From contig CAIIXF020000002.1 in assembly GCA_903813345.2 (NCBI GenBank), positions 4,194,001 through 4,258,000 of the forward strand: a stretch of 64,000 nt of DNA. Reading direction: 5' to 3'. Positions within the stretch are counted from its first letter, which is position 1; each line of letters starts with the position of its first letter. The translations under genes were made by a program, and so were the position numbers. The notes under the pieces were generated by a model. It ran no database searches, was not told where the DNA came from, and saw nothing but the letters and a program-made list of their open reading frames with translations. The DNA is from Owenia fusiformis. Lineage: Eukaryota > Annelida > Polychaeta > Sabellida > Oweniidae. Shown here in pieces: positions 1 through 64,000 of this stretch.

Positions 1-40
1 GAGGTTATTTTTGACTAAGAAGTAGTGGATTTATTTATGA

Positions 41-200
41 AATTGTCGGCTCTCTAGCAAAAACACGTAGCAGCCACTTGCGTACCGACAATTGTCGGTT
101 CTCTATCTGGCACTACTAGGTGACGATAGAGTGCCGACAATTGTCGGTACCCCAGCAAATACCCCTGGACAGTCTCCAGTACCGACAATTGTCGGTCCTT
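41..200. repeat. Regularly spaced palindrome array
   Basis: Three full copies of CCGACAATTGTCGG (85-98, 134-147, 182-195) and a half copy at 41-49. The AATT centres are 49, 49 and 48 bp apart, while the intervening about 33 bp differ in sequence and carry small hairpins (for example CTCTATC...GATAGAG). The array may begin left of the window. Confidence 0.85.
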
Positions 201-1097
201 GAGCCACTCCGTTTAAATAAATAGATGTCAGTAATAAATGATTTAAATTTGGGTTTCTTGATATGCAGGGGTGACAGGATCCAGTATCATAAGTTAAAGG
301 TATCATATAATGATATACCATCAATCTAATAATTAAAACAATTAAGTTTAAGTTAAGTGTTTGGAATTACCCCCATGCAAGTGTTCGGATTTACCCCCCA
401 AAAAAACTCCTGTTCGGAATTACCCCCCTAAAATACCTTGTAGTAAAAATGGAATAACCCAGATATTTTTTACAATTTTTCGTAATTTTTTCTGCAAATG
501 CATTCTACAGTGGATTATACACATAATATATATAGAATCATAGCATAGATGTGCAGTACAGCCAAGCTAACTACATTTTTTGATGGGGGTGTTTGGAAAT
601 AGACGTACTGACTCTATTTTTTATCATCATCGGTGATCATTTGGAGGGGGAGGCAGATCATCGTCATCATTTACTGAACACACCTGTCTTTATGTTAAAA
701 GCTGAGCCATCATTCATTGAATCATCATCATCATTTGGGTACTGTAGCTGTTAGGCTTGCCTGTTGTCGCTACACTCGTTTTGTAGATCTATTTATCAGT
801 TAAACTGATTCTGATGTACTGTATCTATTTTTAGTCAAACTGAACTCGTGAGCCCATTTATCACTGAAATGCGTGCTTATTTCCTTGAGCAAAGTTTAGA
901 TTCCGAACTGTCGGAACCGATTCAGGTACAGCCATACTCAGAGTTACACCTGTAGTGCTTATAGCGTAGCGTTACAATTTGTGTTTCAATTAACTTATAT
1001 TGTTGTAATGACCCAAGGGTGCCCCAAGGGAATGACTAACTAATGAGTATAAAGTATAGCCAGATACAGAGAATGAAAGAAAGTGCTCTAAATTGAA

Positions 1098-1172
1098 CGG
1101 CCATTGTGGGAATCAAACCTAAGACCCTTAGATCCAATGACTATTGCTTTACCAACTAAGCTCATGAAGGCT
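1098..1172 (-). repeat. tRNA-derived SINE-like unit
   Basis: On the minus strand an A-box-like GAGCTTAGTTGG (1152-1163) and B-box-like GGTTTGATTCC (1109-1119) lie at tRNA-like spacing. The remaining cloverleaf is poor, so a tRNA-derived SINE or tRNA pseudogene is likelier than a working tRNA. Confidence 0.5.
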
Positions 1173-1670
1173 TTAGACACTACAGCTGGGTAGTAGTAGC
1201 AACTTGCTATCAGGGATCATTACATTATCGATGGTTACCTTATTTTGTTCCTTAGTAGCTTATTTAATTCTATCAAATGTTGTATCACTATATAAAAAAA
1301 GTTAAAGGCAGAATCTGATCTATATGGGGTGATAAGATTACAAGCAACATGTACTATTGACCAACCAATCTATTCCTTACAATATCAAATACAATATCTC
1401 CCAAAAATTCACAATGTGTTATAAATTGGTGAAGTTATTAATGATTCAAAGTGCAAAAATGAGTGAATTAAGTATGCACTTTTGTGATTTTTAGAAAAAA
1501 AACATGACAATGAATGACATGAGCCAAAAAATATTCTAAAATTGAAACAATTTTTTTGTTAAGCCTGCTCACTATATCTGATTCTCTCTTTAAACCCATC
1601 GAACCCCCCCCCCCCCCCCCTAGCTACGGATCTGTACTACCATACTAAAAGTATCCTAATTACATTGTAG

Positions 1671-1822
1671 GCCTCAACAAGTATTACAAGAGGATATGCG
1701 AACCTAACTGATGACCAAAAACAAATGTTGGAGAATGGTCCTAACCTTGGAGACTTCATAGAGAATGATGGCAAAGACTGGAAAGAATATAAAGGCAATC
1801 TTCTGAAGAAAAAAGGAGAAAA
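1671..1822 (+). CDS. LIAS: LIAS first visible exon
   Basis: Follows a TTGTAG acceptor, enters in phase 0 and leaves in phase 2 at AA|GTAAGT. It encodes the region after the transit peptide, ending [16 protein letters not shown], which matches the family's WDEYKGNLKRQKGE stretch. There is no early methionine, so an upstream exon must supply the start. Its last 51 nt plus donor are duplicated 87 bp downstream. Confidence 0.88.
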
Positions 1823-4800
1823 GTAAGTGCATTAAGATTTTAAAGGGGTTATTTAGTACAAAGATTGGAAAGAATACAAAGGCAATCTCCTGCAGAAAAA
1901 GGGAGAAAAGTATGTGTATATAGATTTTAAAGGGGTTATAGTATTACAGTATAAATAATATAAACATTTTAACATTTTATTTACTTCAATGATTGTATCA
2001 TTCGAAAAATTGAATTTTAGACTTAGATTGCCACCTTGGTTGAAGACCGAAATCCCAGTTGGTAAAAACTACACATCATTAAAGAAATCTCTACGTGGGT
2101 TGAACCTACATACAGTTTGTGAAGAGGCCAAATGCCCAAATATTGGAGAATGCTGGGGAGGGGGAGAGAACAATACTGCAACAGCAACAATCATGGTAAG
2201 TGTCCCTTTTTGAATTGGGCTCTGGCCAATGTTCAACTAAATCTGACAACTGGTTAGGAAAATTAATATTTTTTAAAAAAATGGTAGCTACTTTGAATTT
2301 AGCATTCATCTTGAAAATTCCTTCTAGAGCAGAGTCCTATATCCCTCAGGCATCAGCAGACTAGAAATTAACCTCAAAGCTAATATATTCATGCGGTCCT
2401 AACTTCAACCGTTAATTTGAATTTTTGACCTACCAGATGTTTGAAAATCAAGGATTACTAGTCTCATACTGCACCGTTTTTCTTCAAACTTGTTCCATTC
2501 AAAGAATAACACAAATCCCTTTCTGATAGTAAATTATTCTCTTCAACAGAGTCCCTACTTCCAGCGGCATTTTGGTCCCCATCTGTAAGAAGGCCTTCTA
2601 ACAGCTGGGGACCAAAATGCTGCTAGACTCTTTACAATAAAGTAATGCACCGACAGAAAGGCAATTTTGTTCTGCTTTTAATGGTATTATAAGAAAAACG
2701 GTGCAGTACGAGACTCGCAATCCTTAATTTTCAAGCACCTGGTAGGTCAAAAATTCAAATTATCAAACAACATTTTTACATTCTAGGTCCTTGGGGATAC
2801 CTGTACTCGAGGCTGTCGATTTTGCTCTGTGAAGACGTCAAGAGCACCCCCACCAGCTGACCCTCTAGAACCAATCAATACGGCACGTGCAGTGACAGAG
2901 TGGGGTCTCGATTATGTGGTCCTGACTTCAGTGGATAGAGATGGTATGTTTCACATTCTTAAAACATGATGGGTCATGTTATATAAGTTGTTTAATGTTT
3001 TAATCACACTTTTTCAAAGCGCTATATTTTTTGATGGGTGTGCGTTAATAGTGTGCGTCTGTGTGCGCATTGTGTGGGTGGTGTGGTGAAACTTCCAGGA
3101 AAACCTCTTACCTGTTCAACTTGAGATTATTAGGTAGCCCAGTGATATCCCCACCATTGAAGCAAGTGGCCACAGCAGCCACCCGAGATTTTAGAAACAG
3201 GTTGGCAGTCACCCGAAAATTTATTTGCAACCACTTTAAAATGAGAAAAATTGGCAGATTTTGATCAATTTTAGTCTGAAATGATGTGAAACTGAGAATT
3301 TTGCATCCACTTGAGAAATAATTTCTGTGGAGAACACCATAGTCATTTTAAATTTTTCCAATTTAAAATGCAATATTTATCACAGTGTGTCTTATTCTTC
3401 TATAGAGTATTACAGTAACACCTGTATAATGTGAACACAGCTAGTACCAGCTAAAAGTGATCACATTAACAGGTACTGTAAATGCAGTGATTTACAATGT
3501 GATTATATAAACTATGGACAGTTGAACATTTTAAATCAGTTTCAGTGATCTCCCTAGGATTCTTCTTAGGTGGGTACAAAATTTTCATTATCCCAACAAA
3601 CGAAGTTCTGTAGGGATATAGTATAGCCCTCCGTCCGTCCGTCTGTCCGGAAGATAACTCGAATACTAGTCGACAGATTTTCTTCATATTTGGTGGAAAG
3701 ATGTATATTGGTGAATAGTTTTACGCAAAAATTGCCAATTTTTCATGATTTTTCTCACTTTCAAGAAGGTGCATATGGATTTTCAGGTGGGTGCAAGCAT
3801 ATTTTCAAAATTTCAGGTGGGTGCTGCACCCACTTGTTTTAATGCTGGGGAGATCACTGAGTTTGTTGTAATAAATTGCTTTATATATCCAGAAGGATAT
3901 CCAGTGCATTAGATTTATTGTATTACATATATTTAATAAATTACTGCTGAATAAATAAACATACAAAAACTAGCAACCATATTAATGAATTGCTCACCCT
4001 TGACATGATTGCAATATCTCAAAGAACTATGTCTGTATATTAACTGTGCATCAATCTTCATTCAGAGAACTGGTGTCAAAATCTAGCTGCTTCCTCTATC
4101 ATGGCTCTATATCTGAACACCCCTCTAATCTGAGCACAATTTAATGTGAACACTTCCTTGGTCATTCAAATTTAAGAAACATGATACTTGAAATGTGAAC
4201 ACCTGCTAATCCAAATACATTTAGCCCATATCCCCTGGTATAATTCGAATTACACAGGAATATCTGAACACCTCTTTTATCATTCTGAACACAACTTAAC
4301 GTGAACACTTTCTTGGTCCCAATTTTGGTACCTCCTTTTGATTCACATATTAGAAACATGAAACTTGAAATGTGAACACCTTCTAATCCTGACACTTCTG
4401 CCCCATGCCAATATCATTTAAAGTGCATAGGTTTTACTGTAAAGAGTACATCATGAGTTTGTGTTTTAGATATGCCTGATGGAGGTGCTGCTCATTTTGC
4501 CCAAACAGTGAAAGAAATAAAAAGATTGTAAGTAGAAAATTCATGTAATTACAGTTTTAGTAATATGTTTAGTATGTCACCACCAGCGAGAAGTGGTGAC
4601 ATTGTTGAATAGTCTCCAACTTTTTTTATGGATGGTGTCCGGTGGCTGGCATTCTGTGTGATGTTTTGTAACAAATGGCAGGTGGTTACATTGTGCATGT
4701 TAATGCCTCATTCTAAAGAATTACTGCATTCAGATGCAACTAAATGTTTGCTCTAATCAGAAATTTAATCATTGTATGAGTTTATGTGACATCATAATGG

Positions 4801-7800
4801 TACTGCAGTAAAACCTGTCTAATCAGAATACCATTCGGACTGGCTAAATTGTAGAGATTAGGAGATGTTCATTTACAGCTAGTGGTGTAGTGGTTAGCAA
4901 GTGGTTAGCTTACCTTTTAGTCAGGCGGAGCAGGTTCAAATCCCTGGGACAACATTTGTTTTTTATTCTTCCTTTTTAGAACCACATTACATTTTCCTAA
5001 TCTCTTTATGTGTAACAGATACAGTAGTCATATTTTTATTACTTTCAAGGGTTTTAGATTATAGAAAAAAAAAATTCTATGTCCCTTTAACATGTGTTTC
5101 AATGGAAGGCAGAAATAACACTTTATAGGAAGCTGTTCAAATATACTGATATTACAGTTTGTGTAAAATGACTCTGTTTGGTGATTTCATATTTTCATTT
5201 AAAATTTGGTAAAGTACAAGTAGGTCATATTGCAAAAGTAGGTCTAATTTACACATATAAAACAATAAGATGATTAAATATGATCAATAGAATTTAAGAG
5301 GTTCAGTCGACATTTATAATATAAAATTTGGTAAAGCATAAGTAGGTCATATTGCAAAAGTAGGTCTAATTTACACATATAAAACAATAAGATGATTAAA
5401 TATGATCAATAGAATTTAAGAGGTTCAGTCGACATTTATAATATAAAATTTGGTAAAGCATAAGTAGGTCATATTGCAAAAGTAGGTCTAATTTACACAT
5501 ATAAAACAATAAGATGATTAAATATGATCAATAGAATTTAAGAGGTTCAGTCGACATTTATAATATAAAATTTGGTAAAGCATAAGTAGGTCATATTGCA
5601 AAAGTAGGTCTAATTTACACATATAAAACAATAAGATGATTAAATATGATCAATAGAATTTAAGAGGTTCAGTCGACATTTATAATATAAAATTTGGTAA
5701 AGCATAAGTAGGTCATATTGCAAAAGTAGGTCTAATTTACACATATAAAACAATAAGATGATTAAATATGATCAATAGAATTTAAGAGGTTCAGTCGACA
5801 TTTATAATATAAAATTTGGTAAAGCATAAGTAGGTCATATTGCAAAAGTAGGTCTAATTTACACATATAAAACAATAAGATGATTAAATATGATCAATAG
5901 AATTTAAGAGGTTCAGTCGACATTTATAATATAAAATTTGGTAAAGCATAAGTAGGTCATATTGCAAAAGTAGGTCTAATTTACACATATAAAACAATAA
6001 GATGATTAAATATGATCAATAGAATTTAAGAGGTTCAGTCGACATTTATAATATAAAATTTGGTAAAGCATAAGTAGGTCATATTGCAAAAGTAGGTCTA
6101 ATTTACACATATAAAACAATAAGATGATTAAATATGATCAATAGAATTTAAGAGGTTCAGTCGACATTTATAATATAAAATTTGGTAAAGCATAAGTAGG
6201 TCATATTGCAAAAGTAGGTCTAATTTACACATATAAAACAATAAGATGATTAAATATGATCAATAGAATTTAAGAGGTTCAGTCGACATTTATAATATAA
6301 AATTTGGTAAAGCATAAGTAGGTCATATTGCAAAAGTAGGTCTAATTTACACATATAAAACAATAAGATGATTAAATATGATCAATAGAATTTAAGAGGT
6401 TCAGTCGACATTTATAATATAAAATTTGGTAAAGCATAAGTAGGTCATATTGCAAAAGTAGGTCTAATTTACACATATAAAACAATAAGATGATTAAATA
6501 TGATCAATAGAATTTAAGAGGTTCAGTCGACATTTATAATATAAAATTTGGTAAAGCATAAGTAGGTCATATTGCAAAAGTAGGTCTAATTTACACATAT
6601 AAAACAATAAGATGATTAAATATGATCAATAGAATTTAAGAGGTTCAGTCGACATTTATAATATAAAATTTGGTAAAGCATAAGTAGGTCATATTGCAAA
6701 AGTAGGTCTAATTTACACATATAAAACAATAAGATGATTAAATATGATCAATAGAATTTAAGAGGTTCAGTCGACATTTATAATATAAAATTTGGTAAAG
6801 CATAAGTAGGTCATATTGCAAAAGTAGGTCTAATTTACACATATAAAACAATAAGATGATTAAATATGATCAATAGAATTTAAGAGGTTCAGTCGACATT
6901 TATAATATAAAATTTGGTAAAGCATAAGTAGGTCATATTGCAAAAGTAGGTCTAATTTACACATATAAAACAATAAGATGATTAAATATGATCAATAGAA
7001 TTTAAGAGGTTCAGTCGACATTTATAATATAAAATTTGGTAAAGCATAAGTAGGTCATATTGCAAAAGTAGGTCTAATTTACACATATAAAACAATAAGA
7101 TGATTAAATATGATCAATAGAATTTAAGAGGTTCAGTCGACATTTATAATATAAAATTTGGTAAAGCATAAGTAGGTCATATTGCAAAAGTAGGTCTAAT
7201 TTACACATATAAAACAATAAGATGATTAAATATGATCAATAGAATTTAAGAGGTTCAGTCGACATTTATAATATAAAATTTGGTAAAGCATAAGTAGGTC
7301 ATATTGCAAAAGTAGGTCTAATTTACACATATAAAACAATAAGATGATTAAATATGATCAATAGAATTTAAGAGGTTCAGTCGACATTTATAATATAAAA
7401 TTTGGTAAAGCATAAGTAGGTCATATTGCAAAAGTAGGTCTAATTTACACATATAAAACAATAAGATGATTAAATATGATCAATAGAATTTAAGAGATTC
7501 AGTCAACATTTATAATGTTTACAAATAGCAATAATATTGCATCAAATCTCTGCCCCCCCCCATTTATAATGTTTACAAATAGCAATAATATTGCATCAAA
7601 TCTCTGCCCCCCCCCCCTCCCCATTTATAATGTTTACAAATAGCAATAATATTGCATCAAATCTCTGCCCCCCCCCCCCCCCCCCCTATTGTTATCTTCC
7701 CCACCAGGGTCACAATGGAGCAAGACGATTACAATTGAAGCAAGACTTATTAGCAACTATTAAATAAGAACTAAAGTTTTGAAACACTAGAAATTAAAGA

Positions 7801-10800
7801 AACCAAAAAATTCCCATCACTCAACATTATGATTTTTTTTTTATAGTTCTAGTAATGGGCCTAAGTAATAAATCTGTGAATAAAATCATTTTTTCACATG
7901 AAGTTATAAAAATGTTAATAGAGTTAAATAGATGTCAGTGGTAACTAATTCTTAAACATAAAAAAGCAGTATTAACATCATTGCAGTGATCTCCCCAGCA
8001 TTAAAGCAAGTGGGCGCAGCACCCACCTTAGATTTTAAAAATAGGCTTGCACCCACCTGTGAATCCATTTGCACCCACTGGAAAATGAGAAAAATCATGG
8101 AAAATATTTAGGCATATATTGACCAATTTTGGTATGAATTGTGAAATTGAGAATTTTGCACCCACTCAATAAAAAATCCTGTTGAGATCACTGCATTGTA
8201 TGTATAGAGTGCATTCATTTCTTTGAATAAACACAATACCTCAGTTACGGTCATGATAAACTTTACATTGGTGTAGAAAAATCAATAAAACAACTTTTAC
8301 AAATTTTTTAAGTGAGGTTTGTCAGGTGATATTTAATAACCAAGTGAACTTTTTATATTAGACTGTAGAAATGGCGTCAGCAATTGAAGATCGTTGTAAA
8401 GAAGCTCTCACTTGTGGACTGTGTCTGGATACTCTTACTGAACCAAGGACGTTACCATGTTTACACCAGTACTGTTTGAAGTGTCTACATGATCTTGTGG
8501 AGAAAATTGGGCTAAAAGAAGGTAGCATAAACTGCCCAGAATGTCGTCATGTATGTTATGTGCCACAACAGGGAGTGGCAGAATTCAAAGTGAGCCCTAC
8601 AATATCATTCCTGTTAGATGCCTATAAGGACATAAACCAGACTGAAGAGCCAGAATGTAGCAGGTGTCTTGAAACTGATGAGAAACACACCCTGGCTAAA
8701 GTTCAATGTCTAGACTGCAACAAGAAGTTTTGCGGGATGTGCAAGAAAATGCATGACTCATTTAAGGTCATGCAAGGTCACAAGTTAATCAACCTTACGG
8801 GAGACAGTGCACATGATCTACAAACTGCACTTCAGTCTATAAAAGAAAGAACTGTGTTTTGTCAAAAGCACCCTGCTAAACCAATAGAGATCTACTGTAA
8901 GGTAGACAATGCAGTACTCTGTCAACTTTGCTACACATTGGATCACCACAGCCATGCAGCTGAGGACATTAAAGAAACAGCTGCCAAGAATATGAAGCCA
9001 ATTGGGGCATTGATAACACAAGGTGAAGGACTTGCTGACATATATGAACAAGCCATTCAAGATATACAAGCCTATAAAAGTCAGTTGGGGCAAAATGCAG
9101 AAGATGCCACAGCAAACATTAACAATTATATGAACATACTGTTCCAAGCTATCCGTGAGAAGTTTAAGTCTCACACAGATCAAGTAGCCAAGGAGAAGGA
9201 AACCAACGTGAAGCAAGTGATGTCCCAACTTGGCCAACTAGAACTCCAGAAAGCCATCATTGAGGGTCAAGTCAAAAAGTTCTACACCATTGTTGAGCAT
9301 GGCCACCCTGTAGAAATAGCAGGACTAAAGGAACAGATTGCGACTAAAACAGAGGAATGGTCGCAACAGCCCAAGGTTGATTTCAATGGTAAAATCACCA
9401 TTGGGTTCACAGAAGGAGCAATCAAAGATGATAGGGTTGAGTTTGGAAAAGTTACAATCAAAGCTAAAGCAGAAGCTGGTGATTCAGTAGAGGTTACATT
9501 TACATGTTTGTCCAAGCCTATTGTGCGAAAACATAGACTTCAATCAGGTTTGATTGGTGATTTAACTGTAACACCTACAGGGGATTGTGTAGTAACAATT
9601 GGCAGGTTTTATCCATTCACCACTTCAAAAATATATGATGCAAGATACAAACTGAAAAAGGACTTAGGGAAAATATATAAAAATGTAACAATCTTGAAAG
9701 ATGGCAATATAGCATTCACTGATGACTCCAACACAATCACTGTCTTCAATCCATCTGGGGATCATGAGCGTGATATTGTGTGTACCAATGTAGAGGGGCT
9801 ATATGGGATAACTCAGAACAGTGCAGGTGACCTGGTGGTCTGTGATGGAGACACCAACACAGTACATCATATAGATCCAACCACTTGGGCATCCAAGTCT
9901 ACATCTAAGCCAGGCTTGTTCCAGTCGCCATACTATGTAGCATGTAATAGAAATGACACAGTTATTGTTAGTGACTGTTGGGGCCATTTTATAAAAGGAA
10001 TAGATAAGAATGGCAAGGAGCTATTCTCATATGGAGAGGAAGATGATGGTGATAGACAACTTCGTAATCCCCATGGCATATGTACTGATCAGGCTAACCA
10101 TATATTTGTGGCTGACAATAGAAACAACCGGGTCCACATGCTAAGTAAAGATGGAGAATTCATCCAGTATGTTCTAACACAGAAGGATGGTTTAGAGTAT
10201 CCACACGCTGTAGCAATAACCAATGAGGGACAACTGCTGGTTGGAGATTGTGAGGGCAACCTCTTCATTGTCAAATACAGGGAGTAAGGTAAATAATTTC
10301 ATGTCCTTAATATAAATGGTAAATACTGTTTTGTAAATGAATATTGTTTTGGGCTTGAAAGACCGAATACAAGAACTTAAATAAAAGATAGGAGTACAAC
10401 AAATAGTGCAAAAAAAACAAAAAAAACACTCGTTCAAGCGAATCATTTATTGTGAATATTATTTTTAACCTGAATTATGAAAAATTATGAAAAAAATACT
10501 ACAGATAGTGAAATCAAAACAATGTGCCTTTATCTCTCATTAAGTGAATCATTAGTTCATGATCTGATTAAATTTGGTGATTTATTTGTTTCAGCACAGG
10601 AGTGACATCTACATATGTGATGTTATGTTAGCAGTGTTTTAAGAAAGCCAAAACAGCACATTATAGAACGCCGTGGACTGCACAATATAATCAGGCTACA
10701 TATCCTAGGAGATGCTTACATATTGAGGTCTAAGGAATATAATTGTCAAGTATTATGCTATGAAACAACATAGGGAATCATGTAGCTCAGTCTTGAACTC

Positions 10801-13800
10801 AAAGAAATCAATGTGACTTAACAGAACAGGTTCTGGGCCGATAATAAGGAAAACATAAACACAGATCGATTACCATGCCATCTTTATTTTAAAATTATTT
10901 CTATCGCCCTTAGCCTATGAAACAGAACTTGCTCATGGACATTTAAGTGAAGGAAACTGATTTTTAAATCACTAAGCATATTACCATATTCTCAATAATT
11001 AGCACCCGGAAATTCAAAAATCCCCAGGAATTTCATGTATGGAAAATTTTCTTTCCAAGAATGGCTGTAGTTTTAAGAATAATAAGAGTTGTTTGTAAAA
11101 ACAAATCAGTCTTAGCTGCAGTTGGCAACAATCAGACGAAGCTGAATATTTGTTGACCTGATTTTATTCAAAACCCAGAGACACTTTGCAGTTTATACAG
11201 AGCGCATTTTTGCATTATAATACTATATAAAATTTTATTTTAATTCTCTTAGGTATTGTTTCAATGACTGCAAAATAATGTCACCTTAAGACATGATAAG
11301 GGGGTTTAATTCAGAAGTCTAATTTCTATAAGTAACAGTTATCGAATGATAATATTTGCAAAATATGTATAAAAGAATAAAAATGATGACATCATAAATT
11401 GAACTGTACATGTATTGTTTATTGACAAATTGTAACATATGGCATGATTTTAAAGTAAGTTTGCACAGGTGATAATGATTTGAAAGTTGTAATAACAGCA
11501 CACCATATATAATAAAGATTTATAGATAATTGCAGTCAGGCCCATAGCCAGGATTTGCCAAGGGGGTTCACTTTTTGAAAAATTCCATGGGAAGTTCACT
11601 TGTGACAATTTTGGTCCAAAAATGGCCAAAATCACTTAAAAAGTGCTAAGAATGGTGAAAAACTGCATGATTTTGAAAGATTTTTTGGCCAGGGTGGGTT
11701 CACTCGAACACATCGAACCACCCCCCCCCCCCTGGCTGTGGGCTTGGCAGTAAGTACCAGAGTTTAGTTGTTTAAAACATTTAAAGCTAGATACCTGATC
11801 CAGAGAGTAATAAAGTAGTAGTAGTAGTATTTTTATTTATTTGTGTCTCACAGACTAAAACACTATAAATACGCACTATTAAGAAATAATATCTGAATTG
11901 ATTTAGGTATCTTTTGTGTTTTATCTATGACCAGTTCGATTGAAGTTTCTGGGTTTAGGTTTAGAAAATTAACTTGCATCTCATTTTGAATTAATAAGCA
12001 ACCAGTTTAGACAAACAGCATCAATCAGTAGGCTTAACATGGTGATTGCTTAATATAGGCTCATTCTTAAAAATTAAGTCAAGTAGCAAAGTTAGCCAAA
12101 ATTGCAATAGTAAGTTAAATTACAAATATGTCATAGATAAGTATAACCCATGTAATACATTAGGATATTCAATACGATCGATAGAATTGATGAATTATAA
12201 AACCATTGTATCAGTACATGGGTTTTCAATAGAATGCCCATGATCAGTACGAATTTGGCTAAAATAAATTCAAAACAAGCAGTGAATGTTTGAAATGCTC
12301 TTTTTAACAGTAGCAACAATAACAAGGTGGTAACATGACAATATACGGTAGAAGGTTCTGTAACTATATGTTACAGAAATGGAAAACTGAAGCCAATACC
12401 CTGTCTCAAAATGTATGGTAGTGACATAACAATACATTGATGAATTAAAAAGAGTATTAATCGGGTCTTGATTAATCCAGGAGGTATTCCCAGGATTTTT
12501 CCAAAGGGGTGTGTCCATCATTGGTTCCCACACTCAATCACTACACAGGGAGATATGCAGAGTACTAAAATAGTACTTATGGCATTTTAACGCTAACTGA
12601 GTACTCATTTCAGTAAATATTACCCTTAGGAAAAAAATTTAGGGCACTTCCCTTGAGTTAAGGAAAGTTTGGGGTTATTTTAAGATTAATTTATCCACAA
12701 ACCTTAACATTAAGGTTAATGTTAACCTTAACCCATTTTTTACCTGATATTCCCCTTAATTTTTAAAATTAAAACCATGAATAACCCATGATGTTGATTT
12801 TAGGGAATATTTAGGTCCAGTTTGGGTTTAGTATCTAGGTTTAGTTCAGGCTTAGTTTACCCTTAATTTCTAAAATGTACACTTAAGATATATTGAGGCT
12901 ACTGATTTGGAAACACATCAGCCACCAATGAAATAAATTAAATTTAAGAAACATTAAAGATATTTTGGATTTATCTATCAAGTGAATGGGAATTTGTTTC
13001 ATCAAGGAGAGGAAGTATAGTGTCACAATGGATTCTACTTTCTTTAGATAACATAAAGTGTGAAACCATGATTTTCATTGAGTGTCAACTAGTATAAATG
13101 CCTATATTGGCCATGTTAAGACATTTTACAAATCAGAACTCAGGCTAGTTGTCATTTTTATTGTTAGCCAAAAAGCAAAATATAATTAATTTGTACCGTA
13201 AAACAACAAGCTTAAATAACAAAAAAATGATGCATGATTCTCAAAAATATCAAGAGAATCACACTATCTTAAGGTAAACGGCTAGATTGGCCATGTTTAG
13301 GCGTCTTGCAAAACATAACTATCGGGTATTGCCATTTTTATTTTGATAAATTTCTTGTGAGCCTTAAAGCTAGATACTGGTCCCTCAAAACTGCCAAGTG
13401 AGTACAAATAATAATGTAATGGTATTAAGGGAATCCTAACAAGGGGTTCATGTAAAAAACATTACATTGCCTTATTTAAATGTCTTAAAAACAGAACTAC
13501 CATGTAATTGTCATTTTAGTTGTAATTTCTGTTTTCATTTCCATTTCCATTTTCAATTTTCATTTCCATAAGTAATATTAAATGATAAGTGAAGTTATGG
13601 TTGGCTTGTGTGAATCAATGGGAATTTTAGGGAAACTTAGGGAAATTATACATGCACTCAAGGGATAATTAAGGTGCACTTAAGGGCAAATTAAGGTGGA
13701 CTTAGGGGACAATTAAGGTTCAATTAATGTTTACCAAGGTTCATGTCAAGGGTAGATCATGATAAATTATTATCAGGAATTAGGGTCACATTGATTTCAG

Positions 13801-16800
13801 CCATATATTGAATACATATTTGAGACAAAGTCATCCAGCTTAAAATTAACAAAATGCACAATTGCCAATGAAACAAAATACTAGTAATTACTTTTTAAAG
13901 GAAAATGACTCAAAAAGCCATGCTTAGGGTCCACCAAATCATACCTATTAGTAGTTTGCAAAATGCCTTTGAGTCAAATATTATTGAGCTGTAATAATAG
14001 ACCTCGAGTCTTACTAATAAACCATACACATGCCTTCCAAAACAGCTCCAGGGAGGATTATAGCATGTTATATAATGGAAAAGGCTAGATTGGACATGTT
14101 GATAATCTTACATTTCATAAATATCAGGTAGTTGTCACTTTCATTTTCATTTCATGTTAGTCTAAAAGCCAAATATTATTCACTTGTTATATTAGACATC
14201 CAGCTCAACTTATACAAGAGACATGTGACCCTCAAAACAGCCCAAGAAAGAATCATAGTTGTCATTTCTATTTTCAATTTTGCTAACCTGAAAGCTAAAT
14301 ATTATTCACCTGTGATATTAGGCATCTAGCTTAATTAACAAACAAGATATATGGGCTTCAAAACAGCCCCAGAGAGAATCACACTATGTTTTTAAACCAA
14401 ATGACTAGATTGGCCATTTTTAAGGCCTCTTATAAAACAGAACTATCCCATTGTCATAATTTCTCTGATTATTTCTTGTCAGCCATGAAGCCAAATATAA
14501 TTCACTTGTAATATTAGATATCTAGGTTAAATAACAGAAGAGATACATGGCTCTCAAAACAGCTCCAGAGAGAATCAAACTATTTTGACAATGTCAATGT
14601 CTAAATTGACCATATTAAAATGTCTTAAAAAACAGAACTATCCGGTAATTGTCATATTTATTCTCATTTTTCTATAGCCTAAAAGCCAAATATAATTCAC
14701 TTGTTATATCAGGGATCTAGCTTTAATAAAAAAAGAGATTCCTGGCTCTCGTAATAGCTCCAGAGAGAATCAGAATATTTTATCAAGGGGCTTCGATTGG
14801 CAATGTTTAGAGGTCAAACAATTCATAATTTTTAAAAAGTTGTAATTTATGTATTCATTTCCATCATGCATACTAGTCAAATATTAACAACCTTAAATAT
14901 GAGAACCCCAGCGCATATATGGAATGAGAAATAGGTCCCTCAAATCAGCACAAGGGAGTACAAATCTAGTGTAATGTTACTTTAATGACTCCCTCAAAGC
15001 GGTTCAAATAAAAAACTTTAAATTGCTTGAAGCAAATGAAGCATTCAGTGAATTCTACCATATAAATAATATGAAATATAAAATACAACCATTATTTTTA
15101 GAATTATTTACTGATAAATCAATAGCTACATTATGAGTTTGGTTCAAGGGGTCTTTAAAGTTTAGGGTAATTTGAGGGTTACTTCAGGGTAAATCATTTA
15201 CCTTTTACATAGATGAAACTTTATCTATAGGGGCCTGAGTCTGAATAAATTTCAGAATTCAGTTTCAAAAAAGTGAAATCATGGTTGGCTGTAGTGAATT
15301 TAAGAATAATTAGCTAAAATAAACAAAATATATGATTTACCATGAGATAAGTATGATTATTTAATTAAGGAAAATGACCGAAAAAGCCATGCTAAGAGAT
15401 CCACCAAATCATACCTATTGGGTAGTTGTCCTTTTTCCATTTCTTTCTAGCAAGTAAGCCAAATACAATTCAGTTATAATATAAGACATCTAGCTTAACT
15501 GCCCTCAAAACAGCTCCTGGGAGATTGACATTATAATATCAAGGTAAATGGCTTGATTGGCCATGCTAAGATGTCTTTCAAAACAGAACTCTTGGGACGT
15601 TGTAATTTTCATTTTCATTTCTTGCTAGCACTAAAGCCAAATATAATTCAATTGTTATATTAGACAGACAGCTTAAATAACAAAAGAGATACACTGCCTT
15701 CAAAACGGCTCCTGAGAGATTCACCTTATAATATCAAGGTAAATGGCTTGATTGACCATGTTAAGATGTCTTACAAAACAGAGCTATCGGGTTGTGTCAT
15801 TTTTATTATTTTCATTTTCTGCTCACCTTAAGCTAAATATAAATCACTAATAATATTAGAAATCTAGGTTAGATGATGAAAGGGATACATGGCCCTCAAA
15901 ACAGTCCCAGAGAGAATCACAATATCTTTTCAAAGCAAATGGCTATAGATTGGCCATGTTAAGGCCTCTCATAAAACAGAACTATCAGATAGTCCTCATT
16001 TCTCTGATTATTTCTTGCCAGCCATGAAGCCAAATATAATTCACTTGTAATATTAGATATCAAGGTTAAATAACAGAAGAGATTCATGACCCTCAAAAAC
16101 AGCTCCAGTGAGAATCACACTATTTGTCGATGTGAATGGCTAGATTGGCCATTTTCTATAAGTAATATTAAATGATAGGTGAAGTTATGGTTGGCTTCTG
16201 TGAATCAATTGGAATTTTAGGGAAACTTAGGGAAATTATACATGCACTCAAGGGATTATTAAGGTGCACTTAAGGGAAAAATTAAGGTGGACTTAAGGGA
16301 CAATTAAGGTTCAATTAATGTTTACCAAGGTTCATGTCAAGGGTAGATCATGATAAATTATTATCAGAATTTAGGGTCACATTTTTTTCAGCCATATATT
16401 GAATTCATTTTTTAGACGAAGTCATCCAGCTTAAAATTAACAAAATGCATAATTGCCAATGAAATAAAATACTAGTTATTACTTTTTTAAGGAAAATGAT
16501 TCAAAAAGCCATGCTTAGAGTCCACCAAATCATACCTATTAATAGTTGGCAATGTGCCTTCTAGTCAAATATTATTGAGCTGTCTGAGGATTATAGCATG
16601 TTATATAATGTAAAAGGCTAGATTGGCCATGTTGATACATCTTACATATCATAAGTATCAGGTAGTTGTCACTTTTATTTTCATTTCATGTTAGTCTAAA
16701 AGCCAAATATTATTTGTTATATTAGACTTCCAGCTCAACTCCTATAAGAGTTTTGTAAGTTACACAAGTGGTCTTATACAATATATACTTATCCTTTGAC

Positions 16801-19800
16801 TGGTAGACTATAGTTCTTTAAGATAAATGATATTTATAGACAAAAAAAAGATGACATAAAGTAACCTAGAAAATAGTGTAACTGAGGTTAATTAAGGTAA
16901 AATAAGGTTGATTGGGGTTTATTTAGGTATATTAAGATCACACATATTTAGCCCTTAACTGACCCTTACAATTCCCCAACATCTAATTATGAGTAAAGTT
17001 AGGTTAATTTCCCTAATATTGAGGGTAATTTTGAATTAAGGTTGACATTAAGGTAAGTTAATGCTACATTCGGGTAAACCAAGGGTAATGCCCTTAACTT
17101 TTTTCCTAAGGGTAGTACTGAATGAGCACTTATGACATGAGTACTGATTAATTGCTTGCTTTAGTACTAAATGATTACTGATATGATCAGTGATAAAATA
17201 GCAGTAATTTTATTGATTTCTTAGCACTAAATGAGTACTCATAACATGAATTAGTACTAAATTAAACTCACTCATTTTCCAAGATTGCTAATTTTTTACT
17301 ACTTTGTCCTAATTTAGTAATCAGCATATCTCCCTGTGTACTTGGACAGCAGGTCTGAAGATTGATGAAGTAAGATGAAGTAAGATGAATGTGTCTACAT
17401 TTAAAAAACATCATCATAGGTCAGGGATCTCCCCAGCATTAAAGCAGGTGGGTGCAGCACCCACCTGAGATTTTGAAAACAGGCTTGGACCCACCTGAAA
17501 ATCCATTTGCACCCATTTGGAAATGAGGAAAATCATGAAAAATGGCATATTTTGACCATTTTCAGTGTGAATTGTGAAAATGAAAATTTTGCACTTGAGA
17601 AAAAATCCTTGGGAGATCACTCTAGGTCGAACTTGAAGCCTAGCTTCTCCATTTTATTCACCAGAGCACATAGTTCTTCATTCCTATGAGTCTCATTTTC
17701 CTCAGCACCGTCCCTAGAGAAAAGTAAAATTGGCTCAAAAAGGGATTACCGTCACACCCGACACACCCTCCCTGGGGAGACCCATGTAATGCACATATCA
17801 TTCTTCTTAATGCACATAGCATTCTCCTTATTGTAATGCACATAGCATTCTCCTTATTGTAATGCACATAGCATTCTCCTTATTGTAATGCACCTAGCAT
17901 TCTTCTTATTGTAATGCACATAGCATTCTCCTTATTGTAAATCACATAGCATTCTTCTTATTGTAATGCACATAGCTTTCTCCTTATTGTAATGTACATA
18001 GCATTCTCCTTATTGTAATGCACATAGCATTCTCCTTATTGTAATGCACATAGCATTCTCATTATTATAAAGCACATAGCATTCTCCTTATTGTAATGCA
18101 CATAGCATTCTCCTTATTGTAATGCACATAGCATTCTCCTTATTGTAATGCACATAGCATTCTCCTTATTGTAATGCACATAATATTCTCATTATTATAA
18201 AGCACATAGCATTCTCCTTATTGTAATGCACATAGCATTCTCCTTATTGTAATGCACATAGCATTCTCCTTATTGTAATGCACATAGCATTCTCCTTATT
18301 GTAATGCACATAGCTTTCTCCTTATTGTAATGTACATAGCATTCTCCTTATTGTAATGCACATAGCATTCTCCTTATTGTAATGCACATAGCATTCTCAT
18401 TATTATAAAGCACATAGCATTCTCCTTATTGTAATGCACATAGCATTCTCCTTATTGTAATGCACATAATATTCTCATTATTATAAAGCACATAGCATTC
18501 TCCTTATTGTAATGCACATAGCATTCTCCTTATTGTAATGCACATAGCATTCTCCTTATTGTAATGCACATAGCATTCTTATATTGTACTATTGTTTTTT
18601 TATTCCAGGAAACCAGAGATGATGGTTGAATGTCTTACACCAGATTTCCGTGGTGACCTAACTGGTGTGGAAACCATAGCAACCTCAGGTCTAGATGTTT
18701 ACGCACATAATGTAGAGACAGTGGAAGATCTCCAAAAGTAAGAGTTTATATGTAATAGAATTTTTGTGTAGAATTTAGACAAGATATCTCTCAGAAAATC
18801 TATACTCCATCAGACTGAATTGGTTATTGCAAGTTAAGACCACATTTCTTGTATTTCAATATGAAAAATTTATCTTATATGAAGGAATATACATGTAAGT
18901 GTATACTTTGTATGCTATTGTTTTGAAGAGCCATTGCCTCTCTCCTATGGGGAAGAATTGGTAAACCACAAAATGAATTTGAATTGGCTGGTGAGATAAA
19001 ATCTTAAAACGAACACGATGCGCATGTGTGAATTGCCACTCACTTTTCCACGAGCTGATACATAAGATGTCGTAAAGATGTCGTGTTATTTGATCAATTC
19101 ATTAAATACAATTTACATGGATATAAATATAAAAACATTTTTGAATCTCCTTTTTATTTAAAAAGGCCTTAACTTTTGAAAAAATGTGACCAAATTTTCT
19201 AAAGCAAAGCCAAAAAATTTTCCAGAAGAGGCATTTTCTCCATGCTACTGCAGGTATGGATTTTCCCAAGGATAAGGAAAAATACCCCCCCATCCTCAAA
19301 AAAGCTTGTACAGGCATAAGGGTTATGTTTATTCTTTGTAACTAACTGTATTTCTTTTAGATTTGTGCGAGACCCCAGGGCCAACTACAATCAATCTATG
19401 AGTGTCCTAAAGCATGTGAAGGAGGTCAATCCTGGCTTGATCAGCAAAACATCTATCATGTTAGGACTGGGGGAGTCAGATGACCAGGTTATGAAAGTAC
19501 TAGAAGGTGAGTTGATATTGTAAATGTGAAGCCCTGGATGGGCCATCTCTATACATCCCCCCCCCGGGTTTACCTTATTGTATAGTGCAGTGCAAGTACA
19601 TTATGGACTCTATTCTGGTCATTAGACCAAGTGGATAACTTTTCCTTTGTTATCCCATCGAACGAAGTTCGGAGGGATATAGGGAACGCCTCCGTCCGTC
19701 CGTCCGTCCGTCCGTCCGTACGTACGTACGTACGTCCGTCCGTCCGTCCGTCCGTCCGGGCAATAACTCAAATACCGTTCGCCGGATTTTGTTCATATTT

Positions 19801-22800
19801 TGTACACATATACCCTATGGGGGTAGAAGTTCTGCTCGAAAGCCGATTTTCAAAATGGCCGCTCATTTCAAAATGGCGGCCATTTTAGTGCTGAATTTAC
19901 AGTAATTTAGGTGCAATATGTAAAACTGTAATAGCAATATGTTTTAGATGTAAAAAAATTATATAGGACATTAATTAAGCTAGAATTGTAGATATTAAAG
20001 AAGCACATGGCAGCCATCTTGAAAAATGGCGGCCTTTACTCGTTATTTTACGATTTTAAACATTGCACACTGTCTAAAGACACTTCTGGTAGAAGGTGGC
20101 CATTTTAAAAAATGGCCACCATTTTGAAAAATGGCCGCCATTTTAACCTATTTTACTATAACTCGAAAAGTAGTGAAGCGATTTTGTTCATATTTGGTAT
20201 GTGAATACTATAAGGATGGCACACTGTCTAATGACACTTTTGGTAGAAGGCGGCCATTTTGAAAAATGGCCGCCATTTTAACGTATTTTACTATAACTCG
20301 AAAAGTAGTGGAGCGATTTTGTTCATATTTGGTATGTGAATACTATAAACATTGCACACTGTCTAAAGACACTTCTGGTAGAAGGTGGCCATTTTAAAAA
20401 ATGGCCACCATTTTGAAAAATGGCCGCCATTTTAACCTATTTTACTATAACTCGAAAAGTAGTGAAGCGATTTTGTTCATATTTGGTATGTGAATACTAT
20501 AAGGATGGCACACTGTCTAATGACACTTTTGGTAGAAGGCCGCCATTTTGAAAAATGGCCGCCATTTTAACGTATTTTACTATAACTCGAAAAGTAGTGG
20601 AGCGATTTTGTTCATATTTGGTATGTGAATACTAAAAGCATGACACACTATCCTATGACACTTTTAGTAGAAGGTGGCCATTTCAAAAAAATTTTGAAAA
20701 ATGGCCGCCATTTTAATGTATTTTATAATAATTCGAAAAGTAGTGAAGCGATTTTGTTCATATTTGGTATGTGAATACTGTAAGCATGGCACACTGTCTA
20801 ATGACACTTTTGGTAGAAGGCGGCCATTTAACGTATTTTACTATAACACGAAAAGTAGTGGAGCGATTTTGTTCATATTTGGTATGTGAATACTATAAGT
20901 ATGGCAAATGGATGACATTTTTGGTAGAAGGTGGCCATTTTGAAAAATGCCTGCCATTTTTGCTATATACTTTGTTTGTAAAAATGCCATCCATGGCTGT
21001 TCGATGGGATTTGCTACGCTTTGGCGTTGCCGTTGTTCTGGTTTGTCTTAAGGAATTAAACTGACTCAGGGATATTACAATAATTGAACCAGGCTGTTTA
21101 TTAAATTCATGTTGACAATACTTCCTCCATAGTTAAGCAATAAAATTAGATTTTTCATGTACTTTTACATTTAGATCTGAGGGAAATTGATGTAGACTGT
21201 CTAACATTGGGGCAATATATGCAGCCAACAAAGCGCCATCTACAGGTCAGTATAAGTTAACAAAAATGCAAAATGCAATCCTGTATTGAATGCTCCTATT
21301 TTCTTAAACTTTTCTGGACTAACCATTTAAGGTAACGCTAAAGTTAATCAAATGTACATAGTTATGAAAAATGCGTTTAAATGTGAAGTTTTCTTTGACA
21401 TATCTCTTTAGTCAGGAAATGCATTCATATATAAGGAAAACCGATACAAAATTTTGTGACTACCAAAAAAATATGGCTGCCATTTTTTGTACTTTTGATT
21501 AACTTTACCGTTACCTTAAAGTGTCTGGGAGGAATACTTGATGTATGAAAATATACTTACCAGTAAGTTTTAATTCTATGCCAAAAATATAATTAAGTGT
21601 TTGTGTACTTGTAGGTAAAGGAATATGTTACTCCTGAGAAGTTTGCCTACTGGGAGAGCATGGGAAAGAAACTCGGCTTTGCATATACTGCTAGTGGCCC
21701 TCTAGTCAGATCCTCTTATAAAGCAGGTATGAACCAATAATATCAAATTGACTGATCATATACTGATCATTCACTGCTAGTGGCCCCCTAGTCAGATCCT
21801 CTTATAAAGCAGGTATGGACCAATCATATCAAATTGACTGATCATATACTGATCATTCACTGCTAGTGGCCCTCTAGTCAGATCCTCTTATAAAGCAGGT
21901 ATGGACCAATAATATCAAATTGACTGATCATGTACTGATCATTCACTGCTAGTGGCCCTCTAGTCAGATCCCTTTATAAAGCAGGTATGGACCAATTATA
22001 TCAAATTGACTGATCATATACTGATCACTCACTGCTAGTGGCCCTCTAGTCAGATCCTCTTATAAAGCAGGTATGGACCAATTATATCAAATTGATGATC
22101 ATATACTGATCATTCACTGCTAGTGGCCCTCTAGTCAGATCCTCTTATAAAGCAGGTATGAACCAATAATATCAAATTGACTGATCATATACTGATCATT
22201 CACTGCTAGTGGCCCTCTAGTCAGATCCTCTTATAAAGCAGGTATGAACCAATAATATCAAATTGACTGATCATATACTGATACGAGTTGCTGTTTGATA
22301 AAGTTGATTATCGATTTAGAAACAAGTACAGATTGACCTGTGTATATTGAACATTTTTGCTGGGAAAAAATGAATGTGTTTAGGTGTTCACTAGAGAGGG
22401 TGATTTATACAGAGGTCAACACGTATGTGCATAGGAAGGGTGTCCATTAGAGACAGGTGTTCACTAGAGAGAGGTGTTCACTAAGACAGGTTTTGTGGTA
22501 CATATGCCATTACCTAGTTTTCGAACAATCTGTATTCATAAGCAAGTATTACCCACATTAAGAAATCACAATTTAAAGTAATTGCAATTTGATTTAACTC
22601 CAAGACAGTCTTTTTATTATTACTGTACACCCCCAATCCGCCCTGTAAAATCACACTACTGTACGGTTCATTTAGAGTATGGTACCGTACGCTACCGTTG
22701 GATAATGGTGTCATACTGTGTTCACGGTACTGGACGGTACCATTTTGGTCTATGGTACCATATTTCACGGTACCGTACAGTACCATTGCAAAAACTATTC

Positions 22801-23399
22801 CGTATCCGCACTGTAAAATCACAGTACAGTATGGTTCATTTAGAGTATGGTACCGTTGGATTACGGTGTCATACAGTGTTCAAGGTACTGTACGGTACCA
22901 TTTTAGTCTATGGTACCATATTTCACGGTACCGTACAGTACCATTGCCAAAACAGTTCTGTACAGTACTGTTGCAGATTGGCTGTGTAGTATCACTGACA
23001 TGCCAAATTAAAACAGATACTAAATAAAGAGCAAATGCAGTGCTGTTAACATACAAGAATACAAAAATATTAAAATTCATGGATTTCAAAATAAGGCTCT
23101 ATATATTTCAAGGCATGTGATTTTTGAATTGACTGTATTCCTCAGACACCACTAAAATTTGCTATCATAGCTTTTAATGTTTTCACATTGGACATTTTGT
23201 TTTTGCTAGATGTATTTGATGAGCGCTGTGCAGTTAATAGTACTAGTTACTACTTGTATATATGGTTGTGCGAAAGACAGAAAGTAATGTTTGAATTCTG
23301 TTTTCAGGAGAGTTCTTCATCAAGAACCTATTGGAAAAGAGGAGGACTTTAAATAATGAAAAAGTGAGGAGTTTAAATGATGAAAAGGGAAGAGTTTAA
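1671..23399 (+). CDS. LIAS: Lipoyl synthase, mitochondrial (nine exons, 5' exon missing)
   Basis: Radical-SAM enzyme that inserts two sulfurs into the octanoyl group of mitochondrial lipoyl-dependent proteins (pyruvate and 2-oxoglutarate dehydrogenase E2, glycine cleavage H protein). Coding exons: 1671-1822, 2021-2195, 2787-2943, 4470-4527, 18609-18737, 19361-19506, 21175-21245, 21615-21726, 23308-23399; all introns are GT-AG and the exons total 1092 nt, an open frame of 363 residues plus stop. Visible hallmarks: the auxiliary cluster motif [12 protein letters not shown], the radical-SAM motif [39 protein letters not shown] and the C-terminal RSSY that ligates the auxiliary cluster. Human LIAS is about 372 residues, so only the initiator and transit-peptide exon is lacking; it was not found in 1-1670 and may lie left of the window. 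The gene converges on POSH. Odd points are the exon-boundary arrays and a repeat-derived C-terminus. Confidence 0.95.
1772..1944 (+). repeat. Tandem duplication of LIAS exon end plus donor
   Basis: Two copies at 87-bp period. Copy 1 is the real exon end (from CAAAGACTGG) with donor and about 35 bp of intron; copy 2 (from 1859) repeats it with a few substitutions, still reading [16 protein letters not shown] in one frame and still ending in a donor (AA|GTATGT). Confidence 0.85.
2021..2195 (+). CDS. LIAS: LIAS exon, auxiliary Fe-S cluster motif
   Basis: Acceptor TTTTAG, donor ATG|GTAAGT, phase 2 in and 0 out. Encodes [17 protein letters not shown] and the three cysteines of [12 protein letters not shown] followed by WGGGE and TATATIM, all diagnostic of LipA/LIAS. 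Confidence 0.93.
2412..2762. repeat. Imperfect foldback in LIAS intron 2
   Basis: The left arm (TAATTTGAATTTTTGACC, then AAAATCAAGG and GCACCGTTTTTCTT) reappears inverted at 2690-2762. A second nested pair around GGCATTTTGGTCCCC and GGGGACCAAAATGC extends the stem. About 350 bp in all; a MITE or an intronic long hairpin. Confidence 0.7.
2787..2943 (+). CDS. LIAS: LIAS exon, radical-SAM CX3CX2C motif
   Basis: Acceptor TTCTAG, donor ATG|GTATGT, phase 0 in and 1 out. Encodes [16 protein letters not shown] with the [4Fe-4S] ligands, then [16 protein letters not shown] 350-bp imperfect foldback fills most of the preceding intron. Confidence 0.94.
3543..3859. mobile_element. CAGTGATCTCCC-type MITE, copy 1 (interrupted)
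   Basis: About 200-bp family with inverted ends CAGTGATCTCCC and GGGGAGATCACTG and a core of GGTGGGTGCA/TGCACCCACC repeats. This copy is longer because a TCCG-type element is inserted at about 3590-3700. Other copies: 7984, 17422, 35832, 39451, 41046. Confidence 0.75.
3590..3715 (+). repeat. TCCG-type interspersed element, nested copy
   Basis: Starts ATCCCAACAAACGAAGTTCT, then GGGATATAG and a TCCGTCCGTCCG microsatellite, then AACTCGAATACTAG and TTTCTTCATATTTGG. The same layout appears at 19648, 44600 (inverted) and 63821. Confidence 0.65.
4470..4527 (+). CDS. LIAS: LIAS short exon
   Basis: 58-nt exon, acceptor TTTTAG, donor TT|GTAAGT, phase 1 in and 2 out. Encodes [19 protein letters not shown], matching the family's DMPDGGAEHIAKTV segment. 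The intron after it is 14 kb and contains the TRIM gene. Confidence 0.9.
4876..4952 (+). repeat. tRNA-derived SINE head
   Basis: A box TGGTGTAGTGG at 4883-4893 and B box GGTTCAAATCC at 4933-4943, spaced 40 bp apart as in a tRNA with a long variable region. No foldable acceptor stem. Most likely the 5' part of a tRNA-derived SINE; its right end is not defined. Confidence 0.55.
5201..7497 (+). repeat. 122-bp satellite, about 19 copies
   Basis: Unit measured as 122 bp (5201, 5323, 5445 and on) starting AAAATTTGGTAAAGCATAAG and ending around AGGTTCAGTCGACATTTATA. Copies are nearly identical except at the two ends (AAAGTACAAG in the first, AGATTCAGTCAAC in the last), which shows recent expansion. 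Confidence 0.95.
7500..7687 (+). repeat. Three 60-bp repeats ending in poly-C
   Basis: Three copies of CATTTATAATGTTTACAAAT followed by ATTGCATCAAATCTCTG and a C-run that grows from about 9 to 19. Joins the 122-bp satellite through the shared CATTTATAAT. Confidence 0.9.
7984..8192. mobile_element. CAGTGATCTCCC-type MITE, copy 2
   Basis: Ends CAGTGATCTCCCCAGCATT and GAGATCACTG about 209 bp apart, 180 bp upstream of the TRIM start codon, so it lies in the putative TRIM promoter. Confidence 0.75.
8371..10287 (+). CDS. Intronless TRIM-NHL RING E3 ubiquitin ligase-like protein
   Basis: A 638-residue single-exon ORF nested in LIAS intron 4 on the same strand. The RING is a C3HC4 finger at residues 15-58 (C15, C18, C30, H32, C35, C38, C55, C58). 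A first B-box follows at about 96-137 and a second at about 164-195 (C164, H167, C176, C184, C187, H192, H195), then a helical coiled-coil region at about 200-330 rich in Q, K and E. The C-terminal 250 residues read as a six-bladed NHL-type propeller, clearest in repeats such as [19 protein letters not shown] and [16 protein letters not shown]. The layout is that of TRIM2/3/71-like and the many lineage-expanded TRIM genes of marine invertebrates; function is probably RING-dependent ubiquitination with the propeller binding a target. The ATG is preceded by AAA (AAATGGCG); a CTGTAG just before it could be a 3' splice site for a 5' UTR exon. No ortholog name is assigned. Confidence 0.93.
   Translation: MASAIEDRCKEALTCGLCLDTLTEPRTLPCLHQYCLKCLHDLVEKIGLKEGSINCPECRHVCYVPQQGVAEFKVSPTISFLLDAYKDINQTEEPECSRCLETDEKHTLAKVQCLDCNKKFCGMCKKMHDSFKVMQGHKLINLTGDSAHDLQTALQSIKERTVFCQKHPAKPIEIYCKVDNAVLCQLCYTLDHHSHAAEDIKETAAKNMKPIGALITQGEGLADIYEQAIQDIQAYKSQLGQNAEDATANINNYMNILFQAIREKFKSHTDQVAKEKETNVKQVMSQLGQLELQKAIIEGQVKKFYTIVEHGHPVEIAGLKEQIATKTEEWSQQPKVDFNGKITIGFTEGAIKDDRVEFGKVTIKAKAEAGDSVEVTFTCLSKPIVRKHRLQSGLIGDLTVTPTGDCVVTIGRFYPFTTSKIYDARYKLKKDLGKIYKNVTILKDGNIAFTDDSNTITVFNPSGDHERDIVCTNVEGLYGITQNSAGDLVVCDGDTNTVHHIDPTTWASKSTSKPGLFQSPYYVACNRNDTVIVSDCWGHFIKGIDKNGKELFSYGEEDDGDRQLRNPHGICTDQANHIFVADNRNNRVHMLSKDGEFIQYVLTQKDGLEYPHAVAITNEGQLLVGDCEGNLFIVKYRE
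10380..10385 (+). terminator. Candidate poly(A) signal of the TRIM gene
   Basis: AATAAA about 93 bp after the TRIM stop codon. Position and motif fit a short 3' UTR; no cleavage site can be proved. Confidence 0.5.
10386..12540. other. LIAS intron 4 between TRIM gene and TIR element
   Basis: AT-rich intronic sequence. The only clear content is one copy of the CAGGCCCATAGCCAGG element at 11537-11747. No ORF here has coding features. Confidence 0.6.
11537..11747. mobile_element. CAGGCCCATAGCCAGG-type MITE
   Basis: About 210 bp; starts CAGGCCCATAGCCAGGATTT and ends with a poly-C run and the inverse CTGGCTGTGGGCTTG. Other copies: 29483-29618 (inverted), 43808-43925 (partial), 53037-53245, and partial ones near 25650 and 25860. 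Confidence 0.75.
13567..13890 (+). repeat. Direct duplication inside the 4.8-kb element, copy 1
   Basis: Matches 16157-16480 almost base for base, from AAGTAATATTAAATGATA through TTAAGGTGGACTTA and TTTACCAAGGTTCATGTCAA. Confidence 0.85.
16157..16480 (+). repeat. Direct duplication inside the 4.8-kb element, copy 2
   Basis: Second copy of the 13567-13890 segment, with few substitutions; both lie among diverged 180-bp repeats. Confidence 0.85.
17422..17621. mobile_element. CAGTGATCTCCC-type MITE, copy 3
   Basis: GGATCTCCCCAGCATTAAAG to GGGAGATCACT, about 200 bp, just outside the 4.8-kb element. Confidence 0.75.
17790..18585 (+). repeat. 26-bp minisatellite before a LIAS acceptor
   Basis: About 30 copies of TGCACATAGCATTCTCCTTA plus TTGTAA, with variant units (TTATTATAAAGCACATAGC, ATAATATTCTC) recurring in the same order, a sign of higher-order duplication. 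Its end is about 25 bp from the exon at 18609. Confidence 0.95.
18609..18737 (+). CDS. LIAS: LIAS exon, PDFRGD segment
   Basis: Acceptor TATTCCAG, donor AA|GTAAGA, phase 2 in and out. Encodes [13 protein letters not shown] and [16 protein letters not shown]. The acceptor lies only about 25 bp after the last unit of a 0.8-kb minisatellite, so the branch point may be inside or at the edge of the array. Confidence 0.93.
19361..19506 (+). CDS. LIAS: LIAS exon, RDPRANY segment
   Basis: Acceptor TTTTAG, donor GAAG|GTGAGT, phase 2 in and 1 out. Encodes [17 protein letters not shown] and [16 protein letters not shown], both strongly conserved in the family. Confidence 0.93.
19648..19880 (+). repeat. 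TCCG-type interspersed element in LIAS intron 6
   Basis: TTATCCCATCGAACGAAGTT, GGAGGGATATAG, a TCCG/TACG microsatellite (19691-19757), then ATAACTCAAATACCG and TTTGTTCATATTTTG. Its 3' part continues into AAAATGGCGGCCATTTT repeats. Confidence 0.7.
20040..20965 (+). repeat. Tandem array with GGCCGCCATTTT hairpins
   Basis: Five to six copies of a roughly 145-bp unit: CTATAACTCGAAAAGTAGTG, TTTGTTCATATTTGGTATGT, GACACTTTTGGTAGAAGG, then an inverted pair GGCCATTTTGAAAAATGGCC. The unit derives from the tail of the TCCG-type element just upstream. Confidence 0.85.
21175..21245 (+). CDS. LIAS: LIAS exon, TLGQYMQP segment
   Basis: 71-nt exon, acceptor ATTTAG, donor CAG|GTCAGT, phase 1 in and 0 out. 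Encodes [20 protein letters not shown], matching human [19 protein letters not shown]. Confidence 0.92.
21326..21520. mobile_element. MITE with TTTAAGGTAACG ends
   Basis: About 195 bp with inverted ends TTTAAGGTAACGCTAAAGTT and AACTTTACCGTTACCTTAAA in LIAS intron 7. No coding content. Confidence 0.75.
21615..21726 (+). CDS. LIAS: LIAS exon, [11 protein letters not shown] segment
   Basis: Acceptor TTGTAG, donor GCAG|GTATGA, phase 0 in and 1 out. Encodes [20 protein letters not shown] and [13 protein letters not shown], including the RSSY serine that binds the auxiliary cluster. The last 36 nt and the donor are repeated six more times immediately downstream. Confidence 0.93.
21689..22281 (+). 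repeat. Tandem array of LIAS exon end plus splice donor
   Basis: Seven copies at 86-bp period (starts of CTAGTGGCCC at 21691, 21777, 21863, 21949, 22035, 22120, 22206). The first is the real exon end. Each copy keeps the 36-nt coding end, the donor AAAGCAG|GTATG and about 45 bp of intron; none has an acceptor. Confidence 0.95.
22630..22975. repeat. GGTACC-dense palindromic duplication
   Basis: Two roughly 165-bp copies, each full of GGTACC, GTAC and TACGGTACCGTA-type self-complementary words, in the last LIAS intron. Long overlapping ORFs on both strands here are by-products of the repeat. Confidence 0.8.
23308..23399 (+). CDS. LIAS: LIAS terminal exon, stop inside minisatellite
   Basis: Acceptor TTTTCAG, phase 1 in. 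Encodes [20 protein letters not shown] and then [10 protein letters not shown] before TAA at 23397-23399. The conserved end is FIKNLLEKR; the residues after it and the stop codon come from a 23-24 bp GATGAAAAGGAGGAGTTTAA-type minisatellite, so the tail length should vary with repeat number or frame. Confidence 0.88.
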
Positions 23400-23660
23400 A
23401 TGATGAAAGAGGAGAAGTTTAAATGATGAAAAAGTGAGGAGTTTAAATGATGAAAAGGGAAGAGTTTAAATGATGAAAGAGGAGGAGTTTAAATGATGAA
23501 AAAGGAGGAGTTTAATTGATGAAAGAGGAGGAGTTTAAATAATGAAAGAGGAGGAGTTTAAATGATGAAAGAGGAGGAGTTTAAATGATGAAAGAGGAGG
23601 AGTTTAAATGATGAAAGAGGGGGAGTTTAAATGGTGAAAGAGGAGACGATTAAATGATGG
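23336..23660 (+). repeat. 23-24 bp minisatellite in the LIAS last exon
   Basis: About 13 copies of GATGAAAGAGGAGGAGTTTA plus AAT, beginning inside the coding region and giving it its stop codon. Confidence 0.92.
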
Positions 23661-24339
23661 ACAAAAGTCCATAAATGCACTATCACTGGTTCTTGATATT
23701 ATATTAACTATGGAATGTGTATTCTTGCTTCTGGCTACATTTTATGCCTTACAAAGTCAGTATTCAGCCACAACAGCAAAAAATATAATAGACGTATGTC
23801 TAATACTATGTACAGTACTTGAAGACTAGAGAATGACTCCTAATCTGAAGAATATGAACAATGTGGACTGGACAGTAATTTATACATCAGTTATGTAGGT
23901 GTATGGAACACACGAAGTGTGCAAACTGCAACCAGGCTCGGAGTGACCCTGGCTCTTATTGATTATAATTTATTACTACATGTACTATGTACATGTTGGT
24001 TGCATTGACCTCAGGAGTCTGTTTGCAGTTTTCACGGACACATATGAAACGACTCATAGAAGAAAATGGCTCAGCCTTAAAAGGAAAGTGATTAGCTTTC
24101 CATATAAAAGTCAATTGGATCAGATCAGTTTGTTATTAAGTATTATATGGAGGTAGATAAATCAATAGCAATGAAGTTTACAAAAATAAGGTTTACAATT
24201 TGAGTGAGTGGAGTCAGGGGGGGGACACGGATGCTTGTTTTACTTGAGAATGTCCTGTTTTATTGATATGATCAAGCTTTGTCTATTAATTGATTTCTTG
24301 ATGGAGTCATCACTTTTTAATTGGAGTCGTGACTAGCAT

Positions 24340-24545
24340 CATAAAAATGTGGTATTAATTACAATTACATGACACGCTTTTTGACATTTTTAATAGGATT
24401 GTTTTACTATGGACTTTATGCAATTTTAATTTGAAGGATTATCTGGTATTAATTACCATTACGTGACACGCTTTTTCACATTTCTAATAGGGTTGTTTTA
24501 CTATCTGACTATGGACTTCATGCAATTTTCATTTGAAGGATAATC
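24340..24545 (+). repeat. Direct duplication, about 100 bp
   Basis: Two adjacent copies of GGTATTAATTACAATTACAT, TGACACGCTTTTT, TTGTTTTACTATGGACTT and ATTTGAAGGAT with a few differences. Confidence 0.8.
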
Positions 24546-24606
24546 TGCTTAAGATAAAACTGGATCTGTGACAACCCTCACCAAAATGTGTGTGATTACT
24601 TAAGGA

Positions 24607-24771
24607 ATAAAGACCGAGATTCTATGATTTATGGCGTAATGTATGACCGAAAATTTGATTCTGTTCATTGTTAAAAGACCAAAATCGCGTAGCAATTGAG
24701 GTCTTTGACAATGGCCAGAATAAAATTTGAGGTCTATATTTGCCATAAATCATAGAATCGAGGTCTTTGTT
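24607..24771. repeat. Hairpin with 31-bp arms
   Basis: AAAGACCGAGATTCTATGAT...GGC at the left pairs with GCCATAAATCATAGAATC...TCTTT at the right; loop about 105 bp. Confidence 0.75.
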
Positions 24772-25523
24772 ACGATTCTAACATGATAAAACCTAAGTTT
24801 AATTCTAATGTTTTGGACATTCTATTTACCGGATTTCCTTCTAGCTAAATAGTTTGCAAAAATATCAATAATGAAACTGACGTCACATTACTATATCATA
24901 TTTGACTTCATCCTATATTGTGACTAAATTGGTTCAGAGGGGGTGAGTATGCAATTGTAATAGCCATTACATTTTTTGGTCTATATTGAAATTTACAGGT
25001 CATACATACCCCAATATAGACCAATAAATCAATTGTTCTCGTTATTGTGACATCACATATCATGTTAGAATTACTGTTATATGACATGCTTTTTTGTCAC
25101 CTCCACAAGTGGTGACATATTGTTATAGGCCACAAGTGGTGACATATTCTACAGTCTTAAACTTTTTTGTGGACGGTGTTTGGCATGTAACTTAAATGGT
25201 GGTTGGTGTCTAACAAATGGCAAGTGGTGACATTTTGCATGTTAATGCCTTGTTGACATTTTTATTAATAGGATTGTTGTACGTTATGGCAATTTTATTT
25301 TAATTTTGAAGGATAGTTTGTCATAGCTGAAATCATTAATATTTTAATCAGTGATATTTTATAAAAGAATTCAACATGATTTGGAAGAGCTTTATAAATG
25401 TTATAAAGATGGCTCTCACTTACATAAAAATGTTTCACAATGAACCGCGCGAGTAAATTTTCTTCATATTAGAAACTTGATGTCTGTCTGCCATGTTAAT
25501 ATTGGCACCAATTAGAGCAATGA

Positions 25524-25945
25524 CGTCTGAGATAATAGTGACGTATGTATATGAATTATGAACGTATGTAACATATGCTAATGTAGTTTCAAGGTTAATT
25601 CTTTGAATAAGAGCTATCAAATCATGCCTGTAACCAGTTTTTGTCAACGGTGTTCAGTTTTTAAAAAATTCCAGGGGGTTCTAATGTGACAATTTTGGCA
25701 CAAGAATCACTTGAAAGTGCACAAAATTGTAAAAAAGCATGATGTCTGAGATTATAGTGACGTATGCATATGAAGTATGAACGTATGTAACATATGCCAA
25801 TTGAATGTAGTTTCAAGGTTAATTCTTTGAATAAGTGCTATCAAATCAGGCTTGTAACTAGCTTTTGTCAAGGGTGTTCAGTTTTAAAAAAATATTAGGG
25901 GGTTCAATTTTGGCCCAAAAATCACTTGAAAGTGCACAAAATTGT
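25524..25945 (+). repeat. Direct duplication, about 215 bp
   Basis: Two tandem copies sharing GATGTCTGAGATTATAGTGA-type start, GAACGTATGTAACATATGC, AGTTTCAAGGTTAATTC and a decayed piece of the CAGGCCCATAGCCAGG element. Confidence 0.75.
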
Positions 25946-26655
25946 AAAAAATGCATGATTTTTGGAAGAATATTTGGCCAGGTGGCTAACCAGCCTGGTA
26001 ATCTGTCAACAATGTATGATTTTAAAAGAATGGAGTCATTGTCGCCACATTTGTGGTTTGAATAGCACAGTCTTGTGAATGTAGAAACAGGTCCTCCAAT
26101 TCCTGAATTATTCTGTTCAGATCCATCAATTTGTACAGTAGCTATTATTTATTAATACTAAATAAAATAGTCACAAAACACACACATGATTTGATGTTTT
26201 AATATTTATATATTTATTTTTTGGTAATATAATATTCTATACTAGATATTACTCTCAATGACATGGGTATAAAATACATCATTTTAAATCCTAAGTTGAA
26301 GAATTTTTTTAGTTAGCCTTTTCAAAATATTTATTCTAGTACAATATCAGTATAGAAAGATTCAGACTAGTTCAGATGCTAAATAATGGCTTTGAAACCT
26401 TGATACGATTACTAAAAAGTTCCAATCTGAATCTATCCAAACTGACACATCATCTTATTAAATCTTCTAGTCACCTACAATATTTTCCTCATCTCATACA
26501 ATAATTTCATTGTCTCATACAATATTTTTTGTCTCACAATATTTTCATCATCACAGAACATGTTTTTATACTGTCTCCTACAATGTTTTTGACTCACACA
26601 GTGAGCCTATGGGATCGACTAGGCATCCGTCCATCCATCCTTCATTATTTAGAGG

Positions 26656-26768
26656 TTATGTCACTATCGTGGCATATATGCCCGAGGTCTCAGTGATATA
26701 TGGCCCGACCTTGGGAGGGACATTGATCTCTGAGAACCGAGGGCATATGTGCCACGATAGTGACATAA
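26656..26768. repeat. Palindromic element, 113 bp
   Basis: TTATGTCACTATCGTGGCAT at the left matches its inverse TGCCACGATAGTGACATAA at the right; inner parts (GCCCGAGGTCTC / GAGAACCGAGGGC) also pair, giving nearly full-length hairpin potential. Confidence 0.85.
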
Positions 26769-26773
26769 ACGAT

Positions 26774-27025
26774 TTATAACATACCTATGATGATGTAGAC
26801 TGGTCAGAGAGTACCGTTTTCTTATAGAATTGACAAACAAATGGTTTGAAAATGATTGAAATGAGTTTATAAAAATTGCTCGCGCAGTTTTATCTTCGAT
26901 TGATTGGTTATGACGTCAGCGCCTTGACCAATCAGAAAGTTAGCGGGCGCGGGCTTTTCAAAACTTATATTGGCCCGCTGTCTTGTGTACACTTTGCACT
27001 ATACATCATCATAGGTATGTTATAA
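26774..27025. mobile_element. MITE with TTATAACATACC ends
   Basis: 252 bp with inverted ends TTATAACATACCTATGATGA and TCATCATAGGTATGTTATAA, directly adjoining the palindrome at 26656. The interior holds a TGACGTCA palindrome (26911-26918) and CCAAT-type words. Confidence 0.8.
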
Positions 27026-27896
27026 TATCACATATAATACTCTTTGCACTAGTACCAAAATGATTGAAAATATGTGGAAACGAGTACTTTGATAAAAACA
27101 AGTATTAAACATTCACTTTTTACTTGTAGCCACTTTACATGCATTTCTCTTGAATCCATACATTATTAGTAATCTATGGCTGTTGTATAATTACTGAAAA
27201 TATGTTCCAAACGAATATTGGTCTATTTGATCATCTATCTCTACAAATTTGAAGAAAAATTCTGTATCAGAGTAAAGTATGCCACTATTTGGATTAAAAT
27301 AACAGATTGGTAATTCTTCAAAACATTTAGGAAGACTTGAATTGCCCTCCATGATGACATCAGTCCTCCATGACATCAGCCCTCCATATTGACATCAGTA
27401 CCCATGATGACATCAGTAAGTCTTTATTAGCACATGATTTACTCATTAAATATTACAACTTCTCTGAGTTGTACGAATTTTAAATAAATTACATTCTAAG
27501 CTATATGACATGAATATTATGCTGAGAAGGTCAGGTTTTTCAGAGAAAAACATTGTTGAATTCAGTTCACCATATCGATACCTATCCTTTGCATTGCATG
27601 ATGTATTAATATGAACGTGACCAAATTAAATCGACCTGAAAATTACAAAATGTTTGCTCTTTTGAAAAATATGTTCGCAACTGAGCAAGAGCAGTTGAGT
27701 GAGTGTACATTGTATGAGGTTAAAATCTCAAAACATTCAGATGCAACATAAATATATCTGTACGCTATAAAATGCAAATTGCTTTAATTAAGTGCATGCT
27801 TTAGCACCAAATCAGCTCAATTTACACCTTTACAGTATTTGAAGCAACACTAAATTAAATGTAAAACTTGATGATTTAAGACTGAATTACATATTA

Positions 27897-27973
27897 TACA
27901 GGGTGTACATAGAGTCTACACATTACATGTACTTTGTATTGTAATTTTAAAGCGACTTTGAGGACACTCTGTA
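27897..27973. mobile_element. Short TACAGGGTGT-type MITE
   Basis: TACAGGGTGTACATAGAGTC to GGACACTCTGTA, 77 bp. A sister copy is at 54575-54654 and a decayed one near 29400-29462. Confidence 0.6.
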
Positions 27974-28594
27974 TTATAGTAGTCCACAATTGAAATATAA
28001 TCAATATCATAAAGTTTTAGTTATTTAACTACAGAGTGTTACAACTATTTTATGACATTTACCACGAGAATAATAAAAAAAATAATTAGAAAAATTAAAT
28101 GTTTACAAATGTATTTAAAAGAACTCAGAACAGACTGATCACAATACAGATTTTAGAAGGACCACAAATCACTATGAATAAATCACAATTAAATAAAATT
28201 ATAAGAACCACTTATGCATAAAGAAATAAGACAAACCACTAATCATAATAAAAAAAAAAAATTGAACATAGATAAAATAAACCAGTTGAAATGTAGAATC
28301 TACAAGGTAGGTCTTTGTATATTGAGCATGAAACGAATAAATTTCACTGAAAAATTAAAAAAAAAGGTCTAATGAGCATATTTTGCAGTGTAAAATAACT
28401 AATAACAATAAGAGAAAGGTTTATTTTATCAACTTAGTATTGACATATGAATTGACATGGTGTTGAGCATAATTAGAAATAAAATTAAATTGAGCCATTG
28501 TTTTCACAACAGAGAAAAACAGTTAATATTGTATGTTTAAAAATCAAGTTAATATTGTATGTTTAAAAGCACTGATAACATCGTGTATATTAAA

Positions 28595-28854
28595 TACAGT
28601 AAAACCTGTCTAATCCAAACGCCATTGGGATCAGATAAAAGTGTTTGGATTTGCAGGTTTTCAAATTTAAGCTTTTTTGAAGAGAGAAGCTCATGACAGA
28701 TTTTAAAGGCATCGAGAGAAGCTTTCACAGAGACATGTTTGAATTAGTGAGTTTTCAATATTTTACTTTAAAATTTTGCTCATAAATTCAGATTTGAAAG
28801 ACTTAAGAGAATTTATAACATGTAAATGATCGGATGACTTACACTTTTACTGTA
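28595..28854. mobile_element. TACAGTAAAACCTG-type TIR element
   Basis: TACAGTAAAACCTGTCTAAT at the left and TTTTACTGTA at the right, about 260 bp. Same family as 3411-4441 and 42117-42585. Confidence 0.6.
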
Positions 28855-29169
28855 TGAAATAACAAAGATTCAAAGCAATAGAATTGCATAATAATTACAA
28901 TTAATACAATGTATTGTAGATTGCAACAATACGAATTGTGGTAGGAAGCTCATAACTGATAAGCAGTTGAATCAAAAAACGATGTACAAATAAATCACAA
29001 ACACAGGAATAGGTTTTCAGAAACTGAAGTATTTGGTATACTTTAAACATGTCAGTTGTTATTTTGGCCAAAATTTGCTATAATTGCTCCAATATGAGAA
29101 TTTTACACGTCGCAAATCAATAACTTATCAAAGAACAGCCTTATTAAAACTGCGAGCAATCTTACAGAT

Positions 29170-29338
29170 CTAGCAGCTCTCTACAAAACTGCCGGGGAAT
29201 AATCCAACTTTTCCATTCTTTTGTAATGTTCCTTTAAACCAGCCGTCTTCCCGCTTTTTATGCACATATATAATATCGCCAACTTTCAGTTCTAGCTCTA
29301 CATCTCCTTGTGGGGGATAAGGTACTATACATCTGTAC
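29170..29338 (-). CDS. SH3RF1 (POSH): POSH terminal exon, SH3-4 and stop
   Basis: Acceptor TTTTTCAG, phase 2 in. Encodes [39 protein letters not shown] and [10 protein letters not shown], stop TAG at 29170-29172. Matches the human C-terminus [20 protein letters not shown] to FPGSFVENI. The intron before it (29339-36083) carries the foldback element. Confidence 0.95.
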
Positions 29339-32300
29339 CTGAAAAAATAGTGTTTATAACGTTACTGGATTCATTCATATTTACAGACATAAAGAGTATC
29401 AAGTCTCTTTACACGTTAAATAGATTTTGTATTGCGATTGTAGAGACTTTTTGGACACTCTGGATTTAACCTCTGAATTTGGCAGGCCCGTAGCCAGGGG
29501 GCGGGAGCGGGTTCGAGCAAAAAATTATTTTGGCCATTTTTGGGCAAAGTTGTCTAATTGAACCCTACTGGATTTTTTTAAAAAGTGACCCCCCTGGCAA
29601 ATCCTGGCTACAGGCCTGTTCGATAACAATTCTCTATTTTCAATATAACTGCGCAATTCTTAAATTATCATCACCAAATTTTCACATAATACTATAGTGC
29701 TGTCCCTAGGTCTGATTTCGTTACTCGGCTCGGAAAAAAGGTTTGTGGGTATCATTTTGTTCCAGACACTCTCTAGCATAAATTCATCTTGGGTGGAGTA
29801 AAAATGTGTGGTAAACGAATTTGCTATGGGCAGTTAAAGAGGCGCCATCTATTCATTTTCAAACAGGGGGTAGGGGTATAAAATAATTTTTTAACACATT
29901 TTAATAGTAAAATGACATTGCAATACTAATAAAATCTTATCAAAAACATTATTTACAATCAGTATGAATTTTCTTGTGTGGATTAGGGTGAAAATAAGGG
30001 CATATCTTGAAATTCACTACAGGGGCGCCACCTATTTTGGTACTTCTACCACATGTAATAACTTATTTTAGATTCGTTAAGGTACGACATGTACTGATAA
30101 AATTCATTCTGAAGGACCTATATTTGTTCATACCACATACTTAAAATTAGATCAATAGCTTATGTACCGGCGGAGAAAAAAATTATTGAAATTTAAAATT
30201 GTGGTATCATGCAGGATAGGGGTGACCATATCTCACATTATTAACTTCCAAAATATGGAGCATATGTATCTCAAATGTGCTCAAACTGTTGTATGTACTC
30301 TTGCTTTGTCATAATATTACTAATAAGAAGTAGAAAAATGATTGTACATTTTAGAAATTATTAATTCTCATTTTGGCTTCTGACGTCCCAGGGGTGACCA
30401 TATCTCACCTTTATAACTTCCAAAATATGGAGCATATGTATCTCAAATGTGGTCAAAATGGTGTATGTACTCTTGCTTTGTCATAATATTAGTAATAAGA
30501 AGTAAGAAAATGATTGTACATTTAAAAAAATATTAATTCTCATTTTGACTTCTGACGTCCCAGGGGTGACCATATGTCACCTTAATAACTTCCAAAATAT
30601 TGAGCATATGTATCTCAAATGTGCTCAAAATGGTGTATGTACTCTTGCTTTGTCATAATATTAGTAATAAGAAGTAGAAAAATGATTGTACATTTTAGAA
30701 ATTATTAATTCTCATTTTGGCTTCTGACGTCCCAGGGGTGACCATATCTCACCTTAATAACTTCCAATATATGGAGCATATGTATCTCAAATGTACTCAA
30801 AATGGTGTATGTACTCTTGCTTTGTCATAATATTATACTAATAAGATGTAGGAATATGATTATACATTTAAAACTTTTTAATTTTAGCTTCTTACGTTCC
30901 TGGGTAATCATATCGCAACATATAATAATAATAATAACTTCTAAGATATGTAACATATACGCCTCAAATATTCTCAGAAAAGTCTTGTCTTTCATATTAC
31001 TAATGAAATGTAGAAAAATGATTGCATTTTTTTAAAAATTTTAATTTTAGCCTCTGGTGTCCCACCTTGATAACTCTCACGATATGCAACTTATGCATCT
31101 CAAATGTGTGCTCAAAATGGTATAAATATAGTCTTGTTTTGTCATATTTATTTAGAATCATAAAATCAACAGTTCAGAATCAATGGATTTTGACTGTCTC
31201 CTCTACAGCTACATATAATTCAGGGCAAATAATATCTGCTTTCAAATATTTGCATCTGCTCCCCAAACACCCCTTACAGGTACAATGGATGAGATTATTC
31301 CCTTGCATAACTTGGACCAAACATCTTTTGTAATCCATACAGGAATCCTTTTAGCCTATCAATAGTGGGAGTACTTTACTCCATTTATGAAGTAATGGCA
31401 AATGTTGATAAGGTGTTAATATGTTATCCTGTTGCCTGCAATATATGCACCTTGGATCATACACTGAATTAAGGGATTTTGAGTATGTAAAATACGGGAA
31501 AAGGAGCTCTTTGTAATGATAAATCTTTCTAGCCATATTCTCTAGTTTTCATGTTTGTCAACATACATTGATTGTATTGAAATATTAATTTATGATTGTG
31601 ACGTCCCGCACTTCTAGGGTCCCAGAGAAGAGCTTAGCTTTTGGAACACTTGCATTACTCTTGGCATGATAGGCCATACAGTGAATACAATTGTTGAGAT
31701 GGGGCAAGAACAATATAGCACATTCGACAAAAGGCAACTTGAAAACCTAACAGTACCATTTGATAGAACCATATCCAGGAACAAAGTTCTTCAGTTTATT
31801 AGGCCTCCAAAACCTCCATTCATAACAGATTATGGAAAACTATAGTTCCTCCATTAAATTAAATTTTGAATGACCATGCCAAAAATTAGATCATTAACAT
31901 GCATATGCTAAAACCCAACAGTGAAAATATGCAGAACATGAACATAAATGATTGTGCAAATTAAGTAATATTTCTTCCCCACATATAAAACATAGAAATG
32001 GAACAAGGGAGAAGGTATATCATACTAATTCTCTTGTAAATTTCCTAAGATGTGCCAAGAACAAGAGTGATCTGTTTTCCTTCCAGACATCAAAACTTTA
32101 TGCTAAAAAAACTGAAAGTGTCAATTTGGATTGCATACTGAAAGAGGAAATCTTATCAGTATCTACCTTCCCATGTTATTATTGCAGTTATTATCATGGC
32201 AAAACTTTAGCCCTTTCCTTATGCAATCATTGCATGTGATGCCATATCTGCATTCTAATACTGTTCTAAATCATCCGATTTCCGATCTGGATTTCTTCTG

Positions 32301-35300
32301 ATACATGTACCATAGAATGAGACATTGCAGTTATAAAGTCATTTGTAATTCGGATATATGACAAAACATGCAAACGAGAGAATGTCAATCGGGATTAGAA
32401 GTGACTTATCGCCCTTGTAATTTAGCAGTGGGACAGTTTGGTGTATGTTTGGGCATAAATGCGCCTTTAAGGCCTAATTTTTCAGGATATTTTCAAAATT
32501 TCGGGTCAGATTTGGGGTTAAGGGGCCAATTTTGGTAAAAGAGGCTAGGCTACTCACACTACTGATAGGCTACCAGTATACAAAAGATGTTGCATCCAAG
32601 GCATGCAAAAGACTTATCGTCCATTGTTCCTGTAATATAAGGAGTGTTTGGGGAGAAGATGCAAATATTTGAAAGTAGATCTTATTGTCTCTGGGCTATA
32701 TGTAGCTGAAGCCTGCAGGGGAGACAGTCCAATCCATAAATTCTGAACTTCTGATTTTATGAATCTCAATAAATATGACAAAACAAGACTATATTTATAC
32801 CATTTTGGGCACACATTTGAGATGCATATGTTGCATACTGTGAGAGTTATATCAAGGTGAGATATAGTTGGCCCTGAGATGTCAGAATTGGAAGCTAAAA
32901 TGAAAATTTCAATTCAAAAAAGGTGTAATAATTTTTTCTACATCTCATGAATAATATTATGACAAAGCAAGACCATATGCCCCATTTTTGGTATATTTGA
33001 GTTGTATATGTTACATAATTTTAGAAGTTATTGAGGGACCTCAGAAGCTAAAATTAAAATTTTTTAAATGTATAATCATATTCCTACATCTTATTAGTAT
33101 AATATTATGAAAAAGCAAGAGTACATACACCATTTTGAGTACATTTGAGATACATATGCTCCATATTTTGGAAGTTATTAAGGTGAGATATGGTCACCCC
33201 TGGGACGTCAGAAGCCAAAATGAGAATTAATATTTTTTTAAAAGTACAATCATTTTCTTACTTCTTATTACTAATATTATGACAAAGCAAGAGTACATAC
33301 ACCATTTTGACCACATTTGAGATACATATGCTCCATATTTTGGAAGTTATAAAGGTGAGATATGGTCACCCCTGGGACGTCAGAAGCCAAAATGAGAATT
33401 AATAATTTCTAAAATGTACAATCATTTTTCTACTTCTTATTAGTAATATTATGACAAAGCAAGAGTACATACAACATTTTGAGCACATTTGAGATACATA
33501 TGCTCCATATTTTGGAAGTTATAAAGGTGAGATATGGTCACCCCTGGGACGTCAGAAGCCAAAATGAGAATTAATAATTTCTAAAATGTACAATCATTTT
33601 TCTACTTCTTATTACTAATATTATGACAAAGCAAGAGTACATACACCATTTTGAGCACATTTGAGATACATATGCTCAATATTTTGGAAGTTGTTAAGGT
33701 GACATATGGTCACCCCTGGGACGTCAGAAGCCAAAATGAGAATTAATATTTTTTTAAAAGTACAATCATTTTCTTACTTCTTATTACTAATATTATGACA
33801 AAGCAAGAGTACATACACCATTTTGACCACATTTGAGATACATATGCTCCATATTTTGGAAGTTATAAAGGTGAGATATGGTCACCCCTGGGACGTCAGA
33901 AGCCAAAATGAGAATTAATAATTTCTAAAATGTACAATCATTTTTCTACTTCTTATTAGTAATATTATGACAAAGCAAGAGTACATACAACATTTTGAGC
34001 ACATTTGAGATACATATGCTCCATATTTTGGAAGTTAATAATGTGAGATATGGTCACCCCTATCCTGCATGATACCACAATTTTAAATTTCAATAATTTT
34101 TTTCTCCGCCGGTACATAAGCTATTGATCTAATTTTAAGTATGTGGTATGAACATATATAGGTCCTTCAGAATGAATTTTTTCAGTACATTTCGTACCTT
34201 AACGAATCTAAAATAAGTTATTACACGTGGTAGAAGTACCAAAATAGGTGGCGCCCCTGTAGTGAATTTCAAGATATGCCCTTATTTTCACCCTAATCCA
34301 CACAAGAAAATTCATACTGATTGTAAATAATGTTTTTGATAAGATTTTATTAGTATTGCAATGTCATTTTCCTATTAAAATGTGTTAAAAAATTATTTTG
34401 TACCCCTACCCCCTGTTTGAAAATGAATAGATGGCGCCTCTTTAACTGCCCATAGCAAATTCGTTTACCACACATTTTTACTCCACCCAAGATGAATTTA
34501 TTCTAGAGAGTGTCTGGAACAAAATGATACCCACAAACCTTTTTTCCGAGCCGAGTAACGAAATCAGACCTAGGGACAGCACTACTAAGTAGTCTCAGCC
34601 AAGGAATTTTTTGAAAAAGTAAACTAATATATTTTTTCAACATGCCATATTTAAAACAATTATTATTTTAAGAAATAGTGAAAATTACTGTATGATCAAA
34701 AATGATTCACTCTTTAAAGGGATATTCCTTGCCAGACCATCTCTCTCCTAGTATAAAAGTTATAACCATATATATATACTTTCTATGTTTAGCAAAACAT
34801 GGACAAATGTTTTAATATTATATAGTCAACATTGATTTCTTAAAAATGTCGTGCTAAAATCTCATAGGCTGCCATCTTTTAAGATTTCACCGAGAAAGTG
34901 ATGTCTAATCCACTCAATATTGACCATATAAAAACATTTTCATGTTTTTTGCTAAATATGTAAAGAATATACATATGATGATAGCTACCATATCAGGAGA
35001 GAAATGGTCTGGCCAGGAATATCCCTTTAATATGATGCTTTAATGTCAATTAATACATGGATACATGTTAGTTATGATTTTCTCTTTTGATTTATTTGAA
35101 TAAGTGTTTTCAAAATTAAGGAGTGGCCAAGCCAAGTTAACTGTTTTAATGAAATCTGCCATTTGCCAATGAGCAACCAGAAACATTCCATTTTTCCTAT
35201 AATGCCTTCGGGCGATTGGAATTATGTAGTTGCTTTAAGTTTGAATAAATAAATTCTTATAAAAAAGCAACCAGAAACAAGACTGTTTACTCTGGCATGA

Positions 35301-38300
35301 AAAACCAGTGGGGCTAATGTGAAATGTAATTTAGGAAATTGCACCATTAACACATACTGGCTTTCCCGACCAAAATAGTCATCCCCTTCTAAATACTCCA
35401 GGTTTAAAATCCACTGCTGATTCAACTCAAATTGTATATCTAATTTTTACCATCTTAAAACATGAATGACTATCGTACAAATATATCAAAATAACACTAC
35501 GTATAAGCATGACGTCTTTCTCGAGTTCAAGTAATAATAAAATAACAGTTTTGCATCATTATCACCGTCACTTTTACAATAATTAACAAATTCAGTTATG
35601 AATGGAATATTTCATAACCACAATTACAGCAATTCTGAGCTGCTATTTTCAGGTGGATAATTGCAGCTTTTACCGTTTAAGTGTTATGATGTCATCAAGC
35701 AATCGTAATTTACTCCATTCATAAAAATGATCGCCAGAAAAACATAACGATTAAGATTGAGAATAAGAATTTGAGGTCACATTGATGAACCATAATTACT
35801 CAAACTGACAGGTAAACCGTAGACCCTTAACCAGTGATCTCCCCAGCATTAAAGCAAGTGGGCGCAGCACCCACCTGAGATTTTGAAAATAGGCTTGCAC
35901 CCACATAAAAATCCATTTGCACCCATTTAAAAATGAGAAAAATCATGAAAAATTGGCATGTTTTGTCCAATTTTGGTCTGAACTGTGAAAATGAGAATTT
36001 TGCACCCACCTGAAAAAATCCCGGGGAGATCACTGTCAACCTAATTTTGACTCAGACTTTGTAAAATAACCTAAAAGATATACCTCTCTCTGATCATTGG
36101 TTTTGGTTTGGAAGGTCTAGCTGGAGGAACTATGGACGCATCAACCGATGACGCTTTTTTATGACTTGGTAAAGGTGGAGCCACTGCCCCTTCTGCAGCC
36201 CCATCTATTGGTGTTGAAGCTGATCTGAAAACAAACAGTGTCATTTATTTCAAATATTTGTCAGTTATATCGCATCCAATGACAATTGTTCAAAATCTCT
36301 ATTAGGCCAGTTTAAGATATGAGCAGATGCATCTGAGCATGGCAAACAATTATGAGCTCAAAGATCTCGTTAAAAAATTCAAAATCAACAGTGCAACTAT
36401 GATTATTTCATAAATGTTTGACAGTTGATGGAAATCCACATGTACATATTTAGGAAAAAGAGTTTATCTAGGATTCTTAAGAATTTGACAATATAGTAAA
36501 ACCTGTCAAATCTCTATAATGCTACTGGGACTGGACCATAGTGTTCAGATTATCACCTGTGTGAATCAACAGGACAAAATCAACTACAGAGTTGTTCGGC
36601 TAAACAGATTTCACTGTATGTGCAAACACATACAACTGACTCAAATCGGCAAAATCACTCACCTGACATGAATTGCACTCACTTGATATCAAATGCACTC
36701 ACTTGACATAAAAATCACACTCACTTGACATGAATCACACTCACCTGACATGAATTGCACTCACTTGATATCAAATGCACTCACTTGACATAAAAATCAC
36801 ACTCACTTGACATGAATCACACTCACCTGACATGAATTGCACTCACCTGACATGAATTGCACTCAGGTCCTGTTCACTTGGAGGACTTTCAGGTTTTGAC
36901 ATTTTCCCTTTAAGCTTCTTCATAAGGCTTATTTTTTCACGCTTCTCTCTCTGTTAAAACATAAATTACAATAAATTATCACAAAATGTAACATTCCAAT
37001 GGCTAATTTCATGTCTCTCTTAAAAATTACATCACATTATCACAAAATTTAACTTGCAATTCCCAACTAATATCCATACAAGTCTATACAGTTGTTTAAA
37101 AGTTAATAAAAAAACATGTCTAATTCTTACCAGCCTCATTTAAAATGTTAACACATAGATTATCTACATGTATTTTAAACATATTATTTCAATCAATCGA
37201 GAGTTTAGAAAATCATGGAAAATTTGAACATGTTTACCATTCATACAAGTTATTCATAATATAATGAAAAATAATGGAAAATTATGGATCGATAAAATGT
37301 GTTTAATAGTATTACCTTTTCTTTGGTTGAGACGGGTGTATTGAGTGGTAACGGGACACTTGATGCTCCCGTAGTTGTATGATGTGGTACGACGGTATTT
37401 CCTGTCACACGTGGTGACACCTTTGGGGCAGTAGTGGAACTAATCGGTGATGATCGACCTTTCATTGAGACATTTATATCTTTGGATTGCGAGATTTTAC
37501 TGTTTTTAGAACTGTTGCTACGGTGAACATCAGAACGTGGCGATGGAGAACTATCAGAACGAGGTAGGGGTACTGCTGGTTTTCCCGTCCCCTCATTTTG
37601 TGGGGCAGGGGGCAAAGGCTTGGAGATTTTATCCGACTGAGTCTTTGTCGGTTTCGATCCCGCAGAGGCAGAACTTTTTGGTATTGATTTTGTACCACTA
37701 TGTTTAGTGGGTGCAGATTTAGCACCAGAGGGCGGGCCATCACTTGGCGTCGTGCTGACAGTCGACTGTGATGTGGCCGTAGAAGCCATAGCTGCGGAGT
37801 GTAATCCAGTAGAGTTTGAGAGTAATCCAGTAGAACTTACAGGAGATTTTGACACTGAGACTGCAATACTGTGCGGCTTTACTAATCCTGGAACAGTTTT
37901 GATATGACTTGCCCCTGTGGGAGTACGAGGAGATACGGTGACCTGGGTTTGACCTTGTGAACCTTGACCTTTGCTGACCTTGTAGTCTGAACTAGCACTG
38001 GGGTCAACCAATCCTGTACCAAGGGTGGGACGATTCAAACTGATTGGCAGGTGACTCAGGGCTGTGATTGGTTGAGCTGGTGGTGTGGATGACCCTGATT
38101 GGCTACTCCGGGATGAAGTACTGGAGACAGGAGTTGGTAGTAAAGCATTTCTAAGCACAGAAGGTGCCCTGAAATCAGATTTATTTATTTTATGTAGTTA
38201 TTGCCATAATATATATTACATTATACGAGGGGTGTTCCAAAATAAACTGACTCAACCTCATATGTTTCAATTTCTTATATTTCAATTGATTCAAGAATAT

Positions 38301-41300
38301 AACCTAAAGTATAATGTTATAAATCCAACATATCGGACACCGACTGCCAAACACTGTCCCCAAAAAAGTTGAAGACAATAATTATATTTCATCACTTCTG
38401 GTGCGACATAATTACATTGAATATTGAACGATTACTAACTTGACCATTTGTACATAATTTCCGGGGAAAACACCAACATTCCCGGTACGCAAACATAGCC
38501 CCTTAAACCATCCATCCTGGCATTTTTCCTGGACAGTGTAATACTCCCCCTTGCGGATCTCAAGTTCATCCCCCTTTGCAGGTTTGTAGTTGTATAGGGC
38601 TACAAATCTACAAGAAAGCAATTCGAAATTAATATTCAGTTATCAATTGTTCATCTTCTAACTTGTAATTTATGTAGCATAGATTTTTGGTCATTTTGCA
38701 ATCAAGGGAATAGAATAATGCAGTCAATAGAATAATGCAGTCAATAGAATAATGCAGTCAATAGAATAATGCAGTCAATAGAATCATGCAGTCAATAGAG
38801 TCAGTGAGTTATATCTTTCAAGTTTGACCAATTTAATTATCTTTGTCCATAAACATATACATATATGTACTTTTCTTGGAGATAATGTATGGACCTTAAA
38901 GACTAACCAGTCTTCGAGTGAATAATACAATCTTTGATCTTAAATTGGCTACACTAACACTATCCTATTACTCCTTTAAATAAAATTTCTACTAAGGCCT
39001 CAGTCACATTTGTGGCCTCAGCCTCACAAAATCGATAAAGAAAATCTACATCACACTGCTTATACCTACATTTCATTGTGCATATTTATTTCGATTTTTG
39101 GAAGCTACTGCCACCATATGGTTGCTGGAGATCAAATGTGACTAAAACATTAATAATCGTTACATGATATTACTTCTTATATACTCACAATGCTGGGGAT
39201 CCTGGGGGAGGGGGAATCAATGTCTCTGGGGCACCATTGCTAGCAGCAGTTCTCACACTTTGGGGGACAGGCACCTTGAATAAAAATAAAGAACTGAAAT
39301 AACAGCAACGCAAAGGCATAGCAAATCCCATCGAACAGCTTATGAGTGTCAGACAATACTGCAAGAAATCATGTCTCAAAATGGCAACCATAGATATATT
39401 GCCAACAGATAATGTGTCAGCCTTGCATGTTTTCACATAGTCATATACAGCAGTGTTCTCGCTAGGATTTTTTTGAAGTGGGTGCAAAATTCTCATTTTC
39501 AGAGTTCAATTCAAAATTGATCAAAATATGCCAATATTATATGATTTTTCTCATTTCCAAGTGGGTGCAAGTGAAATCTCAGGTGGGTGCAAGCCTATTT
39601 AATAAAATCTCAGTTGGTTGCTGCGCCCACTTGCTTTAATGCTGGGGAGATCACTGTAAAGTATCATCAAAAATCAAAATCATCCTACCATCATTTTTCA
39701 AAGAGTCACCTTTACGCAAGTTTAATATCAAACAAAAATGTGCCAAGCTGAAAGTATTCATATTATTAAAAATCAACAAACTAAATGAAAAAATATGATT
39801 ATAATGATGGTATTTCTAAAAGGTAATGGATTGCTCGAAAAGCAACTAGTCCACAGCCTAATAGACAACTGGTACACTGCCCAAAAGGTAACTAGTCCAT
39901 TGCCCCACAGCCAAGAGTGAAAAATAATTGTAACTGGGTAGCTGTGAGTATGAACCCTGATATTGCTTAATGAAGCAGACGAACTTATGAGATCAAAATG
40001 TAATAAAAAAATAAAAATTCATAATGCAATATAATTTTCCCATATTAACTCTACTATGAATAACTCCCATTCACATCAAAACACTATATTTGAAACTGTA
40101 AATGAAGTATATTTCATAGCAAGGCAATTAAATCTACTTTATTACTATTAATAACAATAAGTTACATATGACTCTACTATAAATAACTCTCGAAGATACG
40201 TTAGCCTCTTCGTGATCCCAAACGATGTCACAAAAATACACATATTCTATTCTTGTTTTGAATCATCAATATTAAAAGGGAAGATAATTATGATGACGTC
40301 AGCTTCAGTGACGTGCTGTTAATTCCTGTCCAAAAAAAATTTCCCTTTCTGCTGATCTCACAAAATGAGGTGTCATTTGCAAGATTCCAAATCTGGCACA
40401 AAAAGTGCAAAAATGCAAGTTTTCACTGGTTGTGACACATAAGACTGCAAAAATACATATTTCATTACCTTCTTGAATGCTCGTTTCGCAAATTTTAATT
40501 TTTTGATGCAAAATCCTCGCAAAAAAACATCACAAAATTAAAAATGTTGATGCGAAATCCTTGCGAAATCCTCACATATCCTTAGCTTTTAAATCACAAA
40601 ATCCACATCTTATTTACAAAATTTAAAAAAAAGCAAATTTTTGAGGGGACAGTTAACCATGGCCAGGTTGATACCATATTATCTACGTATATTAGCGATC
40701 CACCCATTCGAGTGGAACAGAGTATCCAAACAAATAACTAGAAACTGACCTTTGACCTTAGAATGACTCATAAAGATGGAGAATTATATCGAAGATTCTG
40801 GCCTCTCGTGAACTATTTTTTGCAAATACTTAAATTGTCTTACTCATATTGATGCTGACACATGTTTGTGACAAAAAGTGAGAACAGAAATGGATCCAAA
40901 ACCTCTATATATTTCCATATACATTAGTCTACAGTGTACAGTGTGACTAATAGTTAATTTTGCATTACTTATGCCTAATTTTACACTCATAGAGTGTAAA
41001 AACATTTTTCAACATGTGCAACTATGACCGCCAAGTACATGTTGAAGTGTTTTCTCCTATTAAGGCTTTTTCTCAAGTGACACTATTTATATTCAAAATT
41101 CAGACCAAATTTGGTCAAAATATGTCTATTTTCAATGATTTTCTCATTTTCACGTGGGGGCAAATAGATTCTCAGGTGGGTGCAAGCCAATATTATTAAA
41201 TCTTCAAGTGGGTACAGTATTTGCTTTAATGCTCGGGGGATTGGAAGCCGTATTCAAACTCGATACTCAGTTGCCTGTCGTAGACCAATTTGGCAACAAT

Positions 41301-44300
41301 ATTACTCATATTTTGAAGACTAGAACTGCCAATGAAACTTAAATACTACAATAGTATTCGTAATGTACATCTTTAAATGAAAGAAAACCTTACAGAAATA
41401 TTTTTACCAAATTGTTCCAATGCGGGCAACCGAGTACCGAGTTTGAATAATGGCTACCAATCCTCCTTGGAAGATCATTGTGTACATACATAACTATGAC
41501 CAAGTACATGGAGTAATTCACTGTCACTGTAGGAGAGGTCTAATTCAATGCCCCCCCCCATACAATTTAAAAGCAATTTTTAAATATTTGCAATTGTAAA
41601 CTATGACCAAGGTCTAATTCAATGCCCCCCCCCCCACATACAATTTAAAAGCGATCTTAGATATTTGCAATCTTAAACTGTGACCAAGTGGATGTAGTAA
41701 TCTAAGACCACCACTGAATATACGTACACATATCATCACATGAGAGGTCTTAGTCACTGCCTCCCAGACCCGCTACATCACATTTGAATCATTATTACAA
41801 CAATTAAGGAATAATAAATTCAAACTGAGAGAGTTTTCTAATCATGATTGAGAGAAGCGGTTCTTGTCTCTTTCACAAAGATAAATTACACATAATAATG
41901 TAACAGCTTTTATTCATTATTGCAATTCATAATTTGAATGCAACAACGCACATAAAGTGAACAAAATCAAAAAAACATCAAGTAAACTGGTCCCCCACCT
42001 GGTTATAAAGATGTTACGACAGCGATGAACACTTAAATTGTGAACACCTAAACACCTAACCCAAACACTGTTAATTAAGCCCAGGAGTGTTTCAATTAGA
42101 TTAATTTTACTGTACATACAGCAGAACCTTTTAATCTGAGCACTGCTCTAATCTATATGCCTTTCAATGTTAACACATTTTCTTGGTCCCAAATTTGTCA
42201 TCTCCTATTGACCCACATATTTAACAACATATTTACATGCAAAATGTCACCACCTGCCATTTGTTACAGAAGCTGAACACCATCTACAACTATTACAATA
42301 TGTCAACACTTCTGGTGACATAAAAACCTTGAGATGTGAACACAATGGCTTCATTAGCAGCAGGCAACAGGCATTTATCACCGGTTGTTTTCACAAAATC
42401 GCCTGTTGTTTTGAGAGACTTTTCAACTTCTCCATGTTAAATTTATGATTTCCATCATTTTTGCCCGTTCTTTTCGTTTATTTAGCCTGTTGTTAGAAAT
42501 TCTAGTGAAACCCCTGTGAACACCTGCTAATCTGAACACATTCGGTCAGTCTCAATGGTGATCAGATTAGACAGGTTTTACTGTATACATTCTGTTCTTA
42601 CCTTTGACGATTGTGAGCTTGGTTTTGACACTATGATGGAAGACGACAGTTGTGGTGGGCTGACACTAGATGTCACTATAGCAGCTGAGGCTGGCACCAA
42701 ATTGTTTCCTATTGCTGTTGTTATGGTAACACTACTTGTGATTTCCATAGAGTGGCGCTGTGAAGTCCTCGGTACAATCGCTTCAGTTGGGCTGAGAGTA
42801 TTTAAGGAGTGTCGCTTTGGTGATCTTTGAACGGCAGCAGGATTTATATTTGTTCTATGTGTTACCATGCCGATGGAACTGGACGAAAGTTGAGGCTGGT
42901 TAAATCGAGATGATGTGTTGGCCACTGTGGGAGATGTCGTTGTTGTTGTCGCCTGAACATTTTGAATGCTGCACCAAAAAAATGATTGTTAACATTAAGT
43001 ATTCAATTCAATTCAATTTATTCCTTAATAATATAATAAATAAAATACAGAACATATAAAAATATGTACATGTACTCAAATAATCAATTGACTAAAGACT
43101 TTTATTGCTTTTTAATCATGTTAAAAGAAACTATGGTTGATTTCAACGGACAGGTTTATTGCCAGTTGAATGTAACTGCACCATATCAATTCATACATTA
43201 TATTAAAAAAATCTTAAATAAATTAAAGGATGTTGTTCAATTAACCACAGATACTAGTTTTCTGCATCAAAATTCTGCAAAAAATTCTGCAAGAAAAAAA
43301 GCAAACTCTGCAAGGAGAAAATCGAAATTCTGCACAAATTTTCAAAAAAAGTCCAAATTCTGCAATCTTTTAAAACGATGAAAATTGACGTAGCAAGGGA
43401 TTTAAAAGTGCCGGAAGTCAACTACTTTCTAGGTAAGAACTGCGCGTCATTAGCGAACTCGCTTTAGTGAATTTAAACGTGATAGAATGTTGAATTTCAC
43501 GGTGAAATCGTACTTGTACTCAATAATGATTGATTGTTGGACATAAACAGACACTCTTCAAATACCCCGCAAAGGTAGGAGATCGTAAATTATGTAATTT
43601 CTGGAAATTCTGGTAATTCCGCGGGATTTTCATGAAAATCAGGGATTCTGCAAAAATATGAAGTTTTGTCAAATTCCGTCCACGCCGCGGAATTACGGAA
43701 TACTAGTATCTATGATTACCAATAGCAGTATGAACAAAGTTAACTTCATTAGGGGATGGGGTAAAAGATAGTGTAAGTGAAGTGTTGATTTTTTTTAAAT
43801 ATTCAAGGAGGCCCGTAGCCAGGATTTGCCAAGGGGGGTTCACCTTTTGAAAAATTCCAGGGGGAGTTCACTTGTGACAATGTTGGTCCAAAAATGGCCA
43901 GAATCACTAAAAAGGCTTTTAATAATCATATAATCACTTTATAATTGAACAAAATAACTTTTGTAAGTGCGTAACTTTAAATTATGAAAATAAACTAGAT
44001 AACGGCAACTCCGCGGAGTAGCAAATCCCAACGAACAAAATATCAATTACCGAATTCCAATCAATTATACTCATTACTTTGGTTGAAAATGAAAAAATTA
44101 GATTTTAGAATTGCGAATTCCTGCAAAGCAGCCATTTTGAATTTTCTGAGGTACAAATCTGAAAAATAATACCATAATTGTGATCTACTCCAAAATTCCT
44201 TCAATTTGAGTATAATATAGCCATACTTTGAAGGGATCGAAAAATTATTGCGAAATCGTACATTAGACGGCCATTTTGAATTTTACGAGGCTCCAATCAG

Positions 44301-47300
44301 AAAAAAATACAATATTTGCAATCTACTCTTAATTGCCTTTCATTTGAGTATAATAAAGCTATACTTCAGAAAGATCTAAAAATTAGCGAAAATTTCTGTT
44401 TTCCTGTCCCCCCATACATGGCCCCTGGGGGTCAGGATGAAAAACACAGAATATATGTGAAATAGATAAATGTTGTGAATACACTTCCAAAATTTCAAAC
44501 AATAATATTAATTACTTTGGTTTAGAATGAAACATTTATGATTTTTGCGAAAAAGTCCCGTCATTTTTAAAGCGGCGGCCATCTTGAAAAATTTTTTTTT
44601 TGCGTAAAACTATTCACCAATATACATCTTTCCACTAAATATGAAAAAAATCTGTCAACTAATATTTGAGTTATCTTCCGGACAGACGGACGGACTGACT
44701 GACTGACTGACTGACTGACGGACTGACAGACTGACGGACAGACGGACGGAGGGCTTCACTATATCCCTAACGAACTTCCTTCGTTGGGATAACAAGGGAT
44801 GAAGTGTTTTACCTGAGTTTGGTTGGAATAGGGTTTTTGTTGATCAGAGACTTAGCAGCATCATTCATCTGAAAATGAAACAAACACATTTTACACCCCC
44901 AAAATGCAATCTGAATTTCAACACTGTTTCGGTGCCATTTCGGCACCAAATGGACTGACTAGTCCGGTGGCAAATTTTGGTGTCGAAAGGTTTCGGTGCC
45001 GGAACGGTGTCGAAACGGTGCTCGAACAGAGCCGAATTTTTTCGATGCCGAAACGGCGGCAAATTATATTGGCTGTGTAGGCCTATAAATCTTGAATTGA
45101 ACTGACAGTCGTCCATATCTTCAAATATCTTACAAGAAAATAGAAATCAATTTTATGGGCATGCCGTGTCTTGAATCATTCATTGCTGGTAACAAGGCCC
45201 AGGAACATGTATAAAAATTGAGTTGAATACACCAAGTAAAGAGCTTTTTACTTGGTGTATTCGACTCAATTTTTATACATGTTCCTGGGACTATGGCTGG
45301 TAATTATGATTGGTTGGGACTCATAGGACACCATTTCTCAATACAAAAAATTAAGATTCTTGAAAATTCAACAACATATCAAATACATTTCAACTGGACT
45401 TCAAAATATTTTTATCAATAACTTACCTCAACAAACGACATTGGGAATATTCCAATTCTATCAGACATTTTGCCCTCTGCCCAATTGGAATCGACTCTCT
45501 TGATGACCGTAACCATCTCATCCTGAAGTAAGAAATGTTATGTTTTACTTTATGATTTAACCACATGATAATGCATGAGTTACCTTGTATACACTTAATC
45601 AAAGACATCTGGCCAAGATCTGGCACCCAGCCGATTGAGTGTTTTGATCAATATTGTATTCATTTTTAACAAAATACTCAATCGCTCGGGCGCCGAAGAG
45701 AAAATCGGAGCAAATGTGACTCAGGCATTAGACATGTATTTTAGAGAAAAAGAATCCAAGAGGCACAAAATAGTAAAAAATAATAATAAAAAAAACAGTT
45801 TGGCGCCATGCATCAATCTAAAAGCATTTAAAATAGGGTTTATTTCCACTGTCAAATTGGAATGTCTACCAAAAGATTAACGACATGTTATGAACTGGTG
45901 AGGTTATAATGGATTCAAAGTGCAAAAATGGATGAAAAATTCTCCTAAATAATCAATGTGTTTTAAGTATCTATAAATTTCCTGATTTTTTTTTTAAATC
46001 GACTATTGCTTACCTTTTTAAAAGTCAGACAGTCTTTTTCATTTTCTCCATCATTCAGCTGGAAATCATATAAAGCTTTGGCTTGTGGCATCTCCTGCGC
46101 CAACGGAGTAATGATCTGCAATAGAGAATATGAAAATATCAGCTGGAAATCATATAAAGCTTTGGCTTGTGGCATCTCTTAGGCCAATTGAGTAATGATC
46201 TGCAACAGAAAATATCAGTTTCAAAACAATGATCAGTGTTTCTTTTCATGTGGTTTGGGATAGCTGTTTTTTGCTGTGTTGTATTGTATTGTATTGTATT
46301 TTATCTTGGTGACCGTCATATTTGGCGAGCAATACCTCATTGGTATATTCCGTATTTACGCATTTTTTTACATTCGAAGACAGAGCTAGAAACCTCTCCT
46401 TGGAGAAGCCCTGTGTTCTTTTGTGTGCATGGGTACATAGACATACAAGTACACACCAAAGCCTTTTATATGAGTCAGGAACCACTCAGTCAAACACCCA
46501 GAATTACATAACACACAAACAAACTTGTCTGAACCAGGAATGGAACCCGGGGCCAAGCGATAGTGGTAACCTTGACTCTGCCACTGAGCCATAGCGGGTG
46601 TTCTGGAACAATTTTTGATCCTTTTCTTTTGTCACAGGTGCATATTATTAGTCAGGCATCAAGCTCCTGTAGGTATTCCTCATCCTCTCAACCACAACTT
46701 CCAGTTTTCTAAGTGGAAAAATCATGGGCATCCCCAGGGGATAGGATGGGGGTATGCATTGGGTGTGACTGGAATTTTCAAGTGCAAGCTATGATGATAT
46801 AGATGTAGACGCACCCCTTGGGAAAACCTGGGGGCAAATCCAAATCTTTTTAACATGTGGATAGAATGGTTGAAGTTACATTTTCTTTGTCCTTCAAAAC
46901 AATTATCGAGGCCCAATATTATGTTGATATTAATCGCATCTTTCTGTTGATACCTATAGTTCCTGCTGAGGTAATTACTTTTTAATTGAACAATCAGACA
47001 AGAACGCGGAGGGTCTGTGCGTCCGAGCTGATCACTGGAGATAATGAAACATAACGTAAGATCATGTTAGTTCCGTTTAAAAACCATACAGTAATCAATT
47101 GCTTATAGGTACGCGGACTAGTTTTTAAGGTAATCAAAATCTCAAACCAACATTTTCAAATCTCAGTTTGGCAAAAAAATAGTCACACAGGAAGAATAAA
47201 AGCTCAATTAAAAATGTAAAAAAGTCACACAGGAAGAATAAAAGCTCAATTAAAAATGTAAAAAATAGTCACACAGGAACAACAAAAGCTCAATTAAAAT

Positions 47301-50300
47301 CATTAACAACAGAGTTAGTAGTTATCAAGCACACATAGCCAAATATAAGTGGCACAATATTATCAGTCAATTATGCACAAGGAGCAAAGGGGGGGGGGGG
47401 GGCTATATACATTTGGTGTAAAAAGGTCCCCTTAAGTACATCCTCAGTTCTCCATGTAAAATTGTTTTTGTCTTTACTATATACCAAGTATAATTATTAA
47501 CCTTAATATGGTTAGAACAGAGGCATAATTCAAATTTTTGCCCAAAATTTCATAAATTTTACTCAAAATTGATTATACAATCTGTTTATATATGATTGTT
47601 CTGCCAAAAGGACCCCTGGAGCAAAAATCGTTTATTACCATTAACAGTAAGTCATTGATTTAAAGTAGACCCTAGGAGAGGATAGAGCCCCATCATCTAG
47701 CCACAGGTCACCCTCTGGGTGTTAAAGATGATAACATTTTTACATTGGGAATGGAGTGCCTAGTCTTGCTCAAAGACTGTATCCACCCCCCCCCCCCGTC
47801 ATCTTCACTCTCTTTACCTGGCAATATATATAATATATCTCTCTAGAGAGAAGGATAAAAGGGGGGGGGGAGTACAGGGTCTTTTAAGCAAGACTATGGA
47901 GTGCCGATAGGGCAATGCATTGACCACCAATCGATTTGATATGATAGATTAACATATCTCTAGAGCCTATATATACATAAGCTGTAAAACTTCAAAACAC
48001 GCAGACAGCAATGAACCACTGAGCATATGTTCAATTCAAATCCAAAGAAGGAATCTGTTACAGACAACAAACGTTGACCACCAACACGGATCGCCATCCA
48101 CAAAATGTTGGAGACCATAACAATATGTCTAACATACTAAAGCCAGGAATAGACTTATTATGAATGTGTGAAAACAGGTTTCTATCATTATATAAGTCGG
48201 GTGACCCAATGCGATAATCTACCTGTACATAAGTATTAAGTTGGGGTGAACAATTGTGTATTGTTTACCTGTACATAAGTATTAAGTTGGGGTGAACAAT
48301 TGCGTATTGTTAACCTGTACATGAGTATTAAGTTGGGGTGAACAATTGTGTATTGTTCACCTGTACATAAGAATTAAGTTGGGGTGAACAATTGTGTATT
48401 GTTCACCTGTACATAAGTATTATGTTGGGGTGAACAACTGCGTATTGTTTACCTGTACATAAGTATTAAGTTGGGGTGAACATTGTGTATTGTTTACCTG
48501 TACATAAGTATTAAGTTGGGATGAACAATTGTGTATTGTTTACCTGTACATAAGTATTAAGTTGTGGTGAACAATTCTGATTGTTTACCTGTACATAAGT
48601 AGCAGGGAAGAAGCCATGTAGTCCGCCGTGCTCTCCATGGAACCAATTTTCATCAACCTGTTTTCTCAAAATAACAATGTCCCCCTTCTTAAATGTCAGG
48701 TCCCTGAAAAATATGAAGCAGAATATTAAGGGTATTGTGAATATATGAAAGAAATATGAAGGGTATTATGGAATACTAAGTTTTTGTTTAAAAATGGAAA
48801 GCTTGGAAAAAGGAATGAGAAGATGCATTTATTTAAATGTTTTTGAAAAAATTGACTTTTTGGGAAAAAAGATTTTGTAAAAATCAAAAATATGGAAATA
48901 AAATATGGAGATGAACAGGGAAAATGATTTTTTCAGCAGGAATTTTTTCAATATAAATTATATTTCCTGGTGTTATTCCCCGAATAAGTAAAAGTATAAA
49001 TGTACTATACACATACCCTGGTTCTTTGGCATCATAGTTATACAGTGCTTTAGCACATGGCTGATTGATAGCTGGTACAACCTGAAACACAACAACATAT
49101 GGGATATCAATAAAATGATGCATGTTATAAATGATTATGCTTTATCATATGGGTTGTATATATTAGTCTTGCTTCAAGGCTCTCATGGGCGTAGCGCTAT
49201 ATTTCTAAGTAGTACGCCACCGCGGGAACAATAGTTGAGCGAAGCAAAAAACTAGCATTTAGGGAAGTCTGGGGGTTCTCCCCCAGGAAAATTTTGAAAT
49301 TTGATTGTATTTAGAGCGAATTTGCAACCATCTGGTACGCCTGTGCGTACCCAGCGTACTGGGCGCTACGCCTATGGCTCTGGAAACACTCCTTTTCTTT
49401 ACCTATTTGTGTATGAGGAATGGAGTCAAGTAGTGAAACATATTCCGCAAACATAAGTTTGAATTATACAGATATGTTATTTAAATCATTTTCGATATAC
49501 CTTTTTCAACTTTTCTAAAAAAGTGTGGGCCAAATTTCCATTGATGCCATGTTAAAATTCTTTAAAACCTTGGTTTATTCATGCGACAACCAAAAGTTTC
49601 CTGATTAATCACAATGTGTACATAACAGTCAACCCGCCATTTCAGTTAAAAATAGATTCAACGAATGCTTTTTGATAAATTGTTAAATAAAGTCAAGTGG
49701 CTATCGTAAGTTTTTAACATGGAAGCTTATGGCAGTTTGGCCCACACAAAAGGAATAAAAACAAGTAGTGACATCTATTGGTACTTTCTGGAAAAGTTGC
49801 TTGGAAAGTCTGATTTGAAATTTTTTTATATTATACTGAAATTAATAGTGAAACATCATTCCAATATAAAATTGCTGATTTTTTTAACAGTAGTTACCGA
49901 AGTTTCAATATGGAGTACAGCATTATAGCAAATTTCACACGTACGTTTTTGATACAAATTACTTATTACTTCAAAATTCAAGGGAACGTCACTATGTCAC
50001 AATCTCAGTGTTATATGCGTCATTCGAGGTTTCACACCTCATTACGACAATTGCTTCTGCTATAAAACTGACATTCAAATAGAATCTACCAATAGAGGAA
50101 AAAGAACATACAAGAAGCAACATCAACAAATCAAAGAATATTCGCGAATCATTTCAACAAGATTTGAAACATTTTTCTCTTGTTTCAAGTTAACTTCAAC
50201 CTGGCCAGTCTCAAATAGAATTGTTGAACTGAAATAATAAACGTAAAATGGAAGCCATGATGCCGTGCAAAACAGAGACAATAAATATAAAAGAAGCTTG

Positions 50301-53300
50301 GACGCAGAAACAAGAACGCAAAAATAATCTGAGTATCGCACTGCCTACGATTCAGAAAAAAAGGAACCTCACAGGTGTCTCGCAAAATCAGAATGACAAA
50401 TTTGGGGGCAAGAAAAAAGGTAATGACTTCTCAAAAGATCGACGACCATCAAAATGTAAAGAAATTACATTAAAATTGACAAGGATGAGCACAAAAAGTG
50501 GAACGGAACATTTTATAACAAGTATGACTGAACGAGAAATCTCCGATAGTACGGACAGCTGTAGTGGAGGCAACCTGACCCCATTAATGGAACGATTCTT
50601 AGCAGACTCCACTAAGGAAAATATGGCCTTTAAAAATAGAAGGACAAGTATACAGAGACGAATTGGATGTAGAGATGAATACAAAGAAGAAAAATCGTGC
50701 TCCATGACAAAAGGAGAGATTGAGGCCTTCACCGAACAAGAAGGTATTTTATCTTTCTACTCAAGTGCTAACGCGAGCACTTCAGCCGCAAACTCTGAAT
50801 GGCAAGATGTTAAGGGGTCACTTTACCCCCAATTAACAAACAGAAATCTTCACGTTCCTCAAAATCAATGGACATAAAATCAGAAACAAGCCCGACATAT
50901 AACTATCGAAAATGCAGTAACAGTGATTCATCAGGTGCCTCACAAATACCGAATTCACCGATCTACTCGGACGTAAGTCTTAATGGCCTATTCTGCTCTG
51001 AGGGAACATATAGCACTGCCTCATTATCGCCAATGCTATCGGTGATTAATCCTGAGGATCCCGTCTCTCCTAGCCAATTAGATGTTACCACTCACAAATA
51101 TCCTCGACGAAATTCAGAGAACAATACTACAGAATCTGAGCATCATGGAGTTTTCCCTCGCTGTTTCTCAATGTGCTGCCTTTCGAGAAATTCAGACCGG
51201 AGACATTCACTATATTCTGATGAAGAGATTGACAATTGTCGTTGTATAAAAAGTCTTCCTAACATTGATAACATGTGTCATAAATCAGGGTCTACACGTG
51301 TCAACAGTTTCAATTCTTCCCGTGGCCAAACTTCTACACGTGTCAACAGTTTCAATTCTTCCTGTGGCAGAACTAAATACAAAACGAAAGATAATTAAGA
51401 TAAACTTCAATATATTGATCAATATTCATGTAAATAACTCTATATTAACACATTTGTAATAATTATCAGTTGTAAATACAGTGGTACATTGAAAAATGAA
51501 ATTCTTGTACATATTGGATAAATGATAACAATTCACAATTTTAAATATTTTAGCTTGTGATTAGCCATACACCCCCTGGGATGTCTTTATCACTGTTATG
51601 TAGATATGTTTTTAATAAATAAATTAAAAAAATAAAATAAAAATAATTACAAAGTCTAAAATATGCCCCGTCTTCTATTGACTGATTTCTTCAACATTAA
51701 ACAGACAATCATAAAGAAGAGGAGGGAAACCCCCGGAGCTTTAATGCCGACAGACATATTACATCTCTTTATTCTCACTAGTTAGTTCTTGAATATAACA
51801 CATTGATGTGATCAGAAATAAACATAGTTTTATTTGAAGCATTATTAGAAAATTTTGAATACGCTATTTTTGTTTGTCGCTTTTGGACCGATCAGGATGG
51901 TGGGGCATCTCAATACAGATTTACATTATAGACGTACGTCATCTTTGAACCCTGGGGTTTCTCTCCCTCTTATCATAAAGGAATAATCCAGGTTGAATTC
52001 CTTTGTTCCCTTTGCAAAAATATTATGTTTTCATAATGCCTTAATTTCCACTAAACACCCATATGCATTAATCATCAAAGAGATCAATATGAATTTCTGT
52101 GTCTGTTATGATGAGTTTAATCCTATTAGAAGATGATTGTTTCATGTTACAGACAGCTGGGGAAGTGTTGTAATCTGCTACAAACACATGAAAATTTGCC
52201 AAGTCTGAATACTCTTTATATCCACAACTTAACAACACTATCCTCTAACAATGCAGATGATTTACAATTTTGATGCTGTCATGTTATCTTGCAGGTCCTA
52301 ATGTGTAACAAGTTTCGATTTGAAATTCTAGGTACTATGGGTCATTCTGATAATCACATTTTTTCACACCAAGGCCAAGGGACATGATAATATTAGACTA
52401 AGGAGAAAGCAGCTCGGCTTTGACCTTATCGAGAATGCAGCTCATTCACAAACTTGACAAAATCCTCATGGTTTTTTGGCTTGTATAAAATAACTGTCAC
52501 ATTAGCTATGTGGGCTCACCTTATAATTTTGGGCATTACTTTTTTAATAAATTAATCACTTTTTGTATTTTGTATGATGGGAGATATCTTGCTGTAAAAC
52601 TATTTGTTTTGACCACCGTGTATCCATGCCATGCTATCTCCTCTGCTCTACGGTGGCGAACAGTGACCCTACATGGCCTAAAGCCGTAGTCACATTTGCT
52701 CTACAGCGGTCGTATGGCAGCCGTAGATTCAAAAAATCGTTACATCTCATTCTGATACTCATAGCATCTTTCTGTTTCACCTGAAACAGGGCTGAGGATA
52801 TTTGAGTTGTCATGGTTTATCATGATGGTTACATCTAGTGATGTGATGTACATGGTACTGCTTACCATTATATTTAGTGCTAGTGCTGCATATTTCTCTT
52901 GATTTTGAGAAGCTACAGCTGCAGTAGATCAAATGTGACTGAGGCATGGGTGTGATAGCTCCATAAGGGACCAGACAGACAGTCATTATAGGACAAAAAA
53001 CTGTCTCCCTAATATAGCAAGATCTATTTGGTATACCAGGCCCATAGCCAGGATTTGCCAAGGGGGTTCACTTTTTGAAAAATTCCAGGGGGGGTTCACT
53101 TGTGATAATTTTAGTCCAAAAATGGCCAAAATCACTTAAAAAGTGCTCAGAATGGTGAAAAACTGCATAATTTTGAAAGATTTTTTGGCCAGGGGGGGGG
53201 GGGGGTGCGCTCCTACCCATCGAACCCCCTCTGGTTATGGGCCTGTTTACTGTATCCTATTTCATTCATAGAAATACAGTTCAGATAAACAGAGTTAATA

Positions 53301-56300
53301 GATTAGTTCTAGTGATGGCCAGTAGCATAACACTGCTAATTACTACAACAGACAAAACTAAAGCTCTCACAAAATATTGCAGTACATATATCACATGGAA
53401 ATAGTGTCTAAAATGCATATTATCTATTATTACTACTTTTTGGAAATACTTTAGATGAGTCACTCAAATTTTGGAGTGAGAACCCCTTGATTTTGTTACA
53501 TTTTAATAATACAAGTATTTCCTTCTGTTTGGAAACTTGATTTAATTTGTTTTATTTAATGAGGTAACTGGAGAAAAATAATATAACAGTAAATTTCAGA
53601 AAACAAGTCTACAAAATTACCATCCACAGTTGCAATCTCTCTCAATAACCCCCCCCCCTTACCCATTTCTCAAAATGATAAATATCTCTACAAGGGTAGA
53701 ATAAAGCCATGCCACCCAGAGTATGTATAAGTGTGATGCAATTTGGATTGAGTTACACGGACTTCCTCCAGACCACCTCACAAACTTCCTTGTGGATTTG
53801 TGTGAAAAAGGAAGAGTATGCTATCTGTTTATTTACATGTCTTCTTGGAGAGATTCCTAAGTTCTAGAAGAGATTTCAACATATGATTCAACTAAGTAGG
53901 CAATAACAAGCTTCAGCTTGTGCTTTAAAATTACTTAATATGCAGTTGAAAATTATGTGATTTTTCTACCCTGAGCGCAGAGCTTCATTGTGAGATCCAC
54001 AGCCTTTACTATCCTTTTGGAATAGTTCAAAAGCGTTAGGTAAAGAGAGACTCTGATAAATCAGAATGGCAGAGCTTAGCTTTACTTAAATAAGGAACCT
54101 CTGAACAACATAAGACAGTTTTACAGTTCAGAGACCTTCGTCCCCATCCCTCTTCTAATACTGGTGGCCATCACAGCCCAGATCATAAATCAATTCAAAC
54201 CAGCCATGCTGACATTTTTTAACCTATCAATGAGCAGAAACAAACATGTTTAATACGGAGGCCTATGGCAGTCTGGCCCACACAAAAGGAATAAAAACAA
54301 TAATAATGTTTTATATTGGTCAATACTGGATAAACAATGGTTCATAGGAAATGACCAGAAAATTGTCCTTCTGGTAACGACAAGCTGTGATTGACCCGGT
54401 GAATCTATCAAAGGATCATCTGTAACTCAAAAGGTATAGATGAAGCCATCTTTTGAGAAGCAAAATGAAAAGAATGTGAAAAGTTTTGATTTTGCTACCA
54501 GAAGAGAAATTTGAAAATCATAAAATAAGAAGGCTTTCATCAATTGAACATTAGGTGAATTTGAAAGGGGAATATACAGGGTGTCTATAAAATCTCTTTC
54601 CATAACAATACTAAGTCTGTGTAAGGTGGGAAGAGACTTTATGGACGCCCTGTAGACAGTCTGTGGTTTATTGAGATTTATTACAAATAATCTTTCTATA
54701 CAGCCAAATACCCCATTCCTCTTAAAAAGTCATTTTCCCCCAATTCCTCCTAAAAAGTAATTTCCCTCAAACAAAAACATACAGTTAGTATCATGATAAC
54801 ATTTACAGGGTGGCAAAGTTGAGTTGGTATATTATACATTTAAAACTGTCATCCTGATTGTACATTTCAAACTTCTATTCCTCTACAATGTCAATGATTT
54901 ATATCCATTTTCTTACATTTCTTATACTCAATGAAGTAAGGATCTACTGAATATATACTTAGATTATACTGATATTTCCGTTTTAACTCTACAATTAAAA
55001 ACATAATTCCTGTGAAATTTTACTCATGGGAGGATATCAGTTGTTTTATAAACAGTTCCAATCTTTGTACAACTTTCCAGCTCAAGTTCGGTTCTAAGTT
55101 ATCCTGGCAAAAATAATGATCAATTTGGTGAATAAATACTCTGCTTTGGCTTACTACTACAGGTTTAAGTTGGCTAAAGTTACATGTTTAAAACAGCATT
55201 TATCAGTCTAGTATAATTATATCCTGCAGTGTAGATCTGGTTTTCGCACTGTAAAGTTACTTGATGCTTTGCACTCTTGCAGAGACCATGTGGCAAAGTA
55301 TATATGGGAATGACTAAAATTGCTCAAGCAAAAAGGGAAAACACCTGGAGCTAGCTAAAAAAAGAAAACCCTTGCACGGTAAAACCTGGAACTGACAGAA
55401 TAAAGAAAACCCTTTATAAAACTTCAAACTGGCAAAAATGTTCCCATTGAAAACCCAGTTCCTACATTGAAATCTTTCGTGTTTAGCACCTCTAGTTATT
55501 TCATAAACCAAAATGCTCATCTACTAAATCAACAATTCCTAAAATGTTAACTGAGAAACAAGAAAGTATTGAAATGAAAATATTGCACTAAAAATCATAA
55601 AATGTTATACTAAAACAAAATAAAATCATCCACATAAAAAAATCCTCGGGAGACGATTGAAACCCTTATAACCTTAATTCAACAAAAAAGTAAAACTGGT
55701 TAGAAAACGATTGAACATGAAAATGTGGATATGTATAAAAAAAATAAAATAAAGAAAACGAAGAAGAAATTCAGTTATTACTAGTTTCATTTTAAATCTT
55801 CAGATAACTGTACATGAAATTGCATTATGACGTAATAAATAAATTTTTGTATATATTTTATTTTTTCATGAACATCCAGTATAAAAAGTAAAACACAAGA
55901 CTGGTTAAAAACTGAAAATACTAATATTTTAAAAATTATCTGAGGATGCAACCCTTTTGACAAAGAAGATGGTAGGTACATTACTTGACCAGGTCATCCT
56001 CCCATGCTTTGATGTAGAAATATATTCTAATACAGACAGTGAATCTTATTTGAACTTGAGGCTTTAGCTTTTGCTGAACTATAATTTGCAAGATGTATGA
56101 TACAGCTTATTTAACTAATGGACTGTGGCTGTTGATTATGGCAATATATCTCTCCATATAATTTCACCCACATATTACCGACAAAAATAACAAACCTTGA
56201 CAACTTTCTTATTTTAAAGAAGTTCAAACTAATATCATATTGATTAAATAACATTGTTATAATATAGATTTTGTTTTCACCCGAGTACTGCAACAATGAT

Positions 56301-57819
56301 AAATGAACTACTACTTTTTTCAAGGCCTGACTTCGTCGCTAAGATGCTAAATATAAGAGTTAGCTGACGTTTGGGAGTCTGACTTACCTTCTAAAGGTTA
56401 GAACCCGAATCTTAATGAAACCATATCACCTTTGTTCCGTCGATGATGATGCATAAACAAAGCATTTGATAGAAATTAGTGTAAATGCTTTTCCGACTTT
56501 TTCATTTTTCATCAATGTTGACCTCCGGGAAGGCGTTGTAGTTATCACGAAATAACGCATTGACCCTTGAACTTTACTTTGTTGACGTGTCAACCAAGCA
56601 TGTCTGGTGTGAAAATTAAAAGAATATTAAGCAATGTTCTACATCCGCCAAGCTACGTGAAGTAGTCAATATTTAAAATTACCAATTTCAAGTGAAGTAC
56701 GCAACAAACGAAACTGCGTGATCTACACTCCCACTATTGGTCTGAATGAAATGCTACGTAGAAATATGAGCCGTCTGCTGTATTAGTCGATTAATAGAGT
56801 AAGACCTGTTGGTGATGCTTTATAATTTAGACCAAAACATTGAAGAACAAACGAACCTGTAAATCGTGAAAACAACGAACAAATATTCGGTTTTCACATA
56901 TGTTCGGTAATTTTTCGTATTGAAACTTCCGGAACTTACAAGGAAATCATTCATTTTCTCGGTCCATGATTTACCTCTTGGATGTTGTGGCAAATGCTCC
57001 ATGGTTGACGGAACAAAGGTGATATGGTTTCATTAAGATTCAGGTTCTAACCTTTAGAAGGTAAGTCAGACTCCCAAACGTCAGCTAACTCTTATATTTA
57101 GCATCTTAGCGACGAAGTCAGGCCTTGAAAAAAGTAGTAAATGATAGATTACCCTAAATATGTATAAGTATCACTTTAGAAATTTTTGTAAATTATGTGT
57201 CTCAAAAAGAAAATGATCTACTTCTAATGGTAAACTACCAACTAGCAGAATTACAATGGTTTGAACAAATAAATTTTTTTAGAGAGTCATATATTGTATG
57301 AGTAGACAAGTATTGTTTGTCTATATTCATCCTCCAAACACAGACCTCCAGAACTCATACCTTGTTCTTGGATGATGTATGGAGCCCTGAGTTTGAGGAT
57401 ACTCTATATCATGAGCTACAGATTGATAGTAGTTTACAGTTACAGTGATAGTATGTCGCCATAATGTAGTAAGGACTGTGCCTGAAAACAATTATTACCT
57501 TTGTACTTATTGGGAGACGTGTTACAGTTGATGCCGAACTTGATGATCCATGGTTCGGAGAACCCGTTTTACTACTTTTGTTGCCAGTCTTTATTTGTTC
57601 GAGAAGTCGCATCAGCAAGATATTCGACGGTAACTCCTCAACTGGAGTCTCGACCAGCAATCGGCATTCTGGGCATCGTAGCTCTTGCTTAGTTCCTACG
57701 ATTTCTTCAAGACAGCGTTTACAAAAAGTATGCTGGCAGGGTAGAACTTTAGAAGTGACGTCTAGCACGTCAAGGCAAACTGAACACTCTAAGAGTTCAT
57801 TCAGGGAGTGTTCATCCAT
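29170..57819 (-). CDS. SH3RF1 (POSH): E3 ubiquitin ligase POSH / SH3RF family (13 exons)
   Basis: Scaffold E3 ligase that links Rac-GTP and mixed-lineage kinases to JNK signalling and ubiquitinates trafficking proteins. Minus-strand exons: 57499-57819, 49017-49081, 48589-48703, 46014-46115, 45427-45522, 44813-44868, 42602-42968, 39189-39274, 38440-38607, 37316-38168, 36847-36950, 36084-36224, 29170-29338. They total 2643 nt, an open frame of 880 residues (human POSH 888). RING at residues 12-52 ([19 protein letters not shown]); SH3-1 about 115-167, SH3-2 about 176-233, an RHSME-containing serine-rich linker, SH3-3 about 404-457, a 285-residue Ser/Thr/Pro-rich region, a KREK basic stretch, and SH3-4 ending the protein ([23 protein letters not shown]). 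All junctions are GT-AG and in phase. Vertebrates have three paralogs; this is probably the single invertebrate gene. Convergent with LIAS. Confidence 0.94.
29483..29618. mobile_element. CAGGCCCATAGCCAGG-type MITE, inverted short copy
   Basis: CAGGCCCGTAGCCAGGGGGC to GGCAAATCCTGGCTACAGGC, in the last POSH intron. Confidence 0.65.
30219..30905 (+). repeat. About 171-bp tandem repeats, left foldback arm
   Basis: Four good copies of GGGGTGACCATATCTCACCT, TTCCAAAATATGGAGCATAT, GTACTCTTGCTTTGTCATAA and CTTCTGACGTCCC, followed by decayed copies toward the centre. The right arm holds the inverse units from about 32850 to 34070. Confidence 0.9.
31286..32621. other. Unique centre of the foldback element
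   Basis: 1.3 kb between the arms. A 95-codon ORF at 31952-32239 (+) and shorter ones exist but have no recognisable domain or coding bias; nothing further seen. Confidence 0.5.
34715..35030. mobile_element. MITE flanked by TTAA
   Basis: Inverted ends AGGGATATTCCTTGCCAGACC and its inverse GGTCTGGCCAGGAATATCCCT, each bordered by TTAA, about 316 bp. TTAA flanks suggest piggyBac-type mobilisation, but TTAA could also be part of the ends. Confidence 0.75.
35832..36035. mobile_element. CAGTGATCTCCC-type MITE, copy 4
   Basis: CAGTGATCTCCCCAGCATTA to CCCGGGGAGATCACTG, 204 bp, the best-preserved copy, 49 bp from the donor of POSH exon 12. Confidence 0.8.
36084..36224 (-). CDS. SH3RF1 (POSH): POSH exon 12, pre-SH3-4 linker
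   Basis: 141 nt, acceptor TTTTCAG, donor AG|GTATAT, phase 2 in and out. Encodes [19 protein letters not shown] then [17 protein letters not shown], matching human HRKASSLDSAVPIAPPPRQ. Confidence 0.9.
36492..36618. mobile_element. TACAGTAAAACCTG-type TIR element, short copy
   Basis: TATAGTAAAACCTGTCAAAT to CAGATTTCACTGTA, about 127 bp. Confidence 0.5.
36657..36866 (-). repeat. Tandem array of POSH exon 11 end plus splice donor
   Basis: Read on the minus strand, the exon end TTCATGTCAG|GTGAGTGCAA is repeated about ten times with 20-22 bp units; variants (CAA|GTGAGT, ATTTTTATGTCAA, ATTTGATATCAA) recur in fixed order, making an 82-bp higher-order unit present twice. Confidence 0.93.
36847..36950 (-). 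CDS. SH3RF1 (POSH): POSH exon 11, basic KKLKGK segment
   Basis: 104 nt, acceptor TAACAG, donor CAG|GTGAGT, phase 0 in and 2 out. Encodes [19 protein letters not shown] then [15 protein letters not shown], matching human KKEKKGLLKLLSGAS. Its 3' end plus donor is the founder unit of a 20-bp tandem array. Confidence 0.88.
37316..38168 (-). CDS. SH3RF1 (POSH): POSH exon 10, long Ser/Thr/Pro-rich region
   Basis: 853 nt, acceptor TTTCAG, donor AAG|GTAATA, phase 2 in and 0 out. Encodes about 285 residues, mostly Ser, Thr, Pro, Lys, with [10 protein letters not shown] and [15 protein letters not shown] as SH3-ligand-like stretches. Probably disordered. Equivalent to the poorly conserved segment between SH3-3 and SH3-4 of vertebrate POSH. 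Confidence 0.9.
38440..38607 (-). CDS. SH3RF1 (POSH): POSH exon 9, SH3-3
   Basis: 168 nt, acceptor TTGTAG, donor AA|GTTAGT, phase 2 both ends. Encodes [20 protein letters not shown], then CQDGWFKG and [10 protein letters not shown], closely matching human SH3-3 ([20 protein letters not shown]). Confidence 0.94.
38712..38803 (+). repeat. 17-bp minisatellite
   Basis: Five copies of AATAATGCAGTCAATAG in POSH intron 8, about 105 bp before the exon 9 acceptor in transcript sense. Confidence 0.85.
38990..39145. mobile_element. GCCTCAGTCACATTTG-type MITE
   Basis: GGCCTCAGTCACATTTG at the left, ATCAAATGTGACT at the right, with an inner CACAAAATCG / CGATTTTTGG pair. A related copy is at 52685-52948 and a partial one near 45635-45735. 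Confidence 0.65.
39189..39274 (-). CDS. SH3RF1 (POSH): POSH exon 8, proline-rich linker before SH3-3
   Basis: 86 nt, acceptor TTCAAG, donor TT|GTGAGT, phase 0 in and 2 out. Encodes [19 protein letters not shown] then [10 protein letters not shown]. Supported by phase and splice sites more than by conservation. Confidence 0.8.
39451..39656. mobile_element. CAGTGATCTCCC-type MITE, copy 5
   Basis: CAGTGTTCTCGCTAGG to GGGGAGATCACTG, 206 bp, in POSH intron 7 in the opposite orientation to copy 4. Confidence 0.75.
39657..42116. other. POSH intron 7 interior
   Basis: AT-rich intron. Contains a decayed CAGTGATCTCCC-type copy (41046-41243) and a two-copy repeat with poly-C (about 41540-41700). No coding feature recognised. 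Confidence 0.55.
42117..42585. mobile_element. TACAGTAAAACCTG-type TIR element next to POSH exon 7
   Basis: TACAGCAGAACCTTTTAATC to GATTAGACAGGTTTTACTGTA, about 470 bp, ending 17 bp from the exon 7 donor at 42601. Confidence 0.65.
42602..42968 (-). CDS. SH3RF1 (POSH): POSH exon 7, serine-rich linker with RHSME motif
   Basis: 367 nt, acceptor GTGCAG, donor AAG|GTAAGA, phase 2 in and 0 out. Encodes a low-complexity Ser/Thr/Pro linker with two RHS motifs ([10 protein letters not shown] and QRHSMEIT), the second matching human NRHSMEISPPV. A TACAGTAAAACC-type TIR element ends 17 bp past the donor. Confidence 0.88.
43808..43925. mobile_element. CAGGCCCATAGCCAGG-type MITE, truncated copy
   Basis: GGCCCGTAGCCAGGATTTGC then GTTCACTTGTGACAATG; the right end is missing. 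Confidence 0.6.
44600..44795 (-). repeat. TCCG-type interspersed element, inverted copy
   Basis: GACAGACGGACGGACTGACT microsatellite (44690-44752) followed by the inverse of the CGAAGTTCG-GGGATAT start. It ends about 18 bp from the donor of POSH exon 6. Confidence 0.65.
44813..44868 (-). CDS. SH3RF1 (POSH): POSH exon 6, post-SH3-2 linker
   Basis: 56 nt, acceptor TTTCAG, phase 0 in, ends AG|GTAAAA in phase 2. Encodes [18 protein letters not shown], corresponding to human FNSAAKQLIEWDKP. A decayed TCCG-type interspersed element lies just beyond its donor. Confidence 0.85.
45198..45289. repeat. Near-perfect 43-bp-arm hairpin in POSH intron 5
   Basis: CCCAGGAACATGTATAAAAA...AAGTAAA pairs with TTTTTACTTGG...CATGTTCCTGGG; loop of 4-6 nt and one visible mismatch (TTGAAT / ATTCGA). 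Could fold as an RNA hairpin in either transcript. Confidence 0.9.
45427..45522 (-). CDS. SH3RF1 (POSH): POSH exon 5, second half of SH3-2
   Basis: 96 nt, acceptor CTTCAG, donor GAG|GTAAGT, phase 0 both ends. Encodes [20 protein letters not shown] and [10 protein letters not shown], including the conserved NWAEG. Confidence 0.93.
46014..46115 (-). CDS. SH3RF1 (POSH): POSH exon 4, first half of SH3-2
   Basis: 102 nt, acceptor TTGCAG, donor AAG|GTAAGC, phase 0 both ends. Encodes [20 protein letters not shown] and [11 protein letters not shown]. An 84-bp tandem copy of its acceptor and 5' half lies directly upstream. Confidence 0.93.
46056..46216 (-). repeat. 84-bp tandem duplication of POSH exon 4 acceptor and 5' half
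   Basis: The upstream copy (minus-strand exon-like start at 46199) repeats [17 protein letters not shown] and the TTGCAG acceptor, but a GCCTAA puts a stop in frame six codons in. Confidence 0.9.
46530..46600 (-). repeat. tRNA-derived SINE-like unit in POSH intron 3
   Basis: Minus-strand A box TGGCTCAGTGG (46581-46591) and B box GGTTCCATTCC (46538-46548). The arms outside are not complementary. Same class as the units at 1098 and 4876, though of different sequence. Confidence 0.55.
46600..48200. other. POSH intron 3 interior
   Basis: Low-complexity and repeat-rich; a three-copy repeat of GTCACACAGGAAGAATAAAA at 47174-47300, poly-G at 47390-47402 and poly-C near 47785. No exon seen. Confidence 0.55.
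48219..48600 (-). repeat. Tandem array of POSH exon 3 end plus splice donor
   Basis: Nine copies at 45-46 bp period (ACCTGTACAT at 48221, 48267, 48313, 48359, 48405, 48451, 48496, 48542, 48587 on the plus strand). In transcript sense each is TACTTATGTACAG|GTAAAC followed by about 30 bp of intron (AATTGTTCACCCCAACTTAA). The 48587 copy is the real exon end. Confidence 0.95.
48589..48703 (-). CDS. SH3RF1 (POSH): POSH exon 3, second half of SH3-1
   Basis: Acceptor TTTTCAG, donor CAG|GTAAAC, phase 2 in and 0 out. Encodes [20 protein letters not shown] and GFFPATYVQ. Its last about 10 nt plus the donor are repeated eight more times downstream at 45-46 bp period. Confidence 0.93.
49017..49081 (-). 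CDS. SH3RF1 (POSH): POSH exon 2, first half of SH3-1
   Basis: 65 nt, acceptor TTTCAG, donor GG|GTATGT, phase 0 in and 2 out. Encodes [20 protein letters not shown], the ALYNY strand opening SH3-1. Intron 1 before it is 8.4 kb and contains an unrelated antisense locus. Confidence 0.93.
49515..49757. mobile_element. Inverted-repeat element with GTGTGGGCCAAA ends
   Basis: AAAGTGTGGGCCAAATTTCC at the left and GGCAGTTTGGCCCACACAAA at the right, with inner TTAAAA / TTTTAA pairing. A related right end occurs at 54264-54297. Confidence 0.6.
50061..50067 (+). promoter_or_regulatory. TATA box of the intron-1 antisense locus
   Basis: TATAAAA at a plausible distance (about 185 bp) ahead of the ORF A start, leaving a 5' UTR of about 150 nt. 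Paired with a poly(A) signal downstream it argues that 50061-51650 is a transcription unit. Confidence 0.4.
50248..50877 (+). CDS. Unrecognised single-exon ORF A, antisense in POSH intron 1
   Basis: A 209-residue ORF, basic and polar, rich in K, R, S, T and N ([19 protein letters not shown]), with no signal peptide, membrane segment or domain I recognise. The ATG has an AAA context (GTAAAATGG). A TATAAAA lies about 185 bp upstream. The last residues ([18 protein letters not shown]) overlap ORF B by 10 nt in another frame; in ORF B's frame the open reading extends upstream into ORF A's tail ([20 protein letters not shown]), which reads as more natural low-complexity protein. The simplest view is one gene of about 385 residues with a frameshift near the run of five C at about 50826-50830, from mutation, assembly error, or recoding. 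Confidence 0.55.
   Translation: MEAMMPCKTETINIKEAWTQKQERKNNLSIALPTIQKKRNLTGVSQNQNDKFGGKKKGNDFSKDRRPSKCKEITLKLTRMSTKSGTEHFITSMTEREISDSTDSCSGGNLTPLMERFLADSTKENMAFKNRRTSIQRRIGCRDEYKEEKSCSMTKGEIEAFTEQEGILSFYSSANASTSAANSEWQDVKGSLYPQLTNRNLHVPQNQWT
50868..51398 (+). CDS. Unrecognised single-exon ORF B, continuation of ORF A
   Basis: A 176-residue ORF, serine-rich, with RRNSENN and [11 protein letters not shown] phosphosite-like motifs and a cysteine cluster around [15 protein letters not shown] and [10 protein letters not shown]. The C-terminal end holds a 14-residue tandem duplication ([14 protein letters not shown] then [13 protein letters not shown]) encoded by a 42-bp direct repeat at about 51294-51377. 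Stop TAA at 51396-51398; AATAAA follows at 51614. No family recognised. It could be a lineage-specific gene or a retrocopy; there is no poly-A tract of clear retroposition at its end beyond the A-rich 51612-51650 stretch. Confidence 0.5.
   Translation: MDIKSETSPTYNYRKCSNSDSSGASQIPNSPIYSDVSLNGLFCSEGTYSTASLSPMLSVINPEDPVSPSQLDVTTHKYPRRNSENNTTESEHHGVFPRCFSMCCLSRNSDRRHSLYSDEEIDNCRCIKSLPNIDNMCHKSGSTRVNSFNSSRGQTSTRVNSFNSSCGRTKYKTKDN
51614..51619 (+). terminator. Poly(A) signal after ORF B
   Basis: AATAAA repeated in overlapping copies in an A-rich stretch about 215 bp after the ORF B stop. Confidence 0.45.
53037..53245. mobile_element. CAGGCCCATAGCCAGG-type MITE, full copy
   Basis: CAGGCCCATAGCCAGGATTT to CCCTCTGGTTATGGGCCTG, 209 bp, with both inverted ends intact. 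Confidence 0.8.
54575..54654. mobile_element. Short TACAGGGTGT-type MITE, 80 bp
   Basis: TACAGGGTGTCTATAAAATC and its inverse near GACTTTATGGACGCCCTGTA; nearly the whole element is stem. Confidence 0.75.
56309..57139. mobile_element. 831-bp element with 133-bp inverted repeats
   Basis: Arms 56309-56441 and 57007-57139 start TACTACTTTTTTCAAGGCCT and end GGTGATATGG-side at TTGTTCCGTC; about one mismatch seen. The 565-bp interior has no recognised ORF beyond a 60-codon one. Lies in POSH intron 1, 360 bp from exon 1. Confidence 0.85.
57499..57819 (-). CDS. SH3RF1 (POSH): POSH exon 1, start and RING finger
   Basis: Begins with ATG ([17 protein letters not shown]) and ends at STK|GTAATA, 107 codons, phase 0 out. 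The RING reads CSVCLD, then [12 protein letters not shown] and RCPECRLLV; the following [18 protein letters not shown] is a POSH signature. The start aligns with human MDESALLDLLECPVCL. Confidence 0.95.
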
Positions 57820-58790
57820 TGTGACACTCTTTAACAGTTTAGTAAGATGGTCATGGTGTTAGACGTGTCATCCATCACGTTTCTGTCATTTTGCTAATGT
57901 GATTAATTCCACTGTGAGTGAGTGAGTGTGATGTGAGGAAATAAAAAAAAAGTTTGAAATGAGTTACTTCCGGTACCTAAACGGCTTCAAAAGTGGCGTA
58001 TTGTGCAGAATAAACATATCCGTACTTGGTGAAAGGAGTCATCAATACTTCACGTTGTCATAAATATTGCGTAGGTATACACTACGCGCGTAAATAGTCT
58101 ACATTTCCAAGTTTTATTGAAGTTTTGATTCTCGCCATTTTGGTTTGCATTCCTGAGTAGCCTGTTTACACAGCAGGTGCGCAGTTGAGCATGATAAAAT
58201 AGTCCGCTCTATTCAAACTCTATTGATTTTAATGCCAGATGTAAATTATATAAATAAAAAGTAATTAAACTATGTCAAAAAATTGTAAAACTTATAGGAA
58301 TCACTTAATAAACAATATTTAAAATCAAGGACTACTTCCTGAAATGGCGGACCGATTTAATCATAGTCTCAAATCTAGGGAAATTAATAATGTTACAATA
58401 TCAGTGTGATATTTATTCGTCAATTGTAATTTTTTCTGAAAATTTTTGAGAAATTTGCTTTAAATTTCTCAGTATTTCAAATTTTTAAGTAATGTTTTAT
58501 TCCCAAATTATGGATTCGCATTGATGCTGTTTGTTCACGTGACCTCAAAAATGGCTGCTGGAAATATTTAGGTACGTCAGATTTTTGCTGAAAATCGTTC
58601 TTTCACCTATATATTCGTTGTTTAAATCACAATGTGATATGTGCATTATAAACATGAAGATTTATATTTGTTTTTGGCAGAGTTATGAATCTGTAATCCA
58701 ACAGAAACGACAGGAAATCACTAAAATGTTCACATGTTTCTAAATAATTTTTCTGTGAAAAAATCCAGCCCACCCAAGTAGTATGTATCC

Positions 58791-58819
58791 AACAGACCGA
58801 ATATAATATTCGGTCTGTT
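58791..58819. repeat. Perfect 29-bp palindrome
   Basis: AACAGACCGAATAT, a central A, and its exact inverse. Confidence 0.9.
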
Positions 58820-60000
58820 ATGATTGATATATTTCCTATGGAAATCGCGGTGATATTTTTTGCACATAAATTTCTCGTTTATTACAAGAATGTTCACCTT
58901 GAAAATTGGTGAATATGTTGAAGAGATGTTCATCTTAAACTAGAAGCAAAAATATTTGTATAAGGCGGGTACAAGTTGATATAAAATAATGAAATGTTCA
59001 GACTCACCAAAACTTCAGGATGTGTTTATAAGTACATCGCGAAATCAATGTCAAGGACGTTTGAGTTCACGAGATCCAAACGAGATATGCAAATTTTTTG
59101 AACTTTGACAACACATGACCACTTGATTACCTCGGCCTTCTTCATGAATATTTCCGCTCTATTTACTATAAATGAAGAAAATTAATCGGGATAATGATAA
59201 TAAATGACTAGATCTAATAAATTCCCGCACAAATGGAATTTATCAACACGCTTCCGTCCGCTCCACGTGTTATTTGTTTACAAATAGACTGACGTCACTG
59301 GCTAAATCTCGTTTATCGTGAGAATTGGCATTGCCAAAATGGCTTGACCTGATCAATGGCTTCGCTACAAGAAGCGTCTGTACATTTTATGAATATCTTC
59401 AGTAAGAGGACAATATACGAAAAAATAATATTGTAAGTACTTTACAAGGTAATCATTTTATCATTTAACAAACTTATTTTTAACATTTATTCAACACCAC
59501 ATTTTACAATAGGTGACTTACAGTCTGAATATTTATTCAGACGAAGGATACAGTCTACCCACCCAAGTGACACATTGGCATTTGTCTTTTCTCTAATTTT
59601 CAAGGACAGGATCAGGAGACTGCATCTAGTTTTAATATCATTTTCTCACTAAAATTTAGTTGCATTTTATGCTTACCTGTCCTTAGACAAGCAGTGCCTC
59701 AAGTAGAAAGTCAGTTTGTAAACCTTACAGATAGATGGGGCTGCCCCCCCCTCTATCGACTTCATCTAAAGTGGTGAACATGAATAATGAATAACACTAT
59801 GAAAAAGACATTCTGTCACATATGTAATAAATTCTTACCTCAGTGAATTGAGCACTCTATTTTCTCCTTCCCGAAATGTACAAATATAGTGAAATTTGTG
59901 CCCATAATGACAAGTACGAACTTAAAAATTTGAGGTGATATTCACATGTTAATGCCGACTCTTCAAATGTTGAGGGGATTTTGGAGCCCGATAACGCCGC

Positions 60001-60046
60001 AAGGAGGATTGGCTCCCAGAATGCATTCTGGGAGTCAATCCTCCTT
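60001..60046. repeat. 46-bp near-perfect palindrome
   Basis: AAGGAGGATTGGCTCCCAGA-ATG and its inverse CATTCTGGGAGTCAATCCTC-CTT meet with no spacer; one mismatch in 23 pairs. Confidence 0.92.
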
Positions 60047-61008
60047 GGATCACGAACATGGCGATTCATGAAAACATTTGTTCGATTTGGTAGGAATTTA
60101 TCCATCATTTGCAGGTATGAAGCTTTGGATTCTTTCATTGTGTTACTGAGAGTGAATCGGGAATTATTTTTCTACCACTTGGGAGAGTTTGAGACATGAA
60201 ACTTAGAATTTAGCTCATCGTGACAACTTTTGATGGTTGAGGTTTATTAATGTCTCCGACTATATCAGAGTTTTGACCTTATACTGGAGATTGGGTTGTT
60301 GTTGTTTTGGATCGTTTTCCTCATAGATCGGCCTTCTTCTCAGGGACTCCTTTAATTTGAATATTAGCTTTTTTCTACTTTGGACATTTAGTATGGCATT
60401 GGTCCTATATTTAGGTATTTGACATGGCATTGGTCTTATATCCCCCCCCCCCCCCGGGCTTACACCTCAGTAGTTATATACAATATAATTATAAAACGCT
60501 TGAAAAATGATTTGATGAAATTATTTTAAATTCTTCAATGGGGCCACATCTCATAATTAGCATAATGAGTCTTTGGAGATGATAGCATACAGCTAATGAA
60601 AAGTCAATAACTGGGTAATTCCTCACATTGTGGAGTTTCTTTTAGTGAGTAAATTATAATATAAAGTTTGACAAGTGAAGTCAATATAAATGTAGCAATA
60701 TGAATGTGTTATTTATGATTTCAGAATGTGATTAACAAATGCTAAAAGAGCCATGGATCACTTTCCAAATATGTATTACTCCTTAGGTGTCTTCAGATAG
60801 AGGTGAGTTCATCTGTTTCTAAATTATGAAAACAAAATTGACATTTTAAGTACTTTTGATAATGAATACTATAACTTTTGTTAAAACTTTAATGACCAAA
60901 TTTCACATTTTCGCACGCTCTGTCTTCACTGAGCTGAGTGAACAAAAATGTAATTCCAAGTAATTTTCTGCTTGTGTACATTTTTCTGCCAGTGACTAAC
61001 ATACCACT

Positions 61009-61723
61009 GTACTTCTACTTAATTTGACGCTACTTATTTTGGTGGATTTGCTGTTTTGAACATTTGGCTGTTACTAATTTGGTGGACTTGCAATATTACA
61101 AGGCACTAATGGTACTAATTTGCATGGTACTAAAATTACTAGGGAATTTGGCAGCTACTTAATTTTGCGGACTTTAAAGCTGGACTACGCTCCGAAACGC
61201 AATCTTGGGTTGTTTCGGGGGTGAACTTTATCATTTTGAGCTTAATGAAAGATTATAGAATGATGAACAAATGGGGCAAATCTTGTGTAGAAATACTTAC
61301 GATAAATGTGTCATTTCAAAGATTTTTCATTGAATTTGCTTCGATCGGAGCCGGCGATATGATTTTGGAAAGGTTTCTAAATGAAGAACGTGACGTCACT
61401 TCCGAATCATAGCATTCAAAATAAGTAGCGTTTAATTACCTGCACCATTCATAATAAAACGGTGGTGTAGCGGTAGAATTCTCGCCGATTACGCGGGAGG
61501 CCCGGGTTCGAATCCCGCATTCGCCTTTTTATTTTTTTAACTAAATGATTGTTCTTTGATATTACGCAGAAAAAAAACAATTTTTATTTACATAAACTTT
61601 AATTAGAGTTTGAAAATGTAAAAACAATATATGTCAACATATTGCGTTTTGGAGCGATGTGCAGGTTTAACAATTTGGCAGATCCGCCAAATTAAAATTG
61701 CTGCCAAATTTAGTAGAAGTACA
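61009..61723. mobile_element. 715-bp TIR element enclosing a tRNA-like unit
   Basis: Ends TGTACTTCTACTTAATTTG and CAAATTTAGTAGAAGTACA; inner pairs CTCCGAAACGCAAT and ATTGCGTTTTGGAG and TTTGGCGGATCTGCC-like words support a long imperfect stem. A Pol III tRNA-Gly-like unit lies near the centre. Confidence 0.7.
61456..61526 (+). pseudogene. tRNA-Gly-like Pol III unit (degenerate)
   Basis: Contains a perfect A box (TGGTGTAGCGG) and a perfect B box (GGTTCGAATCC), an anticodon stem CTCGC/GCGGG as in tRNA-Gly, and ends in a T-run (terminator). The acceptor strands do not pair, loop position 33 is G rather than T and the loop reads CGATTAC, so it cannot be a functional glycine tRNA. It sits inside a 715-bp TIR element. 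Confidence 0.7.
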
Positions 61724-62129
61724 ATATGTTTGATTTTTTCCATCTTGTTAATGTTTTTTGCTCTTTGGTCTCATTAGGACTTTGTGAAAAGTTGCTTGTT
61801 TTATTATATCAGGCTACATAAACAAAAAATTACAAAGATTATATTTTTATGGTTTCCATTTTTTGTGACGGCAGTTGACATTCAGCGTCTCTATAGATCT
61901 AACAAATAGCAGGTGGTGACATTTTGCATGTTAATGCCTTGTTATTTTTTGTATAGATTTTTCAAGAAATGTTATAGAAATACTTTGATCCTGCTATATA
62001 TTATATTGTAAGAGTGGATCTAGATGGACCCAAAAAATACTTTAGACCCCCAGGGGAAGTGTATCAAGGTCAAGAAAATATGAATTTCAGTTAATCTTTA
62101 TGTTTATTATTATCCTAAAATCAAAGGTA

Positions 62130-62345
62130 CAGGGTGGGCCAAAAAAGGTAACCCAAACAAATCTTAATAACTCAATCATCCTAATGGGTTTTAAGTCATA
62201 GTTGGTATAATAGAACCTTGTTCAATGTTCTTTCATGCAAGTTCTAGCAAGTTTTATTGGTTTATTTTAAATGGTCACGATTTTATGGCTATTTTACAAA
62301 ACATGCTCCTAATGCCAAAACGTACCAAAATCACCCTGTTTTATA
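62130..62345. mobile_element. Possible DNA element with TACAGGGTGGGCCAAAAAAG end
   Basis: Left end TACAGGGTGGGCCAAAAAAG and a weak inverse CCAAAATCACCCTGTTTTA at 62326-62344. Right end is imperfect. Confidence 0.35.
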
Positions 62346-62989
62346 CACTAGTTATCATTACATATTGAGGACCAAATTTCCATGATCTACAAATTGTACG
62401 AGATAATCTGAAAACCTCGAGAAATGCAAAATATGGAAATTTATGAGAAATTTTGAGACCTCAATAACACCTTCAGTATTATGCAAATCAAATGTATGTA
62501 AGAGTAGATTTCAAGTACAAATTATAGCTCAATTGAACTTTGATCAATGCATGTCTCCTTGCTTTAATAAACTGGCCATGGGGATATATATTAATTTGGA
62601 GGTGTTTGGATACAGGTTTTACTGTATCATGAGATCTTTCACATTAGTTACGATCTACAGTGAAAGCATGTCTAATAACAATTGCCACTAGGATGAGACA
62701 AAAGTGTTCAGATTAGGAGGTATTCAAATTCCAAGGTTTCTTAATATGTGGGTCAGCGGGAGTTAACTTTTTAGGACAGAAAAAATTAGCATTGAGAGGT
62801 GTTCCGATTAGAAAGGTGTTCTGATATACAATAAAACCTATGTTATTGAACATTTTGCTGAGAAGGGTGTTCACTAGATCTAGAAAGAGGTGTTCACTAA
62901 GACAGGTTTTACTATATTGGTTTTGAGTGGTCTACAGATATTTACATACTAAGTCAATGGGAGATTACAAATTTGGGATGAAGAAAAAG

Positions 62990-63148
62990 TACACTAAAAC
63001 CTGTTCTAGTGGAACACCTTTGGTACCTGTGTTCCACTTATCGAGGTTCATTTAACATTAAGTCAGTTGGTCTTGGGGCGCTCAAAAGTGTTCCACTAAC
63101 AGAAGTGTTCCACTTTTAGAGGTGTTCCACTTTACAGGTTTCACTGTA
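62990..63148. mobile_element. TACAGTAAAACCTG-type TIR element
   Basis: TACACTAAAACCTGTTCTAG to ACAGGTTTCACTGTA, about 159 bp, with GTTCCACTT repeats inside; related ends also occur near 62610-62920. Confidence 0.6.
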
Positions 63149-63565
63149 TTCTCATTGAGATATATCTGTATCGAATGTGTTAATTAAACTATGATTTATC
63201 ACTGAGTAATAGCACATGTTATATATACGACATTTCACATGTTTTTGATGTTACCACTCAGAGCTGAAAATTGACATACCAGACCTATGCTTAAAATATC
63301 TAGTGGTCATATATTACTATTTAAAATATAATGACGATATATAGTGAAATTGCCATACAATGGAGCTAGCAGAAAATAAGCATGTATTCTGAAATATAGG
63401 GACTCCATCGTGCACCTACATAGTTGATTTTTAGAAAGGAACTCGGTGGAATAAGGATATTTCTAGTGACATTTTAAGAATAAAATTGAAATACAGGTAT
63501 CGTGATACAACTAGCTGTAGATTGCAAAACTATGAAAATTAGAGTCAACCTACTTTTACATTTAG

Positions 63566-63639
63566 GATGCATTGAATGAAATACAGAGACTAAAGCATTT
63601 TTGGAGGAATTTGAGTTTAGAAAGGATATTTTCACTCAG
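63566..63639 (+). CDS. Candidate isolated coding exon of an unidentified gene
   Basis: A 74-nt segment between a good acceptor (pyrimidine-rich TTTACATTTAG) and donor (CAG|GTAGGA). Only one of three frames is open: DALNEIQRLKHFWRNLSLER then IFSLR, which looks like an amphipathic helical segment. Other frames have early stops. No family recognised and no partner exon found, so it may be chance or an inner exon of a gene continuing to the right. Confidence 0.3.
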
Positions 63640-63820
63640 GTAGGACACTCCTCTAGTGTCAGGGCTTGGAATGTGTTTCATTCTCTCTGAACAAGGAAAA
63701 CTGGGGTAAGGGATGTGAGGCAGGGGAGGCAATTGCCTCGCTAAAATTTTACAGAGAATATTAATTCAAACATTTTTTCATTTCATTTTAGAGATTGATA
63801 GGGTCATTGCGCTTTAATTA

Positions 63821-64000
63821 ATCCCTTCAAACGAAGTTCAGAGGGATACAGGGAATGCCTCCGTCCGTCTGTACATCCATCCTTCCGGGCTATAACTCAA
63901 ATACCGTTGGCCCAATTTTGTTCATATTTTGTAAACATATACCCTATGGGGGTAGAAGTTCTGCTTGAAAGCCAATTTTCAAAATGGCTGCTCATTCAAA
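63821..64000 (+). repeat. TCCG-type interspersed element, cut by window end
   Basis: AATCCCTTCAAACGAAGTTC, GGGATACAGGG, CCGTCCGTC, ATAACTCAAATACCG, then TATACCCTATGGGGGTAGAA, closely matching 19648-19880. Confidence 0.75.

Follow-up and report, generated by a model that had tools for sequence, protein, structure and literature searches.

The window analyzed here, a stretch of 64,000 bases, contains coding exons of two genes, LIAS on the forward strand and POSH (SH3RF) on the reverse strand. Exons were mapped by tblastn with human LIAS and SH3RF1 queries, and splice sites were read from the sequence, which gave 20 coding exons (9 LIAS and 11 POSH; a preliminary description of this DNA had counted 22) and 37 junctions, comprising 18 donors and 19 acceptors. 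Five POSH junctions were positioned only approximately, and none of those lies in a tandem array. Five other junctions lie inside arrays, namely the donors at 1822 (+), 21726 (+), 48589 (-) and 36847 (-) and the acceptor at 46115 (-). The preliminary description had listed these same five junction-straddling arrays, four at donors and one at an acceptor; TRF recovered all of them with the junction inside each, and their copy-to-copy matches range from 82 to 96%.

The LIAS exon at 1671..1822 (+), placed by its match to human LIAS and its splice sites, has its final 51 bases within a donor-straddling array at 1772-1939 (+; 87 bp, 1.9 copies; TRF, sequence and tblastn match). A second LIAS exon, placed in the same way at 21615..21726 (+), ends in an array at 21687-22282 (+; 86 bp, 6.9 copies; TRF, sequence and scores) in which seven CAG/GTATG donors have equal scores. 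Fourteen copies of a 23-bp unit at 23334-23659 (+), identified by TRF and translation and absent from the earlier list, span the LIAS coding end and stop codon. The final coding residues are repeated there along with the stop codon, an event of the same type but at an edge other than a splice site.

On the POSH side, the exon at 48589..48703 (-; tblastn and splice sites) aligns with human SH3RF1 residues 152-190, which belong to an SH3 domain. Its donor falls in an array at 48220-48601 (-; 46 bp, 8.3 copies; TRF, sequence and scores) in which GT is retained in 8 of the 8 copies scored. The donor of the exon at 36847..36950 (-), whose acceptor was read by eye from the sequence, is repeated in an array at 36656-36865 (-; 20 bp, 10.3 copies; TRF, sequence and scores), the copies of about 20 bp reading CAG/GTGAGT or CAA/GTGAGT. 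The acceptor of the exon at 46014..46115 (-; tblastn with human SH3RF1 and splice sites) is straddled by an array at 46055-46215 (-; 84 bp, 1.9 copies; TRF and sequence). Use of a distal copy in the window shifts the frame in the case of the 86-, 46- and 20-bp units, and meets an in-frame stop in the case of the 87-bp unit (use of the second donor leads to TAA, as AAG TAA) and the 84-bp unit (the upstream copy contains a TAA). Therefore, the normal protein needs the exon-proximal copy. Judging from frame and stop codons, the exon-proximal site is probably the one that is used.

The five units, of 87, 86, 46, 20 and 84 bp, are mutually unrelated, as had been proposed: BLAST of the units against each other and against the window gave no cross-matches. 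A genome-wide search, which covered the 86-bp LIAS unit only and skipped very common words, found no match beyond its own array. The earlier view that this is not one mobile repeat was thus upheld, and a dispersed mobile repeat, i.e., one unit at several loci, was rejected because the window units are dissimilar and the 86-bp unit occupies a single locus in the genome.

Merged arrays with a period of at least 10 (n = 31) cover 10,489 of the 64,000 bases, or 16.4% of the window. Under circular shifts of this mask, a mean of 6.06 of the 37 junctions fell in arrays, compared with the 5 observed (P of 5 or more, 0.71), and random placement of single arrays gave 3.5 arrays touching a junction, again compared with 5 (P = 0.26). 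Junction-array overlap in the window is not above chance.

Junctions elsewhere in the same assembly (498 Mb) were sampled from exon matches of the myosin head, kinesin, aldehyde dehydrogenase and SNF transporter families. Match-dense stretches, a subset of all matched places, were fetched at 66 loci, some of which share a gene. Rates rest on 65 of these, since an array visible in the result table had prompted the choice of the kinesin locus L063, which was left out. A tandem myosin exon cluster (G000:C9:37986009-37994334) was for the most part deliberately omitted as confusing the count, L005 including one of its exons, and a Hox locus (L003) and two Adh stretches (L071 and L072) were kept out of the rates. 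The 223 matched exons yielded 186 donors and 200 acceptors, including 61 of each in frame-consistent pairs, the others being assigned singly; edges at which no donor (37) or no acceptor (23) was found were dropped from the counts. A junction was counted when an array extended at least 5 bases beyond it on both sides.

Our results showed that 13 of 383 sampled junctions (3.4%; 65 stretches) lie in arrays, with two junction arrays in each of the stretches L032 and L062. Clear copies of the splice site were seen on inspection in 11 of the 13 straddling arrays. The other two, L006 and L031, are doubtful, their arrays not clearly repeating the splice site; they were kept within 13/383 and left out of the copy-by-copy tests, an omission that favors retention. 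At 5/37, the rate of the window lies above that of the sample (Fisher P = 0.015), the window having been chosen post hoc for this feature. Donors in arrays numbered 6 of 185 and acceptors 7 of 198 (Fisher P = 1.0), so that a donor bias was not supported.

Across the sample, arrays covered 8.5% of non-exon sequence (18,412 of 215,819 bases) and 1.8% of matched exons (748 of 42,246 bases, some matches spanning small introns). Coverage within 5 bases of junctions was 3.5% compared with 6.4% in intron at 60-400 bases, a ratio of junction to adjacent intron of 0.55 (bootstrap 0.30-0.80, 65 loci), or 0.59 (0.35-0.86) with L063 restored. Depletion at junctions was clear for donors (0.47; 0.13-0.83), whereas acceptors by themselves did not show it (0.66; 0.28-1.16). 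On the exon side, coverage was 0.2-3.5% in bins out to a distance of 80 bases, increasing toward the junction. The first 10 intron bases had 3.8% on the donor side and 3.5% on the acceptor side; at 30-59 bases the values were 6.3% and 4.9%, respectively, and at 100-800 bases they were 4.6-11.2%, so that the binned coverage of the 65 stretches has no peak at the exon edge and rises from exon to intron. Because arrays are rarer at exon edges than in nearby intron, they look tolerated rather than targeted, in support of the tolerance suggested in the preliminary description.

A more sensitive test than TRF coverage considered the best 30-base self-match (at least 24 matches) at up to 450 bases into the intron. 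It revealed no excess at donors (6/183 versus 14/324 intron controls; P = 0.64) and no significant excess at acceptors (8/196 versus 9/338; P = 0.44), and exon middles gave 0/183 and 3/196. Acceptors were above intron controls at all three thresholds, none significantly (at a threshold of 26, 7/196 versus 6/338; P = 0.25). Boundary enrichment was not supported, as the window shifts and the coverage ratio revealed no excess and the self-match test no significant one. A tandem-repeat scan of the kind that had been proposed for this genome, comparing junctions with other positions, gave no boundary enrichment and no donor bias in the 65 sampled stretches.

Individual copies were surveyed in 18 arrays, i.e., the 5 of the window, 11 from the sample, and those at L003 and L063; at L009 the authentic donor was manually reassigned to the first copy instead of the second. 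Periods were divisible by 3 in 6 of the 18 arrays, exactly one third, and there was no bias toward multiples of three in this set. GT or AG was retained in 95 of 98 copies, and many copies hold splice sites that score as strong as the authentic one; some copies of the diverged array at L062 have lost theirs. When the exon-proximal copy served as the reference, the loss of 3/98 splice dinucleotides was low compared with random columns (pooled P = 0.019; per-array P = 0.041). This reference was judged to be biased, because that copy cannot lose its own GT or AG. With the copies' own majority as the reference, 3/89 were lost compared with 8.1% expected, a weak test in which the difference was not significant (P = 0.12). 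Selection to keep extra sites was not supported, since the apparent signal lost significance under this fairer control. At the kinesin locus L063, a 159-bp acceptor array has 18 copies: the 17 upstream copies run into TAA and the last continues into the exon, and 16 of those 17 have an acceptor score equal to or higher than that of the last copy.

Four Hox loci were also examined. One of them, L003, has a 76-bp acceptor array. At another, L001, the homeodomain is followed by KLTGP, the spiralian Lox5 signature (parapeptide), which marks the genome as spiralian; an amphioxus origin was accordingly rejected.

Canestro and colleagues reportedly described tandem repeats across exon/intron boundaries of amphioxus Adh3 in 2002 and named them mirages. 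We found no TRF array near the 8 matched exons of an Adh3-like gene in the present genome (two stretches, with the long intron between them lying outside). The amphioxus gene carries a mirage and its counterpart here has no array by those exons, so the locus is not common to both and a shared Adh3 mirage was rejected. The preliminary description had known of no named system, but arrays of this kind already bear that name in two papers on amphioxus genes (PMC3087553, PMC3902484). The same papers place mirages at the acceptor of BflGb6 and the donor of BflGb9, both globin genes (PMC3087553), describe imperfect mirages in PGBD5 and mention TnC (PMC3902484), report that regular splicing seems undisturbed (PMC3087553, PMC3902484), and put mirages forward as a source of introns (PMC3087553). 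The preliminary description had suggested, for its part, that the arrays may be raw material for a change of exon length. The arrays studied here resemble mirages in that the unit includes the exon/intron boundary (5 of 5 window arrays and 11 of 13 sampled arrays), in that both 5' and 3' boundaries are affected, and in that unit sequence and length are specific to the locus, as judged from the five window units and the genome-wide search with the 86-bp unit. They differ in host and not in nature: mirages were described in cephalochordates, in a few amphioxus genes, whereas these arrays are found in a spiralian, among many sampled genes and with a denominator.

Other known repeats also bear comparison. 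Internal tandem repeats in human segmental duplications, with units of about 30 bp on average, are likewise minisatellites able to occupy exon-intron boundaries and may alter gene structure; however, half of them are in coding sequence and many alter transcripts (PMC2812944), whereas the extra copies here are on the intron side. Intron gain of the Rogers type, by tandem duplication of AG/GT (e.g., potato RdRp), likewise duplicates splice signals (PMC4974935), but no new intron is seen here, the copies being inside an existing one. The consulted part of a study of earthworm intronic minisatellites (PMC12783039) describes no junction-spanning arrays. Our literature search, which had most subscription journals outside its coverage and is therefore a weak negative, found no report of arrays called mirages outside amphioxus among the results listed, which in some cases were the top ranks (e.g., 12 of 178). 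The arrays seem to add a further lineage to those in which mirages, a known type of repeat, occur.

We favor, with a probability of roughly 80%, the reading that mirages are ordinary minisatellites that chanced to arise across exon/intron edges, the product of a heavy, largely neutral load and a selective sieve. Counted in its favor are the 5 junctions in window arrays against 6.06 expected, the ratio of 0.55, the lack of a peak at the edge, the similar donor and acceptor rates, the periods without a bias toward multiples of three, the array at the stop codon, the unrelated units, the frame shifts and stops met by distal copies in the window, and the regular splicing reported for amphioxus; counted against it are the higher rate in the window than in the sample (P = 0.015), the limits of the acceptor-only ratio, which reach 1.16, the nonsignificant surplus of acceptor self-matches and the first retention test. 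Tandem duplications are present in much of the non-coding DNA of the genome. With respect to the birth mechanism and the sieve, we infer that, when one lies over a junction, normal mRNA would persist if the spliceosome takes the exon-proximal site, i.e., the first donor or the last acceptor. The remaining copies would turn into intron, where the array may expand by slippage or unequal exchange, and duplications that disturb the exon would be eliminated.

Alternatively, duplication might be targeted to exon/intron edges, e.g., by slippage or by R-loop-linked breaks at junctions during transcription. The post hoc excess of the window over the sample would fit this idea, as would the paired junction arrays at L032 and L062 and the slightly higher, nonsignificant acceptor self-match. 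However, coverage does not peak at junctions and is 0.55 of that in adjacent intron, the window itself has no excess over chance, and an array of the same sort sits at a stop codon, all of which makes targeting improbable. The suggestion in the preliminary description that slippage is favored at boundaries finds no support in the same coverage evidence or in the self-match test. That description had also suggested that extra donors are retained as U1 snRNA binders that guard long introns from early polyadenylation. This role of bound U1 snRNP, or another aid to splicing, would be consistent with the GT or AG in 95 of 98 copies, with the many copies whose sites match the authentic one in strength and with the first, biased retention test. 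The donor excess that U1 protection predicts is not seen, however, acceptor arrays being about as frequent as donor arrays; the fairer control leaves retention nonsignificant, and sites are lost in the diverged copies of L062. We regard it as no likelier than targeting.

Assembly artefacts are the explanation to which we attach least weight. Tandem arrays are known to cause misassembly, one amphioxus mirage was aberrantly assembled in the draft genome (PMC3087553), and four copies at L009 are identical. Nevertheless, a stuttering assembly is not expected to create divergence such as the 82-96% copy matches of the window arrays, and arrays are present at many independent loci.

Altogether, the sample attaches a rate with controls to a curiosity known from a few amphioxus genes: in a distant phylum, arrays occupy 13/383 junctions, and nothing there points to targeting. 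Every array sets up a natural contest among splice sites that are nearly identical in sequence and score. A speculative implication, which we consider possible and rather doubtful, is that the spliceosome here may reliably take the exon-proximal site over up to 16 neighbors of equal or higher score, at donors and acceptors alike, so that about 3% of junctions would bear decoys cheaply; exon definition, rather than site strength or the order of synthesis or scanning, would then govern the choice. The arrays could act as natural tests of splice-site choice and of the frequency with which they give rise to new introns or exons.

Outside the window, arrays lying over intron 3' splice sites (acceptor arrays) in the O. 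fusiformis genome assembly (G000) include the following two. Tandem Repeats Finder (TRF) reported one at a kinesin locus (L063; G000:C2:23266100-23270000), with a 159-bp unit in 18 copies (97% matches), and an in-frame stop terminates its upstream copies. The other was located in the Hox cluster (contig C1, 18.29 Mb; positions 485-1503 of the fetched stretch, L003) and has a 76-bp unit in ~13 copies; it precedes a Hox homeodomain exon.

A profile search of the genome also returned 12 tandem myosin head matches on contig C9 (G000:C9:37986009-37994334), all covering one stretch of the profile (~18-84), and these are probably alternative exons. The cluster adjoins a myosin gene.

Within the window, TRF identified two 172-bp arrays in a POSH intron (30218-30883 and 33052-34061), and, compared by eye, the consensus unit of one seems to be the reverse complement of the other's. 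Two alike blocks at 13639-16318, containing arrays with a 22-bp unit (at 13653 and 16243) and others with a 195-bp unit (at 14259 and 15501), are perhaps a repeat element with an internal minisatellite. Nested within a LIAS intron is a long single-exon TRIM-like gene (8374-10284, + strand) with RING, B-box and NHL domains (Pfam).

Finally, a 23-bp array of 14 copies (window 23334-23659) extends across the final codons of LIAS and its stop codon; thus, the LIAS C-terminus is repeat-derived and reads as 21 residues followed by the stop.
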